Origin: Chrysochromulina tobinii
Taxonomy: Eukaryota; Haptophyta; Prymnesiales; Chrysochromulinaceae
Assembly (NCBI GenBank): GCA_001275005.1
Contig: JWZX01002605.1
Location: 1-62,587 of the forward strand
DNA: 62,587 nt
Direction of reading: 5' to 3'
A program made the position numbers and the translations under genes. This document shows, piece after piece, positions 1 to 62,587 of this stretch; positions within the stretch are counted from its first letter, which is position 1, and each line of letters begins with the position of its first letter. A model generated the notes under the pieces. The model saw only the letters and a program-made list of their open reading frames with translations. It made no database searches and was not told where the DNA came from.

Positions 1-495
1 AGATGGTGGGGGCGAGGGTTGTGGTGGAGATGGTGGGGGTGAAGGAGGCGGCGGAGAGGGCGGAGGCGACGGCCTAGGTGAGGGGGGCGGTGGTGCAGGT
101 GGAGGCAGAGGTGCAAAGGAGGGAGGTGGCGGTGGCAACGGCGGTGGTGACGGCGGTGGTGAGGGAGGGGGCGGAGAAGGCGGTGGCGAAGGAGGAGGAG
201 GCGATGGCGGTGGCGAGGGTGGTGGAGGAAGCGGCGGTGGCGGGGAAGGGGAAGGGGGAAGCGGCGGGGGCGAAGGAGGTGGTGGAGACGGTGGGGGTGG
301 ACACGGTGGGGGTGACGGCGGCGGCGAGGGTGGCGGCGGTGAAGGGGGTGGCAAGGGAGGTGGCGAGGGCGGTGGCGGTGAAGGAGGTGGCTTAGGTGGC
401 GAAGATGGGGGTGGTGGTGGCGGTAAAGGAGCACGCGATGGAGGCCATGGTGGCGGAGGAGTGTGCGGCGGCGGCAAGGGTGGCGGCGGCGAACA
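1..495 (-). repeat. Proline-rich SPPPP coding repeat
   Basis: Almost pure GGTGGC/GGGGGC-type sequence on the plus strand, encoding about 165 residues of SPPPP/SPPP on the minus strand in the frame of the TIG/REJ gene. It resembles the hydroxyproline-rich rods of algal extracellular proteins. The frame stays open to base 1. Assembly across such low-complexity DNA is error-prone. Confidence 0.85.
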
Positions 496-3400
496 AATCC
501 AAACCGGCTCAAGAAGAGAGCGCGTGCCTGCTGTCGGATCAATGGAGAGAGCCACTACCAGAGGCTCGGTGAGGTTGGTGATGCGCAGTTCCTCGCCGGT
601 CTCGCCATTGCGAAGCCGAATGTCAGCCGTGGCCGTGCCGGTGGTTTCGCCCGACTCACGGTTGAACACATCTGCTTGGAATAGGACCACAGACGTTTCC
701 AGGCTGCTGCTGCCGCCATCTTCAATCTCAGCATCCGTACGGCGCCCCCCCACGCTGCTACTCGCTGCCATGCCTTCCCGCTCGCAGCCGTATCCGGGAG
801 GCATAGTAAGGCCCCCTGTGACGCCACTGCTCAGCGCCGGCGCCTGTGACGATTTGGAAGCGTTCGCAGCGCATGGGTCGCTCTTTCCTACCGTCATAGA
901 CAGCGCTGGCGCCCCCACCTGCACGTCCGCCTCGCCGGCGAGCAGACCCTTTCCAATGATGCTCCCAAGCTGGCTCGAGATGTCGACCAGGACCAACGCG
1001 CGCTCGACATCAGCGCGCCTCGTCACCTCTTCGTCCGTTGCGTTGAACGCACCCGTGGCTGCTGTCGTATTGCTGCTTGCATTGGCGAGGGACGCATTCG
1101 AAGCCTCCACGCTCGTTGACTGCAGCCGCCGTCCGAGGCTCTCGGCCGCTTCCGCGTCCTGCAACCGTCGATAGCAGTGCTCCTGCAGCCGCCGACGCCG
1201 ACCCTCTGCGCCCGAGCTCTGTGCGAGCACGTTGCCGATGCCCGCGGCGATCGTCTGCGCTGCTCCGGGGCCCAAACCCACCTGACCGGCCCCGGCAACT
1301 AGATCGGTAAAGATCCCGGCCGCTTTCGAAAGGGTGTCGCCTCTGCATGGCCCTTCGACCACGCTGCCCGCGGCCGATGCCGTCTGCTCGATCTGGCTTG
1401 CGTCGGCAGCAGCTGAAGCGCCTGAGACCCGTTGTATGACATCCATGATGCTCCCGCGAAGAGCGAGCTGCTCCTGCGCGGCCACTTCAGGTGCAGCTCC
1501 CGTCTCCTGCTGCAGCGTCCTGCCCGTCGTCCCGTTCATGGTGCCAGCGGTGGAGGTAGCCGTCGCAGCCCGAGACGCCCGAGCGAGAACGCTGTTGAGC
1601 GCGCCGGCCAACGACGCGGCCAGGCCAACGCTGGCGGTGATGTCGCCGGAGCCCCGCGCTGCGTCCATTCGCACGATGAGATTGGCCGACACGGCAGCAT
1701 CAAGCACCACGGCATTCACGGTAAGCGACTTCCCCACAGTCGTCGAAGCACCAAAGACGTCCATCACGCGGCACAAGACTGTCCAGTTGCCCTCTTGGCC
1801 AGGCAGCCAGCGCGAGGTCGCCGCCATACTCGTCTGACCCAGCGATACCCCGCGCGTGCTGTTCGCCGCCTGCGGCCGGTATTCAAACGCATACTTTAGG
1901 GGCAGGTCCTCCGGGTCGTCTACCCACTGCCTTGCCTGCACCTCGACCGAGGTTCTCAGCGCGATTGCGGGGGTGTCGTGTATGAGTTGCAAGCCGCCGC
2001 CCCATGGCGCTCTGTTCATCAGCACTTGCATGCTTGTCCTACTTGTAGCGGTGCCCTGGTAGGTAACGGTCAACGAGAAGGTGTACCTGGCTCCGGGGAT
2101 GAGCACGTCCGGGTTCACAACCAGTCGCGGCCCGAGGAGGCCAGTGGTCGTTCCCATGCCCCCTTCGAGGCTGGCGGATGCGGGCGTCATCGACCACTCG
2201 TAGGCGAGGCACATAGTACCTCGCGGGCACACGACACCGCGTGGCACGGAGGCGACACTGATCAGCCTGAGCTTGTCGGATGGATTCTGCTTGGTCGCCG
2301 CGAGGGGCTGCATCAAAACTAGGGGCAGTGAGCCCGACTTGATCTCAATGAGAGCGATGGCGATGGCCGTCTCACCGTCGGTCTTGACAACAGTCACGCG
2401 GAACGCGTAACGTCCCGATGCCAAGGTGGAGTTGGAGATTGACCAAGCACACGACGACGGAGGCGGAAGCGCGATTCGCGCTGTGGTGCTCGCGATGGCA
2501 CCACCTGCGCCATCGGCGATGAGCCCGAAGCAGCCCAAATCGCCGTCCGGGAAGCTGAGCTCATCTCTCGCCGTCATGTTAGCGCTCAACGGCATGCAGG
2601 CGAACCGATACGAGAGGATGGCACTCACATCATCCGGATCGGAGGAAGCACACGCGTCGATCACGAAGGGATCGTCGTCGCCCACGGACCGATCGCCCCC
2701 GGCAATAAGCGCCTGCAGCGGCTCGTTGCGCAGCATGACGTCGACTGAGTAGGCGCCACACGTGGCGTTCGATCCGCGCATGCATCCGCTCAACTGCAGC
2801 CTGTACCGAATGCCCTGCGTGAACGTGTGGGCCAGGAGGAAGAGGTCGCGCTGCATGCGCGAGACTGGGTCCAGAGCGAGCGGCGCTGCATTCAACTCGA
2901 GGGGCACCATGCTTGTCGCGCTGTAGCTTGCAATATGAGCCCAGGTGAAGTCAATGGCGGCGGAAGAGCTATCCGACGAGGCGAAGCACTCGGCGATCGA
3001 CGCTTTGCCCTGGAGCGCCGTGCGAGGTGCCGAGACGGGTAGCTGGAGCAGTGGTGGCGCTTGGATCGTCAGCAGCGGCACGGGCAGCGCGGCGCGCGTG
3101 ACGATGATAGTGTAGGGCGTGCTAGACGAGCCCAGGAAGCTCCTGACGATCAGACTGATCTCAAACTGGTTGCCACCGTCGAGCTCCGCTCCCGTGAGTT
3201 CCACAGTTTGCTGCTGCTGCTGCTGCTGGTCGGCGCTATTGAGAGTGCTCAGGCGCGACGAGATTGCGTAGTAATTGTCGCACGTGCGCGGCGAGGCGCT
3301 CCACTGAAAGAGAAGCGGGCGCACGCCGCCGCCTGAGCTTCTCGTGGCATCTAGCGTGAGCGAGGTGCCTGGACAGGACGAGATCTCATTTGGAGCTTGC

Positions 3401-6400
3401 ACGAGCGCAGTGGGCGTGACGCATGCATCTCGAGCCGTGGTGTCGCGCCGATCGCACGGAAAGAAGGCATCGACGTCCAAGGCCTGGGCGGGGGTGCACT
3501 TGCTGTCGGGCTCGTTGCAGCTGCCCGTGTAGGAGCGCGGCCACAGCACATTGGCTCGCACGCCCACGCGCATGCCCGCGCTCGCATTCGTATAGAGCGT
3601 GAGCTGCGCGAACATCGTCGAGTCGTCGACCCAATCGCAGAGCGCGTCGGCCAATGCCGAGCCGCGCAGCTGCATCGACGTGGCGTCGTCAAGTACCATA
3701 GAGCACGGCCCTAGGCCGTTCATGAGCCCGCGGTTTGTCGGCTGTGAGTCGAAGCGCACATTGAGCTTCGTGCCCGCCTGGTCGAAGAACACTTCAAGCA
3801 GTGCTGGCGGGTGCAAGCCAACGAAGGTGAACTGCGGCACGTCGGCGTTGGTGGCCTGGGCGCTGCCTCCAAACTCCGTGAGGCGCGTGACAAAGGTGGC
3901 GCCATTGAGGGCGAGCGAGACGGGCCGCGCACCATTTGGGCCCCACGTGGTGTTGCACACAACAGAGGTGTCAGAGTGCGCCAAGGGGGGCTGCCTCTGC
4001 ACCTCCGAGCCAAAGCGGCAGCGCATGAAGGACGCGCGGATCGGGTACTCGGGGGCAAGCGATGAGAAGCCCATTCCACTGATGGTGATGGTGGTGCCGC
4101 CCTGTGCACCCCCCTGAGTGGGCATGATGGTCGCAAAGTAGGGCGGGATGTAGTAGTTGAACTGGATCCAGTCTGTGCTGAACGTGCTCGGAGAGCCCGC
4201 GTTGAGAGAGACGGCGACGTTGACACGCCCGGGATTCTGCCGCGCTGGAATCTCACAGAGAATCCTGCCGCTGTCAAGTCGCACGGCCGGCACGAGCGTA
4301 GCGCCACCGACACGGCACGTCAGCTGCCCCTCGCCATACACTGCGAAGCCACTGCCCACGACCGTTACACTCGTGCTCGTACCAGTGACGCCCCCCGGCG
4401 GCACCAAGGCCATCACCCGCACGGCCGTGAGGTCGTACTCTGTGAACTCGGGGTCACTGCCGTAGAGGGTTGGCTCCGGGTCGAGCCCGTTTTGCAGCAC
4501 TTGCACCGTCCACGTGCCCGCGGTACCAGACGCAGGTGTGGGGCAGCGCACCAGCGTGGAACTCACGGTCGTGAGAGATGTAAACACAATCGAGGATGGC
4601 AGCGGAGGCGGCAGCAGCACAGGCGGCACCGCACGCTGCCGCGCGAATCGGCACACGCTACCCACAAGTGCTGGATAAACAAAGCCAGCACCGACGACCT
4701 GGAGCGTGACGGAGCTGATGGCGGGGGCCCCGCTCACGGCCAGGCTGTTGACTTGCGAGTTGTACGTCTTGAACATCACAGAGGAGGAGTTAGAGGAGGC
4801 TGAGGAGAAGCATTGACCATTGGGTGAGAAGGTCACGGCATAGTCGCCCACCGCTGCGCGCTCCGAGTCGGGGAAGCGGGGCTTGCGGCAGACGGCATGC
4901 GTGTCGTTGATCAAAAAGCCGCCAGTGCCCACCCACCCACCAACTCGGCATCGAACCGCCCCCCAGTCGGCGCCCGTGAAGGTGCCCGTGATGGCTAGGT
5001 CAGACTCGCGATTGTACGCACCACCGTTAGGCCATAGAGTCTGAATTCTATAGTTGGAGGGGTCAAAGACGCCAAAGCTAGGGAAGGACAGTGGGTGGCC
5101 AGCAGTGAAGGCGCCCATGCTGATCTTGAGCGGTAGAGTGCCGACGGCCGTCGGAGCGGGGCTTGTACAGGTGATCGTGGTGTCGTTGATGATGGTGGCC
5201 GCAGAAGAAGGCGCTCCCGTGAAGGCGCACGTGAGAGCACTAGCCGGCGTCAATGCCCACGACACCCCGCCATCGGCGCTCGAATTCAGCTGCATGCCGT
5301 CGAAGCCGGCGCCAGTGATGGTGAGGTTGCTCACGCAGCCGATGCCCGTCCCCCAGGGCAACACGCTGTCGTAGCGCACGACAGCCACGCGGATCCGCCT
5401 GAACAAGAGGAAGGGCGTCGGCGTTGCGACCCCCGCCGAGGACTGGGCGTAGTTGAACTTGTAGCAAAGCAGGTGTGTACCGACAGGGGCGTTGATGAAG
5501 CTGAAGAGCGCCGCCACGCCGTCGCCCACCGTTTGCATCTCGTTCGTGCGGGTCACGTCAAAGCGGGAGTCGCAGCTCGTGGCGTCCTGGCGCACCCACT
5601 TGGCCTTATCGCCCCATTGCACATTGGTCCCGATTAGGGTGATGAGGGCCGAGTTGCCGGTGACCACCACGGACAGCGGTGGGGATATGATGGAGCTCGG
5701 AGGTGGCGCAGGCGGCGGATAGGGCGGAGTAGGGGGCGAGGGGGATGGCGAAGGCCGTGGCGACGGCGGGGGTCGGATGACCGGTGGCGGTGACGGCGGA
5801 GGGTCCCGGTCCCAAGGCGGAAAGGGCGGCGGCCTGGCAGGAGGTGGGCGACCTGGGGGTGGAATCCGGGGTGGCGGTTTCGATGGTGGTGGAGGCGAGG
5901 GCGGCGGCACCGATGGTGGATCGGTGGGCGGCGGCGTTGGAGGCGGCGACGGCGGTGGCGGCGATGGGGCACGGATCAGGACGGCCACCTGCACTGCTGC
6001 ACTCACAAGCTGCACAGAGATCTGAAGCGTGGAGGCAAGAGACGCGGTGAAGCTCGGGCTGTTGATGGTCGCAATCAACTGGCTGACAGTCACCCCGGCA
6101 GTGGCGTTGGGTATCACCTCGAACGCGGCTACGCCCGTTACATTGTCAAAGGACCGCAGGACCAGCTGGCTTGGGGAGATGGAAGGCAGGGCGCCGAGGA
6201 TAGCCATACGCACACTAGACGGATTCAGGGCAATGCCCTGCTGCAACCGCCTCCTTGAGCCCGTTACCAACCGAACGGAAGCGCGGACGCGCCGCTCAGT
6301 GGTCGCGCCAGGCCCATTAGGCGGCGGCATGGCCGGCGGCGGGTCCGGTGGCGGCGATGGGGTTGGGGGGGACGGGTTGGGCGACGGGGGCGGTGGCCGA

Positions 6401-7479
6401 AACGGTAGCGTCGCAGGGGTGGGCGGAGGTGAAGGTGGTGGCGGTGAGGGCGAAGGCGATGGCGGTGGAGGGGAGGGCGGTGGAGGAGAGGGGGGTGGGG
6501 TTGTTGACGGCGATGGGGATGACTCGGCTGACGGTGAGGGCGACGAGCAGTGAGCGTAGGGGGTGCACTGCTGACAAAATGGCGGCGCGTTGTCGCAGGC
6601 CGCGTCCCGCGAGGCCGCGAGGCAGTACGCGTACGGCGCGCAGAGCTCCACGCACCCGGTGGGCATCATTGAGCAGTTGGCCAGGTCGGGCGACGGGAAT
6701 GGGTCGGGCGATGGAGATGGGTCAAGCGCGGTGCTGCGGCGCACGCCGCAGTCTGCGCAGTCGGTGCCGTACTGGCAAGCAGTGTACTCGGCGCCGGGGC
6801 CGCCGTCGTCGCAGAGGCCATCCGATGCGAAACCTGGCTGTGCGCCTGCTGGCAGGCCGATGCACGTTTCGGCGCACAGGCTGCCCGGTGCCAAAGGAGG
6901 GGGCGGTGGCGCAGGCGGCAAACGGGGAGGCGAGGGAGATGCGGGTGGCGACAGCGGGCAGGCTGCTACCGGAGACGTAAGGCACACACTGCCAGGCCCC
7001 ATGTTGCCGACGGCACCAGTGTCCCATGCTAGCACCCAAGTACCATTCACCAAATATTTGACATGGAACGCTTTGACCGTGTTCCCATGCACCCCGTCAT
7101 ATTGGGTGGCGCAGAGATTTGTGACAGCGGCTGGCGCTGAAAGATTGAAGCTCACCCACCCGCCGATTTTATGAACGCACGTCTGCCATGGTGTTGACGA
7201 ATCGCCGTCGAACGCACGTGCTCCCGAGTTGATTGTCTCGTACCCCGGCCGGGTGCAATTGTCGCCTGAATACGTGAGGTTAAGCCCCTTCGTCCCTTCG
7301 AATGCCATGAACTCGTACACGTAGGCTTCCCACGAATTGTACTCCTGACTGATCTCTAGCCGCCACTGCGTTGCCCTGGGCACGCATGCACGGGTCCATT
7401 CGATCGCAAGCAGCATTAAAATGGTACGTAAGCTGAAGCGCAAGCCGAAATCGCAGCGCATGGACTGCACTGCCGCCAT
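1..7479 (-). CDS. Large secreted IPT/TIG + REJ protein, polycystin-1-like, 3' end outside window
   Basis: The minus-strand frame is open from the ATG at 7479 to base 1, about 2493 codons with no stop, so the C-terminus lies outside the window. The upstream in-frame stop is at 7602-7600 and this is the first ATG after it; the N-terminus has a hydrophobic core (LRTILMLLAIEW) fitting a signal peptide. In order: a discoidin-like region (about residues 40-145), a Cys module ending YGTDCADCG (200-250), a second Cys cluster (285-305), a Pro/Ser linker (305-385), a region containing RRRLQQ (385-500), a second Pro linker (505-600), about five IPT/TIG domains (700-1200, for example GGAQGGTTITISGMGF), an REJ-like domain (from about 1360), further Ig/PKD-like sequence, then SPPPP repeats to the edge. 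REJ plus Ig-like folds are typical of the polycystin-1 family, so a membrane or channel part may follow; that is inference. Confidence 0.8.
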   Translation of the reverse strand, partial: MAAVQSMRCDFGLRFSLRTILMLLAIEWTRACVPRATQWRLEISQEYNSWEAYVYEFMAFEGTKGLNLTYSGDNCTRPGYETINSGARAFDGDSSTPWQTCVHKIGGWVSFNLSAPAAVTNLCATQYDGVHGNTVKAFHVKYLVNGTWVLAWDTGAVGNMGPGSVCLTSPVAACPLSPPASPSPPRLPPAPPPPPLAPGSLCAETCIGLPAGAQPGFASDGLCDDGGPGAEYTACQYGTDCADCGVRRSTALDPSPSPDPFPSPDLANCSMMPTGCVELCAPYAYCLAASRDAACDNAPPFCQQCTPYAHCSSPSPSAESSPSPSTTPPPSPPPPSPPPPSPSPSPPPPSPPPTPATLPFRPPPPSPNPSPPTPSPPPDPPPAMPPPNGPGATTERRVRASVRLVTGSRRRLQQGIALNPSSVRMAILGALPSISPSQLVLRSFDNVTGVAAFEVIPNATAGVTVSQLIATINSPSFTASLASTLQISVQLVSAAVQVAVLIRAPSPPPPSPPPTPPPTDPPSVPPPSPPPPSKPPPRIPPPGRPPPARPPPFPPWDRDPPPSPPPVIRPPPSPRPSPSPSPPTPPYPPPAPPPSSIISPPLSVVVTGNSALITLIGTNVQWGDKAKWVRQDATSCDSRFDVTRTNEMQTVGDGVAALFSFINAPVGTHLLCYKFNYAQSSAGVATPTPFLLFRRIRVAVVRYDSVLPWGTGIGCVSNLTITGAGFDGMQLNSSADGGVSWALTPASALTCAFTGAPSSAATIINDTTITCTSPAPTAVGTLPLKISMGAFTAGHPLSFPSFGVFDPSNYRIQTLWPNGGAYNRESDLAITGTFTGADWGAVRCRVGGWVGTGGFLINDTHAVCRKPRFPDSERAAVGDYAVTFSPNGQCFSSASSNSSSVMFKTYNSQVNSLAVSGAPAISSVTLQVVGAGFVYPALVGSVCRFARQRAVPPVLLPPPLPSSIVFTSLTTVSSTLVRCPTPASGTAGTWTVQVLQNGLDPEPTLYGSDPEFTEYDLTAVRVMALVPPGGVTGTSTSVTVVGSGFAVYGEGQLTCRVGGATLVPAVRLDSGRILCEIPARQNPGRVNVAVSLNAGSPSTFSTDWIQFNYYIPPYFATIMPTQGGAQGGTTITISGMGFSSLAPEYPIRASFMRCRFGSEVQRQPPLAHSDTSVVCNTTWGPNGARPVSLALNGATFVTRLTEFGGSAQATNADVPQFTFVGLHPPALLEVFFDQAGTKLNVRFDSQPTNRGLMNGLGPCSMVLDDATSMQLRGSALADALCDWVDDSTMFAQLTLYTNASAGMRVGVRANVLWPRSYTGSCNEPDSKCTPAQALDVDAFFPCDRRDTTARDACVTPTALVQAPNEISSCPGTSLTLDATRSSGGGVRPLLFQWSASPRTCDNYYAISSRLSTLNSADQQQQQQQTVELTGAELDGGNQFEISLIVRSFLGSSSTPYTIIVTRAALPVPLLTIQAPPLLQLPVSAPRTALQGKASIAECFASSDSSSAAIDFTWAHIASYSATSMVPLELNAAPLALDPVSRMQRDLFLLAHTFTQGIRYRLQLSGCMRGSNATCGAYSVDVMLRNEPLQALIAGGDRSVGDDDPFVIDACASSDPDDVSAILSYRFACMPLSANMTARDELSFPDGDLGCFGLIADGAGGAIASTTARIALPPPSSCAWSISNSTLASGRYAFRVTVVKTDGETAIAIALIEIKSGSLPLVLMQPLAATKQNPSDKLRLISVASVPRGVVCPRGTMCLAYEWSMTPASASLEGGMGTTTGLLGPRLVVNPDVLIPGARYTFSLTVTYQGTATSRTSMQVLMNRAPWGGGLQLIHDTPAIALRTSVEVQARQWVDDPEDLPLKYAFEYRPQAANSTRGVSLGQTSMAATSRWLPGQEGNWTVLCRVMDVFGASTTVGKSLTVNAVVLDAAVSANLIVRMDAARGSGDITASVGLAASLAGALNSVLARASRAATATSTAGTMNGTTGRTLQQETGAAPEVAAQEQLALRGSIMDVIQRVSGASAAADASQIEQTASAAGSVVEGPCRGDTLSKAAGIFTDLVAGAGQVGLGPGAAQTIAAGIGNVLAQSSGAEGRRRRLQEHCYRRLQDAEAAESLGRRLQSTSVEASNASLANASSNTTAATGAFNATDEEVTRRADVERALVLVDISSQLGSIIGKGLLAGEADVQVGAPALSMTVGKSDPCAANASKSSQAPALSSGVTGGLTMPPGYGCEREGMAASSSVGGRRTDAEIEDGGSSSLETSVVLFQADVFNRESGETTGTATADIRLRNGETGEELRITNLTEPLVVALSIDPTAGTRSLLEPVWICSPPPPLPPPHTPPPPWPPSRAPLPPPPPPSSPPKPPPSPPPPSPPPLPPPSPPPPSPPPSPPPCPPPPSPPPPSPPPLPPSPSPPPPLPPPPSPPPSPPPPSPPPSPPPPSPPPSPPPLPPPPPSFAPLPPPAPPPPSPRPSPPPSPPPPSPPPSPPQPSPPPS

Positions 7480-7781
7480 TTTGCTGCTGCCGATGAGCTG
7501 GGTCTCTGTCCTCGCGCGCGCCTTCTCGTCGTGACAAATGGCTTCCCGAAGCACAAGTCGCAACCGCCACCTCCTTGATGCAACTGGCAGGGACCGGTCC
7601 TACACGCATGCTGATTGAAGCAATCATCTAGAGAGATGATTACAATGTATTTCGGAACTCGTTCGCCCTCTGCCGCGCAAGGAGCTCGATATCTCTGGTT
7701 AAGGGTTATTCACACCGCATTCGCCTTAAAGATTGCAACTCTAGCATGCATTCACGAGTGCGTGAACGTCGCAAAACGAAG
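7480..7781. promoter_or_regulatory. Divergent intergenic/promoter region
   Basis: This stretch lies between the start of the minus-strand TIG/REJ gene (7479) and the plus-strand Sel1/U-box gene (ATG at 7782, or 7746), so it must hold both promoters and 5' UTRs. I see no clear TATA box or other element. Confidence 0.4.
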
Positions 7782-9335
7782 ATGAGCACCGATCTGAGCA
7801 ACCACACTGAAGGGCACGGCGGGCCGAAGCACAACGCGGTCGGCGAGGAGGTGCTACTAGGCCTCGAAGCAGCGCAAGGAAATGCTGACACACCAAGCTA
7901 TCTCGCGGCCATGCTCTACGAAGGACACGGCGGACCCAAGGACGAGGCCGAGTTGCGGCGGCTGTATGGCCTCGCGGCCGCGCAGGGGCACGCAGACGCG
8001 CAGTGCCGCCTCGCTGATATGTTCTACGATGGGCAGGGCGGACCCAAGGACGAGGTGGAGGCGCGGCGGCTGTATGGCCTCGCGGCCGCGCAGGGGCACG
8101 CTGGTGCGCAGAGCGGCCTCGCTAGCATGCTCTACACAGGGCGTGGCGGACCCAAGGACGAGGTGGAGGCGCGGCGGCAGTATGGCCTCGCGGCCGCGCA
8201 GGGGCACGCTGGTGCGCAGAGCGGCCTCGCTAGCATGCTCTACACAGGGCGTGGCGGACCAAAGGACGAGGTGGAGGCGCGGCGGCAGTATGGCCTCGCG
8301 GCCGCGCAGGGGCTCGCTGAAGCGCAGATCCGCCTCGCTCTCATGCTCGTCTTAGGGCTCGGCGGACCCAAGGATGAGGTGGAGGCGCGGCGGTTGCTTG
8401 GCCTCGCGGCTGCGCAGGGTGATGCTGAAGCGCAGTGCAGTCTCGCTGGCATGCTCTTCAACGGGAGTTGCGGACCCAAGGATGAGGTGGAGGCGCGGCG
8501 GCTGCTTGGCCTCGCGGCCGCGCAGGGGCACGCTGGTGCACAGGCCCTCGTCGCTCGAATGCACAACGCCGCGCATGGCAGACCAAAGCTCGAGGCCGAA
8601 GCGCAGCGGCCGCGTGTGACGAAAGGCAAAGCACGCAAAGGTGCATCCGAGAACGCTACGGCTCAGGTCGAGGACGCTGCTGCGCTGGCGGCCGCGGCAG
8701 CGCGCGCGGATGCGGCAATGGCAGAGCTGCTGACTGAAGAGGAGAGCGAGGCTGAGAAGGCGCGGAGCAAGAAGGGCAAGGCCAAGGCCAAGAAGAAGGC
8801 TGGCGCTCCTACAGAGGCGTCAGCCAACGCCAGCGTGGAGCACGCTGTAGAGGTGAACGCCGCTGCGGTATTAGGCGGCGCGAAGACGAAGGCGAAGGCA
8901 CAGGCCGGGGCAAAGGCGGCGACCGTGGCTGAGGCTGAGGCAAAAGCGAGGGCCGCGGCACGAGCGGAGGCGGAGGCCAAGGCCGCCCAGGCGGAGGCAG
9001 AAGAGCACGCTCGCAACCAGGCGGAGCAAGAAGCTAAGGCGTCTGCAGCAAAGGCGCACGCTGCAAAGGAGGCCGCAGCGGCGGAGGAGCCGCCCGACGA
9101 CTTCATCTGCCCGATCACGCACAACCTCATGATCGACCCGGTCTCGGCTGCGGACGGCCACATGTACGAGCGGCGTGCGATCGAGGAGTGGCTCGTCGGC
9201 CACTCGACCAGCCCGATGACGGGCGCCGAGCTCGAGTTCAAGATGCTCTTCCCCAATCACACCGTGCGTAGGCAGATCCGCACGTGGCAGGAGGCGCAGC
9301 GGTGCCGCCCAGCTGGTCCAGCAGCACGCCCGTAG
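7782..9335 (+). CDS. Sel1-like repeat + U-box protein (copy 1)
   Basis: A putative E3 ubiquitin ligase or scaffold. The start MSTDLS at 7782 is preferred; an in-frame ATG at 7746 would add 12 residues. The N-terminal half has a degenerate then six clear 36-residue Sel1-type repeats (xxGxGGPKDEVEARRLxGLAAAQGHAxAQxxLAxM). A Lys/Ala/Glu-rich helical linker (about residues 270-435) follows, then a C-terminal U-box (FICPITHNLMIDPV, then DGHMYERRAIEEWL). Sel1 repeats are protein-binding helical pairs and a U-box recruits E2 enzymes, so a role in protein quality control is likely but inferred. A paralogue with nine repeats lies at 31815-33560. Part of the repeat array is almost identical at DNA level with a 108-bp period, a sign of recent expansion or gene conversion. 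Confidence 0.85.
   Translation: MSTDLSNHTEGHGGPKHNAVGEEVLLGLEAAQGNADTPSYLAAMLYEGHGGPKDEAELRRLYGLAAAQGHADAQCRLADMFYDGQGGPKDEVEARRLYGLAAAQGHAGAQSGLASMLYTGRGGPKDEVEARRQYGLAAAQGHAGAQSGLASMLYTGRGGPKDEVEARRQYGLAAAQGLAEAQIRLALMLVLGLGGPKDEVEARRLLGLAAAQGDAEAQCSLAGMLFNGSCGPKDEVEARRLLGLAAAQGHAGAQALVARMHNAAHGRPKLEAEAQRPRVTKGKARKGASENATAQVEDAAALAAAAARADAAMAELLTEEESEAEKARSKKGKAKAKKKAGAPTEASANASVEHAVEVNAAAVLGGAKTKAKAQAGAKAATVAEAEAKARAAARAEAEAKAAQAEAEEHARNQAEQEAKASAAKAHAAKEAAAAEEPPDDFICPITHNLMIDPVSAADGHMYERRAIEEWLVGHSTSPMTGAELEFKMLFPNHTVRRQIRTWQEAQRCRPAGPAARP
8101..8316 (+). repeat. 108-bp tandem repeat in Sel1 coding array
   Basis: Two adjacent 108-bp units (8101-8208 and 8209-8316) are close to identical for most of their length and differ mainly at their distal end. 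Each encodes one 36-residue Sel1 repeat. Flanking units are more diverged, so this pair is the most recent duplication. Confidence 0.8.
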
Positions 9336-9887
9336 CGCCACTGCACAGGCCGCGGGGCAAGTTGGTGGAAGAGACTCGCGCTCCACCTTAAGAGTGTAGT
9401 AACGTCGGAGAGCTCGTAGTAGAGAGCTCGGCGAGCGACGCAGAGCCAGAGGCTGGGCGCACTGCCAGAGGCGTGGGGAGCGAGGCATAGGACTTGAGAG
9501 CTCGACAGAGCATGAGTTTGAGCAGTTACGAGTTGGCTCGTGACGCCACTCAATGCGCCAAGAGCGACAGCGCGCGCCCGGCAGTGATGTCGAGGTGCTC
9601 CCTGACGTGCTACCCGAGGACGATCGCGCGCGCGCGCGCTGTCGCGCGTTTTGCGGTTGGTTGAAACGGGAGGCGCGTTTTTGATGGATCGTGTTTGTTT
9701 GTTGTACGTGCCGTGCTACGCTAGCGTATTAGCGACATGCGTAGCCGAGCGGCTAGAGCAAGAGTTGAACAGCGCAAATACCAAATTACAGAATACCTAC
9801 AAATTACACTTCGCTTAGAGTTTGCAATTTCGTGTGCGCACAGGCGGAGCTCCCACACGCACGGTGTGCTCCCTCAGTCTCGGCTCC
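9336..9887. other. Intergenic, convergent 3' regions
   Basis: Lies between the stops of the Sel1/U-box gene (plus) and the MYND gene (minus). About the first 180 bases resemble the sequence after the second Sel1/U-box copy at 33561-33720, so the ancestral duplication included the 3' flank. A short alternating CG run (about 9623-9640) is present. I see no gene. Confidence 0.6.
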
Positions 9888-11324
9888 TCAAACGGGACTG
9901 ATGTTCCACCCCATCGGCAGCGCGCATGGCCCGTGCATGCCTTCGGTCTCGCAACAGTGACGCACGATTGAGATTCGGCTCGCCGCCGGCGCCTCGATGG
10001 GGATCATTGCCGAGAACTCCTTTGAGATCTCCGTTGCGATGCGCGAGATGCCGAGCTCACGGCACGGTGTGACCGGGACGCCTGCCGAGACGAAGCCTTT
10101 CTTGCAGCCGCACTCGAGTTGGTGCGCGATCAAGTGGTCGATCTTGCGGTGCTCCTCGCTGCAGTAAGCGACGCATCCGCACCTGGGGCAATCTGTGAGG
10201 CAGACCGACGCGGCCAGCGGCGAGGCTCCACAGAAGAAGCACACCTGCCGACTCACGACCTTCTGCGTCGCCGTCGGCTTCATCACTATAGTGCGCATCG
10301 CCACGTCCAGCTTAGCGACATCCAGCCCCAGCGAGCACCTCCAGGCGATCACCTTATCGGCGGGGGCGCTGTAGACGTACGCATCGCACACGGCCGGTAG
10401 GTTCAGCGCCACCGTGAGGATCAGAATGTCCTCTGAGCGAATTGGGAATCCCATCGGCGAGAGCGCATCCGCAACGGCGCCCGGATCGACGACGCGATTT
10501 CCAAGCGCATTCAGCGCATCGGCGCAGTCGATTATAACTTTCAGGCGTGCCACGCTCAGGCTGCTGATACCGAGGCGCATGGCGTTGCACAAGAATGAGG
10601 TGGCCGTGGTGAGATCCTGGCGATCGTCGCCACTTAGATCGAAAAAGAAAGGCACGTCGAAGAGGATCTGCTCTTGGGCAATCTGCTCCGAGGAAAGCCC
10701 CATGGCAGGTGCGTCTCGCACAAAGGCAGCCTTGAATCGTGCCAACGTTCCTGTCGTTTTCGGTACTGCCTCGTCAAACCACCAGGCCTTTTGGAAATAG
10801 GGCGCGCGGCCGGAAATGATGGCGAGGCCAGGTGACGCAGCAGCGTGCTCGGGTAGCGCTGCAGCCTTGGCCTTCTCCTGGGCTTTCTCCTGGCGCTTCG
10901 AGGGCGCCTTTTCGGCGGGGATGGGCTCGGCGGCAGCTGGCACGCAGGCTCCACCAGTGCGCTTGGTGGCCTTCGAGGCCGCCTTCTTCACCTCGCTCAT
11001 GGTCAGGCCCTTGAAATCGCTCTCGAGAAGGATGAGCAGCTCTGCATTAGTCGTCACGCCGAGCTCCGCACGAGCCGCGATCACGTGCTCAATCAGCTTC
11101 TCCTCAGCATCATCGCGGACGAAGCTTCCGAAAGAAGAAAGTGCCACCGAGCGACGCGACCACTGCGTGGCAGTGTTTCGCGTGGTAGTGTGGCTGGTCG
11201 GTACCGGTACCTTGTGTGTCGATTCAACTGACCCTTTCTCAAGAAAGTGCGCTCGAAGGTCAACTGAGTGTCGACACCGATGTTGGAACCCTGTAGAGTC
11301 GCTAAACACCAGGCGCGCTCGCAT
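9888..11324 (-). CDS. MYND-type zinc finger protein
   Basis: 478 codons. The C-terminal part holds a zf-MYND signature: CFFCGAS, CPRCGCVAYCS, then HRKIDHLIAHQLEC, giving a C-x2-C ... C-x2-C-x4-C-x3 ... H-x3-C-type zinc-binding set. MYND fingers bind proline-rich partners and occur in many regulators, so no specific function is claimed. The middle is a conserved-looking helical region (about residues 70-125) followed by a Lys/Ala/Glu-rich linker (about 125-165). The first 60 or so residues look unlike the rest and could be 5' UTR or include an unrecognised intron; the next in-frame Met is residue 109. A 40-bp repeat lies just upstream. Confidence 0.7.
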   Translation of the reverse strand: MRARLVFSDSTGFQHRCRHSVDLRAHFLEKGSVESTHKVPVPTSHTTTRNTATQWSRRSVALSSFGSFVRDDAEEKLIEHVIAARAELGVTTNAELLILLESDFKGLTMSEVKKAASKATKRTGGACVPAAAEPIPAEKAPSKRQEKAQEKAKAAALPEHAAASPGLAIISGRAPYFQKAWWFDEAVPKTTGTLARFKAAFVRDAPAMGLSSEQIAQEQILFDVPFFFDLSGDDRQDLTTATSFLCNAMRLGISSLSVARLKVIIDCADALNALGNRVVDPGAVADALSPMGFPIRSEDILILTVALNLPAVCDAYVYSAPADKVIAWRCSLGLDVAKLDVAMRTIVMKPTATQKVVSRQVCFFCGASPLAASVCLTDCPRCGCVAYCSEEHRKIDHLIAHQLECGCKKGFVSAGVPVTPCRELGISRIATEISKEFSAMIPIEAPAASRISIVRHCCETEGMHGPCALPMGWNISPV

Positions 11325-11328
11325 GTGT

Positions 11329-11368
11329 GCGCCGCTGCACTGTGTCGATCCGTTTTAACTTCACACAC
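11329..11368 (+). repeat. 40-bp direct repeat, copy A
   Basis: Matches 11628-11667 at 37 of 40 positions by eye. It ends in TTCACACAC, which in copy B is extended into a CA run. The copies are offset by 299 bp. Function unknown; it could be the end of a mobile element or a duplicated promoter segment. Confidence 0.75.
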
Positions 11369-11627
11369 TGAGTCGCGCGTCGAGGGGTGCATGCACGGTC
11401 TTAAGGCGCTCTTTGCGCATGGCCACCACGTCCTTCTTCACGCACCACCTTCGCCTCATCTCGCTAACCGCCGTGGTCGGCGCGGCGCTCCCCGTCGCCA
11501 TCATTCTGGCCCCGCGTGGCCGTGGGCGAGAGCCAGGAAAATCTCACCTCCTAAGCGGCGCCCCGCTTGCTGGCCTCCTGCGCCAGTAGTCATCATTAAG
11601 CGCGCCCCACCGGGCTCACTCACATGA

Positions 11628-11667
11628 GCGCCGCTGTACTGTGTCGACCCGTTTTTACTTCACACAC
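11628..11667 (+). repeat. 40-bp direct repeat, copy B
   Basis: Partner of the repeat at 11329-11368; see that entry. Followed directly by a (CA)n microsatellite. Confidence 0.75.
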
Positions 11668-11893
11668 ACACACACACGACACGCTCAGGGTACACAGGCC
11701 GAAGGATGCCAAGCCGCGCGGCGCAGGCGCACGGGCGCGCGCGTCGGAACGCGTTGCCGTTGGCGTAGTGTGGATACTTTTCTCTTAGAAAACCGGAAAG
11801 GTGAGATTTTCTTTTGTGCAGCCCGAGAGCGATCCCCCCCACCCCACCTCCAGCCCGGGAGCACTCGCTCGCACAGCTCGGTGACTCTGACAG

Positions 11894-12850
11894 TCATGAT
11901 CGCAGTCCCAGCCAGCCTCCGTGAAAGAAGGCCGCGCCAACGGCGAGGGGCAGCGCGGCAAGGCCCAACGCCACAGCTGGCTTGTCCGAGCCTTGGAGGG
12001 CTGGCAAGCATGCGATGCCAAGGTGCACGGCGAGCGCCGAGCGTGCGCTCATCGAGACCCCATACAGGCTGTGGCGCGCGTGCGGCGTGGCCAGCGTGTG
12101 ATAGGTGAACGCTGCGAGGATGCCCCCGGTGCCGTTGGTCGAGTGCCGCTGCGTGGCGGCTGCGAGCGACATGCCGAGCGCGCCGCACAGCCAGAGGGCG
12201 AGGAAACCAGCACGGCCGAGCGCGCGCTGCAGCTCGTGGCCTAGTCCAAGCAACGACGAGCCCAGCCACAGCATCTCGAAGGCGGAGCTCGTCGCAAAGG
12301 CGCCGCACAGCACCGTGTGCGGCTTCGAAAGCAGCGGCGCAAAATAGCGATAAAAGGTACCCGGACCGTAGCTGTGGTACACAAAGCAGGCGACGCCATG
12401 GGCGGCAGCCAGCGCGTACAGGTCGTATTGAGGCCCAGGCAGACCGTTCCAGGAGCCGAGCACGCCGACGAAGCACTTTTTGGAGGTGCACCCAAGCGAG
12501 ACAGTTCCAGCATCCAGGGCCCAAAGCCTATCCTCGGGCCAGCGCTCAACCCCGAAATAGAATCGTTCGCGAACCATTGCGCTGAGCTTCCTCCAGCGCT
12601 CGGGCGTGTCCCACACCTCACGGATGGGCTTCGACGCAATGTCAAAGGTGCCAGCCCCAAGCTTTTCCTTCCGGCGCATCCGTGCGACCGCCTCTGGCCA
12701 GTCGGAAGCGCGCGGGCGCGTGAGCACTGCGATGCCGAGCCAAGGCACCGCCATCACTATGGTGCGGACGACGAGCGTCACACGCATGGCGTGCAAATTC
12801 GGGAAGAACTGTGTGTGAACGTGAACACGACCAGAAAGCACCCATTTCAC
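11894..12850 (-). CDS. Rhomboid-like membrane protein, predicted protease-dead
   Basis: 318 codons with several hydrophobic segments over the C-terminal 200 residues. The fold signature resembles mitochondrial PARL-type rhomboids: a FEMLWLGSSLLGLGHELQRAL segment in place of the HxxxN helix, then NGTGGILAAF where active rhomboids have GxSG, and a late FFHGGWLG that may correspond to the His helix. The catalytic Ser is Gly here, so intramembrane proteolysis is not expected; inactive rhomboids usually act as client-binding or ER-quality-control factors. The start is uncertain: ATG 12850 is only 15 bases from the neighbouring exostosin stop, while ATG 12787 gives MRVTLVVRTIVMAVPW, a better membrane or targeting segment and more room for a 5' UTR. 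The family call rests on eye alignment only. Confidence 0.6.
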   Translation of the reverse strand: MKWVLSGRVHVHTQFFPNLHAMRVTLVVRTIVMAVPWLGIAVLTRPRASDWPEAVARMRRKEKLGAGTFDIASKPIREVWDTPERWRKLSAMVRERFYFGVERWPEDRLWALDAGTVSLGCTSKKCFVGVLGSWNGLPGPQYDLYALAAAHGVACFVYHSYGPGTFYRYFAPLLSKPHTVLCGAFATSSAFEMLWLGSSLLGLGHELQRALGRAGFLALWLCGALGMSLAAATQRHSTNGTGGILAAFTYHTLATPHARHSLYGVSMSARSALAVHLGIACLPALQGSDKPAVALGLAALPLAVGAAFFHGGWLGLRS

Positions 12851-12865
12851 GGATCGTCTTAACCG

Positions 12866-14953
12866 TTATTTTGGCATTCCTACTCGAGTGGGAATGCGTG
12901 CCAAACAAGCAGTCACGCGCGCAAGCAGTTCGCCCAGGAGATCATCCCGTGCCATTCTCGCTCGAATAGTCCTTGCGGCGTCGAGCCCCGGGACCATCGT
13001 TGCGCTGTATGCATCGAGCGGCACGCGGGTCACCTCCGCGACATACCTCGGTCCATGGACGGCGAGCACGCGCCGTAACGCGCTGCTCGCTTTCTTTCCA
13101 GCGACCGCGGCCACCTCCAAAAGCGTGTGTTCGAAGGCGGTGCCGTTGCCCCACACAAACGCAGGCCACGCGGCTTGAAGGTTGGCAAGAAGGCTCGGAT
13201 GGGCGAGGTCATAGCACGCGAGGAACGCTGGGAGGTTGTCCATCTGGCTGAGGCGCTGCCGGTCGGAGAGGGAGTCCGCGAAGCTGACGAGCAATCGCTC
13301 GTGCCGCAGCACCCGAAAGAATGGCGGCCAGACGAATCGATTCGTAAAGAGAGGCACGCAGCCGTTGAGCACGGAGGAGATGATGCGCGTATCAAACCCG
13401 ACACCGCCAGCAACAAGGCAGAACTTGGAGCGTGCCTGCGCATCGCGAGGCGCCCAACGAGGAAGGCTCGTTTCAATGAGCAGCCGATCCGAGACGCCCC
13501 GCCAGTGCATGTACATGTACTGGCGTATACCGCCTGAGTAGCAGCTGGCGCAGACCATCCGGCCACACGCTGCGCTGTGGCGCGAGCACCAGTCTCGGCT
13601 CAGCTCAGCACTTTGCACGCGCACGAGCGTGCCGATCGACTCGGTGCAATTGACGTGGCAGCGGGAATGGAATTTGCCCAAACCCGAATCGCCGACGAAG
13701 AAGAGGTCGAACTGCGTCTTCGAGTGCACATCGAAGAAGGCGTCTCGCGAGTCCGGCCGATGATCGAGCTGCCGCTCGACAGCGCTGGGGCCGTCGACGG
13801 CGGTTGCCGTAGCTGAGGAGGCGAGGATGTGAGATGTGCCGGCGGCGTTCCACGTATCGAGGTTGGGTGCGTAGAACGGGTCGGAGGGCGGGATACAGAC
13901 GTCACGTCCTTCGTTGAAGCAGCAGCTTCTTTCAGAGTGAGAGGGTGCCACCTCAGAGCGGCGTGGGCAGTGAGGGTGCATGCGGATCACTCCAGGCTCG
14001 CTGAGAGCAGCTGGCGCGTCGGTAGGCTGCAGGCTGAGCAAGAGCGTCCATGCAAACGAACGAGGCGCGAGCCGCGACACCGTGTCCCGGTTCATCTCAA
14101 GGCCTGCATGGACCGCTACCGCCACGTCGCCACCCGACGCGACGACCACCTCTGTGTCGTGGACAAGGGTTGCGTAGAAGTAGCCAGCTGCCCAATAAAC
14201 GGCCCGCTTCTCCAAGAGAGCTCCAGGGCCGTAATTGTACCCGTCACCGATCCTGTGCCTTTCAGCAATCTCGTAATGCACAGCTGCCGGCAGGTCGAGC
14301 AATTCAACGGACAGCTCATCACGTTCATGCGGCCCTCGCCTGAGCGCGCGAGTGCGACAGTAGGGCCCGAAAGTCCCAGCCTCGCACTCGCAAAAGTGGC
14401 CCGCGCAGGAGCCGTGGCTGGAGCAGTTTGCCCAGCATCCGATCGTACTGACATGCCTAGCTGTCGAGAGAACCTTTTTGCCCTCCCAGGCTGACAAACC
14501 AACTGGTACAGCAGCCTGCAGTGATTCCCGCCGCATGGCACCCGCTGCAAACGATCGATTCATCATCGGCGTAGCACACGCTGGTGGCGTCCGGAGCAAG
14601 ATGGGCGGCACAGCAACGCCTGCTGCACGGATACCCTCTAGGTAGGCTGCGCAAGCCTCCAGACAGCGGCACAAACCGTTTGACTCGCTCTCATCGAGGA
14701 GCGACAAAAGGTCACAAGTCCATGGCGCACGGTGCAGCTCGAATCGAAACCTCGCGACCGACATCTGCAGTGATGGCCTGTGCCGATGATCAAGCGCAAT
14801 CGTGGCGTTCATGAACGCCTTCGTGGCAACCCTGGCTGCAGCACAGGCAGCGAGCACGTCCAATGTGCAGTGGCGTCCCTCCCATCCGTAAGCACACACG
14901 CAGCGTTGCCCATCTTCCGTCTGGTGACCATGCATACAAGCTTTCCCTTCCAT
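12866..14953 (-). CDS. EGF-containing exostosin-family (GT47) glycosyltransferase
   Basis: About 695 residues from ATG 14953. The N-terminus is an EGF-like unit (CVCAYGWEGRHC). A second follows at about residues 165-195 (CSSHGSCAGHFCECEAGTFGPYC pattern). The C-terminal half has the exostosin/GT47 signature: FDLFFVGD, SKFCLVAGGVGFDTRIIS, then NGCVPLFTNRFVWPPFFRVL, where the acceptor/UDP-sugar region lies. GT47 enzymes build polysaccharide or proteoglycan chains in the Golgi and, with EGF units, resemble algal cell-surface glycan enzymes. The frame is open to 15316, but those extra 121 codons run antisense to the kelch gene and look non-coding. No signal anchor is seen at the chosen start, so a 5' exon may be missing. 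Confidence 0.75.
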   Translation of the reverse strand: MEGKACMHGHQTEDGQRCVCAYGWEGRHCTLDVLAACAAARVATKAFMNATIALDHRHRPSLQMSVARFRFELHRAPWTCDLLSLLDESESNGLCRCLEACAAYLEGIRAAGVAVPPILLRTPPACATPMMNRSFAAGAMRRESLQAAVPVGLSAWEGKKVLSTARHVSTIGCWANCSSHGSCAGHFCECEAGTFGPYCRTRALRRGPHERDELSVELLDLPAAVHYEIAERHRIGDGYNYGPGALLEKRAVYWAAGYFYATLVHDTEVVVASGGDVAVAVHAGLEMNRDTVSRLAPRSFAWTLLLSLQPTDAPAALSEPGVIRMHPHCPRRSEVAPSHSERSCCFNEGRDVCIPPSDPFYAPNLDTWNAAGTSHILASSATATAVDGPSAVERQLDHRPDSRDAFFDVHSKTQFDLFFVGDSGLGKFHSRCHVNCTESIGTLVRVQSAELSRDWCSRHSAACGRMVCASCYSGGIRQYMYMHWRGVSDRLLIETSLPRWAPRDAQARSKFCLVAGGVGFDTRIISSVLNGCVPLFTNRFVWPPFFRVLRHERLLVSFADSLSDRQRLSQMDNLPAFLACYDLAHPSLLANLQAAWPAFVWGNGTAFEHTLLEVAAVAGKKASSALRRVLAVHGPRYVAEVTRVPLDAYSATMVPGLDAARTIRARMARDDLLGELLARVTACLARIPTRVGMPK

Positions 14954-15019
14954 CGCAGGTGCTTGAGACGGCGCGGCTTCGACCCCCCAATTAGGAAGCG
15001 GTCTGTGGATACCCTTGGC

Positions 15020-18000
15020 ATGCTTCGTGCCTTGACGGGCTCCATGCCGTTGGCCACACTGGCATCCTCGTCTACGGACGGGCGCGACCTGCTGCGGTGG
15101 ACAGACGCAGCCTCGGGGAAAATGTCCGACCTGCCGCACGCGCGTGGCGGCGCCGCCGTCGCCCGCTGGGAGCTCGCCTCGCAGCAGCTCCTCTACATGT
15201 ATGGCGGCTGCAGCATCGTGCAGTGCTACGATGGCCTGATGCGGCTCGACCTGTACCGCGGCAAATGGACGACCGAGCAGGTCAAGGGCACGCCCCCGAA
15301 GAAGCGCAAGGGGCATACCCTCAACCTCCTGGGCCGCTCGCTCGACGAGCAGGTGCTGCTAGTCATCGGCGGCTGGTCGGGCGATGGGGTGGTGCCCAAT
15401 GGTATCAAGGAGTACAGCATCATTCACAACCAGTGGCAGTACCGCGCCTTCCAGGGCACGCCGCCGCCCGATCGTTGGGCCCACACCGCCACTTCCATCG
15501 ACCCGGAGCACGTCATCGTCTTTGGCGGCGAGGGCACGACGCCCGGCCAGTACCTCAACGACGTGTACCTGTTCTCGCTGCTCGAGGGCGAGTGGCGGCG
15601 GCTGCACCCGCAAGGTGACGAGCGCTTCGGCGCCGAGCGGCTGCTACCGGCGGGTCGCATGGGCCACACTGCCACGCTCATCAAGACGCCCACCTCGCAC
15701 GCGCTGTACATCTTTGGCGGCTACACCACTGCCGCCCGTGGCACGCGACAGGTGAGCGCAGGCGCTGCCCATGCCCAATGCCCTGCAAGGAGCAGGATGG
15801 GGGGGGGGGGTTGCGGATGGTGGGATGGCGCGTTTCGGCCGTTGGAGCGCGTGCCCGCTGCCCGTCGTCGCCCCTCTGTTGGCGCCTTACCGGCCTCCCC
15901 TCGCCCCGCGCTCGCGCACCCGCCGTCCCACGCCTCACCTCGCCCCTTTGTGTGCCTCCCCTCGCGCGCAGCACCGCGTGGCGACCAACGAGCTTTGGGC
16001 CCTCGACCTGCGCGGTGGCCTGGGCGAGCAGCAGCGCGACTCGCCCGGCTCCGACTACCTGCGCTGGGTCAAGGTAGATACGATCGGGAGGCCGCCGGCG
16101 GCGCGCGGCCACCACGCCGCCGTGTCTTCGTCATACGGCGGCAACCTGTTCGTCGCCTTCGGGTGCGACGAGACGGAGCTGCAGTGCTACGACGACGCCT
16201 TCATGCTGGATACCACCTACCCGCAGGGCCACTACTGGCAGAAGCTACCGGTCGGCATGCAACGGCCGGCGGCGCGCCAGATGCTGACCGCGTGGGTGCA
16301 TGGGGCCTCGCTGGTGGTGTCGGGCGGGTGCACGCCCGCGCAGGACGCGGCGCAGGACCACTGCTACAGCGACGTGTGGCAGCTGCCCCTCGATGGCCTC
16401 ATCCAGGGCGGCAAGCAGCTCAATGCGACGGTCCACGTCGTTGAGGAGGACGCGGGACTCAATCTCAACTTGCAGCTCCTCCCCGGCCAGCGATCCGCTG
16501 CGCAGGCGACTGCAGCCCTCTCCGGCACGCCCGCAGCGGGCGGCCAAAGCAGCAGGAGCAGCAGCGGCGGCGGCGGCGGCGGCGGCGCCTCGGAGCTCGC
16601 CTCGAACGCGACCACTTCGGCCATCAGTGGCAATGCAACGGCTTCGGGCGGCGGCGCCATCGTCATGGGCAACCACACGGTGACCCTCCACAATGGTACG
16701 GAGGGCCGCATCGTAGGCGCCGAGTCGCTGCTCGCAACAGAAGAAGATGACGACGCCGTGCCGCTCTACATCGACACGTCGCTCAACGACGGCGTCGACG
16801 TGCTCTCGGCGGCGGTGATTTACGGCACGAACACCTTCGAGGATGCCATGTGCCAGATGAGTAACATTACCCGATGTCCCTTCACCTACGTCACGCGCGG
16901 GCATGCGGCCAAAGAGGAGACGCTTGAGCTCGAGGACACGACCAAGTTCACCATCGGGCGCATCCTGCGCATCAACCCGGGCGCGCCCAACCAGGAGGAC
17001 AACCAGATCGTGGGATTCGGGGAGCGCGTCCTTTCGGAGACCCAGAAGCGGCTGCTCGCGCTCGCGGCGGCGCGCCACGCGGCCGACAGCGCCATCGAGC
17101 ACAAGGAGCCGACCCTCGCTCACAAGCTCGAGGAGTCGGTGCGCGCAAAGGCGAAGGCGGTGGCGCGCGGCGGCGGCGGCGGCGACGGTTCCGGCGGCGC
17201 CGGCGACGCCGCGGACGCGCGCATCGAGGCCGCGACGAGCCGCATCGCCGCGGCTGCGAGCGCCGCCGCGGCCTCGCGCCTCCACCCGATGATGGTGCAC
17301 AACCCCGAGGCGCCGACACGCCGTCGCCTCTCGACGGCCTTCTTGCAGCTCGAGGCGCGCGCTTCGGCACTGCTCCCCTCGTCGTTCGCGAGCAGCCGCG
17401 AGCTTGCGCGCAAGTTCGCCGAGGGGGTCTCCGAGGGGGTCTCCGAGGGGGTCAAGGCGGCCAAGGCGGCCAAGGCGGCTGCCCTGCGCGCGGTGCCAAT
17501 GGCGCCCGGCGCCGAGGTGACCATTGACGAAGCGGACGATGAGAGTGTCAGGGCAGCCAAAGAGGCCGAGGCAGCCGCGCGTGCCTCCGGATGGAGTCCG
17601 AGCGCTGGGGTCCCTTACGAGGCGTCGCGCCGCGTGCACGGGCGCGCGCTGCACACGCGCATCGACCTCAAAGTGCCGCTCAAGTTTGCGCACGCGGCCG
17701 ATGAGCCGGTCGTGCAGCTGCCAGCGTCCGTCACGTCGATGGAGGCGGCGCCCGGGCTGCAGCACCTTGCTGGCGAGCGCTCAGTGCATCGGCAGCATGT
17801 GGGGAAGGAAGACACCGACGAGTCCAACCCGCTGCGCATCCTCGCGCTCTCGCGCCAGTCACCGCCGCCGCCAAGGCCGCCGAGCCCGCCGCCCTCGCCG
17901 CCAGCCCCCCCGAGCAGTCCACCGCCCACGGACAGGATCTTCATTGCCGAGGACATCATGTATGAGTACGATGAGAAGGAACACAAGGGCCACGTCTCCC

Positions 18001-18323
18001 AAGCAGTCGCGGAGCTTGCGGCGGGCGGCAGCTCGCACCTGTCCTCGGCAAGCAGCAAGCTCAGTGGCCTGCTCTCCGCGGTGCGCTCGCGCACCTCGAT
18101 GATGCACACCGTGAGCGCGCAGGGCCTCGTCGACGACATCAAAGCCACCGTCATCGGCCTGCCAGTGTGGGCGATCGCGGCGAGCTGCCTCGGCGCCATA
18201 CTGCTGCTGATCGCGCTCATCTGCTGCTGCATGCAAGGCGCGCAATCGCGCGGCCGCAAGAAGGCCCAACTCGAGGATATCAACCCAGTCTTCCAGACGG
18301 AGACGTGGCGAAAGCTCGAGTAG
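15020..18323 (+). CDS. Kelch-repeat type I membrane protein (2 exons)
   Basis: Exon 1 runs to 15751 and exon 2 from 15972 to the stop at 18321-18323 (exon 2 codes 783 residues). The N-terminal third has kelch-type blades (RGGAAVARWE..LLYMYGG, KGHTLNLL..VLLVIGG, RWAHTATSI..VIVFGG, MGHTATLI..LYIFGG, GHHAAVSS..NLFVAFG), so a six- or seven-blade beta-propeller is likely. A Gly/Ser/Ala-rich stalk follows, then a Pro-rich linker (17860-17930), and near the C-terminus a single membrane span (LPVWAIAASCLGAILLLIAL) with a short basic tail. A cell-surface or endomembrane adhesion/receptor role is inferred. The start is uncertain: ATG 15020 is just upstream of the first blade; the frame is open back to ATG 14780, and a signal-peptide exon may lie further upstream. 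Confidence 0.75.
15752..15971 (+). other. Intron in kelch gene (220 bp, phase 0)
   Basis: The donor is CAG then GTGAGC at 15752 and the acceptor is GCGCAG ending at 15971. Joining gives GTRQ then HRVATNELWALDL, restoring the propeller frame. The intron contains a run of ten G and has no flanking direct repeat, unlike the introner-like introns elsewhere in the window. Confidence 0.85.
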
Positions 18324-18548
18324 CCCCACGTGTTATATGTGAAAGCGTACTGATCAGAAATGAAAAGTGTGACTCACTTTGCGTGTTTGACCGCCCCTTC
18401 CTGCGCCAACGGCTCGTGAGCACGACCAACGCCCGAGACGACGCTACGGCTTGAGCACAGCGCAGCCGTCTTCGGATCACTCTCCTCTTCGCCGCTCGGG
18501 TTGCCTTCTCCCTCATCCCTCCCAGCAACACCACCCCGCGGATCATCT

Positions 18549-20319
18549 ATGGGTAGGGAGCGTGGAATATTACCCTTCTGTGTCCTCGCAGTGCTGCCCG
18601 CCCCAAACAGCGGCGCATCGATGGCCTGGGCTGGCACACTTCTGCCCTGGGTCGGGTGCGAGCGGCAGGGCTGCTCGGGCCACGGTGAGTGCAAGCCGTC
18701 GACGCCATTTTCCTACTGCGAGTGCGATCGGGGGTGGAGCGGCCAGCGCTGCGACATCGATTCGTGCCCGCCGGGCTTGAGAACCGACGTCAACGGCGAG
18801 CCGCTGCCAGACCACCGCCACTGCAGTGGCCGCGGGCTCTGCCTCGCGGGGAAGTGCACGTGCCCTGAGGGTTTCGGAGGCGACGACTGCGCTCTCGTCG
18901 TCGGTGCTGCAAACAGCAGCAACACGAGCTATTGCTCGGGGCACGGCGTGCTCTTTCCGCGCCTCAGTCGCTGCCTGTGCGACCCGGGCTTCAAAGGCGA
19001 TCACTGCGAGAGCGACACGTGCCCATCCCATTGCTCGGCCCACGGTCGGTGCGTCGCGGGCACGTGCGAATGCGAGGCACCGTATCACGGCGCGGGCTGC
19101 GAGCACCGACGCTGCCCGGGCGACAAGGTGGAGTGCTCGCTGCACGGGGTGTGCGACTCGACGACGGGCACGTGTGCGTGCTCGTACGGGTGGATAGGAC
19201 CCTCTTGCAACAGCCCCCACTGCCCGAACGGATGCTCACAGCACGGCTACTGCCTGGGTGAGCGATGCGTCTGCGTCCCCGGCTTCGCCGGGGTCGCGTG
19301 TGACCAGCGCACCGGCGCCGCCGCCACCGCCGCTGCGGCCGCCCCGCCGCCGCCACCGTCGCCGCCGCCGGGCGATAGATTCGGCGGTATGCTCGCGTGG
19401 ACGCGGGGGCCGCACCCCCAATCCGGCCAGCGCCGCCGTCCACCTCGCCAGCCTGCCCCGCCGCTGCGTGCACGACTGCTCCGGGCACGGCACGTGTACC
19501 TACAGCTCCACCGCGGGCGCCAAGTGCGCGTGCGAGCGTGGCTGGCACGGCGTCGACTGCGCCACGTCCACCTGCGAGCTTCATGGAGGATGTAACGGTC
19601 GTGGCTATTGCGTCTCGGGCGCGTGCCAGTGCGAGCGGTGCTGGAGCGGCGCGCTCTGTGATCAGATCGCGAATCGTACCGGTTGCGAACGTGCGGGCGG
19701 CGGCATCTACAATCCCTTCCCGCCGCCCCCGTCGCCGCCGCCGCCGCCACCGCCCAAGCCACCGCCCTCGCCGCCCTCGCCGCCTGCGCCACCACCCTCG
19801 CCCCCACGCTCACCCGATGAGAACGAGAACGGGCCCAGCCGGTGGTGGCATTCGTTGAGCTTCCAAGCGTTGAGCAAGCGCAGGATCAGCAAGAAGGAGA
19901 GCGCAGCAGATGCACCACCGCTTTTGGCAGAGCCTCTCGATGCAGCGACGACGGCGATTGCGACGGCTGTCGGCGCCGCACTCGAGACCAACGGCGGAGC
20001 CAAGAGCACGGCAAGCGCCAACAACCGCACCGGGGCGTTCGCGCGAGCGCCGCTCGGAGGACCGCCAGTCAGCGTGCCTCCGAGCCTACCGTCCGCCCGC
20101 TTCGCTCCACCGCTCGCTTCGGAGGCGATGGCCGCCGAGAAAAGCACGAGCTCATCAGCCGAGGCCGGCGAGAGGGCGTCGGGAGAGCAGATGGAAGCCC
20201 CCCCCATTGCGGCAGTTGGCCAGGAGCTTCCTGACTTGCGGTTGGCCGCGGCCGGGACCGCCGGCGTGGTCGTCATCGTGGCAAGTTCGGCATATGTCGC
20301 CTTCCGTGTGTTGCGCTAG
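18549..20319 (+). CDS. Multi-EGF single-pass membrane protein (intron or frame break)
   Basis: ATG 18549 gives MGRERGILPFCVLAVLPAP, a plausible signal peptide; an in-frame ATG at 18501 adds 16 residues. Six tenascin-type EGF units follow (pattern CSGHGxCxxGxCxCxxGWxGxxC) up to about 19300, then Ala/Pro-rich sequence. The frame must change between about 19300 and 19451. From about 19452 another frame carries two more EGF units (CSGHGTC..., CNGRGYC...), a SPPPPP linker (19710-19810), a Ser/Ala-rich stretch and a C-terminal membrane span (AGTAGVVVIVASSAYVAF) ending at 20319. No GT-AG pair I tried joins both halves in frame while keeping all cysteines, so it is either a non-canonical intron or a real or assembly frameshift. 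Likely a surface protein; it lies directly downstream of the kelch membrane protein. Confidence 0.65.
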
Positions 20320-20821
20320 GCTAGCGTACTTACAGGTCGCACGGTGAGACCATACACGATACAGTGCATGGTGAAGTACATGGCACGGTCTGCAGTATTG
20401 CCACTAACTAGTTAACTAACTAGACCCCAGCTTAGTGAGAACCCACACCTCGAACCTAACTCGAACCCGCTTTCCGCCATTCCCGAGGACAGGGGTGGGA
20501 CGGCGTGACGGACTTCCCACGTTACCAGACGGTACAAAAGAATGTAACTTCAAACTTGGCGTGTCTGAGGCGTCGCTACGCCGTCCCCGTGTTAAATGCA
20601 ATTGGTTAAATGTACGCCCTGGAGCCTTCGACGAGCAATGCGGCGCCCGAAGAACGCCCGCCGTGGCGCCGCGATATGACATGATTTGACTTGACTTGAC
20701 TTCATGCGATTCTAAAACTGTTACATACCGGTACATGAAGCGACTCCTCGAGCCATTTTTGGGCACCCAATACTTGTAGTTTTGATGGAGGCCCGGACGC
20801 GTCGCTTATCGGCCAGGTCTC
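20320..20821. other. Intergenic
   Basis: Lies between the EGF membrane protein and the F-box-like gene. It includes a short TTGAC tandem (about 20686-20700) but no coding sequence that I can support. It must carry the promoter of the gene starting at 20822. Confidence 0.5.
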
Positions 20822-21859
20822 GTGGTCATGGACGTCATGGACGGTGATTCGCTCATCATGGTGTTTTCGAAGCTAAGCTCATTGGTCGACATGGTGTCTG
20901 CGAGCCTTGTTTGCCGGGCGTGGGCCACTGCGGCTCGGGTGGAACAGTCTTGGGAGTGCGCCTTCAAGACCGACTTTCCGTCGGAGCTGCACTCCGGGGT
21001 GTTCCAAGCGTTCGAGACCCTTGGAATCACGGGGTGGAAGACGCGCTGCAAGCTGCTCTGTCAACGCGTGAAGTCAATTTGTCCAAAGGGTGGCTGGGGG
21101 GGGCAGGACATCAAGGCCATGTACTCATTCGTCGTCTCGGTAGCTGACGCTGAGGGCAACGCCGTGTCATCTTCAGCGACGCAGTGCGCTCCACGATTCG
21201 ATTGGCGCTTCCCTGAGAGTCGTCCCGATGTCTACTTCCGCCTCGAGGCCTTATTCGATAATGAGGCTGTGCTGAACGTCGGCGCAAAGCATGACTGGTC
21301 GTACGACTGGCTTCACGCCGAGGGATCTGATGGGTTTGGAACAGCGACCGTCGATGTCTTTGTGCGCCGTTCGAGCGACGGAAGCGTTGCTCACCTCATG
21401 AAGTGCGACTTTGACTTCGAGAATCCACCCGATCGGGGAGAATTCGAAGGAGTCGTAATCAATCGTCACAGACGCGTCCCAAAGGATGCCATTGCCCCAC
21501 AGTATGGTGCCGATGAGGCACCTGAGCTAGCCATCTTTTTGGAGAACCGCAGCGTGAAGCCGCCATGGCTCGCACGGCTCCCGTGGCCATCACACCGAAA
21601 CGGAGTGGGTCGTTGGGCCGAAACTGATCCGGAGTGGGTCGTTGGACTGTCGGCGATTGCGAAGCCTCCACAGCCGCGAGAGCTCGACGACGACGACGAT
21701 GACGACGTTGAGGACGTAGAGGAGGCAAAGACTGGCAAGTGGACGGGCCTGCAGCTCGACTTCAGCTGGTCCGACTCCTCTGGCCATGGAGAGCACGAGC
21801 CTGTTGCAAACGATTTTATGGCACAAGCCCTTGCCGGCTGTGCGCTCCTGTGGGTCTGA
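20822..21859 (+). CDS. F-box-like protein
   Basis: 345 codons. The N-terminus (DGDSLIMVFSKLSSLVDMVSASLVCRAWATAARVEQSWECAF pattern) matches the F-box: a leucine-rich helix, a serine/leucine pair, and a VCRxW...W core. This family bridges substrates to SCF ubiquitin ligases. The rest is an uncharacterised beta-rich region with several Trp/Phe residues (about residues 100-240) that may bind the substrate. A run of seven Asp (about residue 285) lies in an acidic stretch before the C-terminal W-rich tail. In-frame starts at 20822 and 20828 are equally possible. The specific substrate is unknown. Confidence 0.65.
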   Translation: MVMDVMDGDSLIMVFSKLSSLVDMVSASLVCRAWATAARVEQSWECAFKTDFPSELHSGVFQAFETLGITGWKTRCKLLCQRVKSICPKGGWGGQDIKAMYSFVVSVADAEGNAVSSSATQCAPRFDWRFPESRPDVYFRLEALFDNEAVLNVGAKHDWSYDWLHAEGSDGFGTATVDVFVRRSSDGSVAHLMKCDFDFENPPDRGEFEGVVINRHRRVPKDAIAPQYGADEAPELAIFLENRSVKPPWLARLPWPSHRNGVGRWAETDPEWVVGLSAIAKPPQPRELDDDDDDDVEDVEEAKTGKWTGLQLDFSWSDSSGHGEHEPVANDFMAQALAGCALLWV

Positions 21860-22529
21860 GCCGCGCCCGTTCGGTTTGAGCCTACCGACCCGGAGACGCT
21901 CAAGAGCTCTCATCTCGTGCGCGGCCGCGCCGGGTGCGGGTCTGGTACATGCCAGACCGAAGATGTGTGTCGAGACCGAAATACACAGTCTGACATTTTG
22001 ACGCACAATGTGCTTGACTCGGTGACTCGGAGACATTCGTAATATGATCGGTAATACGTTGAGGCGAGGCGGACAGGAGGGTTTTGCGTGTGTACCTGTG
22101 TTGCGGGGGACGAAAGCTTAATTGAGGATGAGGTGCGGCAAAAAGCAGCCTCGCCACCTGGCCGAGTGCCGCACCTCACCCTTCGCTTGTACGCTTGTAC
22201 GTGTGGTGTCGCTCTCCGCGGCTCTGTGCGTATACGTGGCCTCGTGGGCGCTGGGCGGACGGGACGCTGGACGTAGCCACGCGCCGGACGACCAGATCGC
22301 CAGAATGAGATATCGTGTTTGGCCCGGCCCCCGCGGGCAGCTAAGCGGCAGCTTTGTCGCGCTGCCTCCCCGCAGGCTGGCGCGGACGTTCGACTCGCGG
22401 ATCTCGGTCCTTCAAATGTCTCGAAAAGCATGCACGAGTCAAACTGGACGACTCGGTTAGAGCGTTAGTCAGGTACACGATCGCTCGATTGGAGCTGTGA
22501 GCATGATGAGTAAGAATCAAGCAAAAGCA
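21860..22529. other. Intergenic, convergent 3' regions
   Basis: Lies between the F-box-like gene (plus) and the long coiled-coil gene (minus), both ending here. Short open frames exist on both strands but show no domain, repeat or coding pattern that I recognise. Confidence 0.5.
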
Positions 22530-25500
22530 CTACAAAGCCGACTCGGACGACCATGGTGCACGGCTCGCGCTGGAGACGTGGCCAAGGGCTTCTTGAGAGG
22601 AGCGAGAGGAGCGATCGCGCTGCAGAAACGGGTTGTTGGAAACGGGGCGTCCGGCTGCAGCAGCACCGCCCTGGCGACGTCCTTCGGGTGTTGGCGCGGG
22701 CTCGTTCTTGAGGGCCTTGAGGGGCTGCCGAGCCTGCGTGCCTTGAGCGTATGCCTCGTTACGAGCCCGTGCCCAGTGCGATTGCGGGGGCGATGCGGCC
22801 GACAGGGAGGCCTCGGCAGCGTCACGCGCCACCTCGAGCTCGTATCGCGTCCTTGGAGGCGAAAGTTCCGTGCGCACGCTCGGTGTGAGCTCGCCTTCGT
22901 CGACGGTGAACGCACTCACCACTTCGCTCTGCTGGGCGGCGCTCAGCCGGGAGGCCGAGCTGGGCGTGTTCGGCGCAGTGCTGTAGGTGGGGAAGGCGGC
23001 GGGACTGACACCGGCACGCGCCTCACGCTGCACGTCCCTCTGGAGCGTCGCCACATCCACGGCCACCGTCTCCATGGCCGCTGCCCGTGCCTCGGCTGTG
23101 CGCGCGCGCGCGCTCGCCTTCCCCACCTCCGACACCATCGCCTTGGCCTCCGCCTCGGCCGCCGCCGCTCGCGCCTGCCACATCTCGAGCTGATGACGCG
23201 CCTCATCGCGCTGACGCTGGTACTTGGCGGCGTCCGCGTTGGCGCGGTCGACGCTGCTAGTGGCGCGCGCGGCGAGCTCGGCGAGGTCGGAGGTGAAGCT
23301 CTTGGCCATCGTGCGCAGCTCGGACGCGACTGTACCACGCAGGCGCACCACATCGTCCTTGAGCAGGCTCGTGGACGTTGCCAGCCGCCCCGAGGCCGAC
23401 TTCACCTTGGCCCGGCGCAGGCGCTCGGTTCCGGTCAGATGGCGCGTGCGCACGTCGTACTCTTCGACGGTCTGGCGGCGCTGGTGCATCCATTGCTTGC
23501 GCTGCTCCTCGTGCGTTGCCATCAGCGCATGCAGCCGCTCCTGGAAGGTGTCCTCGATAGCAGCGGGCAGCTGGAGAGCCTCCTCGTGCGCCGCTCGAAG
23601 CGCGTGGAGCGCCTCGGTCAGCTGAGCCACGTTCGCCCGCTCGTGCTCCAGCGCCAGCTCGGTCTGCTGGGCGCTCTCGACGATCTCGTTGCCAGCCACT
23701 TCCATCTTCTCGAGCTGGGCGCGCGTCGCGACGAGCGCGCTGTGTCGCTCGGCCGCCGCTGCCTCGCTCGCATCCGCCGCCGCCTGCGCCGTTGCCGTCG
23801 CCTGATACAGGGTGTTGAACTTGGCCTCCCACTTCTCCCGCTCCGCCGCCAGCTCCGCCGTGGCCTCCGCCAGCTTCGCCTTTGCGCCGTTGAGCTCGTC
23901 GGCGAGCGCCGCGCGCGCCGCCTCGGCCTCTCGCGCCTTGGAGAAGGCGTTCTCTGCCTCCGAGCGTCTCTTCGACTGCTCGGACTCGGTGAGCTTCGAC
24001 GCTTGCTCGCCTGAGGCCTTGAGCTCCTTGATGACGGCCATCGCCTGGTCTTTCGTGCGCTGCTCGAGCTCCTTGGAGGCCTTGACTGCCTGCGCGGCCG
24101 CCGCCTCAGCGAGGGTCGCGCGCCGCGCCGCCTTGTCGCACTCCCCTTGCACCTTCCCGAGCCGCGTGTTGGCTTCTTCGGCCAACGCCACTGCCCTCGC
24201 GAGCTCCTCCTTGTAACGGTCTCGCTCCGCTTCGGCCGCCGCACGCGCGCGTCCCTCATCAGCCTTGCACGCGTCGAGCTGCGCCTCGGCCCTCTCCAAG
24301 GCCGCCTGCAGCCGGTAGAGCTCCTTGTCGCTCTCCCTACTTTGCTCGCTCAGACGGAGCACCTCCGCCGCCGCCGTCCCTGCGGCTGCTGCCTCCTTCT
24401 CGGCTTCGCGCTGCGCCCTGTTCGCCTCACGCTTTGCGGCGGCGGCCTCCTTCTCGGCCGCATCCGCGCGCGCCGCCATCTCCCTGCTCAGGTTCTGGAG
24501 TGAGTCTGCATGCTCATTGGCCGCCGCCCGCGCCGCCTTCGATTCGATGAGCGCCGCGTCGCGCTCCGCCTGCGCCGCATACACGGCGGCCTGCGCCGCC
24601 GCCGCCTGCGACGCGTGCGACGAGCCGGTCGCGGCCGCGGCCGCCGCTCGCTTGGCCTCGCTCAACTCGCGCTCTCGCGACTCGATGGCCGCCTTCTGGG
24701 CCGCCGCCTCCTTGTCCCGGAGCACTGCGCATTCGGCCTCGATACGCTGCTTGTCGGCCTCGGCGCGCTGCTTGTCGGCCGCCACCATCGCCGCCGCGTG
24801 CTTGCTGGAAGTCGCCTCCTCCGCCGCCTTCGCCGCCAAGGCCGTCGCTTCCGCGCAGGCAGCTTCCGCTTTCGCCCGCGCCGCCGTCGCCTCCTCCGCT
24901 TGTCGAGTGAGGTGCTGCAGCTGCGCGCGGAGCTGCCACTCAGTGCGCCCGGCCTCGGTCGCCGCCTCGTTGACCGCCTCGTTGACTGCGTCCTGGACGG
25001 CGCGCTCCATCGCCGCGGCACACGAGAGCCGAACCTCGTGCAGCCTCGCCTTCCACTGCTCAGCGACGTGCTCCACCGCTGCGCCCACCTGACGCGCCGC
25101 CTCCGCCTCCATCTCGAGCTTGTGCACGTCACGCCGCACCCAGCGCTCCTCTACCTCCTTCCAGATCGCCTCGCGCTTTGCCTCGACCGCGGCCGCCTGC
25201 GTCGCCTCCGCCACGCGCGCCGCCTCGGCCGCCGCCTGCGCCGCCGCCTCCGCTTGGGCCCTGTGCGCCGCCGCCGCCTGCGCCTCGAGCGCTTGCTGCT
25301 GCTGCTCGAGCCGGCCGAGCTGCTCGTGCTGCCACTGCTGGTGCTGCTCGTGCTGCCACTGCTCCCGCTCCGCCGCCCGGTCGCGCTCCTCGTCGAGCGC
25401 GGCCTGAGCCGCCGCGAGCTGTGCGCCCGTCTCATCGAGCATCTCGCGTGCTCGAGTGAGCTCGTCCTCCGCGTCACCGATGGCGTGCTGGAGCGTCTGG

Positions 25501-27059
25501 CTGTGCTGCAGCGCGCTGGCGAGCTGCGCCTGGTCCTGCGCGCGTTCGGCAGCCACCGTCGTGAGCGCATTCCTGAGCGCCTGCTCCGCCTGCGCGGTCG
25601 CTTGTTGCCGCTCGGCGCCCACGGCCTCCTCCAGCTGCTTCGCAAACGCCGCGCGCAGCGAGCCGATGAGCGACGCCTGCTGCTCGACCGCCCGCTGCAC
25701 CCTGCCCACGCGCTCGTCGCTCGAGGCGGCCAGCTCCGCGTTGAGCGCGCGCTGCTCCGCGAGCGCCGCCTCGAGCGCCTCGGCCGCCCCGCGCCAGCGC
25801 AGCAGCTCATTCGTCAACTCCTTGAACTGCTCCGCCGCGGCGGCCGCCTCGGCTTGGCGCGCCTTCGCCTCGGCCTGCGCGGCGCCGACCGCCTCGGCGA
25901 GCGCCTCCCTGGCGACCTCGATGGCCATCGAGGCCTGAGCCTGCGCCTGCGCCTGCGCCTCCTCGCGCGCGCTCGCAATCTGCGGCACGTAGGCTTCACG
26001 AGCCGCGATGGCCGCCTCGCGCTCAGCGTGCGCGATCGCCTGCAGTGCCTGCGACGTTTCGAGCTGACGGCTGCTCTCGACGAACCGGAGCGACTCGAGC
26101 GCGGCCGAGAGCTCGAGCTGTAGCCGCTGCACCGTCTCCCTGTACGCCGCCTCGCGCCCACTGCTCCCAAAGTCGCTCTCGAGCTCCATCAGGTCACGCA
26201 CCTTGTTGCCGAGCCGCTCGTGGCTGCTGCTGAGCGCCGCATGCTTCTCACGTGCCTCGGCCGCTTCGGCGCGCGCTGTGGCCGCTTCGGCTGTAGATGC
26301 GGCCGTGGCCGCTGCCACGGCTGCCCCGACCGCATCGGCGCTTCGCCGCCGCTCGGCCGCCACCGCCGCGGCCGCGGCCTCGGCTGCGTCGGCCGCGGCC
26401 GCAGCCGCCGCCTCCGCCTGAAGGGTGGCGTTCTGCGCGTGGCGCACCTCGGCCTCCTGCGCGGCGGAGTATGCCTCAGCATCTGCGAGGCTGCGCTGCA
26501 GTGCTCGCACCTGCGCCAGCAGCGACGTGCTCTCGTGCCGCTGCTCGAGCTGCAGCCGCGCGTGCGCCTCCGACTTCTGTGCATGCGATGTGCACTCGGC
26601 CGCTATGTACGCCGTCCGCGCCTCGTGCGCCGCCGCTTCGGCATCCTCGCGGGCGGCCGCCGCGGCCTGCAGCTGTGCGCGTAGGCTGAGCACCTCGCTC
26701 TGGCCCGCTGCGGCTGTCGAGGCAGCGGACTCTAGCAACGCGCTCGCCGCAGCGAGCTCCTGCCGTGTGAGCCATAGGTCCCTTTCAAGCTGGCGGCGAT
26801 CATCGGTCGCGGTCCTGAGCGCGGTCTCGAGCTCCGCGCGCTCGCTCGTCTGCGCCTGCAGTTGTTTTTCCAGTGACGCTGCAGCCTGCACGGCCTCGTC
26901 GGCGCGACCGGCCGCATCGGCGAGCCGCGGAAGCACCTCCTGTTGCCTTGAAATGAGCGCACGTGCCGCCTCAAGCTCAGACTTCAGGCTCTCGACGAGG
27001 CTATCTCTGCTAGGCGCTGTGCGCCCTGTCGGGGCCGGTGAGGCCTTCGCTGCCGGCAT
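22530..27059 (-). CDS. Long Ala-rich coiled-coil protein
   Basis: 1509 codons in one exon. After a short Ser/Thr/Pro N-terminus (about 20 residues), nearly the entire protein is heptad-rich coiled coil dominated by Ala, Glu, Gln, Arg and Lys, to about residue 1370. The last 130 residues are Ser/Pro-rich and probably disordered. Nothing identifies a motor, membrane span or enzyme. Such rods are common in basal-body, flagellar and Golgi-tethering proteins, but I cannot assign one. The very high Ala content (for example AEAAAAAAADAAEAAAAA) leaves long open frames on the opposite strand that I regard as artefacts. It is divergent from the cyclic phosphodiesterase gene, with about 255 bases between the starts. 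Confidence 0.8.
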   Translation of the reverse strand: MPAAKASPAPTGRTAPSRDSLVESLKSELEAARALISRQQEVLPRLADAAGRADEAVQAAASLEKQLQAQTSERAELETALRTATDDRRQLERDLWLTRQELAAASALLESAASTAAAGQSEVLSLRAQLQAAAAAREDAEAAAHEARTAYIAAECTSHAQKSEAHARLQLEQRHESTSLLAQVRALQRSLADAEAYSAAQEAEVRHAQNATLQAEAAAAAAADAAEAAAAAVAAERRRSADAVGAAVAAATAASTAEAATARAEAAEAREKHAALSSSHERLGNKVRDLMELESDFGSSGREAAYRETVQRLQLELSAALESLRFVESSRQLETSQALQAIAHAEREAAIAAREAYVPQIASAREEAQAQAQAQASMAIEVAREALAEAVGAAQAEAKARQAEAAAAAEQFKELTNELLRWRGAAEALEAALAEQRALNAELAASSDERVGRVQRAVEQQASLIGSLRAAFAKQLEEAVGAERQQATAQAEQALRNALTTVAAERAQDQAQLASALQHSQTLQHAIGDAEDELTRAREMLDETGAQLAAAQAALDEERDRAAEREQWQHEQHQQWQHEQLGRLEQQQQALEAQAAAAHRAQAEAAAQAAAEAARVAEATQAAAVEAKREAIWKEVEERWVRRDVHKLEMEAEAARQVGAAVEHVAEQWKARLHEVRLSCAAAMERAVQDAVNEAVNEAATEAGRTEWQLRAQLQHLTRQAEEATAARAKAEAACAEATALAAKAAEEATSSKHAAAMVAADKQRAEADKQRIEAECAVLRDKEAAAQKAAIESRERELSEAKRAAAAAATGSSHASQAAAAQAAVYAAQAERDAALIESKAARAAANEHADSLQNLSREMAARADAAEKEAAAAKREANRAQREAEKEAAAAGTAAAEVLRLSEQSRESDKELYRLQAALERAEAQLDACKADEGRARAAAEAERDRYKEELARAVALAEEANTRLGKVQGECDKAARRATLAEAAAAQAVKASKELEQRTKDQAMAVIKELKASGEQASKLTESEQSKRRSEAENAFSKAREAEAARAALADELNGAKAKLAEATAELAAEREKWEAKFNTLYQATATAQAAADASEAAAAERHSALVATRAQLEKMEVAGNEIVESAQQTELALEHERANVAQLTEALHALRAAHEEALQLPAAIEDTFQERLHALMATHEEQRKQWMHQRRQTVEEYDVRTRHLTGTERLRRAKVKSASGRLATSTSLLKDDVVRLRGTVASELRTMAKSFTSDLAELAARATSSVDRANADAAKYQRQRDEARHQLEMWQARAAAAEAEAKAMVSEVGKASARARTAEARAAAMETVAVDVATLQRDVQREARAGVSPAAFPTYSTAPNTPSSASRLSAAQQSEVVSAFTVDEGELTPSVRTELSPPRTRYELEVARDAAEASLSAASPPQSHWARARNEAYAQGTQARQPLKALKNEPAPTPEGRRQGGAAAAGRPVSNNPFLQRDRSSRSSQEALGHVSSASRAPWSSESAL

Positions 27060-27314
27060 TGCCTGTGCCGTCTTGGGCGGGTGCAGTGGCGGGTACAGCC
27101 GCCGCGTGAACTGCGCGTGAAGCGTGAAAGGGCAACACCCGCTAGCTAGTGACCCGGTCGCTGCCTGCTACATGTATGAATGAGCAACAATCGATAAAAC
27201 ATTATATACATAGGACTTCCCAAAATCTTCCGCGTCGTCCCGGTTTCCTAAACATGCTGCTCTTGTGCTCGGGGTCCCGAAGACGTGCGCGTTGTGTTTC
27301 ACAGCAGCAGCAGC
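27060..27314. promoter_or_regulatory. Divergent promoter region
   Basis: Spans the interval between the ATG of the coiled-coil gene (27059, minus) and the preferred ATG of the phosphodiesterase gene (27315, plus). Its centre (about 27180-27215) is AT-rich against a GC-rich background. No defined element was identified. Confidence 0.35.
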
Positions 27315-27938
27315 ATGCCGCTCTCCCTGTGGCTCGTGCCTGATCAGCCTTCGCAAAGAGCACTGCAGGACAAGATCAAGGGGCTGGCAACGGCGCACGG
27401 CCTGCCTGACTTCAAAGCTCACCTCACGCTCATCGGCACTCTAGATGACACGCCTGAGGAGGCCATGCGGAAGCTGCAGCGGCTGCGCGCATCCGGAGTG
27501 GTGCCCGTGACTTTCAACGCGGTCGTAGCAGGACGCTTTCCAGATGACCACGAGCGGGCCGGCAAGGTTCCGTGGTCTCAGAGCGCCGCAGCGTGCGCCG
27601 AGGAGTCGCCCGAGCTTCTCTGCATCAAGCGCCTGGCGGACAGTGTCTACACCGGCTGGGCTGAGCCTTCTTCACCGCTGGGAAGCGCCAGTGAGGGCAA
27701 TCATGTACCAGCCGTGTGGGCGCCGCCGCTTGGGCGCCCCCACGTTTCTCTCGCTTATGGTAATGATCCGTCGATATGCGAAGATATCGAAGTGCCGAAG
27801 CCGATTTGTTGCGACGCTGTCGCTGTCTTCGACTGCACGCCAGCCACGGCCGAGGGCAGCACCGAATGGAAGGAAATTGCGCGCGTTTCGCTCCACTACG
27901 ACCCTGTCGGCACGCCGCGCGTGTCGATGCGCGCTTGA
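27315..27938 (+). CDS. 2H-type cyclic phosphodiesterase (CPDase-like)
   Basis: 207 residues from ATG 27315 (MPLSLWLVPD), which fits the start of yeast/plant CPDases; an upstream in-frame ATG at 27285 would add ten residues. The two catalytic H-x-T/S motifs are present: HLTL at about residue 37 and HVSL at about residue 142, the hallmark of the 2H phosphoesterase superfamily. Members of this subfamily open ADP-ribose 1'',2''-cyclic phosphate to the 1''-phosphate, a by-product of tRNA splicing; some act on nucleoside 2',3'-cyclic phosphates. The insert between the motifs (about residues 60-135) is longer than in the yeast enzyme. It lies about 1.7 kb from DBR1, another enzyme of RNA 2'-phosphate chemistry. 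Assignment to subfamily is by motif only. Confidence 0.75.
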   Translation: MPLSLWLVPDQPSQRALQDKIKGLATAHGLPDFKAHLTLIGTLDDTPEEAMRKLQRLRASGVVPVTFNAVVAGRFPDDHERAGKVPWSQSAAACAEESPELLCIKRLADSVYTGWAEPSSPLGSASEGNHVPAVWAPPLGRPHVSLAYGNDPSICEDIEVPKPICCDAVAVFDCTPATAEGSTEWKEIARVSLHYDPVGTPRVSMRA

Positions 27939-28327
27939 TATGAACCGAACGTGTCCGCCAATCGTGGGCACTTAACTTAAGGTGGGCCATTTAATGGACG
28001 AGAGCAATCAGAAGGAGAACGTGAAGGCCGTCGCTCCGTGTCCCTCGCCAAGAGCTCGATGAGAGTGTGGAGCTGTTGGACTGCTCCCACCATCCATGGC
28101 CCAATTGAACTTGGTCCGTCGCTTCAATGCGACAATGGTGAACGAAAAAGGGAACCAGATGAATGTGTCAGTAACCTCCGTGATTTATCGGAAGAGACGA
28201 GTAAGTTTGTGAGACGGTGCAGGTCGCCACTTTTCTAGTTTTTAACGCGCCAGTTCGATGTTTGGGCGTTACAAAACTTGACGAGACTTCTTTGTCTCCG
28301 ACGCGCGCGAACGATCCACTCGGAATT
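27939..28327. other. Intergenic
   Basis: Lies between the CPDase stop and the preferred start of the coiled-coil gene at 28328. The frame of the next gene is open back to an ATG at 28217 but that extension looks non-coding. Nothing else seen. Confidence 0.45.
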
Positions 28328-29308
28328 ATGAGCACCCCACGGGAGTCACGCATAGTGCAGCCCAATTCGCCCGGTCATCTCAGACCAGGCCACGACCTGG
28401 TGAGCCTCAAGATAACTCAATCGCAGGCCTCGAGAGATTCCCACGGCCACGTCGATTGGAGTGCGAGCCGTCCTAGCGTGAAGCCCGAAGGCCCGCCGCA
28501 CGTCGGCTCGCGGGATGAGCTGGTGCGCGAGAATCGGGCGCTCTTCAAGAAGCTCGTAGGCGCACAGAAAGAGGCGCAGGCCGCCATGGAGATGCTGAAC
28601 AACCTCAAGCAGGGCGGCGAGGCTGCTATGGGGAATGCCCGCACTGAACGTGTTACCCTTGAGACGGTGATCTCAGGGCTGCACGACGAGCTGGAGGCGA
28701 CGCGCGCGGCAGCGGCGGAGGAAGCAGCGCGGCTGCAGGCAGCGCTCGACACGTGCCGAGCTGAGCTGCATGCGTGTAACGAGCGGCTCGCGCGCACGCA
28801 CGCAACCCTCGGGCTCACGACGGAGCGTGCGCGCGTGCTCGAGTCGAGCAGAGGCCAGCTGCAGATCAACCTGGACGGCACGCTCACGACGCTCGAGGAG
28901 GCGACACGCCGGCACGCTCAGGAGCAGGCCGAGTTGAAACACGCGCGCGCCGCGCGCGAGGCGGAGCTGCTGCAGACGATACACCAGGCGGAGCTTCGTG
29001 CGAAGGCGTCCGAGGTGAAGGCGGAGGTAGCTCTCAAGCGAGCGAGGCGTTTTGAGGAGGAGCTGGCGCTCGCACGGCGTGCGCACCTGGACGAGAAGCT
29101 CGCGCTCACCCACGAGCTCGAGCGGTTCGCCGACCGGCTGGCCGTCGTCGAGGGTTCGCGGCTCGACCCGACCCATATCGGAAACGTCGCCTTCGCGGCG
29201 CAGATGCGCGGCCGCCCCTCTTCCGCCTCAGTGCCCACTACGCTGCTGCGTGGACGGTACCAGCGCATGGTGCCACCGCAGATGATGGCCTCGCCTGCGC
29301 CCGCCTAA
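28328..29308 (+). CDS. Coiled-coil protein, unknown function
   Basis: About 326 residues from ATG 28328 (MSTPRESRIVQ); an in-frame ATG at 28217 would add 37 residues of unconvincing sequence. The first 70 residues are Ser/Pro/His-rich. Residues of about 75-285 form a continuous coiled coil with heptads and many Ala, Glu, Arg and Leu. The C-terminus is basic and Pro/Met-rich. No catalytic or targeting motif is seen. It could be a cytoskeletal or basal-body component like the larger coiled-coil gene upstream, but no sequence link between the two is evident beyond composition. Confidence 0.65.
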   Translation: MSTPRESRIVQPNSPGHLRPGHDLVSLKITQSQASRDSHGHVDWSASRPSVKPEGPPHVGSRDELVRENRALFKKLVGAQKEAQAAMEMLNNLKQGGEAAMGNARTERVTLETVISGLHDELEATRAAAAEEAARLQAALDTCRAELHACNERLARTHATLGLTTERARVLESSRGQLQINLDGTLTTLEEATRRHAQEQAELKHARAAREAELLQTIHQAELRAKASEVKAEVALKRARRFEEELALARRAHLDEKLALTHELERFADRLAVVEGSRLDPTHIGNVAFAAQMRGRPSSASVPTTLLRGRYQRMVPPQMMASPAPA

Positions 29309-29648
29309 ACAAGCAGGCGCGTGGTTCTCGGTCCCGAGGCATGGGGCCTCGGCTCCGAGGCAGAGGCGCGACGGCACGTCGCGCGACCCCGTCCGATACA
29401 CGGCTGTGTGTACAGTACGCGTGTACGGCGGTCGTCGACGACCCGCGCGCGCCCGATCCGGGGATAATCGGGTACGCGCGAATTACCTCAGAAGGGGCGG
29501 CGGCGGGCGCGGCGTCGCGTGCATGAAAGAGCGGTAGACGGGGATGGAGCGGCACATTCGTATACTATCCCGCAACCTTCGTGGGCTTCCGTGGCCCTCA
29601 TTCACACTCTGATTTTCACAGTCACGAGGACTTCCGCGAGCGAGCGCG
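29309..29648. other. Intergenic
   Basis: Lies between the coiled-coil gene and DBR1, both on the plus strand, so it holds the DBR1 promoter. A palindromic-looking GC-rich stretch (about 29325-29360, CTCGGTCCCGAGG...CCTCGGCTCCGAGG) is present. No gene seen. Confidence 0.45.
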
Positions 29649-31302
29649 ATGCTCATCGCGGTCGAGGGCTGCGCACACGGCGAGCTCGACAACATCTACG
29701 CCTCGCTCGCAGCCGTCGAGCAGCGGCACGGCTGCAAAGTGGACCTGCTGCTCATTTGCGGCGATTTCCAGGCGGTGCGCAATGCGGCCGACCTTGCCTG
29801 CATGGCGTGCCCGCCCAAGTACCGTGCGATGCAGACCTTCTACAAGTACTACTCGGGCGAGAAAATCGCACCCGTGCTCACAATATTCATTGGTGGCAAC
29901 CACGAGGCTAGCGCGCACTTGTGTGAGCTGTGCTACGGCGGCTGGGCCGCGCCCAATATCTATTACTTGGGCAGCGCCGGTGTTGTCAACGTGGGTGGTG
30001 TGCGTATCGGCGGCCTCTCGGGCATCTACAAGAGCAACCACTACAACCAGGGCCACCACGAGCGTCCTCCCTTTGACGAGGACTCGATGCGTTCCTTTTA
30101 CCACGTGCGCGAGACTGATGTCTTCCGGCTGCGCCAGCTGCGCAAGCCGATGGACGTGTTCCTCTCACACGATTGGCCCCAGCACATCGCCAAGCACGGC
30201 GACACGCAGGGCCTCGTGCGCCGCAAGTCCTTCTTGCAGCCCGAGATTGCGGATGGCTCGCTCGGCTCGCCGCCCGCCGCACAGCTACTGCACGCGCTCC
30301 GTCCGCGTTATTGGTTCTCGGCGCATCTGCACGTCAAGTTTGCTGCGGCAGTCAATCATAGGGCTCTGATCAGCGGCGGCGCCGCCGCCGCCAGCACTGC
30401 CGCCAGCACTGCCGCCAACGCCGCCGCGGGCGCGAGCGCGGCTGCTACGAACGACGTGACCAGATTCCTCGCCCTGGGCAAGTGCAACGTCCGTGGCGAC
30501 TTCCTCCAGCTCGTCGAGATCGAGGGCGATGGGAAGTCGGGTCCCCACGTGCTCTGCTACGACGCTGAGTGGCTTGCCGTGCTGCGCGCCACGGCACATC
30601 TCGAGAGCGGCATACGTGGCCGCGTGGACCTCCGGCCCGCGGCGGTGGCTGCTGTCTCCAACGGCAGGATTGACTTTGGGCCCACCCTCGAGGAGGAGGC
30701 GGAGGTGCGGCAGCGCGGCGGCGTGGCCCTCGAGGTGCATCTGAACTTCGAGCTCGATCTCTGATCCCTCTGATGACCTCTGATCGCCTCTGATGACATC
30801 TGATGGTCTGCCTCATCAGGTGCCTCTGAACTTCGAGCCCACCGCGGCCGCCTACGTGCCTGGCGAGTCCATCGTGGCGCCGCAGACCCCCTTTGCCGAA
30901 CACCCGCAGACGCTGCTCCTCGTGCACAAGTTTGGGCTCGCGCCCGACTTTCGCACGCGGCGAGGCGCTACACAGCCGGATCTCGCACAGGCGGGATCGA
31001 CTGCCACTGCGGCTGGCGGCGGCGGCTTTGGAGTTGGCGGTGGAGGCAGCGGCGTGGGGGGCGGCTTTCGGCCGCCTCATCCGCCAGGGAGGCCCCCGCT
31101 TCAGCTGCCCGAGCCTGTGTCAGCCTCGCTGCCCGCACCGCCACCCCCTCCGTTCACACCCCCTCCGTTCACGGCGGATCCCGCAGGCTACGGTTACAAC
31201 CCGAGCCAGGCAGCCCGGTCGGCGCCGGCGCATGCGATGGGTTTGTTGGGAGCGCTGCCTGTGATGACACTCGACCAGGAGATTGACATTGACGACGATT
31301 GA
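29649..31302 (+). CDS. DBR1: RNA lariat debranching enzyme DBR1 (2 exons)
   Basis: Exon 1 is 29649-30734 (362 codons) and exon 2 is 30820-31302 (160 codons plus stop); total 522 residues, near the usual DBR1 size. The enzyme hydrolyses the 2'-5' branch of excised intron lariats in the nucleus. Metal-binding and active-site residues stand at the expected places: C8 and H10 in GCAHGELD, D39 in GDFQ, N84-H85-E86 in GGNHEAS, H174 in LSHDW, H226 and H228 in SAHLH. The family-specific [12 protein letters not shown] and APNIYYLG segments are clear. Exon 2 supplies the C-terminal DBR1 region ([22 protein letters not shown]) and a Gly/Pro-rich tail ending in acidic DIDDD. Its only detected intron is an introner-like one. 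Confidence 0.95.
30735..30819 (+). other. Introner-like intron in DBR1 (85 bp, phase 0)
   Basis: The donor is GAG then GTGCAT and the acceptor is CATCAG then GTGCCT; joining gives ALE then VPLNFEPT, the correct DBR1 continuation. A 22-bp segment at the 5' splice site (30732-30753) recurs at the 3' splice site (30817-30838) with 20 of 22 matches. Between them are about four CTCTGATGAC-like units. Retention would add a stop soon after the splice site (NFELDL then stop). Confidence 0.9.
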
Positions 31303-31711
31303 CATCTTTCATAGAACCTCCCACGAATACAAGGATCTTGGAAGTTTACCACCTCGTTGCTGTGGCCCCGGGCCTGGGGAATCTCTCAAGTGGTCTCTTT
31401 CTCGCTTGACTTTTTGCTTGACGCCGAATGCCACGTCACGTTACACATCTGGACATCACGCCACTAGCCGGCCGCCGTTGCTGACACATGAGGATGAGCT
31501 TGAAATGCACACCACGGTGCTGGACGGTGCTGGACGGTGTCCTCCGCTGTCGGGTGGTGTCTAGAACAGTACAGAGTATCCCGGTCGAGTGCGGTCCCTG
31601 TGTGACGAGCGTGGGGCGCGGCCTGTCCATACCGCCACCGGCCTGCTTGGACCCACACCCGTTGAGCTGAAACTTGCAAATTGCGCATTAAAGACGGTGT
31701 TCAGGCCATGC
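31303..31711. other. Intergenic
   Basis: Lies between DBR1 and the second Sel1/U-box copy. A short tandem of GGTGCTGGAC (about 31516-31536) is visible. No gene supported. Confidence 0.45.
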
Positions 31712-33560
31712 ATGCATTCGCGTTACGATCCTCACAACGTGCTGAAAAGAGAGAAGCGCACTGAAGCGGTCGGAAACGCAGGGGCACGCTTACGCACAGA
31801 GCCGCCTCGCTGGCATGCTCTTCGCCGGGAGTGGAGGACCCAAGGACGAGGTGGAGGCGCGGCGGCTGTTTGGCCTCGCGGCCGCGCAGGGGGATGCTGA
31901 AGCGCAGTGCCGCCTCGCTGGCATGCTCTTCATCGGGAGTGGCGGACCCAAGAACGAGGTGGAGGCGCGGCGGCTGTTTGGCCTCGCGGCCGCGCAGGGG
32001 CACGCTGGCGCGCAGAGCTGCCTCGCTAGCATGCTCGACGGAGGGCGTGGCGGACCCAAGAACGAGGTGGAGGCGCGGCGGCTGCTTGGCCTTGCGGCCG
32101 CGCAGGGTGATGCTGAAGCGCAGTACCGCCTCGCTTACATGCTCATCGAAGGGAGTGGCAGACCCAAGGACGAGGTGGAGGCGCGGCGGCTGCTTGGCCT
32201 CGCGGCCACGCAGGGGCACGCTCGTGCGCAGTGCGGTCTCGCTGGCATGCTCTTCGAAGGGAGTGGCGGACCCAAGGACGAGGTGGAGTCGCGGCGGCTG
32301 TATGGCCTCGCGGCCGCGCAGGGGCACGCTCGTGCGCAGTTCGGTCTCGCTGGCATGCTCGACTTAGGGCTCGGCGGACCCAAGGACGAGGTGGAGGCGC
32401 GGCGGCTGCTTGACCTCGCGGCCGCGCAGGGGGATTCGACTGCGCAGTACCGCCTCGCTGACATGCTTCACCAAGGGCGTGGCGGCAGACCCAAGGATGA
32501 GGTGGAGGCGCGGCGGCTGGTTGGCCTCGCGGCCGCGCAGGGACATGCTGACGCGCAGGGCTTACTCGCTAGCATGCTCGTCTTAGGGCTCGGCGGACCC
32601 AAGGACGAGGTGGAAGCGCGGCGGCTTTATGGCCTCGCGGCTGCGCAGGGACACGCTGGTGCGCAGTGCAGTCTCGCTGGCATGCTCTTAAACGGGAGTA
32701 GCGGACCCAAGGATGAGGTGGAGGCGCGGCGCCTGCTTGGCCTCGCGTTCGCGCAGGGGCACGCTGGTGCACAGGCCATCGTCGCTCGAATGCACAAGTA
32801 TGCCGCGCATGGCAGACAAAAGCTCGAGGCCGAGGCGCAGCGGCCGCGTGTGACCAAAGCGCGCAAAGGTGCATCCGAGAACGCTACGGCTCAGGTCGAG
32901 GACGCTGCTGCGCTGGCGGCCGCGGCAGCGCGCGCGGATGCGGCAATGGCAGAGCTGCTGGCTGAAGAGGATAGCGAGGCTGAGAAGGCGCGGAGCAAGA
33001 AGGGCAAGGCCAATGCCAAGAAGAAGGCTGACGCTCCTGCAGTGGCGTCAGCCAAATCCAGCGTGGAGCACGCTGTAGAGGTGAACGCTGCGGTATTAGC
33101 GGGCGCGAAGATGAAGGCGAAGGCACAGGCCGGGGCAAAGGCGGCGACCGCAGCTGAGGCTGAGGCAAAGGCGAGGGCCGCGGCACGAGCGGAGGCGGAG
33201 GCCAAGGCCGCCCAGGCAGAGGCAGAAGAGCACGCTCGCAATCAGGCGGAGCAAGAGGCTAAGGCGTCAGCAGCAAAGGCGCACGCTGCAAAGGAGGCCG
33301 CAGCGGTGGAGGAGCCGCCCGACCACTTCATCTGCCCCATCACGCACAACCTCATGATCGACCCGGTCTCGGCTGCGGACGGCCATACCTACGAGCGGCG
33401 TGCGATCGAGGAGTGGCTCGTCGGCCACTCGACCAGCCCGATGACGGGCGCAGGGCTCAAGATCAAGGACCTATTCCCCAATCACACCGTGCGTGGGCTG
33501 ATCCGCACGTGGCACGAGGCGCGGCGGTGCCGCCCAGCTGGTCCAGCAGCACGCCAGTAG
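31712..33560 (+). CDS. Sel1-like repeat + U-box protein (copy 2), 5' end frame-shifted or incomplete
   Basis: The clear coding part starts in mid-repeat at ATG 31815 (581 codons) and has nine 36-residue Sel1 repeats, a Lys/Ala/Glu helical linker and a C-terminal U-box (FICPITHNLMIDPV, DGHTYERRAIEEWL) almost identical to copy 1 at 7782-9335. Upstream, the same frame hits a stop at 31743. The ATG at 31712 (MHSRYDPH, resembling the MHSRVRER at 7746 in copy 1) is in a different frame that meets the repeat frame at about 31780 after a one-base offset. So either a one-base insertion has broken the gene, or translation begins at 31815, or the assembly has an error. The span given starts at 31712. 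The high DNA similarity to copy 1, reaching into the 3' flank, points to a fairly recent duplication. Confidence 0.65.
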
Positions 33561-34232
33561 CGCCACCGCACAAGCCGAGGGTGGCACTTTCGGGAAGAGA
33601 CAACTGCTCCGCCTTTGTTGCTACGCCTTGGCAGTGTAGCAACATCGCAGAGCTCGGCGATTGACGCAGAGGCGTGGAGCAAGCGTGGAGCTGCGTGGAG
33701 AGCGAGGGGCACGAGACGCAGACGCCTTGTCTAGGTGCGAGTTTCAGTCGGCAGTTGTTTAGTCACTGACACTGTACTACAACCGTAGTCCAGTGGCTGC
33801 GCATAGAGTTCGGTCTTTAACCACCCGACGCGCGAGGGCCTCCGCCTTTGCCCTTTGTGGCTCCGGACTCCGCGCGAGTCCGAACGCCGCGGGTCAACAT
33901 TCCCATTCATCCCAAGCGCATGATCTCGTCTGCCAACGCTCGGCTCCGCTCGACGAGGCTCATACTGAAAAAGTCCACGACGAGTTGCATGGCGCCGTCG
34001 TGGGGCGATGGCGGACACCCGGCACCGGACTGCCGCGTGGTCGGTGTTTTTATATCGTTTGATTCTTATATCGATCGTTCTTAAAATATCGGGGGCGCAG
34101 CAACTTGAGCTATCCTAATGGTTGAACGGCGAACGAGCGTCCAAACGCAACAACACAAGTGTAGTCCGACTCGCGACAAGATCATCTAGGCCGCGCGGAG
34201 CGATATTATATATAGATCGTGCTCGCGTACAA
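33561..34232. other. Intergenic, convergent 3' regions
   Basis: Lies between the stops of Sel1/U-box copy 2 (plus) and the giant TIG/lectin gene (minus). The first 160 bases resemble the flank of copy 1. An AT-rich patch at 34045-34100 and around 34205 may hold 3' processing signals. No gene seen. Confidence 0.5.
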
Positions 34233-37200
34233 CTACAACACCGAACAACCGAGGCGATGGCAAAAGGAGACCCGCCTGATGTCGTGCTGCTCGCTTGCCT
34301 CGCCGGTTGCGGCCGTGAAGCCCACGTAGGCGCGATGAACCACGTCACCGGTCAGCGGGATGGGCTGCGTGCTCGGGTGCTCATAATTCACAGGCGGCCC
34401 CGCCGATTCTGTGGATACAGCCCCAGGCAGCATCTGTGAGATGTCGCAGCCACTGGCATCTGTCGCCGCGCCCCCGGCATCCGAGCTGGCGCCATCCCCA
34501 CTGGTCGCATTGCCATTGTTGGGGTTCATGCAGCCACTCCGCGGCGGCATCGGCAGCGTGATCGGCAGCGAGATCGTCGGGAGCCCCGTCTCACGAAACG
34601 AGATCCCCGTCTCATCAAAGTAAACGCTCAGCCGTCCTTGAGCGGGTGAAGCCGCCGCGGCTCCAGAGCTGGCGTTGACACTGGCGTTGACGGCGCGCGC
34701 GTGGCGCGCGGGCGGGAGGTATACGATCCTCACCTGATGCGGGAGGCAATCAAGGGCGTCATCAGAGATCATCAGAGGTCATCAGGAGGTATACGATCCT
34801 CACCTGATGCGGGAGGCAATCAAGGGCGTCATCAGAGATCATCAGAGGTCATCAGGAGGTATACGATCCTCACCTGATGCGGCTGGCCGTCATCTAACCG
34901 CTTCGGCTCCACGTGCCCTAGCAAGTGCTGCAGCAGATGCGCGTCGGCGGTGTTCACACCGTCGATGTAGACGGAGATTGCATGCTTGCGCTCCGCGACG
35001 AAACTGGACGTCACCTTGAGCGCCCCCGGCCGGCAGTTGCCGTCGGGGCCTTGATCGTTGCAGGTGGATGTCGTGACGGTACGGCCGTGGTGGTGGGTAT
35101 CAAATTGGATCGCCACACTCCGCGGGATGCCGCCACTCGTGCATCCCGGCACGCCCCCCGCTTGCGAGCCGGTAGCATACCCGACGCCGCTGCCCGCGCA
35201 CCCGACGGCGTCGAGGCCGATCGACTGCAAGACGACCGCAAAGCCTTCGCCTCCCACTCGACTCGGGCTGGTTGGGTCCGTGTCGGGTGGGCAGCGTAGG
35301 TCGGTCCGTGGCAGGTACGGGGCATTCAAGTTCGTGACCGGCAGCCGCTGGAACTGGCCGTAGCGGCCGTCTGGATTGGCCAACGGATGGGATGGGCCGA
35401 TACCGTAGGTTTCCTGCAGCTGCGGCGGCACTCCTTGCGGCGGGGGCAGTGGATCAAACGGAAGCGCCTCGGAATCGATCAAATAGTGCGTCAGATCGTC
35501 GCCGTTGGCCCTGAGCTCGTCCATCGAGATGAATGGCCGCTCCGCGCTGACGCGGCTGAGAGGATTGAGGCGCGCGGTGTCGTTGTAGCCAAACACTTCG
35601 TAGGGGCCAGTGCAGACTGAGGGCTCCGTGATGCGGAACGAGAAGTTGAGCTCGAAGCCACGCGAGTACGGCTGCGGCTGCGCCAGCCACAGCGTGCCGC
35701 GCTGGTACGTGTCGTTGGTGAGGCGAGCGACCACGTGTCCAGTATCGTCGCTCAGAAACTGTGTCGCGTGCCCAGCCTGCCAGCCGTTGACCGACGTCGA
35801 ATTGCACCGCGTGCAGCGGGCCGCACGCGCTAGGTAGGTGGTGCTCGCGCTGCTGGCCGCCTCGGCGGCCGCGGCGACCTGCTCGGCTGCTGCAGCGGCG
35901 GCAGCGGCGGCGGCCACCCTACCGTCTTCCTCGAGTGCGCTGATGGGGCCCGAGGCGGCGTCGGCCTCAGCTTCGGCGGCCTCTGCGGCGGCAGTCGCCG
36001 CGGCGTGGCGCATACAATCCGCCTCGCATGCAAAGCTCGCTGCGTCTGCTTCCCACCTGACCGTAAGTTCGAACGGCGTGAGCCGGTGCTGCGGCAAGTA
36101 GCTGTTGCTGTATTGAGCGCGGAACCCCGCGCCGTGAATGCCAATCACCCACTCCTCACAGGTGGCCACTGCACTACCGCCGCCCATCTCGGCGCCCCCG
36201 CTCATCTCGGCACCTCCGCTGCCCTCGGGATGGCAGTGCAGCTCGCTCGACGGGATCACAAGCGAGATCGGACTTCCCACCTTCTCCGCGATGAGATCGT
36301 ACCGCCCTGACGCATCTTCGGGCGCGGTGCGTCGACGCGCCAGGAGCCGCAGGCCCATGGACGAGAAACGCACGCTCAGCATGAGCCGCACGCCGCTGTG
36401 CGGTGGACGTACGCGGTAGTAGCGCATCTGATCAGGCAGCACGGCGCCCGTGGCGACGGCGCGCCCGAGGCCGTCGGTGGGCTCGGACACATTGGCGAAA
36501 GCGAGTGCGGCCGCCTGGGCGGCACTAGTGGATGGCAAGAGCATGCGTGTCTCGAAAGTCCACATGCGGCAGATGCCCTCAGCAGGCCCACGGCCGCAGC
36601 CGTCGGCGTGGCACGCGAAGCATCCAACCCGGTCCTGCACGACGCCGTAGGCGGTGTGGTCGAGCCCCAACGGCGACAGACGATCACGGCAATGGCCGCA
36701 GGAGGGGTTCGCGTTGACGCAGCCGACGACGTCGAGGGGATCGGCCACGGCCATCTGCTCACACGCGTACGTGTGCTGCAGCGGGGACGGATGGGTGGTG
36801 TGGAAGTCGCGCCCGTTGAGCGAGATCGCAACCTCGACGATGCCCGCCGGGAAGGGCGGCGTGCGGCAAAGCATGTGGCTCTCGCCCTTGTACATGGGCG
36901 CCGCCATCGCTACCACTGCGGATACGTGCTCATAGCCAAGCGCTGCCCCGGGCATCAGTGGCCGCCACTGCGCAAAGCGGCAGCGCGCGTCGCGTCGCTC
37001 GCCAAACACGTGCAGGTTCGTCCCCGCCACGCGTAGCTCAATGCCACCATGAGGAGGGCCGACGGCCGGCACGGCCTCGGTGGCCGTGACGCCCGAATAG
37101 AACGTAAAGAGGGGGGTGCGCACGTGCACAAAATTTTGGCCGTTGGCCGCCGCCGCGATGCGAACGGATGTGCGCCCCCGCGCCCCTGGCGGCGGCTGCG

Positions 37201-40200
37201 GCGTGAGCGGCGGCGAGCGACACACGGCGGCGGTGCCTCGAAAAAGGTCGACCGCAGCAAGGGCCATCGGCGAAGCGTACGCATCATGCAGCGCGAGAGC
37301 ACGGGGCGCGTCGCGGCATTTCAAGCCTCGCTGCACGCCGTGCTCATCGTAGCACAATCCGCCGAAGAGGCAAACCCCGAGCCCATCGCCATCGGCGGCG
37401 CCCGCCAACGCCGCGCCGATCTGCACGTCTGAGGCGTTGGCTCTGGTGGAAGCAGCCGCGGCCGCGGCGACTATGGCGGCGGCTCGTGCGGCGGCCGCGC
37501 GGGTGGTGCTACGGCGGCCGTGGCGGTTGAAGCCGATGCCGTACAGAGTAACGGGCGAGCCTCCATCAGAGGGCCCTCCAGTGGGCCACACCGCAGAGAG
37601 CTCTAGCTGCGTGTAGTAGTGGAATGGGAGGCCGAAGCCCACAGGGCTGAACTGCTGGCCGTTGATGGCCACCTGAACTTGGTAGCCGGAGCCCGGGTCG
37701 TAATTGAGGTCGTAATTGAGAGTGTTGGCGCCGCCTCGGAACGAGATGGTGGGAGGAGAGGGCAAGCAGCGCACGCCGCTCGCGTCCAGCTGCGTCACGC
37801 CGACGACGATCGCGTTGGCGAATCGGCAACGAGCGAGCGTGGCGTCGGTGTGATTGCCTGGGCGCAACCCATTGCCACGTACGCGCACTGACGTGCCACC
37901 TGAGATCGGGCCTCCCGAGGGCACAAGTGAGGCGGGCAATGGCTCCGGGTACACGTGGAAGGCATCGAAGGCGGTGGCCTTGGCTGTGGAGTTTGGAGAC
38001 GAAGAAGACTCGGCCGCTGCGGAGGCGGATCGCTCAAAATCGACCCCGTTCGGCGCGATGCTCACGAGAAGCGGCACAGCTGGCGGCCCCTCCTCGCCAT
38101 CGAGGCCGAGGAAGCTACCGTTGAATGGGGCCGTGGGCGCACAGACGAGCCACCGGCCGAACGGGTCCGCACGCAGCACGGACGTGCTTTGCAGAGGCTG
38201 AACGCTGCCATCCCCATCGTCGCTTCCCTCGACCTTGCTTCCAAACCCGCAGCGGGCGTCCTCCGCTGCCGAGCCCGCCGGGGCCAGCCCCGAGCCGCGG
38301 ATGGTCACGATGGTCCCTCCATGTGCCGGCCCGGAGCGCGGCTCCACTTTCGAGATCGTGAGCGCGGACGCATTGTAGAAGGCGAACGTGTGCGGCGCAT
38401 CCCCCGCGCTGTGGGGCTTCGTGGGTACCTCGAAGTCGATGGCATTCAGCGCGAGGCTGAGCCGCGAGAAGCAGACGTCGCACGGGCCGTCGGGGAACGC
38501 GCCGGGCGGCGGTGCGGGTGGCGATGGCGCGTCGGGCGGTGGTGCGTCGGGCGGCGGCTTGGCGTCAGAAAAGAGCGCCGGATCGCCATGCTCGCTGCTG
38601 GCGGCGTCGCTGCTGGCGGCGTCGCTACCATTCTCGCCACCACTCACGTCGGTGACGTTGGGCAGCGGCGCGTTCGCACAGGGCAAGGCTTCGCGCCCGT
38701 CCGCGCTGAGTACGCAGCACAGCAGTCGACACTCGTCAGGCGGAGCTGGCGTTGGAGTGGTCACAATCCGGACTCCGACAGCGTCCAACTCGCTCGCATT
38801 GAGTGGCAGCCGATACGAGGCGAAGGCCGCACTGCTCTCGTTGCCAGCGGCCTCGCCTCGCATGCGGGCGGCGCTCCGTCCGAACGGGTGGGCAGCCTCG
38901 ACGAGCGTTGTAGCCGCCGCCGATGAAACGTCGAGCGGCGTGCCGTCGACAGGATGCAATGGGAGCGTCGGGGGACCGAGCAGCGCCACGGAGATGGTGC
39001 CCACGCTCGCCCGCCCGCCGGCACCGAGTCGCAGTCCAGTGATCGTCAGAGGCGTGCCGCCGCGCACCGGGCCCGCCGTTGGTCGGATCCGTTGGACGTA
39101 CGGCGACTCGTAGAAATGGAATCGGGGAGCGGTGCTCAGATCCGCGGGCGAGTAGTCGATGCCGTTGAGCGACATGGAGACTGGGAGGGCCGCAGCGAGC
39201 CCTTGGGTGTTGCCGCCGGCGGTTAGGGTGATCGCCGAGAGCGGCGGCGTGGCGGCACATGCGATGCCGTCGGCGCCTGCAGTGGCAGCAATCGTCACGG
39301 CCGCGTCGCCACTGCCGATGCGACAGTTTGCGGCCCCGTTGGCGTAGGGTCCCCCGAGGATCGTGAACAACGTGCCGCCTCCGACGGGCCCAGCGGACGG
39401 ACTGATGCCAGCGAGTGCCAAGTTAGGATAGCAGCGCAGCATCACGGGGCCATCAAGGTCGACACCGTTGCGTGCAAACGACAGTGCCACACTGCAGTTA
39501 GCCTCCACGCCGCTGCCGGCGTCGCCGCTGCCTGAGCCGCCGGAGCCACAACCGCAATTAGGGATGGCCTCACATTCGACGACGCTATCACTCAGAGCCA
39601 GCACGAGCACGTCCTCCTGCATCGTGAGCGTGGTGGCTTGTGGCTTGTAGTAGCCAGCCTGGTAGGTGTAGCGACAACGCGCGAGATTCGTGGGAAGCCC
39701 CGGCGTCAGAAAGCCACTCCCATGAACGGTGAGAAGTGTGCCGCCGTCGACCGGTGCAGAGCTGGGCACGATGGAGGCGAGGGTGATGGACGTATACAGG
39801 AAGCTTCCCGCGACCACGACGTCAACGCCGCCGTTGAGGGAGATTCCCACTGTGACCGCGCCGCTTGCCGCCGCAGGCGATACGAACTGGATGCTGTCGC
39901 GAGACGCGCCGCGGACGATCGTGCTAGGAGGGACGCACGCGGAGCCTTGGCCAAAGACGACACACACTTGGAGGTCCTGAGGCAGAGGCGCGGTGATGAT
40001 GGACACGACAGTGCCACCACGAATAGGGCCGCCGGGCGGTTGAATGCTGCCGCTGCTGCCGCTGCTGCCGCTGCTGCCGCTGCTGCCGCTGCTGCCGCTG
40101 CTGCCGCTGCTGCCGCTGCTGCCGCTGCTGCCGCTGCTGCCGCTGCTGCCGCTTCCGCTTCCGCTACTACCGCTAGTGTCGCTGCTGTAGCCGCCGTTGC

Positions 40201-43200
40201 CATTCGAAACACCATCCCCCGCAGCGACGTCACTGCCCGCACCCGAACTCTGCTCCCCTGTGAGCGGGATGGAGATGGGCGCCCACACCCTAACCGCCAC
40301 ACCAAGGGGTGAGGCGTCGCGAGCATACCCGTTGAGCGTCAGATGAATGCCATGCATGCCGACTGGCAGCGGAGGGAGCGTGAAGTTGAGCTCTTCCGAG
40401 GAGTACTCGGTGATCGGAAACAGCTGGCTATCGAGGATGATGGCGGGTTGTGGCGGTGCCGCAGGCTGTGCATCCGCCGGTGCGCCTGGCTGCGAGCCAC
40501 CCGGCAAAGCCAGCGCCATCTGCACCGGTACCGGAAGCGCCATGCCCGTCCCCGCCAGACGGATACGTGTGCCGCCCGCGCTAGGCCCGGACGTAGGGGA
40601 GAGGGATGAGCCCACCGGCAGCGCGTGGAAGTAGAAGCGGCAAGGCGCCTCGTACTGCTGGCCATTAAGAGAGATGTCCACCTCCTGCCACCCTTCGCTC
40701 GCTGCCCGAGGGGATTTCAGCTCGAGCCTCGAGGCATTGCGAGCGAGGGGCGTGGTGCGTCGAGAGCCGATGCGTGCCGAGACGCCACCGGTCGCATCGA
40801 GAATGGTGATCGTCTGCCCCTTTGCTTCGGCAGCTTCGAGCGACTCAGCGACTGGAGCGGGCGCGCCCATGTCTTGGTAGAAGAGTGCCGTCGGCGTTCG
40901 AGCGCCGGGCGTAAAGTATAAGCTGCCCACCTCGACGCGCGAGTTGCGCACGCCGTCCGCCTCGAGGAGCTCGCCTGCCATGCGCCCGCCCCCGCTGATG
41001 GTGGAGATGATGAGCGGATGGCCGACGGCGTTCACATCGAACCGGTACGTGAGACCGCGCCGAAGGTGGAGTCGATGGTTGAGGATGCCGTTGACGACAT
41101 AGCCAAGGTACTGGCCGGAGATCTCGACTGCGGTCACGTGTACCACAGGCTGAGTTGGTAGCTCGCCGAAGGCATCGAAGCCTCGGCCAACGAGCGTGAG
41201 GAACGTGCCGCCGGTGATGGGGCCTACGGCAGGGGAGAGCGAGTGCGTCTCTGGACGAGGGTACGTACGGAACGTCACTGCGTACGCTTGGTCCTCGAAT
41301 GCCCGAGCCCCGGTGCCGTTGAGAGTTGGAGTGTACTCGCCGCGGTGGCCGTCGGCGGCATTGAGGCTCACCGCAAGACTTGAGAGGCCAGGCGCCAAAG
41401 AAGGAGGGGTGACGAAGGAAACGGATCGGGGAGCGATGCTCAGAGCCACGCCAAGATCGACGTGTGTAGCGCTCGAGCCGTTCTCACTCCTGGGACGGAG
41501 AAGCCCTCTCACCCCGTGCGCCACGCCGTGGAGCCCAAACCCGACGCCACGCACGGCCAAAAGAGTCCCGCCAGCTGTGGGTCCTCCAGATGGGGCGAGG
41601 GAAGAGAGCGCGAGGGTGTAGTAGCGGAATGCGAGCGGCACTGCGGCGGAGGAGTAGTGAAAGCCATCATTGAAGGTGAGAGCCACTTCGACGGAAGTGA
41701 CCCCCTCGCCGCCGCTGTCGGCGGTGTGAATCGGTGGCGGAGCGAGGCAGATGACGCGATGCGCCGAGGCAGCTAGTGATGGGACCACGAGCCCCCCGAA
41801 ACGACATCGGGTCGAATTCCGACGCATCAGGGCACCAGAGCCATTCTCAAGCGTCCCATCCGAAAGTGGGAAGGAGCCGAGTACTGTGACGGGCGTGCCG
41901 CCTTCGCTCGGCCCGCCTGCCGGCGTCAGTGAGCGCAGCGCGGGCTCCGGATAGTACTCAAAGCTCAAAGGTACCATGTCAGCATGTGCCATTGGGAGGA
42001 AGTCATCCGCGCGCAGCGAGATGCGCACCCCCACTGTCAGAGCTTGGCGGGAAAAGGAGGCGTTGGCCTGCTGGTTGAAGGCGGGCGGCACGAGGCATTC
42101 GATCCAGCCCTGTCCGCGCCGACGGGCTGGACGCACGTCGGCGCCAAAGGCACATGCGGCGCGGCCTCGAATTGAGGCGTTCGTTGAGGCGTTGTGAGGC
42201 TCGGCGGCGGCAGCGGCGGCAGTGGCCGCAGCGGCAGCAGCAGTTGCGGCAGCAGCGGAGGTGTCGTCGGGAGCGGCGGCATCGGAGAAGATGAGATCGG
42301 ATCTGGGATCTGGCAGGATGTGCAAGCCCTCGCCGTGCACGCGGACCGTGTAGCCACCTCGCACAGGCCCCGACAAGGGCGTCATCGCCGTCATCACCGC
42401 ATCGTACCGCATGAGCTCCAGGCCCGTCGGCTCTGCATCCGCATCAACCACGCCTTCGGGTCGCAGCCATGAGCGACGCACCCACGAGCGGCCGTCATCG
42501 ACGGAGACTTCCACAGCCTCGACGCCGCGGATTGGGAAGAGGGAGGCCCGCTGATCGGGCGGGCGTTGCATCGTTGCCGGCGGCACTGCACACGTGATCG
42601 CCTCATCCGACTTGGTGAGCGCTGGCACGACAGCCCAACGATGGGCGCCGTCACGGTCGCCGGGCCCAAATCGGCAGCGTGCTTGCCATGAAGCGCCATA
42701 CGCCATCAGCCTTGCACCGGTGAGGGTCAGAACAAGACCGCCGCCGGTAAGGGCTTCCGGCGGGTGGAGCGAGAGGAGGGTGGGGGGCTCGAAGAATGCA
42801 TACGTGAGAGGAACACCCCGGGTTTCAGCGCGCCGCCTCCCAGACGAAAAGTAGCCGCGCACTGGTGGGCCATGCTCTTCGTCAGCACCCCCGTCCACCT
42901 CCTCCGCCGCGTCCTCTTCGAGCCAGTCGACACCGTTGAGGGACACTCTCACTGGCACGATCCCAGCACCGTGGCTGCGTGGCAGTGCGCAAAGCAGCAC
43001 GGTGTCGTTGACCACGGTGGCTGGCGTGGCAAGTGCGGTCGCCCCAAACCCAAACTTGCAGAAGGCGCTGCCGCCATCAACCTCGCCTTCATCGCCCATC
43101 ACGGCGCCCGAGGCCGAGTGCAACACAGCCGCTCGGAGACCAGCTTGGAATACAGCTTCTTGCGAGGAGCCATGTAGAGCGCTGAACCCGCTCCCGATCA

Positions 43201-46200
43201 CGGTGATGATGCTACCGGCCGGAGGGTGCGCCGGGCCCCCGGTTGGGATGATGTCGGTCAGCGTGGGCAGAGGGTAGTAGATGAAGCCAAATGCTTCCTG
43301 CGCTGCCTCCGCGGCGGTCGTCTCGGTGGCTCCAAGAGTCGTTGGCATTTGGACACGTGCAAAGTCCTCTCCGTTGAGGGAGATGAAGAGAGGGACAGCA
43401 GTGACCTCGGAGGCGGCGATGGAGGAGGCCGTGAGATTGTTGACGAGCGGCGGCACGGCCGTCTCCGCCCACCCCGCGCCTTCTGCCGCGTCCACTTCCG
43501 TCTCGCCATCTGCCTGAGAGGCGAGCAGCACAGCCCGCCCTCCCACTACCACCCGTGTGCGAACCTGTGAAGGCAGAACCCTCGAGCCAGCAGACATGGC
43601 GGTGTCCGTGGCGGAGGCTGCGCTGGTCGAGTCAGCCGCTAAAGGCCGGTCCAGCCGGCACGCTGTGCCGGTCGAGTCGAGCGGGTCGCACGTGTTGGGT
43701 GCGCTGCACGTCACACTCCCGTCCGCGCGCGCACTAGCTCTTACGACCAGCCGCCCGAAGCGACAGAGCGTCGTCTCGAGCTGCCCGAACGAAGCCAACC
43801 CTCGTCCTTGCACGACCACCGTCGTGCCGCCGTGCGCAGGCCCTCCCCGAGGGGAGACGCCATGGAAGGCAATCGAGTAATACTGGAACGTGAGGGCGGT
43901 GCCCTCCGGGCCGGTGGCATCCAAGGCGGTGGCACGAGCTCCCGTTGAGACTTGATCCGTAGAAATGGTGTCCATGGTGGCAATGGTGGTGCCCGCCGTC
44001 GCAAAGGGCAAGTAGTCCACCCCATTCAGCGTCACATCAACGGTCGCATGGCTCGAGAAGCCCTCAGGAGCGGACGGCACAACGCACTTGAGCACGCGAG
44101 AGCTCCGGAAGATGACGGGAGTTGATGCCGTCCACGCTGCTGGCCATGGCGCACCCAAATCGTCGGACCCCCCGGACAAGTAGCCTGCCGCGCCCCGGCC
44201 GGCGAGCGCCGGCGAATGAGAGGGCGGCGGGGCGTAGCGGAAGCGACAGAGCTCATTGCCAGTCTCTCTGGAAGCGGAGGAGGCCATGGTTGCGTTGGGC
44301 ACGGAGTCGAAGCCCTCGCCTCGCAGCGTGAGCAACGTCCCTCCACCTGTTGGCCCACCCGTTGGATGCAGCTCCGCCAGAGAATAGTGAAAGTAGCGGA
44401 GGGTGCCCACAGGATGGTAGTCCTGATCGTTGAGAGTGAGAGACACGTCAACGGTCGGCGGCACAGGGGAAGCGGTTGAGGCGATCTCCGCCGCAACGGC
44501 GGAGATGGCGGCTTCTTCGACGCGTCCGGAGGAGGTAGAAGAGGCTCCGACGCCGCTGGCCACGTACAGGTCATCGGACCCCGCTGCCACCCTCGCCCAG
44601 ACCACCGCCGCTGCCGGTACACGGCACAGCATCCGTGCCGGTCCCTTGCGCATAGGGCGTACCGTCCGAGTGCCAAAGCGGCAGCGGCTCGTCATCAGAT
44701 CTCCAAAGGTCCCCAGATTGGTAGCGTCGATGGTCAGAACGGTGCCTCCCGTCGCCATGGCGAGCTGCGGAGAGAGGGCCTGGACGATCGGGGACGGATA
44801 GTATGTGAAGTTGACTGCCGAGACAGCGTCGCCGGAGCTGAGCTCGGCGGGAGCGCCGTCCCGGCCGTTGAACGTCAACTGCACGGCAACCGAAACGTTC
44901 CCATCCATGCATTCCCCACAATCTGAGCAGTCAGTGTGCGCCGCGCAGAACGGCGGCACGTCGCATAGCCCATCCATGGACCAGAAGCAGCTATTATCGG
45001 CAGCAGAGCTGTCCGCAGCTGCCCTCGCCATCAGCCTCGCGGCCGTTGGGAGCTCAGGAGTGATGCAGACGAGCCGCGTCGCATTCTGCACCACAAGGGG
45101 CGCCACTTGCTCGCCCAGCATGCATCTCTGCGTCTCGACGTACCCAGCCAGCTGGACGGCATCCACGGCCTCCCAGCCCTCCAGTGCTGTGGAGATGCGC
45201 AAGCCGAGGACGAGGGGGGACGACGTCGAGTCAACGTACCCTTCGACCACGGCGCTGCATCCCAGTCGCGCCGCGCCGGCACAGCTGCATGGCTTGACGC
45301 TGCCACTCGAGTTGAAGGGGGCCGGTATGCGCTCGCCTCTCAGCCCGATGAGCTCCACTGTCATCACTGCCGCCGGGTCGGTAGCGAGCAGCACGCGCCA
45401 TCTCCATGGGCGCACCGGCCGCGCGAAGCTCACCTGGAGCCAGTCGGGAAGGTCGGTCCCGAGGGCCGGCATCCAAGCCAACGGCTCAAGCCGCTCTCGC
45501 ATGCATCCTGTGGCATCTGGAGGGCCGGCAGCCCGGCTCGCGGAGCCATAGGCGTCGCTGTACTCGGAGCGTGCGGTGGCCGCGGCGGCCCATTGCTCGA
45601 GGTAGGTGTCCTCCTGAGCTACTGGCCGAAACCCCTCACCGCTGATCGTGATGATTGTGCCGCCGCCCATGGGCCCTCCACTGGGCATCACCCGTTGCAC
45701 TACGGGTGCTGCCCATCGATCAAAAGGTAGTTCTCCTTGGAAGTCAATGCCGTTGAGAGCGAATTGAACCAAGTAGCGACCGACGAGGGTGGTCGAAGGG
45801 AGTGTGAAGACGAGATGGGTGGCGTCCAGGGACTGGAAAGGCTGTGCTGCGCTCCACTGCTCGCCTGAACCAGCTGCTGAGGGAGCCGAGAGGGCAGCGG
45901 CAGCGCTCGACAGTTGCCCGTCGGCCTGAGTTCCCGCCGTCAACGACGTCGGGACGAGGCTCAGGCGCCAACGAGGTTCCAGTGGAACGCCCCCATTGTC
46001 CAGTCCCAGCCCTCCGAGCGAATCAAAGCCGCGCCCATGCACCGTCACCAACTGCCCGCCGTGAAGGCCGCCGCATGTGGGTGCGATGGAGTCGAGCGCT
46101 GCGGCGTAGAAGGTGAAGATAACGGCACTAGAATTGGAGGTGACATTGGCCACGTCTGCTGAGGCCGCCGCCGCGCTGTGATAATCTTGCCCATTGAGCG

Positions 46201-49200
46201 CGATGGCAAAGGCGGCGCGCCCCACCGGATGGGTCATGGGCCCGCGCCGCCGCGGAGGGGTGGTGCACAGCACGTACGTGTCGTTCTGGAAGTACGCCGG
46301 TGTGAAGGTGTCAGCTCCAAAGCGGCATGTGGCAGTGTGAAGCCCGACCAGTCCGGCAAACCCCGTGCCGCTTACTGTCACGTTGGTACCGCCCAGCACG
46401 GGGCCGGCCGTTGGCCATAGCCTCGAGAGAACGGGTGGGGTGTAGTAGCGATACGTGATGGCTTGATAGGTCACGTGAGGGTCGTCGCCCACGCCGCCAA
46501 ACCACAGCGTGCCGTCCATGCTCGCTTGCAACTCGACGGTTTGGTTGAAGGCGACGGGGGGCGTGCGACCGTAGAGGGCGGCGTCGGTGGCGTGATCCAG
46601 ATGAGCGCCGTCATCACGAGGATCGTCACGCATGTAACCGACGATCTCGAAGCGGCTCAGATTGCTCGGCGGATACGGCGACGTGGCCGAGGCGCTAATG
46701 GTGGTCGTGTTGCCGCGGCCGGTGCTGCTGCTGCTCAGAGCGACGGCGGCGAGCCGCTCCTGTGCACGCAGCATGTCAGAGCTGCCCAGACGCCCGCGGT
46801 CCGATCCAAGGCGCTGAAAGTCCAGGGCCGTGTTCCCACTCTGCGCCTCCTCCTCTGCCTCCGCTTCGAAGTCCTGCTCCAATCTCCTGCCTCCGGTCGT
46901 CTCGACTGCCTCCGGTCTCCGGGAGTCGCCGCAGTAACTGACGCACGTTGGATCGCCCGGTGGGCGTGGAAGCCGATACGTGTACAAGGTGGAGGCGCCG
47001 TTGTCGAAGCTGCAAGCGCAACTGAGCACCTGCGTCCTCCACAAGCAATCGGACCAGCTAAAGGCGAAGCAGACCGTCGACAGTTGCGGAGCTGCACCTG
47101 CGGCCGGGTGGGCATCGAGTAACCATCCCGCGGCCTCGCTGCCACAGCGCTCACCAGCGCGAGGAGCCGTGTTGAGCAGGCGCTTGCCGGCGGCACCGGT
47201 GAAGCGATACCAGGTGGCATTGTCCAAGCTGCCGTGCAGGCTGATGGGCGAGCGCGCCGCGGCAGAGGATGACGACGACGAGGCGGCGCCATTGTCGCAC
47301 ACAGCCGTGGAGCTGGCCGCGGCGCTGCTGGGCCCGATGGCCGCCTCGGCAGTGGCAGACTCGTTGGTCAGCCGTCTCCAGCCCTCGTTGAGCTCTGTCA
47401 CCTGCTTAACCGACCGAGGGCACTCGGCATGGCAGAGCGGCAGCATGGCGATCCCCAAGCCCACCTCCTCCTTGGCGAGCCAGGCGCCCTTGGGTACGTA
47501 TCGGACCTCACGCATGGCGCCCAGCCCGATCCCGTGGAGCGTGATCGACGAGTTGCCCACGGTGGGCCCGCCGAGAGGCGAGACGCTCTGAAGCGTCGGC
47601 GGGAGGTCCTTGAGATGGGCCGACTCCGGCAGGCTACTTGTCCGCAGTGCCATCGCGAGCTGCGAAGCCTCTTCGTCGTTGTCCGCAGAGCCCCTCGCGA
47701 GCAACGCTCTTCGGCGGGTGGCGCCTGCAACGTCATCCCAGTAATTGCCAGCCGTCGCGTTCCCCATATTGTACGCGTCGTAGCGCGGCTCAGCGGGTGG
47801 GGGAGGCGGGGGTGGCACCGCCTCGAGTACAGCTTCGCCCTCGAGGCCGAGCGCCGCGTCAAGCGGCTCATACGACAGCTGCCAGAGCTGCCGTGCGCTC
47901 TCGCCCGATACGGCGCTCATGAGCACCCGTCGCCGGCCCGAGTCAGCCCACAAGAGCGCCGCGGCATTCCAGGAGGTGCTCGCGCCTAAGGCGAGATCGG
48001 AATCTCCTTGGGCGAGATCGGAATCTCCTTGGGCGAGATCGGAGGCTTCGAGGCTCGCCCCAGCCGTCGCGCCGCTCGCGCCGCTGACGCTGGCGGCGTT
48101 CACGGTGGAGCCTTCGCTGGCCTGCGGCGCCGTGGCCGTAGAGAAGGCGCTGTGGCGGGCGGCGGCAGAGTCGTAACCAACAACCCCTTCGGAAGCGCCC
48201 CGATCGGCGGCAACGGCGCCGGCTCGAAGCTCCGGTAGGTACCTGCTGCCTGCATGGTCGAGCGAGAACCCAGCGGGGACTGCCGCCGCCCCGGATGCCA
48301 TACCCACGTCTCCCTGCACGATCACGATGCACTCAGAGCCATCCAGCCCGCACCGGTAAATGGCGCGGGAGGCGGCGACGCTATAGAAGAGGTGCGGACC
48401 GAAGGTCGTCAGCGCGGAGGGGGCGATGCCCCGCTGGATGGTGAGCACGGAGACGCGGAGGGGGGTGGCGTCGGTCGCGTGCGCCTTCTCCTCGGCGACC
48501 ATGAGCAGCGACGCATTGCCAGGCTGGCTGACGGACACGTACGCGGCGTGCACCAGACCGTCGGCGCTCACGACGGCGCCAACAGCACGTGAACCACGCG
48601 GCAGTGAGGACAGCACCACCTCGCGCCCGCGCCCGTCGAGGAAGCTTCGCTCGATCTTACAGCCGCCGCCCGGCGCGATCGCCGTCCAGTACAGCCGCGC
48701 CGTAGGCCGATGCAGAAAGAGGCTGTCCGCCTGCGCGCCCACCGGTATGCCCTCGAGCCACACGGCGTTCGCGAGAGCGTCGGCCGCCTCCTCGGGCTGC
48801 GTGGTCACGCGGCCGCCAGCGATCCTGGCGCCGGGGGCGTCTGCAAACCGGTAGCGCCGCAGCAGACCCGAACGCAGCACGTACACGCGCTTGTCGAGCG
48901 TATCCATTGCCAAATGCGAGCGCCCATCGATGGGCAGGGCGCGAAGCACCGTCATCTCCGCCTCCCAGGCCGCGAGCGCCTCCGCCGCCGCCTCGTACTT
49001 AACGCGCGCAGTGCGCTCGCGCGCCGCCGCACGTGCGGCCGTCGCCTGCGCCTGCACAATCTCCCACGATCTCGAGGCGCGGTCGGCGAGCGTCGCCTCG
49101 AGCGCGGCCGCAGCGGCCCGGCGTGCCGGCTCGGCGCCTTGGGTGAGCTCCTCGAGCATCGCCTCGCGCCGCGCGACGAGACGAGTCTGCAAGTCGGAGA

Positions 49201-52200
49201 GGTCGCGCGCCCGCTGCACCACCGCCCCACCAGCACATGCGTGCCCCGCGCCGGCACTCGCAGTCGCGGGACCACCCGCCGTGTGGTGGCATCCCCACAC
49301 GTGCACCAAGAACTCGTTGCGGTACTGAAAGAGCACCGGCGGCGTGAAGCCCGTGTAATCGATCCCATTCAGCGCGACAGCCAGCTCGACGGAGCCCATG
49401 CACTCGGAGCGCATGCAGCGCGGGGCACGGCAGCGCATCTCAAGGTGTGAACGGTCGGGGCGCAGCGGGTCCGCACTTGGCACCAAGACGAGACGAGCTG
49501 GCGAGTTGCCCGCGAGCCCAAAGCGGCAGCGCAGCAGGCTGCCCTCGTCGGCGTCGGGCGCTTGGGATGGCGGCGCCGCCGATTCGTTGAAGCTCGATGC
49601 GCCGTCCTCGTTCGTGGGAGCAGCGGCTGCCTCTGCGAACATTTGGGCAGCTTCGACGAGATCTGGCGCCAAAATGGCGACCTCCACCTCCTCCTCGGTC
49701 CCTCCGAAAAGCGGCGAGATGGTCGCGTTGGCCGGCGCGGGATAGTACGAGAAAGCGCCGAGATGGGCGGCGTCCACAAAGGTCAGCCCGTCGAGGGCGA
49801 GAGAGACGGTGCGCGCCTCGCCCGGCTGCCACGTTGAAGGCATCGGCGGCACGTCGCACGAGATCGCGCGGCCGTAGGGATCGATCCACGAGACGGATGT
49901 GAGCACGTTGCCGAGGCGGCAGCGCGCGACCGTGGCGTCGGCGAGGCACGCGTGTAGCCCGTGGCCGCGGAGCGTCAGCGTCGCTCCGGTCGAGGGGCCA
50001 CGAAGAGTGCGAGCCGCCGTGAGCTGTGGCTGGCGGAAGTAGACGATCGGCACGGAGGTGTTCTCAAAGGTCATGCCGTCGAACGAGAGGCGTAACGAGA
50101 TTCGCTCGTTTGGGGTTCGGCTCGAGAGCAGCCGCATCGCGCTCGCGTTCGGCAGCGGTGGCACTTGGCATCGGAGTCCGGCCGAATTGTGCCGCAAGGC
50201 GCGCGAGATGCCCCTGTCGAGCGGCATACCGTCTACGAGGAACTGACACATCACCACCGAGGCGAGGTCGTCGCCGAGCAGATCGATGCTTGTGCCACCC
50301 TCGAGTGACACGCCCGGTGGACGGGAATTCACTCCGTACGCGGCCGAGATGCTGAGACCAAGGCCGCACCCGTGCCCGCTCACCCCGCAGCCGCCGCCCG
50401 CGAACATGGACGTGCCCAAGCGCAAGGGCGGCTGATAGCGGCCGTACTCTAGCGCGTCAGGGCCCAGGGCCGCCATCGCACTGATGTTCGGATCCGCGGC
50501 GGAGCATGAGCCGATGCGGAGCGCCAGTCCGCCGAGCCACCGAGTACGCTGCTGCGGCGGTGCGATCGGTGTGCCGTCGTGAACGTACGGAGGCAGAGGG
50601 CACTGCCGTACGACGAGACTCGGCGCTCCGCCGATGGGCATCGAGCGATAGCCCTGTGTGCCGTTGAGATAGCCCTCGGTGATGGTTGCTCCCTCAGCGA
50701 CCGCGGCCGCAGCCACGGCGGCCTCCTCGGAGAGCTGCAGCTGCCGAACCAGCCGCCCACGCTCCCGCTCCTGAAGCAGTCTCGCCACGTGGCCTCCTCC
50801 CTGATTCGATCGTAACTGCTCCATCATGGTGGTCTCCGCCGCATCCCTCTCAACTGCACGTGCCATGACCTCGGCGGCCTCCAACCCCTCTGCGACGGTG
50901 CCCCGCTGCAGGAAGAGCACACGGTCCATGCCCAAGTCGAGCATCGGCCCAAAGGGCTCGCCCTCGACGAGCTTCGGATGTGCGCCGAGTGCCAGCGCGG
51001 CCGTTGAGTATGCTGAGGAGCCTCGGGCGGTGCGGATGCCGCGCCATCCCGCCAATGATGATGGATGTAACCCGACGACCGGCGGCTGCGCTTGGCCTGT
51101 ACCGGGCGGCCTCGGCCACGCAAGGGTCACGCCAATGATGGGCGGGTCGGAGTAGGCTGGCGTCCCTGGTGCTTGACTGGAGTCGATCATGGTCAGGACA
51201 AACGCGCGGCAGTACATCTTGTCGAGGTCGGTGGCAGTCGGGTTGAGACAGTCAGTCCATTCGCCACTGTAATCCTTGCCCAGCGGCGTGGAGAAGCTGA
51301 AGATCGCATCCACCTCGGGTTTGGTCAGCAGCTTGCCTCCTTCGCTCGTATGAACGTCGAACGTGAGATGAAACTGGTCGCCGTCGCCAAATTCTACGTC
51401 GCCATTCATCGGGTCTGCCGGCACAAAACCGACGAGGCGCGGCGCCTCGGAGGTACCGAATGTGCCGCTGAGCGTCAGGTTGGTCTGGACGGCGTACGCC
51501 TCTGGAGGTGAGGGTCCAGAGGGACCACCGCCCGAGGGGATTGTGGCGAGGCGTGCGAACTCCGATCGGATGACGCCCGGCTTCAAAGTGACTCTGGTGA
51601 TGCCCACGAGCAGGCGAAGCACGCCGCCCTCCGCCTCCGGCACGTCTCCGATCGTGCCGCCACCAGAGTCGCCCACCGTGAGCTGATAGGTGGACATGTC
51701 GAGCCAGCCGCGACCCGTGTCGGGCGCCAGCGGCGGATCGAAGTCGAAAAAGTCGAAAACGTCGCCCGGCGGCCGATCCGTCGGCGCGTCGAAGAGGAGT
51801 TGCATGCGGTCACCCTGCGCGGGCCTGGCCCCGGCGCAGGCTGTGCTCACCTGATGGCAGAGGTAATCAGGTACTCAGAGGTACTCAGAGGTACTCAGAG
51901 GTACTCAGAAGTCATCGGCCCGCATCAGGCAGTGCTCACCGGACTCCCACCGTACACGGCCTGCATCGTCGGGGTCAGTGGAATCACCTCCGTTGGGCTC
52001 GTTGGGACAGGGCCGCAAGCATCCACGGCACGAAACGAGATCAGTTGCGGTGCGAGCCTACCGCCGAAGCGGCCGGAGACGGTCGCCTCGCGCGCGAAGG
52101 GGTCTTGCGATGCAAAGGCGTCGGCGCAGCGCACTTGCTGCGACCCCGGAGCGCAGACACTGCAGCACGTGGCGGTCGCGGCACGGTTGAGGAACATGCG

Positions 52201-55200
52201 CGACGTACGCACCCTGGTCAAGCCCACCGTCGGCCGGGTGGTTTGTGTATTGACCGCCGTGACGGCGAACGTGGACGTGTCCTCCCACTGGCCCGTGTAC
52301 TCGTTGCCCAGGTGGTGGTCAGTCTCGAAGATGCTGTCGATGTACGCCCTGCCGCCGGAGACGCCCCGACGACCGTCGTCGGTTGAACGATCGAAGACCA
52401 TGCGGATCACGTCTCCACCCGACCACGCCGTGTTGAAGTTGTCGTAGTCGGACACGGTCGCGCTCTCGAAGACGGGCGGGCCGGGCTTGCCAAAAAAGGT
52501 CTGGCCGAGCACAAGCTCGCGGTTGACCGGGTCCGACGCGCCAAAGGACGAGCGGATCTGGCTTTCCGGTTTGATCCGCATCTTGGAGGGGACGCCGAAG
52601 ACTTCGTGGGTCCAGCTCGGGTTGCCGCTCAGGATGGTGACCACTAACGTCATGTTGTCCGGTAAGAAGCGCGCCGTGTACAGGTCGCCGATAGACGGTG
52701 TGAAGGCCAGAAAGAAGTTTGCGTACGCCATGGTGCCCTCCTGGGGGGGCGGCGGGCGGGCGGTGAGTCCGCGACTCGTCTTTCGGTCGAAGAGGATTCT
52801 AATCGTGTCGCCCGCGCTCGGCACGCTGTCCGAGTTGTCGGGGTCGGTGCCCGAGTATGAGACGACCCTTGGCGCTTGCTGCCGTTCGCCCCAGTCGCCC
52901 GTGAGCGGCACGCGGTCGTCACACCGCGGGGACTGGCGACCGAGGGAGCGTACGTCGCCGAGGACGCGCACCCAGATCGAATCTCGTGTCATGTACTTGC
53001 CGTCCAAGCCCATGTACGCGTCCGAATTGATGACCGGCATGCGATTCCACAAGCGGCCGCGCGAGTCGGTACCGATGCGCGCCGTCCGGTCGAGGACAGT
53101 CATCACGAAGGTGGAATCGTCTGTCCAGTAGCCCTCGTAGTTACGTCCAAACGAGGGCACGCGAATCGCCGCCTCGTTGGGCGCGAAGTAGTCGAACTCG
53201 AAGAGCGCGTGGATGGCAGCGGCGTCGTAGCGCAGCCCGGTGGCGCCGGCTGTCCTTGGCCGAAACGGGTCATCATTCCCTCGGGAGCCCTGGCGCCCGA
53301 TGTAGGTGGGCATATTGAACTTGAACGTGAGAATGTCGCGGTCGGAGTAGATGAAATCCCCGTTGTCTGGATCGGAGCCGTTGACCCAGAGCAAGCGTGG
53401 CTTGGCATGCGTGCCGAGGCTGCCTCTGATGCGCAACGCCTGCGAGGCCGTGCGTGGGGCGACAAAGTCGAGCCGGTTCGCCGACCTGAGTGGGGCATTG
53501 TCCGCGAGCCAAAAGCGCGTCGTCGCATCGAACGTGTCGTTGATCTGCGGCGCGGGCAGGTACCCATCGCGCACGTGGACCCGGAAGGTGGAGGTGTCGA
53601 GCCACCGCCCGTCATACTCGATGCCCAGCGGCTCGGACACGCTCAACACCGAGTCCACGTACTCGCGAGGCTGCACCCCCCCTATCAAGTCCGTCGAGAT
53701 ATTCGTCGGTCGGTCGAAGAAGAGAGTCAGTGTGTCGCCGCTCCCAAACTCGAGGTCGCCCGCATCGGGATCGTCCCCAACGACCGCCGCGAGCAGTGGC
53801 GCCACGCGTGGGTCCTTTCCAAAATCGGAGCGCGGGGAGATGATGGGCGCCGTGGTGAGCACTTGCATGCACGGCAGGTCATCAGAGTGGCAATCAACGT
53901 ACCTTTCCAAAGTCGCCCGCGAGCCCCTCGGCCGTGACGACCACGTGCGCGGAGGTGTTGCCGCGCATCGACGGGTGGATGCGCCGCGGGTGGGAGAGCT
54001 GGTAGACAGGCAAGTCGCTCCTATACGAGTCAACGGTCGCGTTGAAGTCGGCGTAGGACGCGCGGAAGAGCAGATGGCCAGAGGCGGAGGTCCAGTAGAG
54101 CAGCGCATGGATCGGGTCGATGGCCAGGCCGGTGCAGAGCGCATCACGTACGAACTCGAGCACGGGGATGCGCGCTCGCAAGCCGCCCAGGAAGATGCGC
54201 CGTCGTGAGCGCTGGCACCAGAAGACAAGGTCGCGCCGCCAGTCAACGACGAGCCTCGAGTCCTCATCAAACCAGTCGGCAGGGTCGGCACCATCCTCGG
54301 GCAGAGCCCTCCCGTCGACCAGGTGCCGCCTCCCCAAAGTACCGTCCTCTCGCGGATCACTCTGATTGTAAAAGTGGATCGCGTCGTCCTGGGCTTGCCA
54401 CTGATGGCCCGGCGCCGGCGCGGGCGCCGACAGGTCGAGCAGCTGCGGCACGCGCGTGCCGTCGTAGAAGACGAGCAGCTGACGATCCCGGCTCGAGTCG
54501 AGGCCGAGCTTCCACAGGGAGGTCTCCCCCTGCGACTCGTTGCCGAACTTGAGCACGCGCACGTTCGTCGCGACATACGAGCGGGGAAGCCGGCGCGCTC
54601 GGCCGTTGGCCACTCGGTCCGCCGGGGCTGAGATAAGGGATCGATGTGCCGCGGCTGTCTGTGCCGTGGCAGCTTCGCTCTGGGCCACCGCGGCGGCGGC
54701 GTACTCGCTGTACGTCTTCGTAGGATCCAACGGCGGCGGATCCACCAATCCCACCAGAGTGGCCGTGAGCAGGTGGCCCTCTTGGGTGGACCAAAAGACC
54801 TCTGAGGTATGCGCCCGGAGCAGCGCGGCGGTGACGCGTTGCGTGCCCACTTGCGCGTGAGTCGGCAGCAAGGCCTCGTAGGCTATCCTCTCGGCGGTCA
54901 CGTTGGGCAGCCCGATCGTCATGTTGATTTCTACGCCGTTCCTCAGGTACACGAGCCTGGTGCCGTTGGCGTCGGTGATGTTGGTCGCATTGGGCTCCAT
55001 AGGGTAGTTGCGCATGGCCTCGGCGAGCTCACGGCGGAAGCGCGCCGCCGCGTACTCGTGCACGGCCGAGCGGGCTAGCAGCGCGAGGGGCAGCTGGCTG
55101 ATCGTGGAGAGGCGCCAGGTGGCGTTCGCGTCCGCGACCGCGTCGCCGTCCTCCGTGGGCACCCAGTGCATCAGCCGAGCCCCATTCGCGTCCCAAAAAA

Positions 55201-57373
55201 GCAAGGCCGCCGGCGTGGCGGGGAGTCCGGTGAAGCCCTCGGGCAGCGAGGTCGGTTCTGCCTGCTCAGTGTTGGAGATGTGGATGGGCCCGCCGACGCC
55301 CGAGCGTGAGACGGACTGGTACCAGAGCGACGAGGGAGTCGCGTGCGTCGCCGTGAATGTGAAGACGTCGAACGCGTACGCCGGGTGCGGTCCGACCACT
55401 TCGAGACCACGCCGCCGATCGGGGCCCGTCTCAGAATCACTGATGACGAGAGCATGCGCCGCAGGCACGCCGACCATCTGGAAGGTATACGTGATCCGTC
55501 GGCGAAGGTAGAGGGGCGTGCCGAACACGGAGCCGCTCCCGTCGTCCACCGAGTAACGTAACCGCCCGCGCTCCGAAATCAAGTGGACGCACAAGTGTGT
55601 GGGCTGAGGGTAGCAGGTGGCCGCATGGGTGGGGGCGGGGACGGCGTCCAGCTCGAGGCTGCGCGAGAGGGCCTCGGCGTACGCCAAAGGGAGGGGACGC
55701 GAGGGCGAGAGCAGCTCGGGCGGCCAATGGTCCGAGCCAGCGCATTCGGCGACCGTCCGGAGATGCAGCGCTCTCACGCCCGGGCGCTCGCGCCACTGCA
55801 CAGTGTCGGGCGTGACGGGCGGCAGCGGCGGCGCCGACGGTGCTCCGCGGCGCATCCATGCCGAAGCGTTGGCGGCGGAAGGGGCGACGGGGGCGCCCGC
55901 CGAGAGGCTCACGGACGACGGTAGAGAGTCCCAGAGCGCAAGCACCCGCCATAGCCAGCAGCGTGCCACTCGGAGCGACCAGACGCGGCTACTCACCTCC
56001 GACCCCGACGCAGCCGAGGTGGCGCCCAAGGCGGCGCCCGAGGCGGCGGCGGCGCCATCTGTTCTAGAACCCGCGCACGCGCCGCCCTGTACATGGGTCA
56101 GAATGCCGACGACCGCCCATCCCCCCCTGGTCGCGGCCGCCATGGCCTCCTCCTGGCTCGTTGGTCCGTATAAGACCTCACGGCTCGCCGCCTCCGCTCG
56201 TAATCCCTCGGCGACTGCGTGCGCCGCGATGAGCTCGCGCCCATAGTTGGCAGGCACTTGGTCCAAGTCGGTCGGGGAGGAGGTGGTGACGTCAAAGCCC
56301 GACGAGACACCGCTCGCACGGACGTCACTCCCCGGTTCGGTGGTGTGCTCGAGCGAGTCGTAGTATCGAAGCAGCGGCGCGCCAGCGTCACCAGCGCATC
56401 CGACCACCACACCCGTCGTGATCGCAAATGCGGCGGTAGCGGCAGCATCAGCGGCGGCCGCTGCCGCGGCCGCTGCAGAGGCCACCGCAGCCACGGCGGC
56501 CGCGGATCCCGTGCTGCCCGACGCTGCCGCCAATGAAGCCGAGGCGGCGAAGGCGGCGGCGGCGCGGGCAGCCGCAGCTGCAGCTGCAGCGTTGGCCGTG
56601 GCGGCGGCCGCGGCCGCCTCGGCGGCGGCCGCGGTGCTCGGTAACAGGTAGCTCTGGTTGGCTCGTATGGTGGCGAGTGGCCCGTCGTGAAAGCGCAGCG
56701 CATACCCGCTGTTCTCGAACACGGTGGACGAGTCGATCCCACCGCCAGCGCCTGCCACAGAAGACGGGTCGCGGCCTGCGCCGACAAGCCGCACAGGCTC
56801 ACCCACAGCCATCGATAAGAACGACAAAGGCAGCGGAGGGATGCAGTGCTGGCGTGGGCACGACTGCCGCACGCGAAACGCGATCACGTCCCAGCCGTCG
56901 CCGCACACCGCGCCGCCGGTGCAGACCAGCGGCATCAAAGCAGGCACCGAGTAACGGAACTCGAGCGCGAGCACCTCGCCGACAACGAGCCGATTGGGCA
57001 GCGCTTCTGCACTCAGCACCTCCAGGTCGGCGAGCGCATGCAGTGGACAGCCCAGGTGAGAAGCATTCGTCGAGGTATCTTCGGCAATCTTGCCGCTCGC
57101 GCACGCAGCGTGCTGCAGCACCGTAGTCGGCTGCTGAGCGAGTGCGCACGATGCTGCTGAGAGCACAACCTCGGGAGCCACAAAGACGCCGGTACAGCGA
57201 ACTGCCGCTGCTGCCGTACCCTGGCGACCCCAGAGTGCGACAACCGCCGGTGCCACTGCGGAGCTGTCCGCACCCGGTGGAAGCCCACGCAGCACGGCGC
57301 TCGTCAACACGAGCAGCAATTGGACGGCGCACAGCGACGCACGGGCGCCCGTGATCGGTAGTGTGTCCGGCAT
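34233..57373 (-). CDS. Giant secreted IPT/TIG-repeat protein with L-type lectin domain (4 exons, about 7600 residues)
   Basis: Exons on the minus strand: 57373-53903, 53814-51940, 51850-34874 (16,977 bases) and 34733-34233. All joins are phase 0, total about 7607 residues. ATG 57373 gives a signal peptide (ASLCAVQLLLVLTSAVLRG); ATG 57424 would add 17 residues. In order: a trypsin-like domain lacking its His and Ser (residues about 35-480, with a poly-Ala insert); a beta-sandwich region (600-700); a YWTD-type propeller part (1040-1140); about six 120-150-residue repeats with DPDNGD and FDRxT motifs (1150-2020); about 25 IPT/TIG domains (2300-6700; GGPxxGGTxxTIxGxGF), interrupted by a second LDLR-B-like part (2750-2955); a Cys module; and a C-terminal legume-type lectin domain split by the last intron (7130-7570). 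No membrane span was noticed, so it is probably an extracellular matrix or scale/cell-surface protein; function is inferred. Confidence 0.85.
34734..34873 (-). other. Tandemly duplicated 70-bp introner-like intron (140 bp) in giant gene
   Basis: Two 70-bp units that I read as identical (34873-34804 and 34803-34734), each starting GTGAGG and ending CATCAG. Exon 3 ends QPHQ and exon 4 starts VRIVYLPPARHA, continuing the lectin domain. The 19 bases after each donor (GTGAGGATCGTATACCTCC) equal the first 19 bases of exon 4, and CCGCATCAG precedes each junction, so 28 bp are repeated three times. Each unit also has three CTGATGAC-type units. Splicing may remove 140 bp at once or 70 plus 70. Removing only one unit would shift the frame, and retention truncates the lectin domain (VRIVYLLMTSDDL then stop). 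Confidence 0.9.
40046..40152 (-). repeat. 9-bp microsatellite encoding Ser-Gly-Ser
   Basis: About 107 bases of (GCTGCCGCT)n on the plus strand encode a GSS-type low-complexity run between two TIG domains of the giant protein. It acts as a flexible linker and is a likely site of length polymorphism, since the unit keeps the reading frame. Confidence 0.9.
47989..48050 (-). repeat. 21-bp tandem repeat encoding DLAQGDS
   Basis: Three 21-bp units (GCGAGATCGGAATCTCCTTG pattern on the plus strand) encode DLAQGDS, DLAQGDS and DLALGAS in the giant gene, inside a Ser/Ala-rich segment of the second LDLR-B-like region. In frame and nearly perfect, so recent. Confidence 0.85.
51851..51939 (-). other. Introner-like intron in giant gene (89 bp, phase 0)
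   Basis: The donor is CCG then GTGAGC at 51939 and the acceptor is CCATCAG then GTGAGC at 51850. Joining gives AVYGGSP then VSTACAGARPAQGDRM, restoring the fifth DPDNGD-type repeat. The first 14 intron bases (GTGAGCACTGCCTG) match the first 14 exon bases with one difference. The centre has a 10-bp tandem (CTGAGTACCT, about four copies). Confidence 0.9.
53815..53902 (-). other. Introner-like intron in giant gene (88 bp, phase 0)
   Basis: The donor is GGAAAG then GTACGT at 53902 and the acceptor is GGAAAG ending at 53815, before GACCCA. Joining gives GLAGDFGK then DPRVAPLL, which fits the repeat pattern seen elsewhere in the protein (GxFGxxxAPxL). GACTTTGGAAAGG at the donor recurs as GATTTTGGAAAGG at the acceptor. 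A TCTGATGACC unit lies inside. An earlier AG (CATGCAAG) is possible but fits the protein pattern less well. Confidence 0.8.
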
Positions 57374-57612
57374 TATTTGTCGCACGCGTCGTGCCGAACG
57401 CCGCACGAAAACACTGAATTTCATCGGGAGACGTACCGTACAGTCCCTGGACCGCGTCTGGAACGGTGGTCGGTAAAGGAGCAGGGGCGCTTCCGCTTGC
57501 GGCCGCATGAGTGACGACAGAGTGGCGAGTACAGGCACACCCATGCAGTATGTCGGAGAGAACCCAATCACGCCTCCCTCTGCGCCCCATCTTGCGCAAC
57601 CTGACGCCCGGC

Positions 57613-58188
57613 TCAATTCTTCTTCTTGCTCTTGAGCGCGGCCGTCGCCTTCGTCGTCGTCCCTGCCTGCTCTGTTCTGCTCTCCGCCCACTGCTTGAGA
57701 GGATCTGCCGCCGCCCATGGGCGCTCGTACGTGTGCCCGCGAAGGTAGATGAGCAGCGCCTTATTGTCCAGCAGCTGCATCGGCTGCGAGACTGACATGA
57801 CCATCATCGGCTGCGTCCATCCCCACACTGAGTAGATAACGATGGCCACAATGGCTCCCATCACATACTGCATCTGCGACTCTTTGAGTTTGGCCACGTC
57901 GTAGGCGCACGCGGTGCACGAGCCGTCCGCCGCCTTTTTGTCCTCCGCCAGATTAATCATTTTTCCGGGGTTGGCAACTCTCGTCTGGTCGTTGAGCGTC
58001 AACGCCCGCCGCATGGCCAGCTGGATGAGAAAGTAGCCGCCGAGCATGACGGTCCCGAACACCATTTGCAGCAGCAGCAAGTTCTGAGGATCGGTGAAGT
58101 CAGTCTTCTGCGCGAGCCACAGGATCGGCAGCATGGCCAACTGGCGCATCAGTTGGACAGGAGAGCTCGCCATGAGGGATGAGGCCAC
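57613..58188 (-). CDS. Pho88/SND3-family ER membrane protein
   Basis: 191 codons. The size and pattern match the PHO88 family: an N-terminal hydrophobic helix (LLLLQMVFGTVMLGGYFLIQL), a polar loop with the conserved LTLNDQTRV and a tail segment (QYVMGAIVAIVIYSVWGWTQPMMVMSVSQPM pattern) followed by LLDNKALLIYLRG. Yeast Pho88/Snd3 sits in the ER membrane and acts in SRP-independent targeting and membrane-protein maturation; the older name refers to phosphate uptake. The C-terminus ends in Lys-rich KSKKKN. It lies 188-240 bases upstream of the giant gene on the same strand and is divergent from Mic10. ATG 58188 and the ATG five codons later are both possible starts. Confidence 0.85.
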   Translation of the reverse strand: MASSLMASSPVQLMRQLAMLPILWLAQKTDFTDPQNLLLLQMVFGTVMLGGYFLIQLAMRRALTLNDQTRVANPGKMINLAEDKKAADGSCTACAYDVAKLKESQMQYVMGAIVAIVIYSVWGWTQPMMVMSVSQPMQLLDNKALLIYLRGHTYERPWAAADPLKQWAESRTEQAGTTTKATAALKSKKKN

Positions 58189-58339
58189 GGATCACACACG
58201 AGCCGTGAGGGGCTTTCCTTTCTTGTACATGTAACTCATGTACCGCTTCTTGGCCGCGAGACACATTACAGACAAGCCGAGCAGTGAGGAAAACTTCGAG
58301 CTCGAGCGCCGTTCCGGTCACTTGACATCATCGCACACA
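58189..58339. promoter_or_regulatory. Bidirectional promoter region
   Basis: Only 151 bases separate the start codons of the Pho88-family gene (minus) and Mic10 (plus), so the two promoters overlap. The Mic10 frame is open upstream to an ATG at 58238. No defined box was identified. Confidence 0.45.
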
Positions 58340-58908
58340 ATGTCCTACGCCGCGAACGCGCGGCCCGAACTCAAGGTAGGCGCTGGCGCGTTCGAGAACC
58401 CCTGGGCCACGGCGCCGGCGCGCGTGCCCTCGCTGACGGCACGCATTCCTCGCTGCCCTGCAGGTTGCGGAAACCTGGGACAAGTGCATTGAGAATACCG
58501 TGCTGAAGCTGGCGTATGGGACACTGGCCGGCGGCCTCGCCGCAATGATTCTATTTCGTACGCGAGCGCTTCCCGCGCCGCGCTCGTCGCATCCTTGGCG
58601 CGGTCCCATGCTGCGCTCGCCGCAACCTGAGTACTAGCGTCGACGGCACCTATCCGCCGCTTGCTGACCTCGCCGTCTCCTTGCAGGCTCACCGTCGGCA
58701 CGCTCGTCGATTGTTGGCCTCGGCTGCGGTGTGGGCGTGGGTATGGGTTATACGGACTGCAAGTGCGTGCATGGCGCACGCGACCTCGCGCTGCGCACGC
58801 CCCACCCTCCATTCCTCCGCTCATCCCGACTCGTGCTCGTCCGATTGCGCATACGTCCTCAGGGTGGAGTTTGACACGATCGCCAAGATCGAGAAGGAGG
58901 CAAACTGA
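58340..58908 (+). CDS. MIC10: Mic10, MICOS complex subunit (4 small exons)
   Basis: Exons are 58340-58375 (12 codons), 58464-58557, 58687-58762 and 58863-58908, giving 83 residues. Splice sites are AAG/GTAGGC, CTGCAG/GTTGCG, TTC/GTACGC, TTGCAG/GCTCAC, GCAA/GTGCGT and CCTCAG/GGTGGA. The product has the Mic10 layout: a short N-terminus with ETWDKCIENTVLK, a first membrane helix with glycines (YGTLAGGLAAMILF), a short positive loop and a second helix with the diagnostic Gly repeat (GLGCGVGVGMGYTDC), then a polar tail ending KIEKEAN. Mic10 oligomerises to bend the inner mitochondrial membrane at crista junctions. An in-frame ATG at 58238 could extend the N-terminus by 34 residues. The gene is missed by single-frame ORF finding because every exon is short. 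Confidence 0.88.
58376..58463 (+). other. Mic10 intron 1 (88 bp)
   Basis: GTAGGC to CTGCAG, phase 0. No flanking direct repeat and no CTGATGACC unit, so it is an ordinary intron. Confidence 0.85.
58558..58686 (+). other. Mic10 intron 2 (129 bp)
   Basis: GTACGC to TTGCAG, phase 1. Splits the loop between the two membrane helices. Confidence 0.85.
58763..58862 (+). other. Mic10 intron 3 (100 bp)
   Basis: GTGCGT to CCTCAG, phase 2. Joining gives YTDCK then VEFDTIAKIEKEAN and a stop. If it were not removed, the frame would continue for some 30 unrelated residues. Confidence 0.8.
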
Positions 58909-59280
58909 GCCGTGCGGAGCCGGCGACGGCGGGGCCTGGCGTAGTGGGAGGATATCGAGGGTGCATCCCTCTCCGGGCTGAGGGCGTTTTCCAACACGAG
59001 TCGTCGCGTGGCAGCCCCCCCCACGTTCTCCGTTTGAGCCGGGGTTCACACACCGCGCGTCCCGCGGCTCGACGGCGGCAATTCCGAGATATTTTTGTAT
59101 CGTTTACACAAGTTCTTTCGTCTGATTCGCATGCCGTCTTTTCTACCACACCGCATGCGACCGACGTGATAAATGGTGGTTCCTCAGATCGCCGCTCATC
59201 TTCGAGATTCGTGCTCCGGTTAGGGACCGGCCGGGTCATCCAGATCCCTAGGGCCTAGGCGCCTAGCATAGTTCCATAGA
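58909..59280. other. Intergenic, convergent 3' regions
   Basis: Lies between Mic10 (plus) and the TcdA-TatD fusion gene (minus). A small AT-rich patch lies at 59090-59140. No gene seen. Confidence 0.5.
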
Positions 59281-61413
59281 CTATAAGGCCCACGCGTCCA
59301 CGTTGAAGGCTTGCCTCGCATTCGCCGCTGTGCGCGCCGCCGCGTCAGCCTCCGACCAGCCACGCGCGTGCGCTACCCTCGCGCAAGCCTCTGCGAGCGC
59401 CGCCGCCGCGCCGTCTGCCGTGTGCTCGTCCGATTCGAGAAGGAGTGCGTCGGCCGGCACGCTCGCGATCACGGCGGCCGCGCGGCGCAGCCGGACCGCA
59501 CGGGCGCTGAAGCCGAAGAAGATGCGGCAGGTCCGCGACGCGCTGGCGGACAGGCGGGCGAGCGTGGCAGCCGTCTCGACCGAACCGCCGAATGCATGCA
59601 TCACCAGCACGGGCGGCAGCGACGACGCGGCCGCCGCCTCGGCCCGCAGCAGATCCAGCAGTGCGCCGTCGGCGCGCACGCAGTGCACGACGAGCGCGCG
59701 GCGGAGCTCAGCGGCCAGTCGCAGCTGCGTCCGAAAGGCGACGAGCTGCGCGTCCCAGGAGCTATCGAGCCGCGCACGGTCGAGCCCTGCCTCGCCCACG
59801 ACAGCGCCCGGCTCACGCAGCAGCGATGCGCGCAGCCGCTCCGGCCACCCGTCGGTCTGCGCATCGACGTACCAGGGGTGCACGCCCATCGCGACGCGCG
59901 TCGTTCCGGTCACCTCTGCTGCCGCGGCCGTGGGCTGGAGAGCTGCCGCGTCAGCCGCCGCCTGCAGCATTGCGGGCCATTCGGCCTCTCCGACGCTCAT
60001 CAGGCACACGCCCGCCGGCGCCGGGCCTGCTAGCAGCGCTCGAGCCTCCCCGATGGCATGGGTATGCGAGTCGAAGATCGCCCAAGACGACGCGCTGGTG
60101 GACGGGCCTTCGCGTATTGTCGGCGTTGCCGCTGCCTCGCCACCGGCATCGGCAGGGAGATGGGAGGAGGAGGAGGCCGATTCACCCGGCTGTGTTTGTG
60201 CTGCTTGGGCTTCGCTTGTAACCGTCGGCTCAGCACCCATCCCACCGCCCTCGCCGACGCCCTCGCCGTCCTCCGCGTCCTCCGCGTCCGCCGCGTCCGC
60301 CGCGTCTGCCTCGTCTTCGCTCTCATTCCAAAGGTCGAGTATGGAGGCACCGGCCTCGGGAGGTGGCGCCAGTGGCGGCAGGGGCGGCAATGGCGGCCGT
60401 TCGGGCGTAGGCTCGCCTCGCGCAAGCACCTCTGTGATCGCCGCCGCCGCTGCAAAGCCAAATGCACCGGTGCCGAAGCACGCGGTGCCAAACCGGTCAC
60501 ATTGGGTGCCGAGGCCCGAGGCGATCGTACGCACTGGCTCGAGCGAGTGCACGCACTGCACGCCAAAGCGCTGCTTGCCGCGCCGGCGTCTCGGCGAGCC
60601 GGCCACGCCTTCCGGGTACCCATAGGCCTTGCGCAGGTGCCGACGCACATTCTTCAGAAGCAAATCGTCGGTGACGTTATACAGATCCGCCACGCGGATG
60701 GCCGTTGGGTCCGCCTTGCCACCGGTAGCGCCCACACACACCAGGTGCACGCCGAGCGCGTGCGCCGCGCGCACCATCGCCGCCTTCTCGCGATGCTCAT
60801 CGATAGCATCGAGGACCGCGAGCGTGCCGCCTGCGCTGTGTGCCTCGGCCGCCTCGTGCTGCAGCATGCCGTGCGCGTTAGCCTCCGTGACCCACTCCTC
60901 GCGCACATGCACGGCGCACTCGGGGTTGATTTCGATGATACGGGCGGCGAGCTCGCGAGCCTTGGAGCGGCCTACGGTGCTTTTGAGGGCGTGCAGCTGC
61001 CTGTTGGTATTGGAGATGCAGATCTCGTCGGGATCGATGAGGACGAGGGTTCCGACGCCGCTGCGAGCGAGCGCCTCGACGGCCCACGAGCCAACGCCAC
61101 CTAAGCCGACCACCACCACACGCGCTGAGCGCAGGTTGGACGGCGCCGCTTTGCCATACAGGCGCCGCACGCCGTCAAAGCGAAGGGCATAGTAATCTGT
61201 CGTGTCCTGCGGCTCCTCCGGCGGCGCATCCTCCTCGAAAAGGAGCGATGGTCCACAACAACGGCATTGGAGCTTGGGCTTACTAGGCAACATGAGGGTG
61301 GTGGTGAGCAATGCTAGGCGGTCGACGCGCATGCAAAGGGATGATGGATGAGACGCAAAGCAGCAATCCTCCACTTGGGAGAGGTGTCGACAAAGCGCCC
61401 ACGACGGCGGCAA
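59281..61413 (-). CDS. Fusion of TcdA-type tRNA t6A dehydratase and TatD-type nuclease
   Basis: 710 codons in one exon. The N-terminal half (about residues 70-350) is an E1-like ThiF/TcdA domain: YALRFDGVRRLYG, the nucleotide loop GLGGVGSWAVEALARSGVG, IDPDEICISNTNRQLHA and the family motif FGVQCVHSLEPVR. TcdA (CsdL) uses ATP to cyclise t6A to ct6A in tRNAs reading ANN codons; fungal relatives are mitochondrial. An acidic Asp/Ala/Glu linker (about 350-450) leads to a TatD-type metal-dependent nuclease with apparently complete metal sites: DSHTH, GVHPWY, GEAGLD, VHCVRA, HAFGG and LLLESD. The first 65 residues may hold an organelle-targeting sequence; ATG 61332 is a possible later start. I know of no standard protein with this fusion, but I could not search. 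Confidence 0.85.
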   Translation of the reverse strand: MPPSWALCRHLSQVEDCCFASHPSSLCMRVDRLALLTTTLMLPSKPKLQCRCCGPSLLFEEDAPPEEPQDTTDYYALRFDGVRRLYGKAAPSNLRSARVVVVGLGGVGSWAVEALARSGVGTLVLIDPDEICISNTNRQLHALKSTVGRSKARELAARIIEINPECAVHVREEWVTEANAHGMLQHEAAEAHSAGGTLAVLDAIDEHREKAAMVRAAHALGVHLVCVGATGGKADPTAIRVADLYNVTDDLLLKNVRRHLRKAYGYPEGVAGSPRRRRGKQRFGVQCVHSLEPVRTIASGLGTQCDRFGTACFGTGAFGFAAAAAITEVLARGEPTPERPPLPPLPPLAPPPEAGASILDLWNESEDEADAADAADAEDAEDGEGVGEGGGMGAEPTVTSEAQAAQTQPGESASSSSHLPADAGGEAAATPTIREGPSTSASSWAIFDSHTHAIGEARALLAGPAPAGVCLMSVGEAEWPAMLQAAADAAALQPTAAAAEVTGTTRVAMGVHPWYVDAQTDGWPERLRASLLREPGAVVGEAGLDRARLDSSWDAQLVAFRTQLRLAAELRRALVVHCVRADGALLDLLRAEAAAASSLPPVLVMHAFGGSVETAATLARLSASASRTCRIFFGFSARAVRLRRAAAVIASVPADALLLESDEHTADGAAAALAEACARVAHARGWSEADAAARTAANARQAFNVDAWAL

Positions 61414-62323
61414 TTGTTTAGAGTGCTAACGCCGGCTTCCCCACCCCCGTATGTCGTTTTTTGTCGTGTGTCGTTTCGGTGGAGAGGAGCTCTTACTTTA
61501 GTCACTTTAGTTCTCTAGTCTCAGTCATGTACAGGACATGTACATACACTGTCTCCTTACCACATGTGACGATGGTCCGGTCAAAGTACGGACTCCGGTC
61601 CACCTGCCGTGCTCGGCCGGGCGGAACTCCGAGCCGGGGCTGCAGTCGTTGCAATCGGCGTCGGAAGCCCAGTTGCACGTCTCGGTGCACATGGGCGGTG
61701 GACGCGGGAACCGGGAAGCGCGGGCCGCAGTCGGCGCAGTCGGTGCCGTAGATGCAGTCTGCGTACTCGGCGCCGAGCCGCCGTCGTCGCAGAGGGAGTC
61801 GGAGGTGTAGAGACGCGCCCGCTGGCGCGCCCCCCGAAGGGGACGCAAAAGAAGTCACTCGATGCCGCCGTCGCGCGACGGCGGCGGCGTCGAGAGACGA
61901 CAGTGTGAGTGTCGTGGCGCACGGCAGCTTGCCAGCCGCCTGGAGTGATTCAGTAGTGACGGTGGCCGCGCGGTGGCCTTGGTGACTGCGCGAGCGCGCG
62001 TGCCGGCTATGGCGGGCGTCGGTGGGCCCGCGGCCGGCCGGGTCGCGCGTCGGCGGCGCGATTCGCTGCGTAGCAGCGCCAGCAGAGGCGCTGTCACATG
62101 GAAGCCTCTTAGGCCGATAGAGCATTTTGGATTTCCGCGTTCGAAGAGCGACGCGCTCGCTTTTGTCCAAATGGAGCTGCACCCAATTGCTTAGAATCCA
62201 AAAATTGTACGCGACCCCCTAACGGCGGCAGCAACGCCGGCCCTGCCGCACCAGAGCTTACCTCAAAAAGGAGCTCTTTGTCAACGTGATCGTTCACGAC
62301 ACCAACCTGCAACGTTGGACGCG
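61414..62323. other. Intergenic with a degenerate Cys-module fragment
   Basis: Apart from the module fragment at 61625-61800 there is no supported gene. A 226-codon minus-strand frame (61502-62182) overlaps the fragment but is otherwise Arg/Pro/Ala-rich and looks non-coding. Confidence 0.5.
61625..61800 (-). pseudogene. Frame-broken fragment of the GTDCxDCG Cys module
   Basis: On the minus strand one frame gives LCDDGG, the next gives AEYADCIYGTDCADCGPRFP, and the first frame resumes with PPMCTETCNWASDADCNDC. Compared with the intact module in the gene at 1-7479 (GLCDDGGPGAEY ... YGTDCADCG) one base is missing near 61778, so the module is interrupted. It could also be the end of a gene with unrecognised introns. 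The sequence is otherwise close to the intact copy. Confidence 0.5.
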
Positions 62324-62587
62324 ATGAGGTCGGTAGCAGGAGCAGGCGGCGGCGGAGGCAGCGGCAGCGGCAGCGGCAGCGGCAGCGGCACCGGCACCGG
62401 CAGCGGCAGCGGCAGCAGCCGAGCCACGCTCAGCTTCGCTTCAAGCGGTCTCTGGTGTGACAGGCCGGGCACCATTCAGCTATCCAACGCGTCCACGCGG
62501 TTCAATCGATGCAGCACGCACCGTCGCCGCCATCTGAACGCATCCTGCGTCGTCGACAACATGCGCTGCAAGATGTTGCGCCACGCC
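62324..62587 (+). CDS. Possible 5' end of a Gly/Ser-rich protein running off the right edge
   Basis: An open plus-strand frame from ATG 62324 to the window end (88 codons, no stop). It starts with a Gly/Ser run encoded by a GGCAGC microsatellite (about 62345-62420), then a more complex segment with several Cys (LWCDRPGTIQLSNAS, CSTHRRRHLNASC, MRCKM) and two N-x-S/T sites. The in-frame upstream stop is at 62192-62194. The repeat would also be open in other frames, so this call is weak. Confidence 0.3.
   Translation, partial: MRSVAGAGGGGGSGSGSGSGSGTGTGSGSGSSRATLSFASSGLWCDRPGTIQLSNASTRFNRCSTHRRRHLNASCVVDNMRCKMLRHA

What the first reader, a model, noticed from the sequence alone, without database searches (positions are those of the whole stretch)
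30735..53902. A family of short introner-like introns flanked by long direct repeats
Four intron positions in two unrelated genes on opposite strands (DBR1 30735-30819; giant gene 34734-34873, 51851-51939, 53815-53902) share features that ordinary introns in the same window (kelch, Mic10) lack. They are 70-89 bp per unit and all phase 0. A 13-28 bp direct repeat spans both splice sites, so the intron's first bases copy the next exon's first bases or the donor and acceptor flanks match. They carry CTGATGACC-like or CTGAGTACC-like units in the sense orientation. Introner elements with target-site duplications are known from Micromonas, Aureococcus and other algae. Here the repeats are longer than typical duplications, so tandem duplication around an AGGT site followed by growth of a simple repeat is an equally good model. 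Either way, these look like recently gained introns.
Basis: partly seen in the sequence, partly recalled or inferred. Interest (0 to 1): 0.93.

Follow-up and report, generated by a model that had tools for sequence, protein, structure and literature searches.

The report
Intron-making insertions with long duplications
In this uncultured alga, probably a haptophyte, many short introns look newly made by insertion of a small splicing cassette or a 10-base-repeat array that left a copy of 12 to 46 bases of the host gene on both sides, and for one of them a related strain still shows the empty site.

Summary
The four segments behave as introns: removing them restores open frames. The 10-bp unit (CTCTGATGAC) has 11,688 near-matches in the own genome, reversed control 4; its 3' end has 3,393, control 3. 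A second, sequence-unrelated cassette (GCATGCAAGTGCTCACCACGGC...CCCCACAG) has 2,061, control 0, with the same layout. In a typical copy the intron starts with a 14-46 bp copy of the next exon's start, then comes the cassette with AG, then the exon itself.

Splicing out seven such introns restores 1,206 aa of one VPS9/LRAT gene; four restore WASHC5. A metagenomic contig of a close strain shows an empty site: one 25-bp copy where this genome has two around a 50-bp cassette. A 99%-identical WASHC5 reading frame appears to lack two of the four introns.

These are recently gained, introner-like introns. They differ from earlier-described introners by long variable duplications (3-9 bp reported), by lacking inverted ends in family 2, and by decamer arrays, a class the published survey filtered out. 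'All phase 0' and plain AGGT tandem duplication are not general. The inserting machinery is inferred, and no RNA was available.

The parts
29649..31302 (+). DBR1 (lariat debranching enzyme) gene; exons 29649-30734 and 30820-31302
   Evidence: Spliced open frame of 522 aa; Pfam DBR1 C-terminal domain aligned across the junction; homologues
30735..30819 (+). Introner-like intron, family 1, 85 bp; intron 5' end is a copy of the next exon's start
   Evidence: site uninterrupted in the 12 relatives aligned
30733..30753 (+). Upstream copy of the 21-bp direct repeat (AG + GT...)
   Evidence: 20 of 21 identical to 30818-30838
30818..30838 (+). Downstream copy of the direct repeat, spanning the acceptor and exon 2 start
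30759..30805 (+). Decamer array (CTCTGATGAC)n inside the intron
34734..34873 (-). Giant-gene intron: two identical tandem 70-bp family-1 units (34804-34873 then 34734-34803)
34715..34882 (-). Three identical copies of the 28-bp repeat: 34855-34882, 34785-34812, 34715-34742
51851..51939 (-). Giant-gene intron, family 1 with CTGAGTACCT units, 89 bp
51837..51940 (-). 15-bp direct repeat copies 51926-51940 and 51837-51851, 14 of 15 identical
53815..53902 (-). Giant-gene intron, mixed: CTGATGACC units plus family-2 core; the duplicated sequence (53903-53915 and 53815-53827, 12 of 13) lies upstream of the donor and at the intron 3' end and supplies the AG
   Evidence: Read by eye, rechecked; weak on its own
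53849..53870 (-). Family-2 core GCATGCAAGTGCTCACCACGGC
   Evidence: 2,061 near-matches genome-wide
34233..57760 (-). Giant gene carrying three of the introns; exons: up to 57760 down to 53903 (start codon not determined), 51940-53814, 34874-51850, 34233-34733
   Evidence: Open frames joined in phase 0; no homology search was made for it

Best explanation
These are spliceosomal introns gained recently by insertion, part of a genome-wide burst. Each event puts a short piece carrying splicing signals into an exon. The piece is a family-1 decamer array ending ...CTGATTGCCTCCCTCATCAG, or a family-2 cassette ...TGCTCAC...CCCCACAG. The event leaves a 12-46 bp duplication of the exon around the piece. 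When the duplicated stretch starts with GT, the upstream copy becomes the intron's 5' end and donor and the cassette supplies branch point and AG (type A). When it ends in AG and the insert starts with GT, the roles are mirrored (type B). Splicing removes one copy plus the insert and restores the original mRNA. Afterwards the decamer array grows and shrinks by slippage. SHOWN: the structure, two families, restored frames, sites that read through in relatives, and one empty/filled allele pair. INFERRED (about 45%): a break with long staggered ends is filled in and joined with a captured fragment of an existing intron, and selection keeps insertions that splice. Ragged 5' sides with 1-2 nt overlaps or filler, variable duplication length, mixed-family inserts and both types fit this. 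Branch points are inferred from motif only.
For: Genome-wide counts against reversed controls. Flanking repeats far above swapped-flank nulls. Anchored copies of the downstream exon start: 16 of 54 family-1 and 5 of 17 family-2 3'-end candidates score 12 or more, against 0 of 971 swapped pairs; at least two of the 16 are a tandem-unit or antisense shadow, not an exon copy. In 20 further family-2 sites chosen by the core, 12 have repeats of 14-46 bp (null 2%), 8 of the 12 with GT/AG in register. Splicing seven introners gives a 1,206-aa frame where the unspliced frames have 14, 8 and 18 stops, with VPS9 and LRAT domains across junctions. WASHC5 with four introns is restored; blastn shows exon overlaps of 30, 28 and 34 bp at three of the four. 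Empty site: L071:4260-4284 single copy against C608 11516-11540 and 11591-11615 around a 50-bp cassette, flanks 76/79 and 128/130 identical. L071 keeps the next presumed intron, and its single copy matches the upstream copy 25/25 and the downstream one 24/25, so it is not cDNA of this allele. P0126 (99%) reads through J1 and J2 but runs into intron 3. Three-decamer length difference in one array between strains.
Against: No transcript data, so splicing is inferred from frames and domains. No clear repeat was found at 8 of 20 family-2 sites, 30 of 68 arrays, and 38 of 54 plus 12 of 17 3'-end candidates; age, nesting and background pattern matches may explain this but were not separated. Thousands of copies of two cassettes look more like a dedicated mobile element than like accidental capture. 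The test for copying from neighbouring introns was negative (p 0.12-0.13). The single empty site lies on a chimeric contig, phage-like DNA joined to 375 bases of this alga. GT/AG in register leads the next dinucleotide pair only 24 to 22. Of 28 splice models I sent eight to Pfam; four of the eight matched no family.
Confidence: 0.78

Rival explanations
1. RNA-templated version: the 3' portion of excised intron RNA is reverse-transcribed at a nick (target-primed), giving a fixed 3' end (AG), 5'-truncated ragged start and variable-length duplication.
For: Type A copies keep an exact 3' end (..CACAG or ..CATCAG directly before the duplicated GT), while the 5' side starts at different points, with 1-2 nt overlaps or filler (by eye). 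Variable duplication length fits target-primed copying (recalled). In the six genes modelled (DBR1, giant gene, WASHC5, VPS9/LRAT, kinase, transporter) 17 of 17 introners lie in sense, though the models were started from the motif strand.
Against: Type B copies (L038 introns 3 and 4, L040 intron 4) end without an AG of their own, so the 3' end is not always fixed. Family-2 duplications reach 46 bp, long for this mechanism (recalled). No enzyme was sought.
Confidence: 0.25
2. Non-autonomous DNA transposon (MITE-like introner) whose transposase makes unusually long duplications.
For: Two families with thousands of matches; clean empty/filled pair; family-1 unit CTGATGA and end TCATCAG are inverted repeats of each other (by eye); published introners mostly look DNA-transposed (PMC9860276, section 4 read).
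Against: Family 2 shows no terminal inverted repeat by eye. The duplication length is not constant (14-46 bp), whereas transposase duplications are near-fixed (recalled). The 5' boundary of the insert is ragged. No transposase was sought.
Confidence: 0.2
3. Plain tandem duplication of an AGGT-containing exon piece, then growth of a simple repeat.
For: Duplications spanning AG|GT, and local array growth. The giant-gene 140-bp intron is a tandem doubling of a whole unit.
Against: The same cassettes recur at thousands of places. The empty site lacks the 50-bp cassette altogether.
Confidence: 0.04
4. Old introns that later acquired a microsatellite; the direct repeats are chance or conversion.
For: Decamer arrays do vary in length.
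Against: Sites read through in the 12 DBR1 relatives aligned and in ten WASHC5 relatives at each junction; perfect duplications of 27, 28 and 46 bp; an empty allele.
Confidence: 0.03

Closest known systems
Introners / introner elements of algae (Micromonas, Aureococcus, Florenciella, Chrysochromulina; Gozashti et al. 2022, PMC9860276)
   Same: Many similar introns at new positions; duplicated target supplies one splice site while the element supplies the other; mRNA length usually restored; mostly aquatic organisms
   Different: The paper cites 3-9 bp TSDs for previously characterised families and shows 4 bp in its Chrysochromulina example; here 12-46 bp and variable. TSD lengths of all its 548 families were not seen. 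Similarity here does not reach the intron 5' end, which is a local exon copy. Decamer arrays would fall under the low-complexity families it removed. Abstract and sections 4, 17, 23 read
Direct repeats near intron borders (Rogers and Bendich 2025, PMC11782384)
   Same: Reports direct repeats of 4-30 bp (mean 11.4) at or near borders of all 213 introns examined and reads them as insertion duplications
   Different: No cassette family and no empty alleles in the abstract; here repeats are tied to two shared cassettes, tested against swapped flanks, and reach 46 bp. Abstract only
[quoted passage not shown]
   Same: Direct repeats left by filling of staggered ends, inserted filler becomes intron
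   Different: Daphnia repeats are described as short; no genome-wide insert family is mentioned in the passages seen. The Daphnia paper itself not seen
[quoted passage not shown] Hellsten 2011; PMC4974935)
   Same: Duplicated exon piece with AG|GT, identical mRNA after splicing; a 24-bp duplicated segment is cited in fission yeast
   Different: Here a non-local cassette sits between the copies and provides the acceptor. Passages of PMC4974935 seen
Amoebophrya introners (PMC7789003)
   Same: Repeats overlapping the exon/intron borders, repeated introns
   Different: There 3-5 nt direct repeats, 8-20 nt inverted repeats, mostly non-canonical sites; here long duplications, GT-AG, and family 2 without inverted repeats by eye. 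Passages seen
Fungal introner-like elements (PMC4457414; reviewed in PMC3443670 and PMC9860276)
   Same: Multiplying near-identical introns
   Different: Described as lacking TSDs and predicted to fold stably; the 7 sequences folded here have z-scores from 0.82 to -1.50. Search listing of PMC4457414 and passages of the other two only

Membership tests
Introner (intron-generating element, broad sense) | Many introns sharing sequence across unrelated genes | tested here: met
   against reversed controls; several unrelated genes
Introner (broad sense) | Positions newly gained, absent from relatives or from other alleles | tested here: met
   Relatives read through; empty allele at one site; P0126 at two sites
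[quoted passage not shown]
   In type A copies the first 14-46 bp are a copy of the local exon
DNA-transposon introner | Terminal inverted repeats | tested here: inconclusive
   Family 1 has CTGATGA/TCATCAG; family 2 starts GCATGC and ends CCCCACAG, no inverted match (by eye)
DNA-transposon introner | Target-site duplication of short length (3-9 bp in previously characterised families) | tested here: not met
   12-46 bp, variable
Tandem-genomic-duplication intron | Intron derived only from the duplicated local exon | tested here: not met
   A 50-bp non-local cassette lies between the copies
Double-strand-break-repair intron | Flanking direct repeats plus inserted filler | tested here: met
   the repair pathway itself is not testable here
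Spliceosomal intron | Removed from mRNA | not testable with these tools
   No transcript data; restored frames and domains only

The most novel reading that the evidence does not exclude
A new route of mass intron birth: the mobile unit is little more than the branch-point-to-AG end of an existing intron (about 40 nt), inserted at staggered breaks or nicks by a repair- or RNA-templated process with 12-46 bp duplications. The duplicated exon is then recruited as the intron's 5' half and donor. Two unrelated cassettes use the same route, so the route, not a transposon family, is the cause.
Probability: 0.4. Interest if true: 0.92.

Novelty: new variant of a known kind. Interest (0 to 1): 0.83.

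Why it matters
How new introns arise is a long-open question, and clear recent cases are few. Here there are thousands of candidate sites in two unrelated families, with readable duplications in about half of those examined, an empty allele at one site and a near-identical read-through allele at two more. The age of an event can be read from its duplication. The long variable duplications, and the published survey's exclusion of repeat-rich introns, suggest that a class of intron gain has been overlooked. The case is directly testable from existing environmental reads.

Tried and rejected
Local copying from neighbouring introns: array bodies are not significantly more alike within a contig (permutation p 0.12-0.13 for three word lengths). 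Family-free scan for GT..AG direct repeats: muddied by the arrays and by scanning both strands, so not used as a count. Conservation of the CT(G/A)A core in the decamer: dropped as evidence, because my extraction pattern required those letters; only the next base, T in 29 of 30 arrays, was free. Stable RNA folding as in fungal elements: not seen. Viral carriers: of 23 IMG/VR loci found by short patterns (searches found none) 22 match no more than the core; the other, L071, is a chimeric contig. A second allele of WASHC5 in the own assembly: none found. Organism by SSU rRNA: not completed; the haptophyte label rests on Prymnesium parvum being the highest-ranked DBR1 with an organism name (57%). 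Papers PMC12130899 and PMC12166617 (later introner work) are not held and were not read.
Full report
What was checked. DBR1 30735-30819 begins with GTGCATCTGAACTTCGAGC, and the exon after it begins with GTGCCTCTGAACTTCGAGC. The giant-gene intron 34734-34873 is two identical 70-bp units with a 28-bp repeat present three times. The 51851-51939 intron has a 15-bp repeat with one mismatch. The 53815-53902 intron has only 13 bp with one mismatch, read by eye, placed upstream of its donor. In the DBR1 protein the intron falls inside a conserved stretch (L.VPLNF..TA.AY) that is uninterrupted in the 12 relatives aligned, chosen from the 120 listed of 2,920 found. The highest-ranked hit with an organism name is Prymnesium parvum (57%), so the organism is probably a haptophyte; the SSU rRNA search did not complete.

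Genome-wide family 1. The 17-mer CTCTGATGACCTCTGAT (up to 2 mismatches) has 5,737 + 5,951 places in the 53-Mb assembly, against 3 + 1 for the pattern read backwards. These are places, many per array. The 3' end TGCCTCCCTCATCAGGT has 1,644 + 1,749, against 3 + 0. I held 278,706 bases: the window, 20 contig starts taken at regular intervals, and stretches of three contigs chosen by the motif. In these, 68 arrays were found (36 in the 20 unselected contigs, 8 in the window, 24 in the selected stretches) against 5 in reversed sequence. Of the 68, 38 have a flanking direct repeat scoring 11 or more and 25 score 16 or more; swapped-flank pairs give 3.5% and 0.5%. Some of these repeats are array units themselves rather than exon copies. 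On 41 repeats found by a gapless search, GT/AG in register is the commonest of 256 dinucleotide pairs (24; next pair 22; CT/AC 14; mean 4.1). Among 26 repeats that are not array-like it is 17, next pair 14, CT/AC 7. Neighbouring pairs are not independent, so I treat this as supporting, not decisive. The decamer carries CTGAT or CTAAT, which resembles a branch point; that reading is inference, and the count of its conservation is circular for the first four letters.

Genome-wide family 2. A motif seen in the third giant-gene intron, CATGCAAGTGCTCACCACGGC, has 988 + 1,073 places against 0 + 0. It sits in introns of the same layout, typically ending CCCCACAG, mostly without a decamer array. L040 carries one with a perfect 27-bp copy of the next exon's start. 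For a further sample I took 20 sites from the first 100 places that one search lists, chosen by the core, one per contig. Of these, 12 have a flanking repeat scoring 12 or more (null 2%), 14 to 46 bp long, one of them 46 of 46 identical. GT/AG lies in register in 8 of the 12, GC/AG in one, two need a small indel to align (by eye), and one has neither. In the other 8 sites I saw no clear repeat. Where the cassette starts right at GCATGC, four of four left junctions share 1-2 nt with the exon; other copies have extra filler (by eye).

Do they splice? No RNA was available. In L038 (minus strand) seven introns within 2.2 kb all contain these families, some nested or mixed. Splicing them gives one open frame of 1,206 aa through all seven junctions, while the unspliced frames have 14, 8 and 18 stops; I chose donors by the repeats, and corrected one by a base. 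Pfam VPS9 and LRAT domains are aligned across junctions. In L040 four introns split WASHC5; splicing restores it, and Strumpellin matches at 8e-114 and 2e-79 on the pieces covering junctions 1 and 2. A blastn search of the spliced gene against the own genome gives exon overlaps of 30, 28 and 34 bp at junctions 1, 2 and 4, and 5 bp at junction 3, with one locus only. A protein kinase (L042) and an amino-acid transporter (L043) are likewise restored. Eight of 28 splice models were sent to Pfam; four had no match. Many of the other models have short frames, at least partly because neighbouring introns were left in. Phases 0, 1 and 2 occur.

Are they recent gains? I aligned 12 of the 120 WASHC5 hits listed (466 found). 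At junction 1, ten relatives cover the site and read through. At junctions 2, 3 and 4, ten relatives read through (partly a different ten); P0143 departs about 20 residues before junction 2. In the L038 gene, with five hits in all, P0241 reads through six of seven sites and P0242 and P0243 through five each; P0245 is too diverged to judge beyond the first sites. Some relatives may be transcripts, so this shows the ancestral protein rather than intronless DNA in every case. P0126 is 99% identical, 18 members, contigs up to 35 kb. It reads through junctions 1 and 2 and then runs into intron 3, as an unspliced DNA reading frame would. P0001 and P0244 likewise end in, or read through, introns of this species, which suggests that such database proteins are called from unspliced DNA. 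The strongest case is L071, an IMG/VR contig whose last 375 bases belong to this species or a close strain. It has the 25-bp GTGCGAGCTCGTGGCGAGCGTTACC once; the own genome (C608 11516-11615) has it twice around CTGCATGCATGCAAGTGCTCACGACGGCGCCCGCACCCCTCTCCCCACAG. The insertion is 75 bp; flanks are 76/79 and 128/130 identical. L071 retains the next presumed intron, so it is DNA. Its single copy matches the upstream copy exactly, so it is not the spliced product of this allele. In that next intron the decamer array differs by 30 bp, three units.

How it most likely works. Shown: presence against absence of a cassette together with a second 25-bp copy in one case, and the same anatomy in many. Inferred: a staggered break with long overhangs is filled in and joined with a captured intron fragment; selection keeps products that splice. 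Repair of breaks with protruding ends is known to give tandem duplications, occasionally with templated inserts (PMC5730883, passages read). The bare family-2 cassette is about 40 bp and the shortest intron in my list of 25 type A copies is 64 bp. Copy length and remaining length are negatively correlated in that list (Spearman -0.70), which partly follows from a near-constant intron length. Selection for a minimum intron length could therefore favour long duplications. That list was entered by hand and is not exhaustive.

What it is not. Plain tandem duplication cannot supply a shared cassette. A standard DNA transposon would be expected to have fixed ends and a near-fixed short duplication (recalled). 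Copying from a neighbouring intron was not supported. Stable folding was not found. No search for a transposase or reverse transcriptase was made.

Known context. The 2022 survey of introners cites TSDs of 3-9 bp for previously characterised families, shows a Chrysochromulina family with 4 bp, and removed low-complexity families (PMC9860276; abstract and sections 4, 17, 23 read). Direct repeats of 4-30 bp at intron borders have been reported for 213 introns (PMC11782384, abstract), so long border repeats as such are not new. I found no description of the combination seen here in searches of the open library, of which I mostly saw listings. Later introner papers (PMC12130899, PMC12166617) are not held, so the claim of novelty is limited to that library.

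Noticed in passing
   Followed up: yes
L071:1-4554: IMG/VR 'viral' contig that looks like a chimera: phage-like genes by eye joined to 375 bases of this alga (4180-4554)
   Followed up: partly
L038 minus strand 4494-4704 and 5938-6140: Composite introns in which family-1 arrays, exon duplications and a family-2 cassette are nested, as if new introners landed at or inside older ones
   Followed up: partly
L045:4081-4111 and reverse strand 5952-5994: Different decamer-like arrays (CACTCGGTGG/AGTGGCACTC) on both strands, with 14- and 50-bp repeats and no GT..AG pair in register; nature unclear
   Followed up: no
window 7910-8543 and 31777-32774: Two arrays of 108-bp coding repeats (Sel1-like by eye); the second is followed by a U-box-like stretch near 33330 (recalled motif, not searched)
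   Followed up: no
proteins P0001, P0126, P0244: Public protein collections hold truncated or read-through proteins of this species because introns were translated (P0001 ends in the DBR1 intron; P0244 includes a 78-bp intron in frame)
   Followed up: partly
L072 (C608) against L071: The neighbouring intron differs between strains by three CCCTGACGAA units and by 14 bases at its duplicated donor copy
   Followed up: partly
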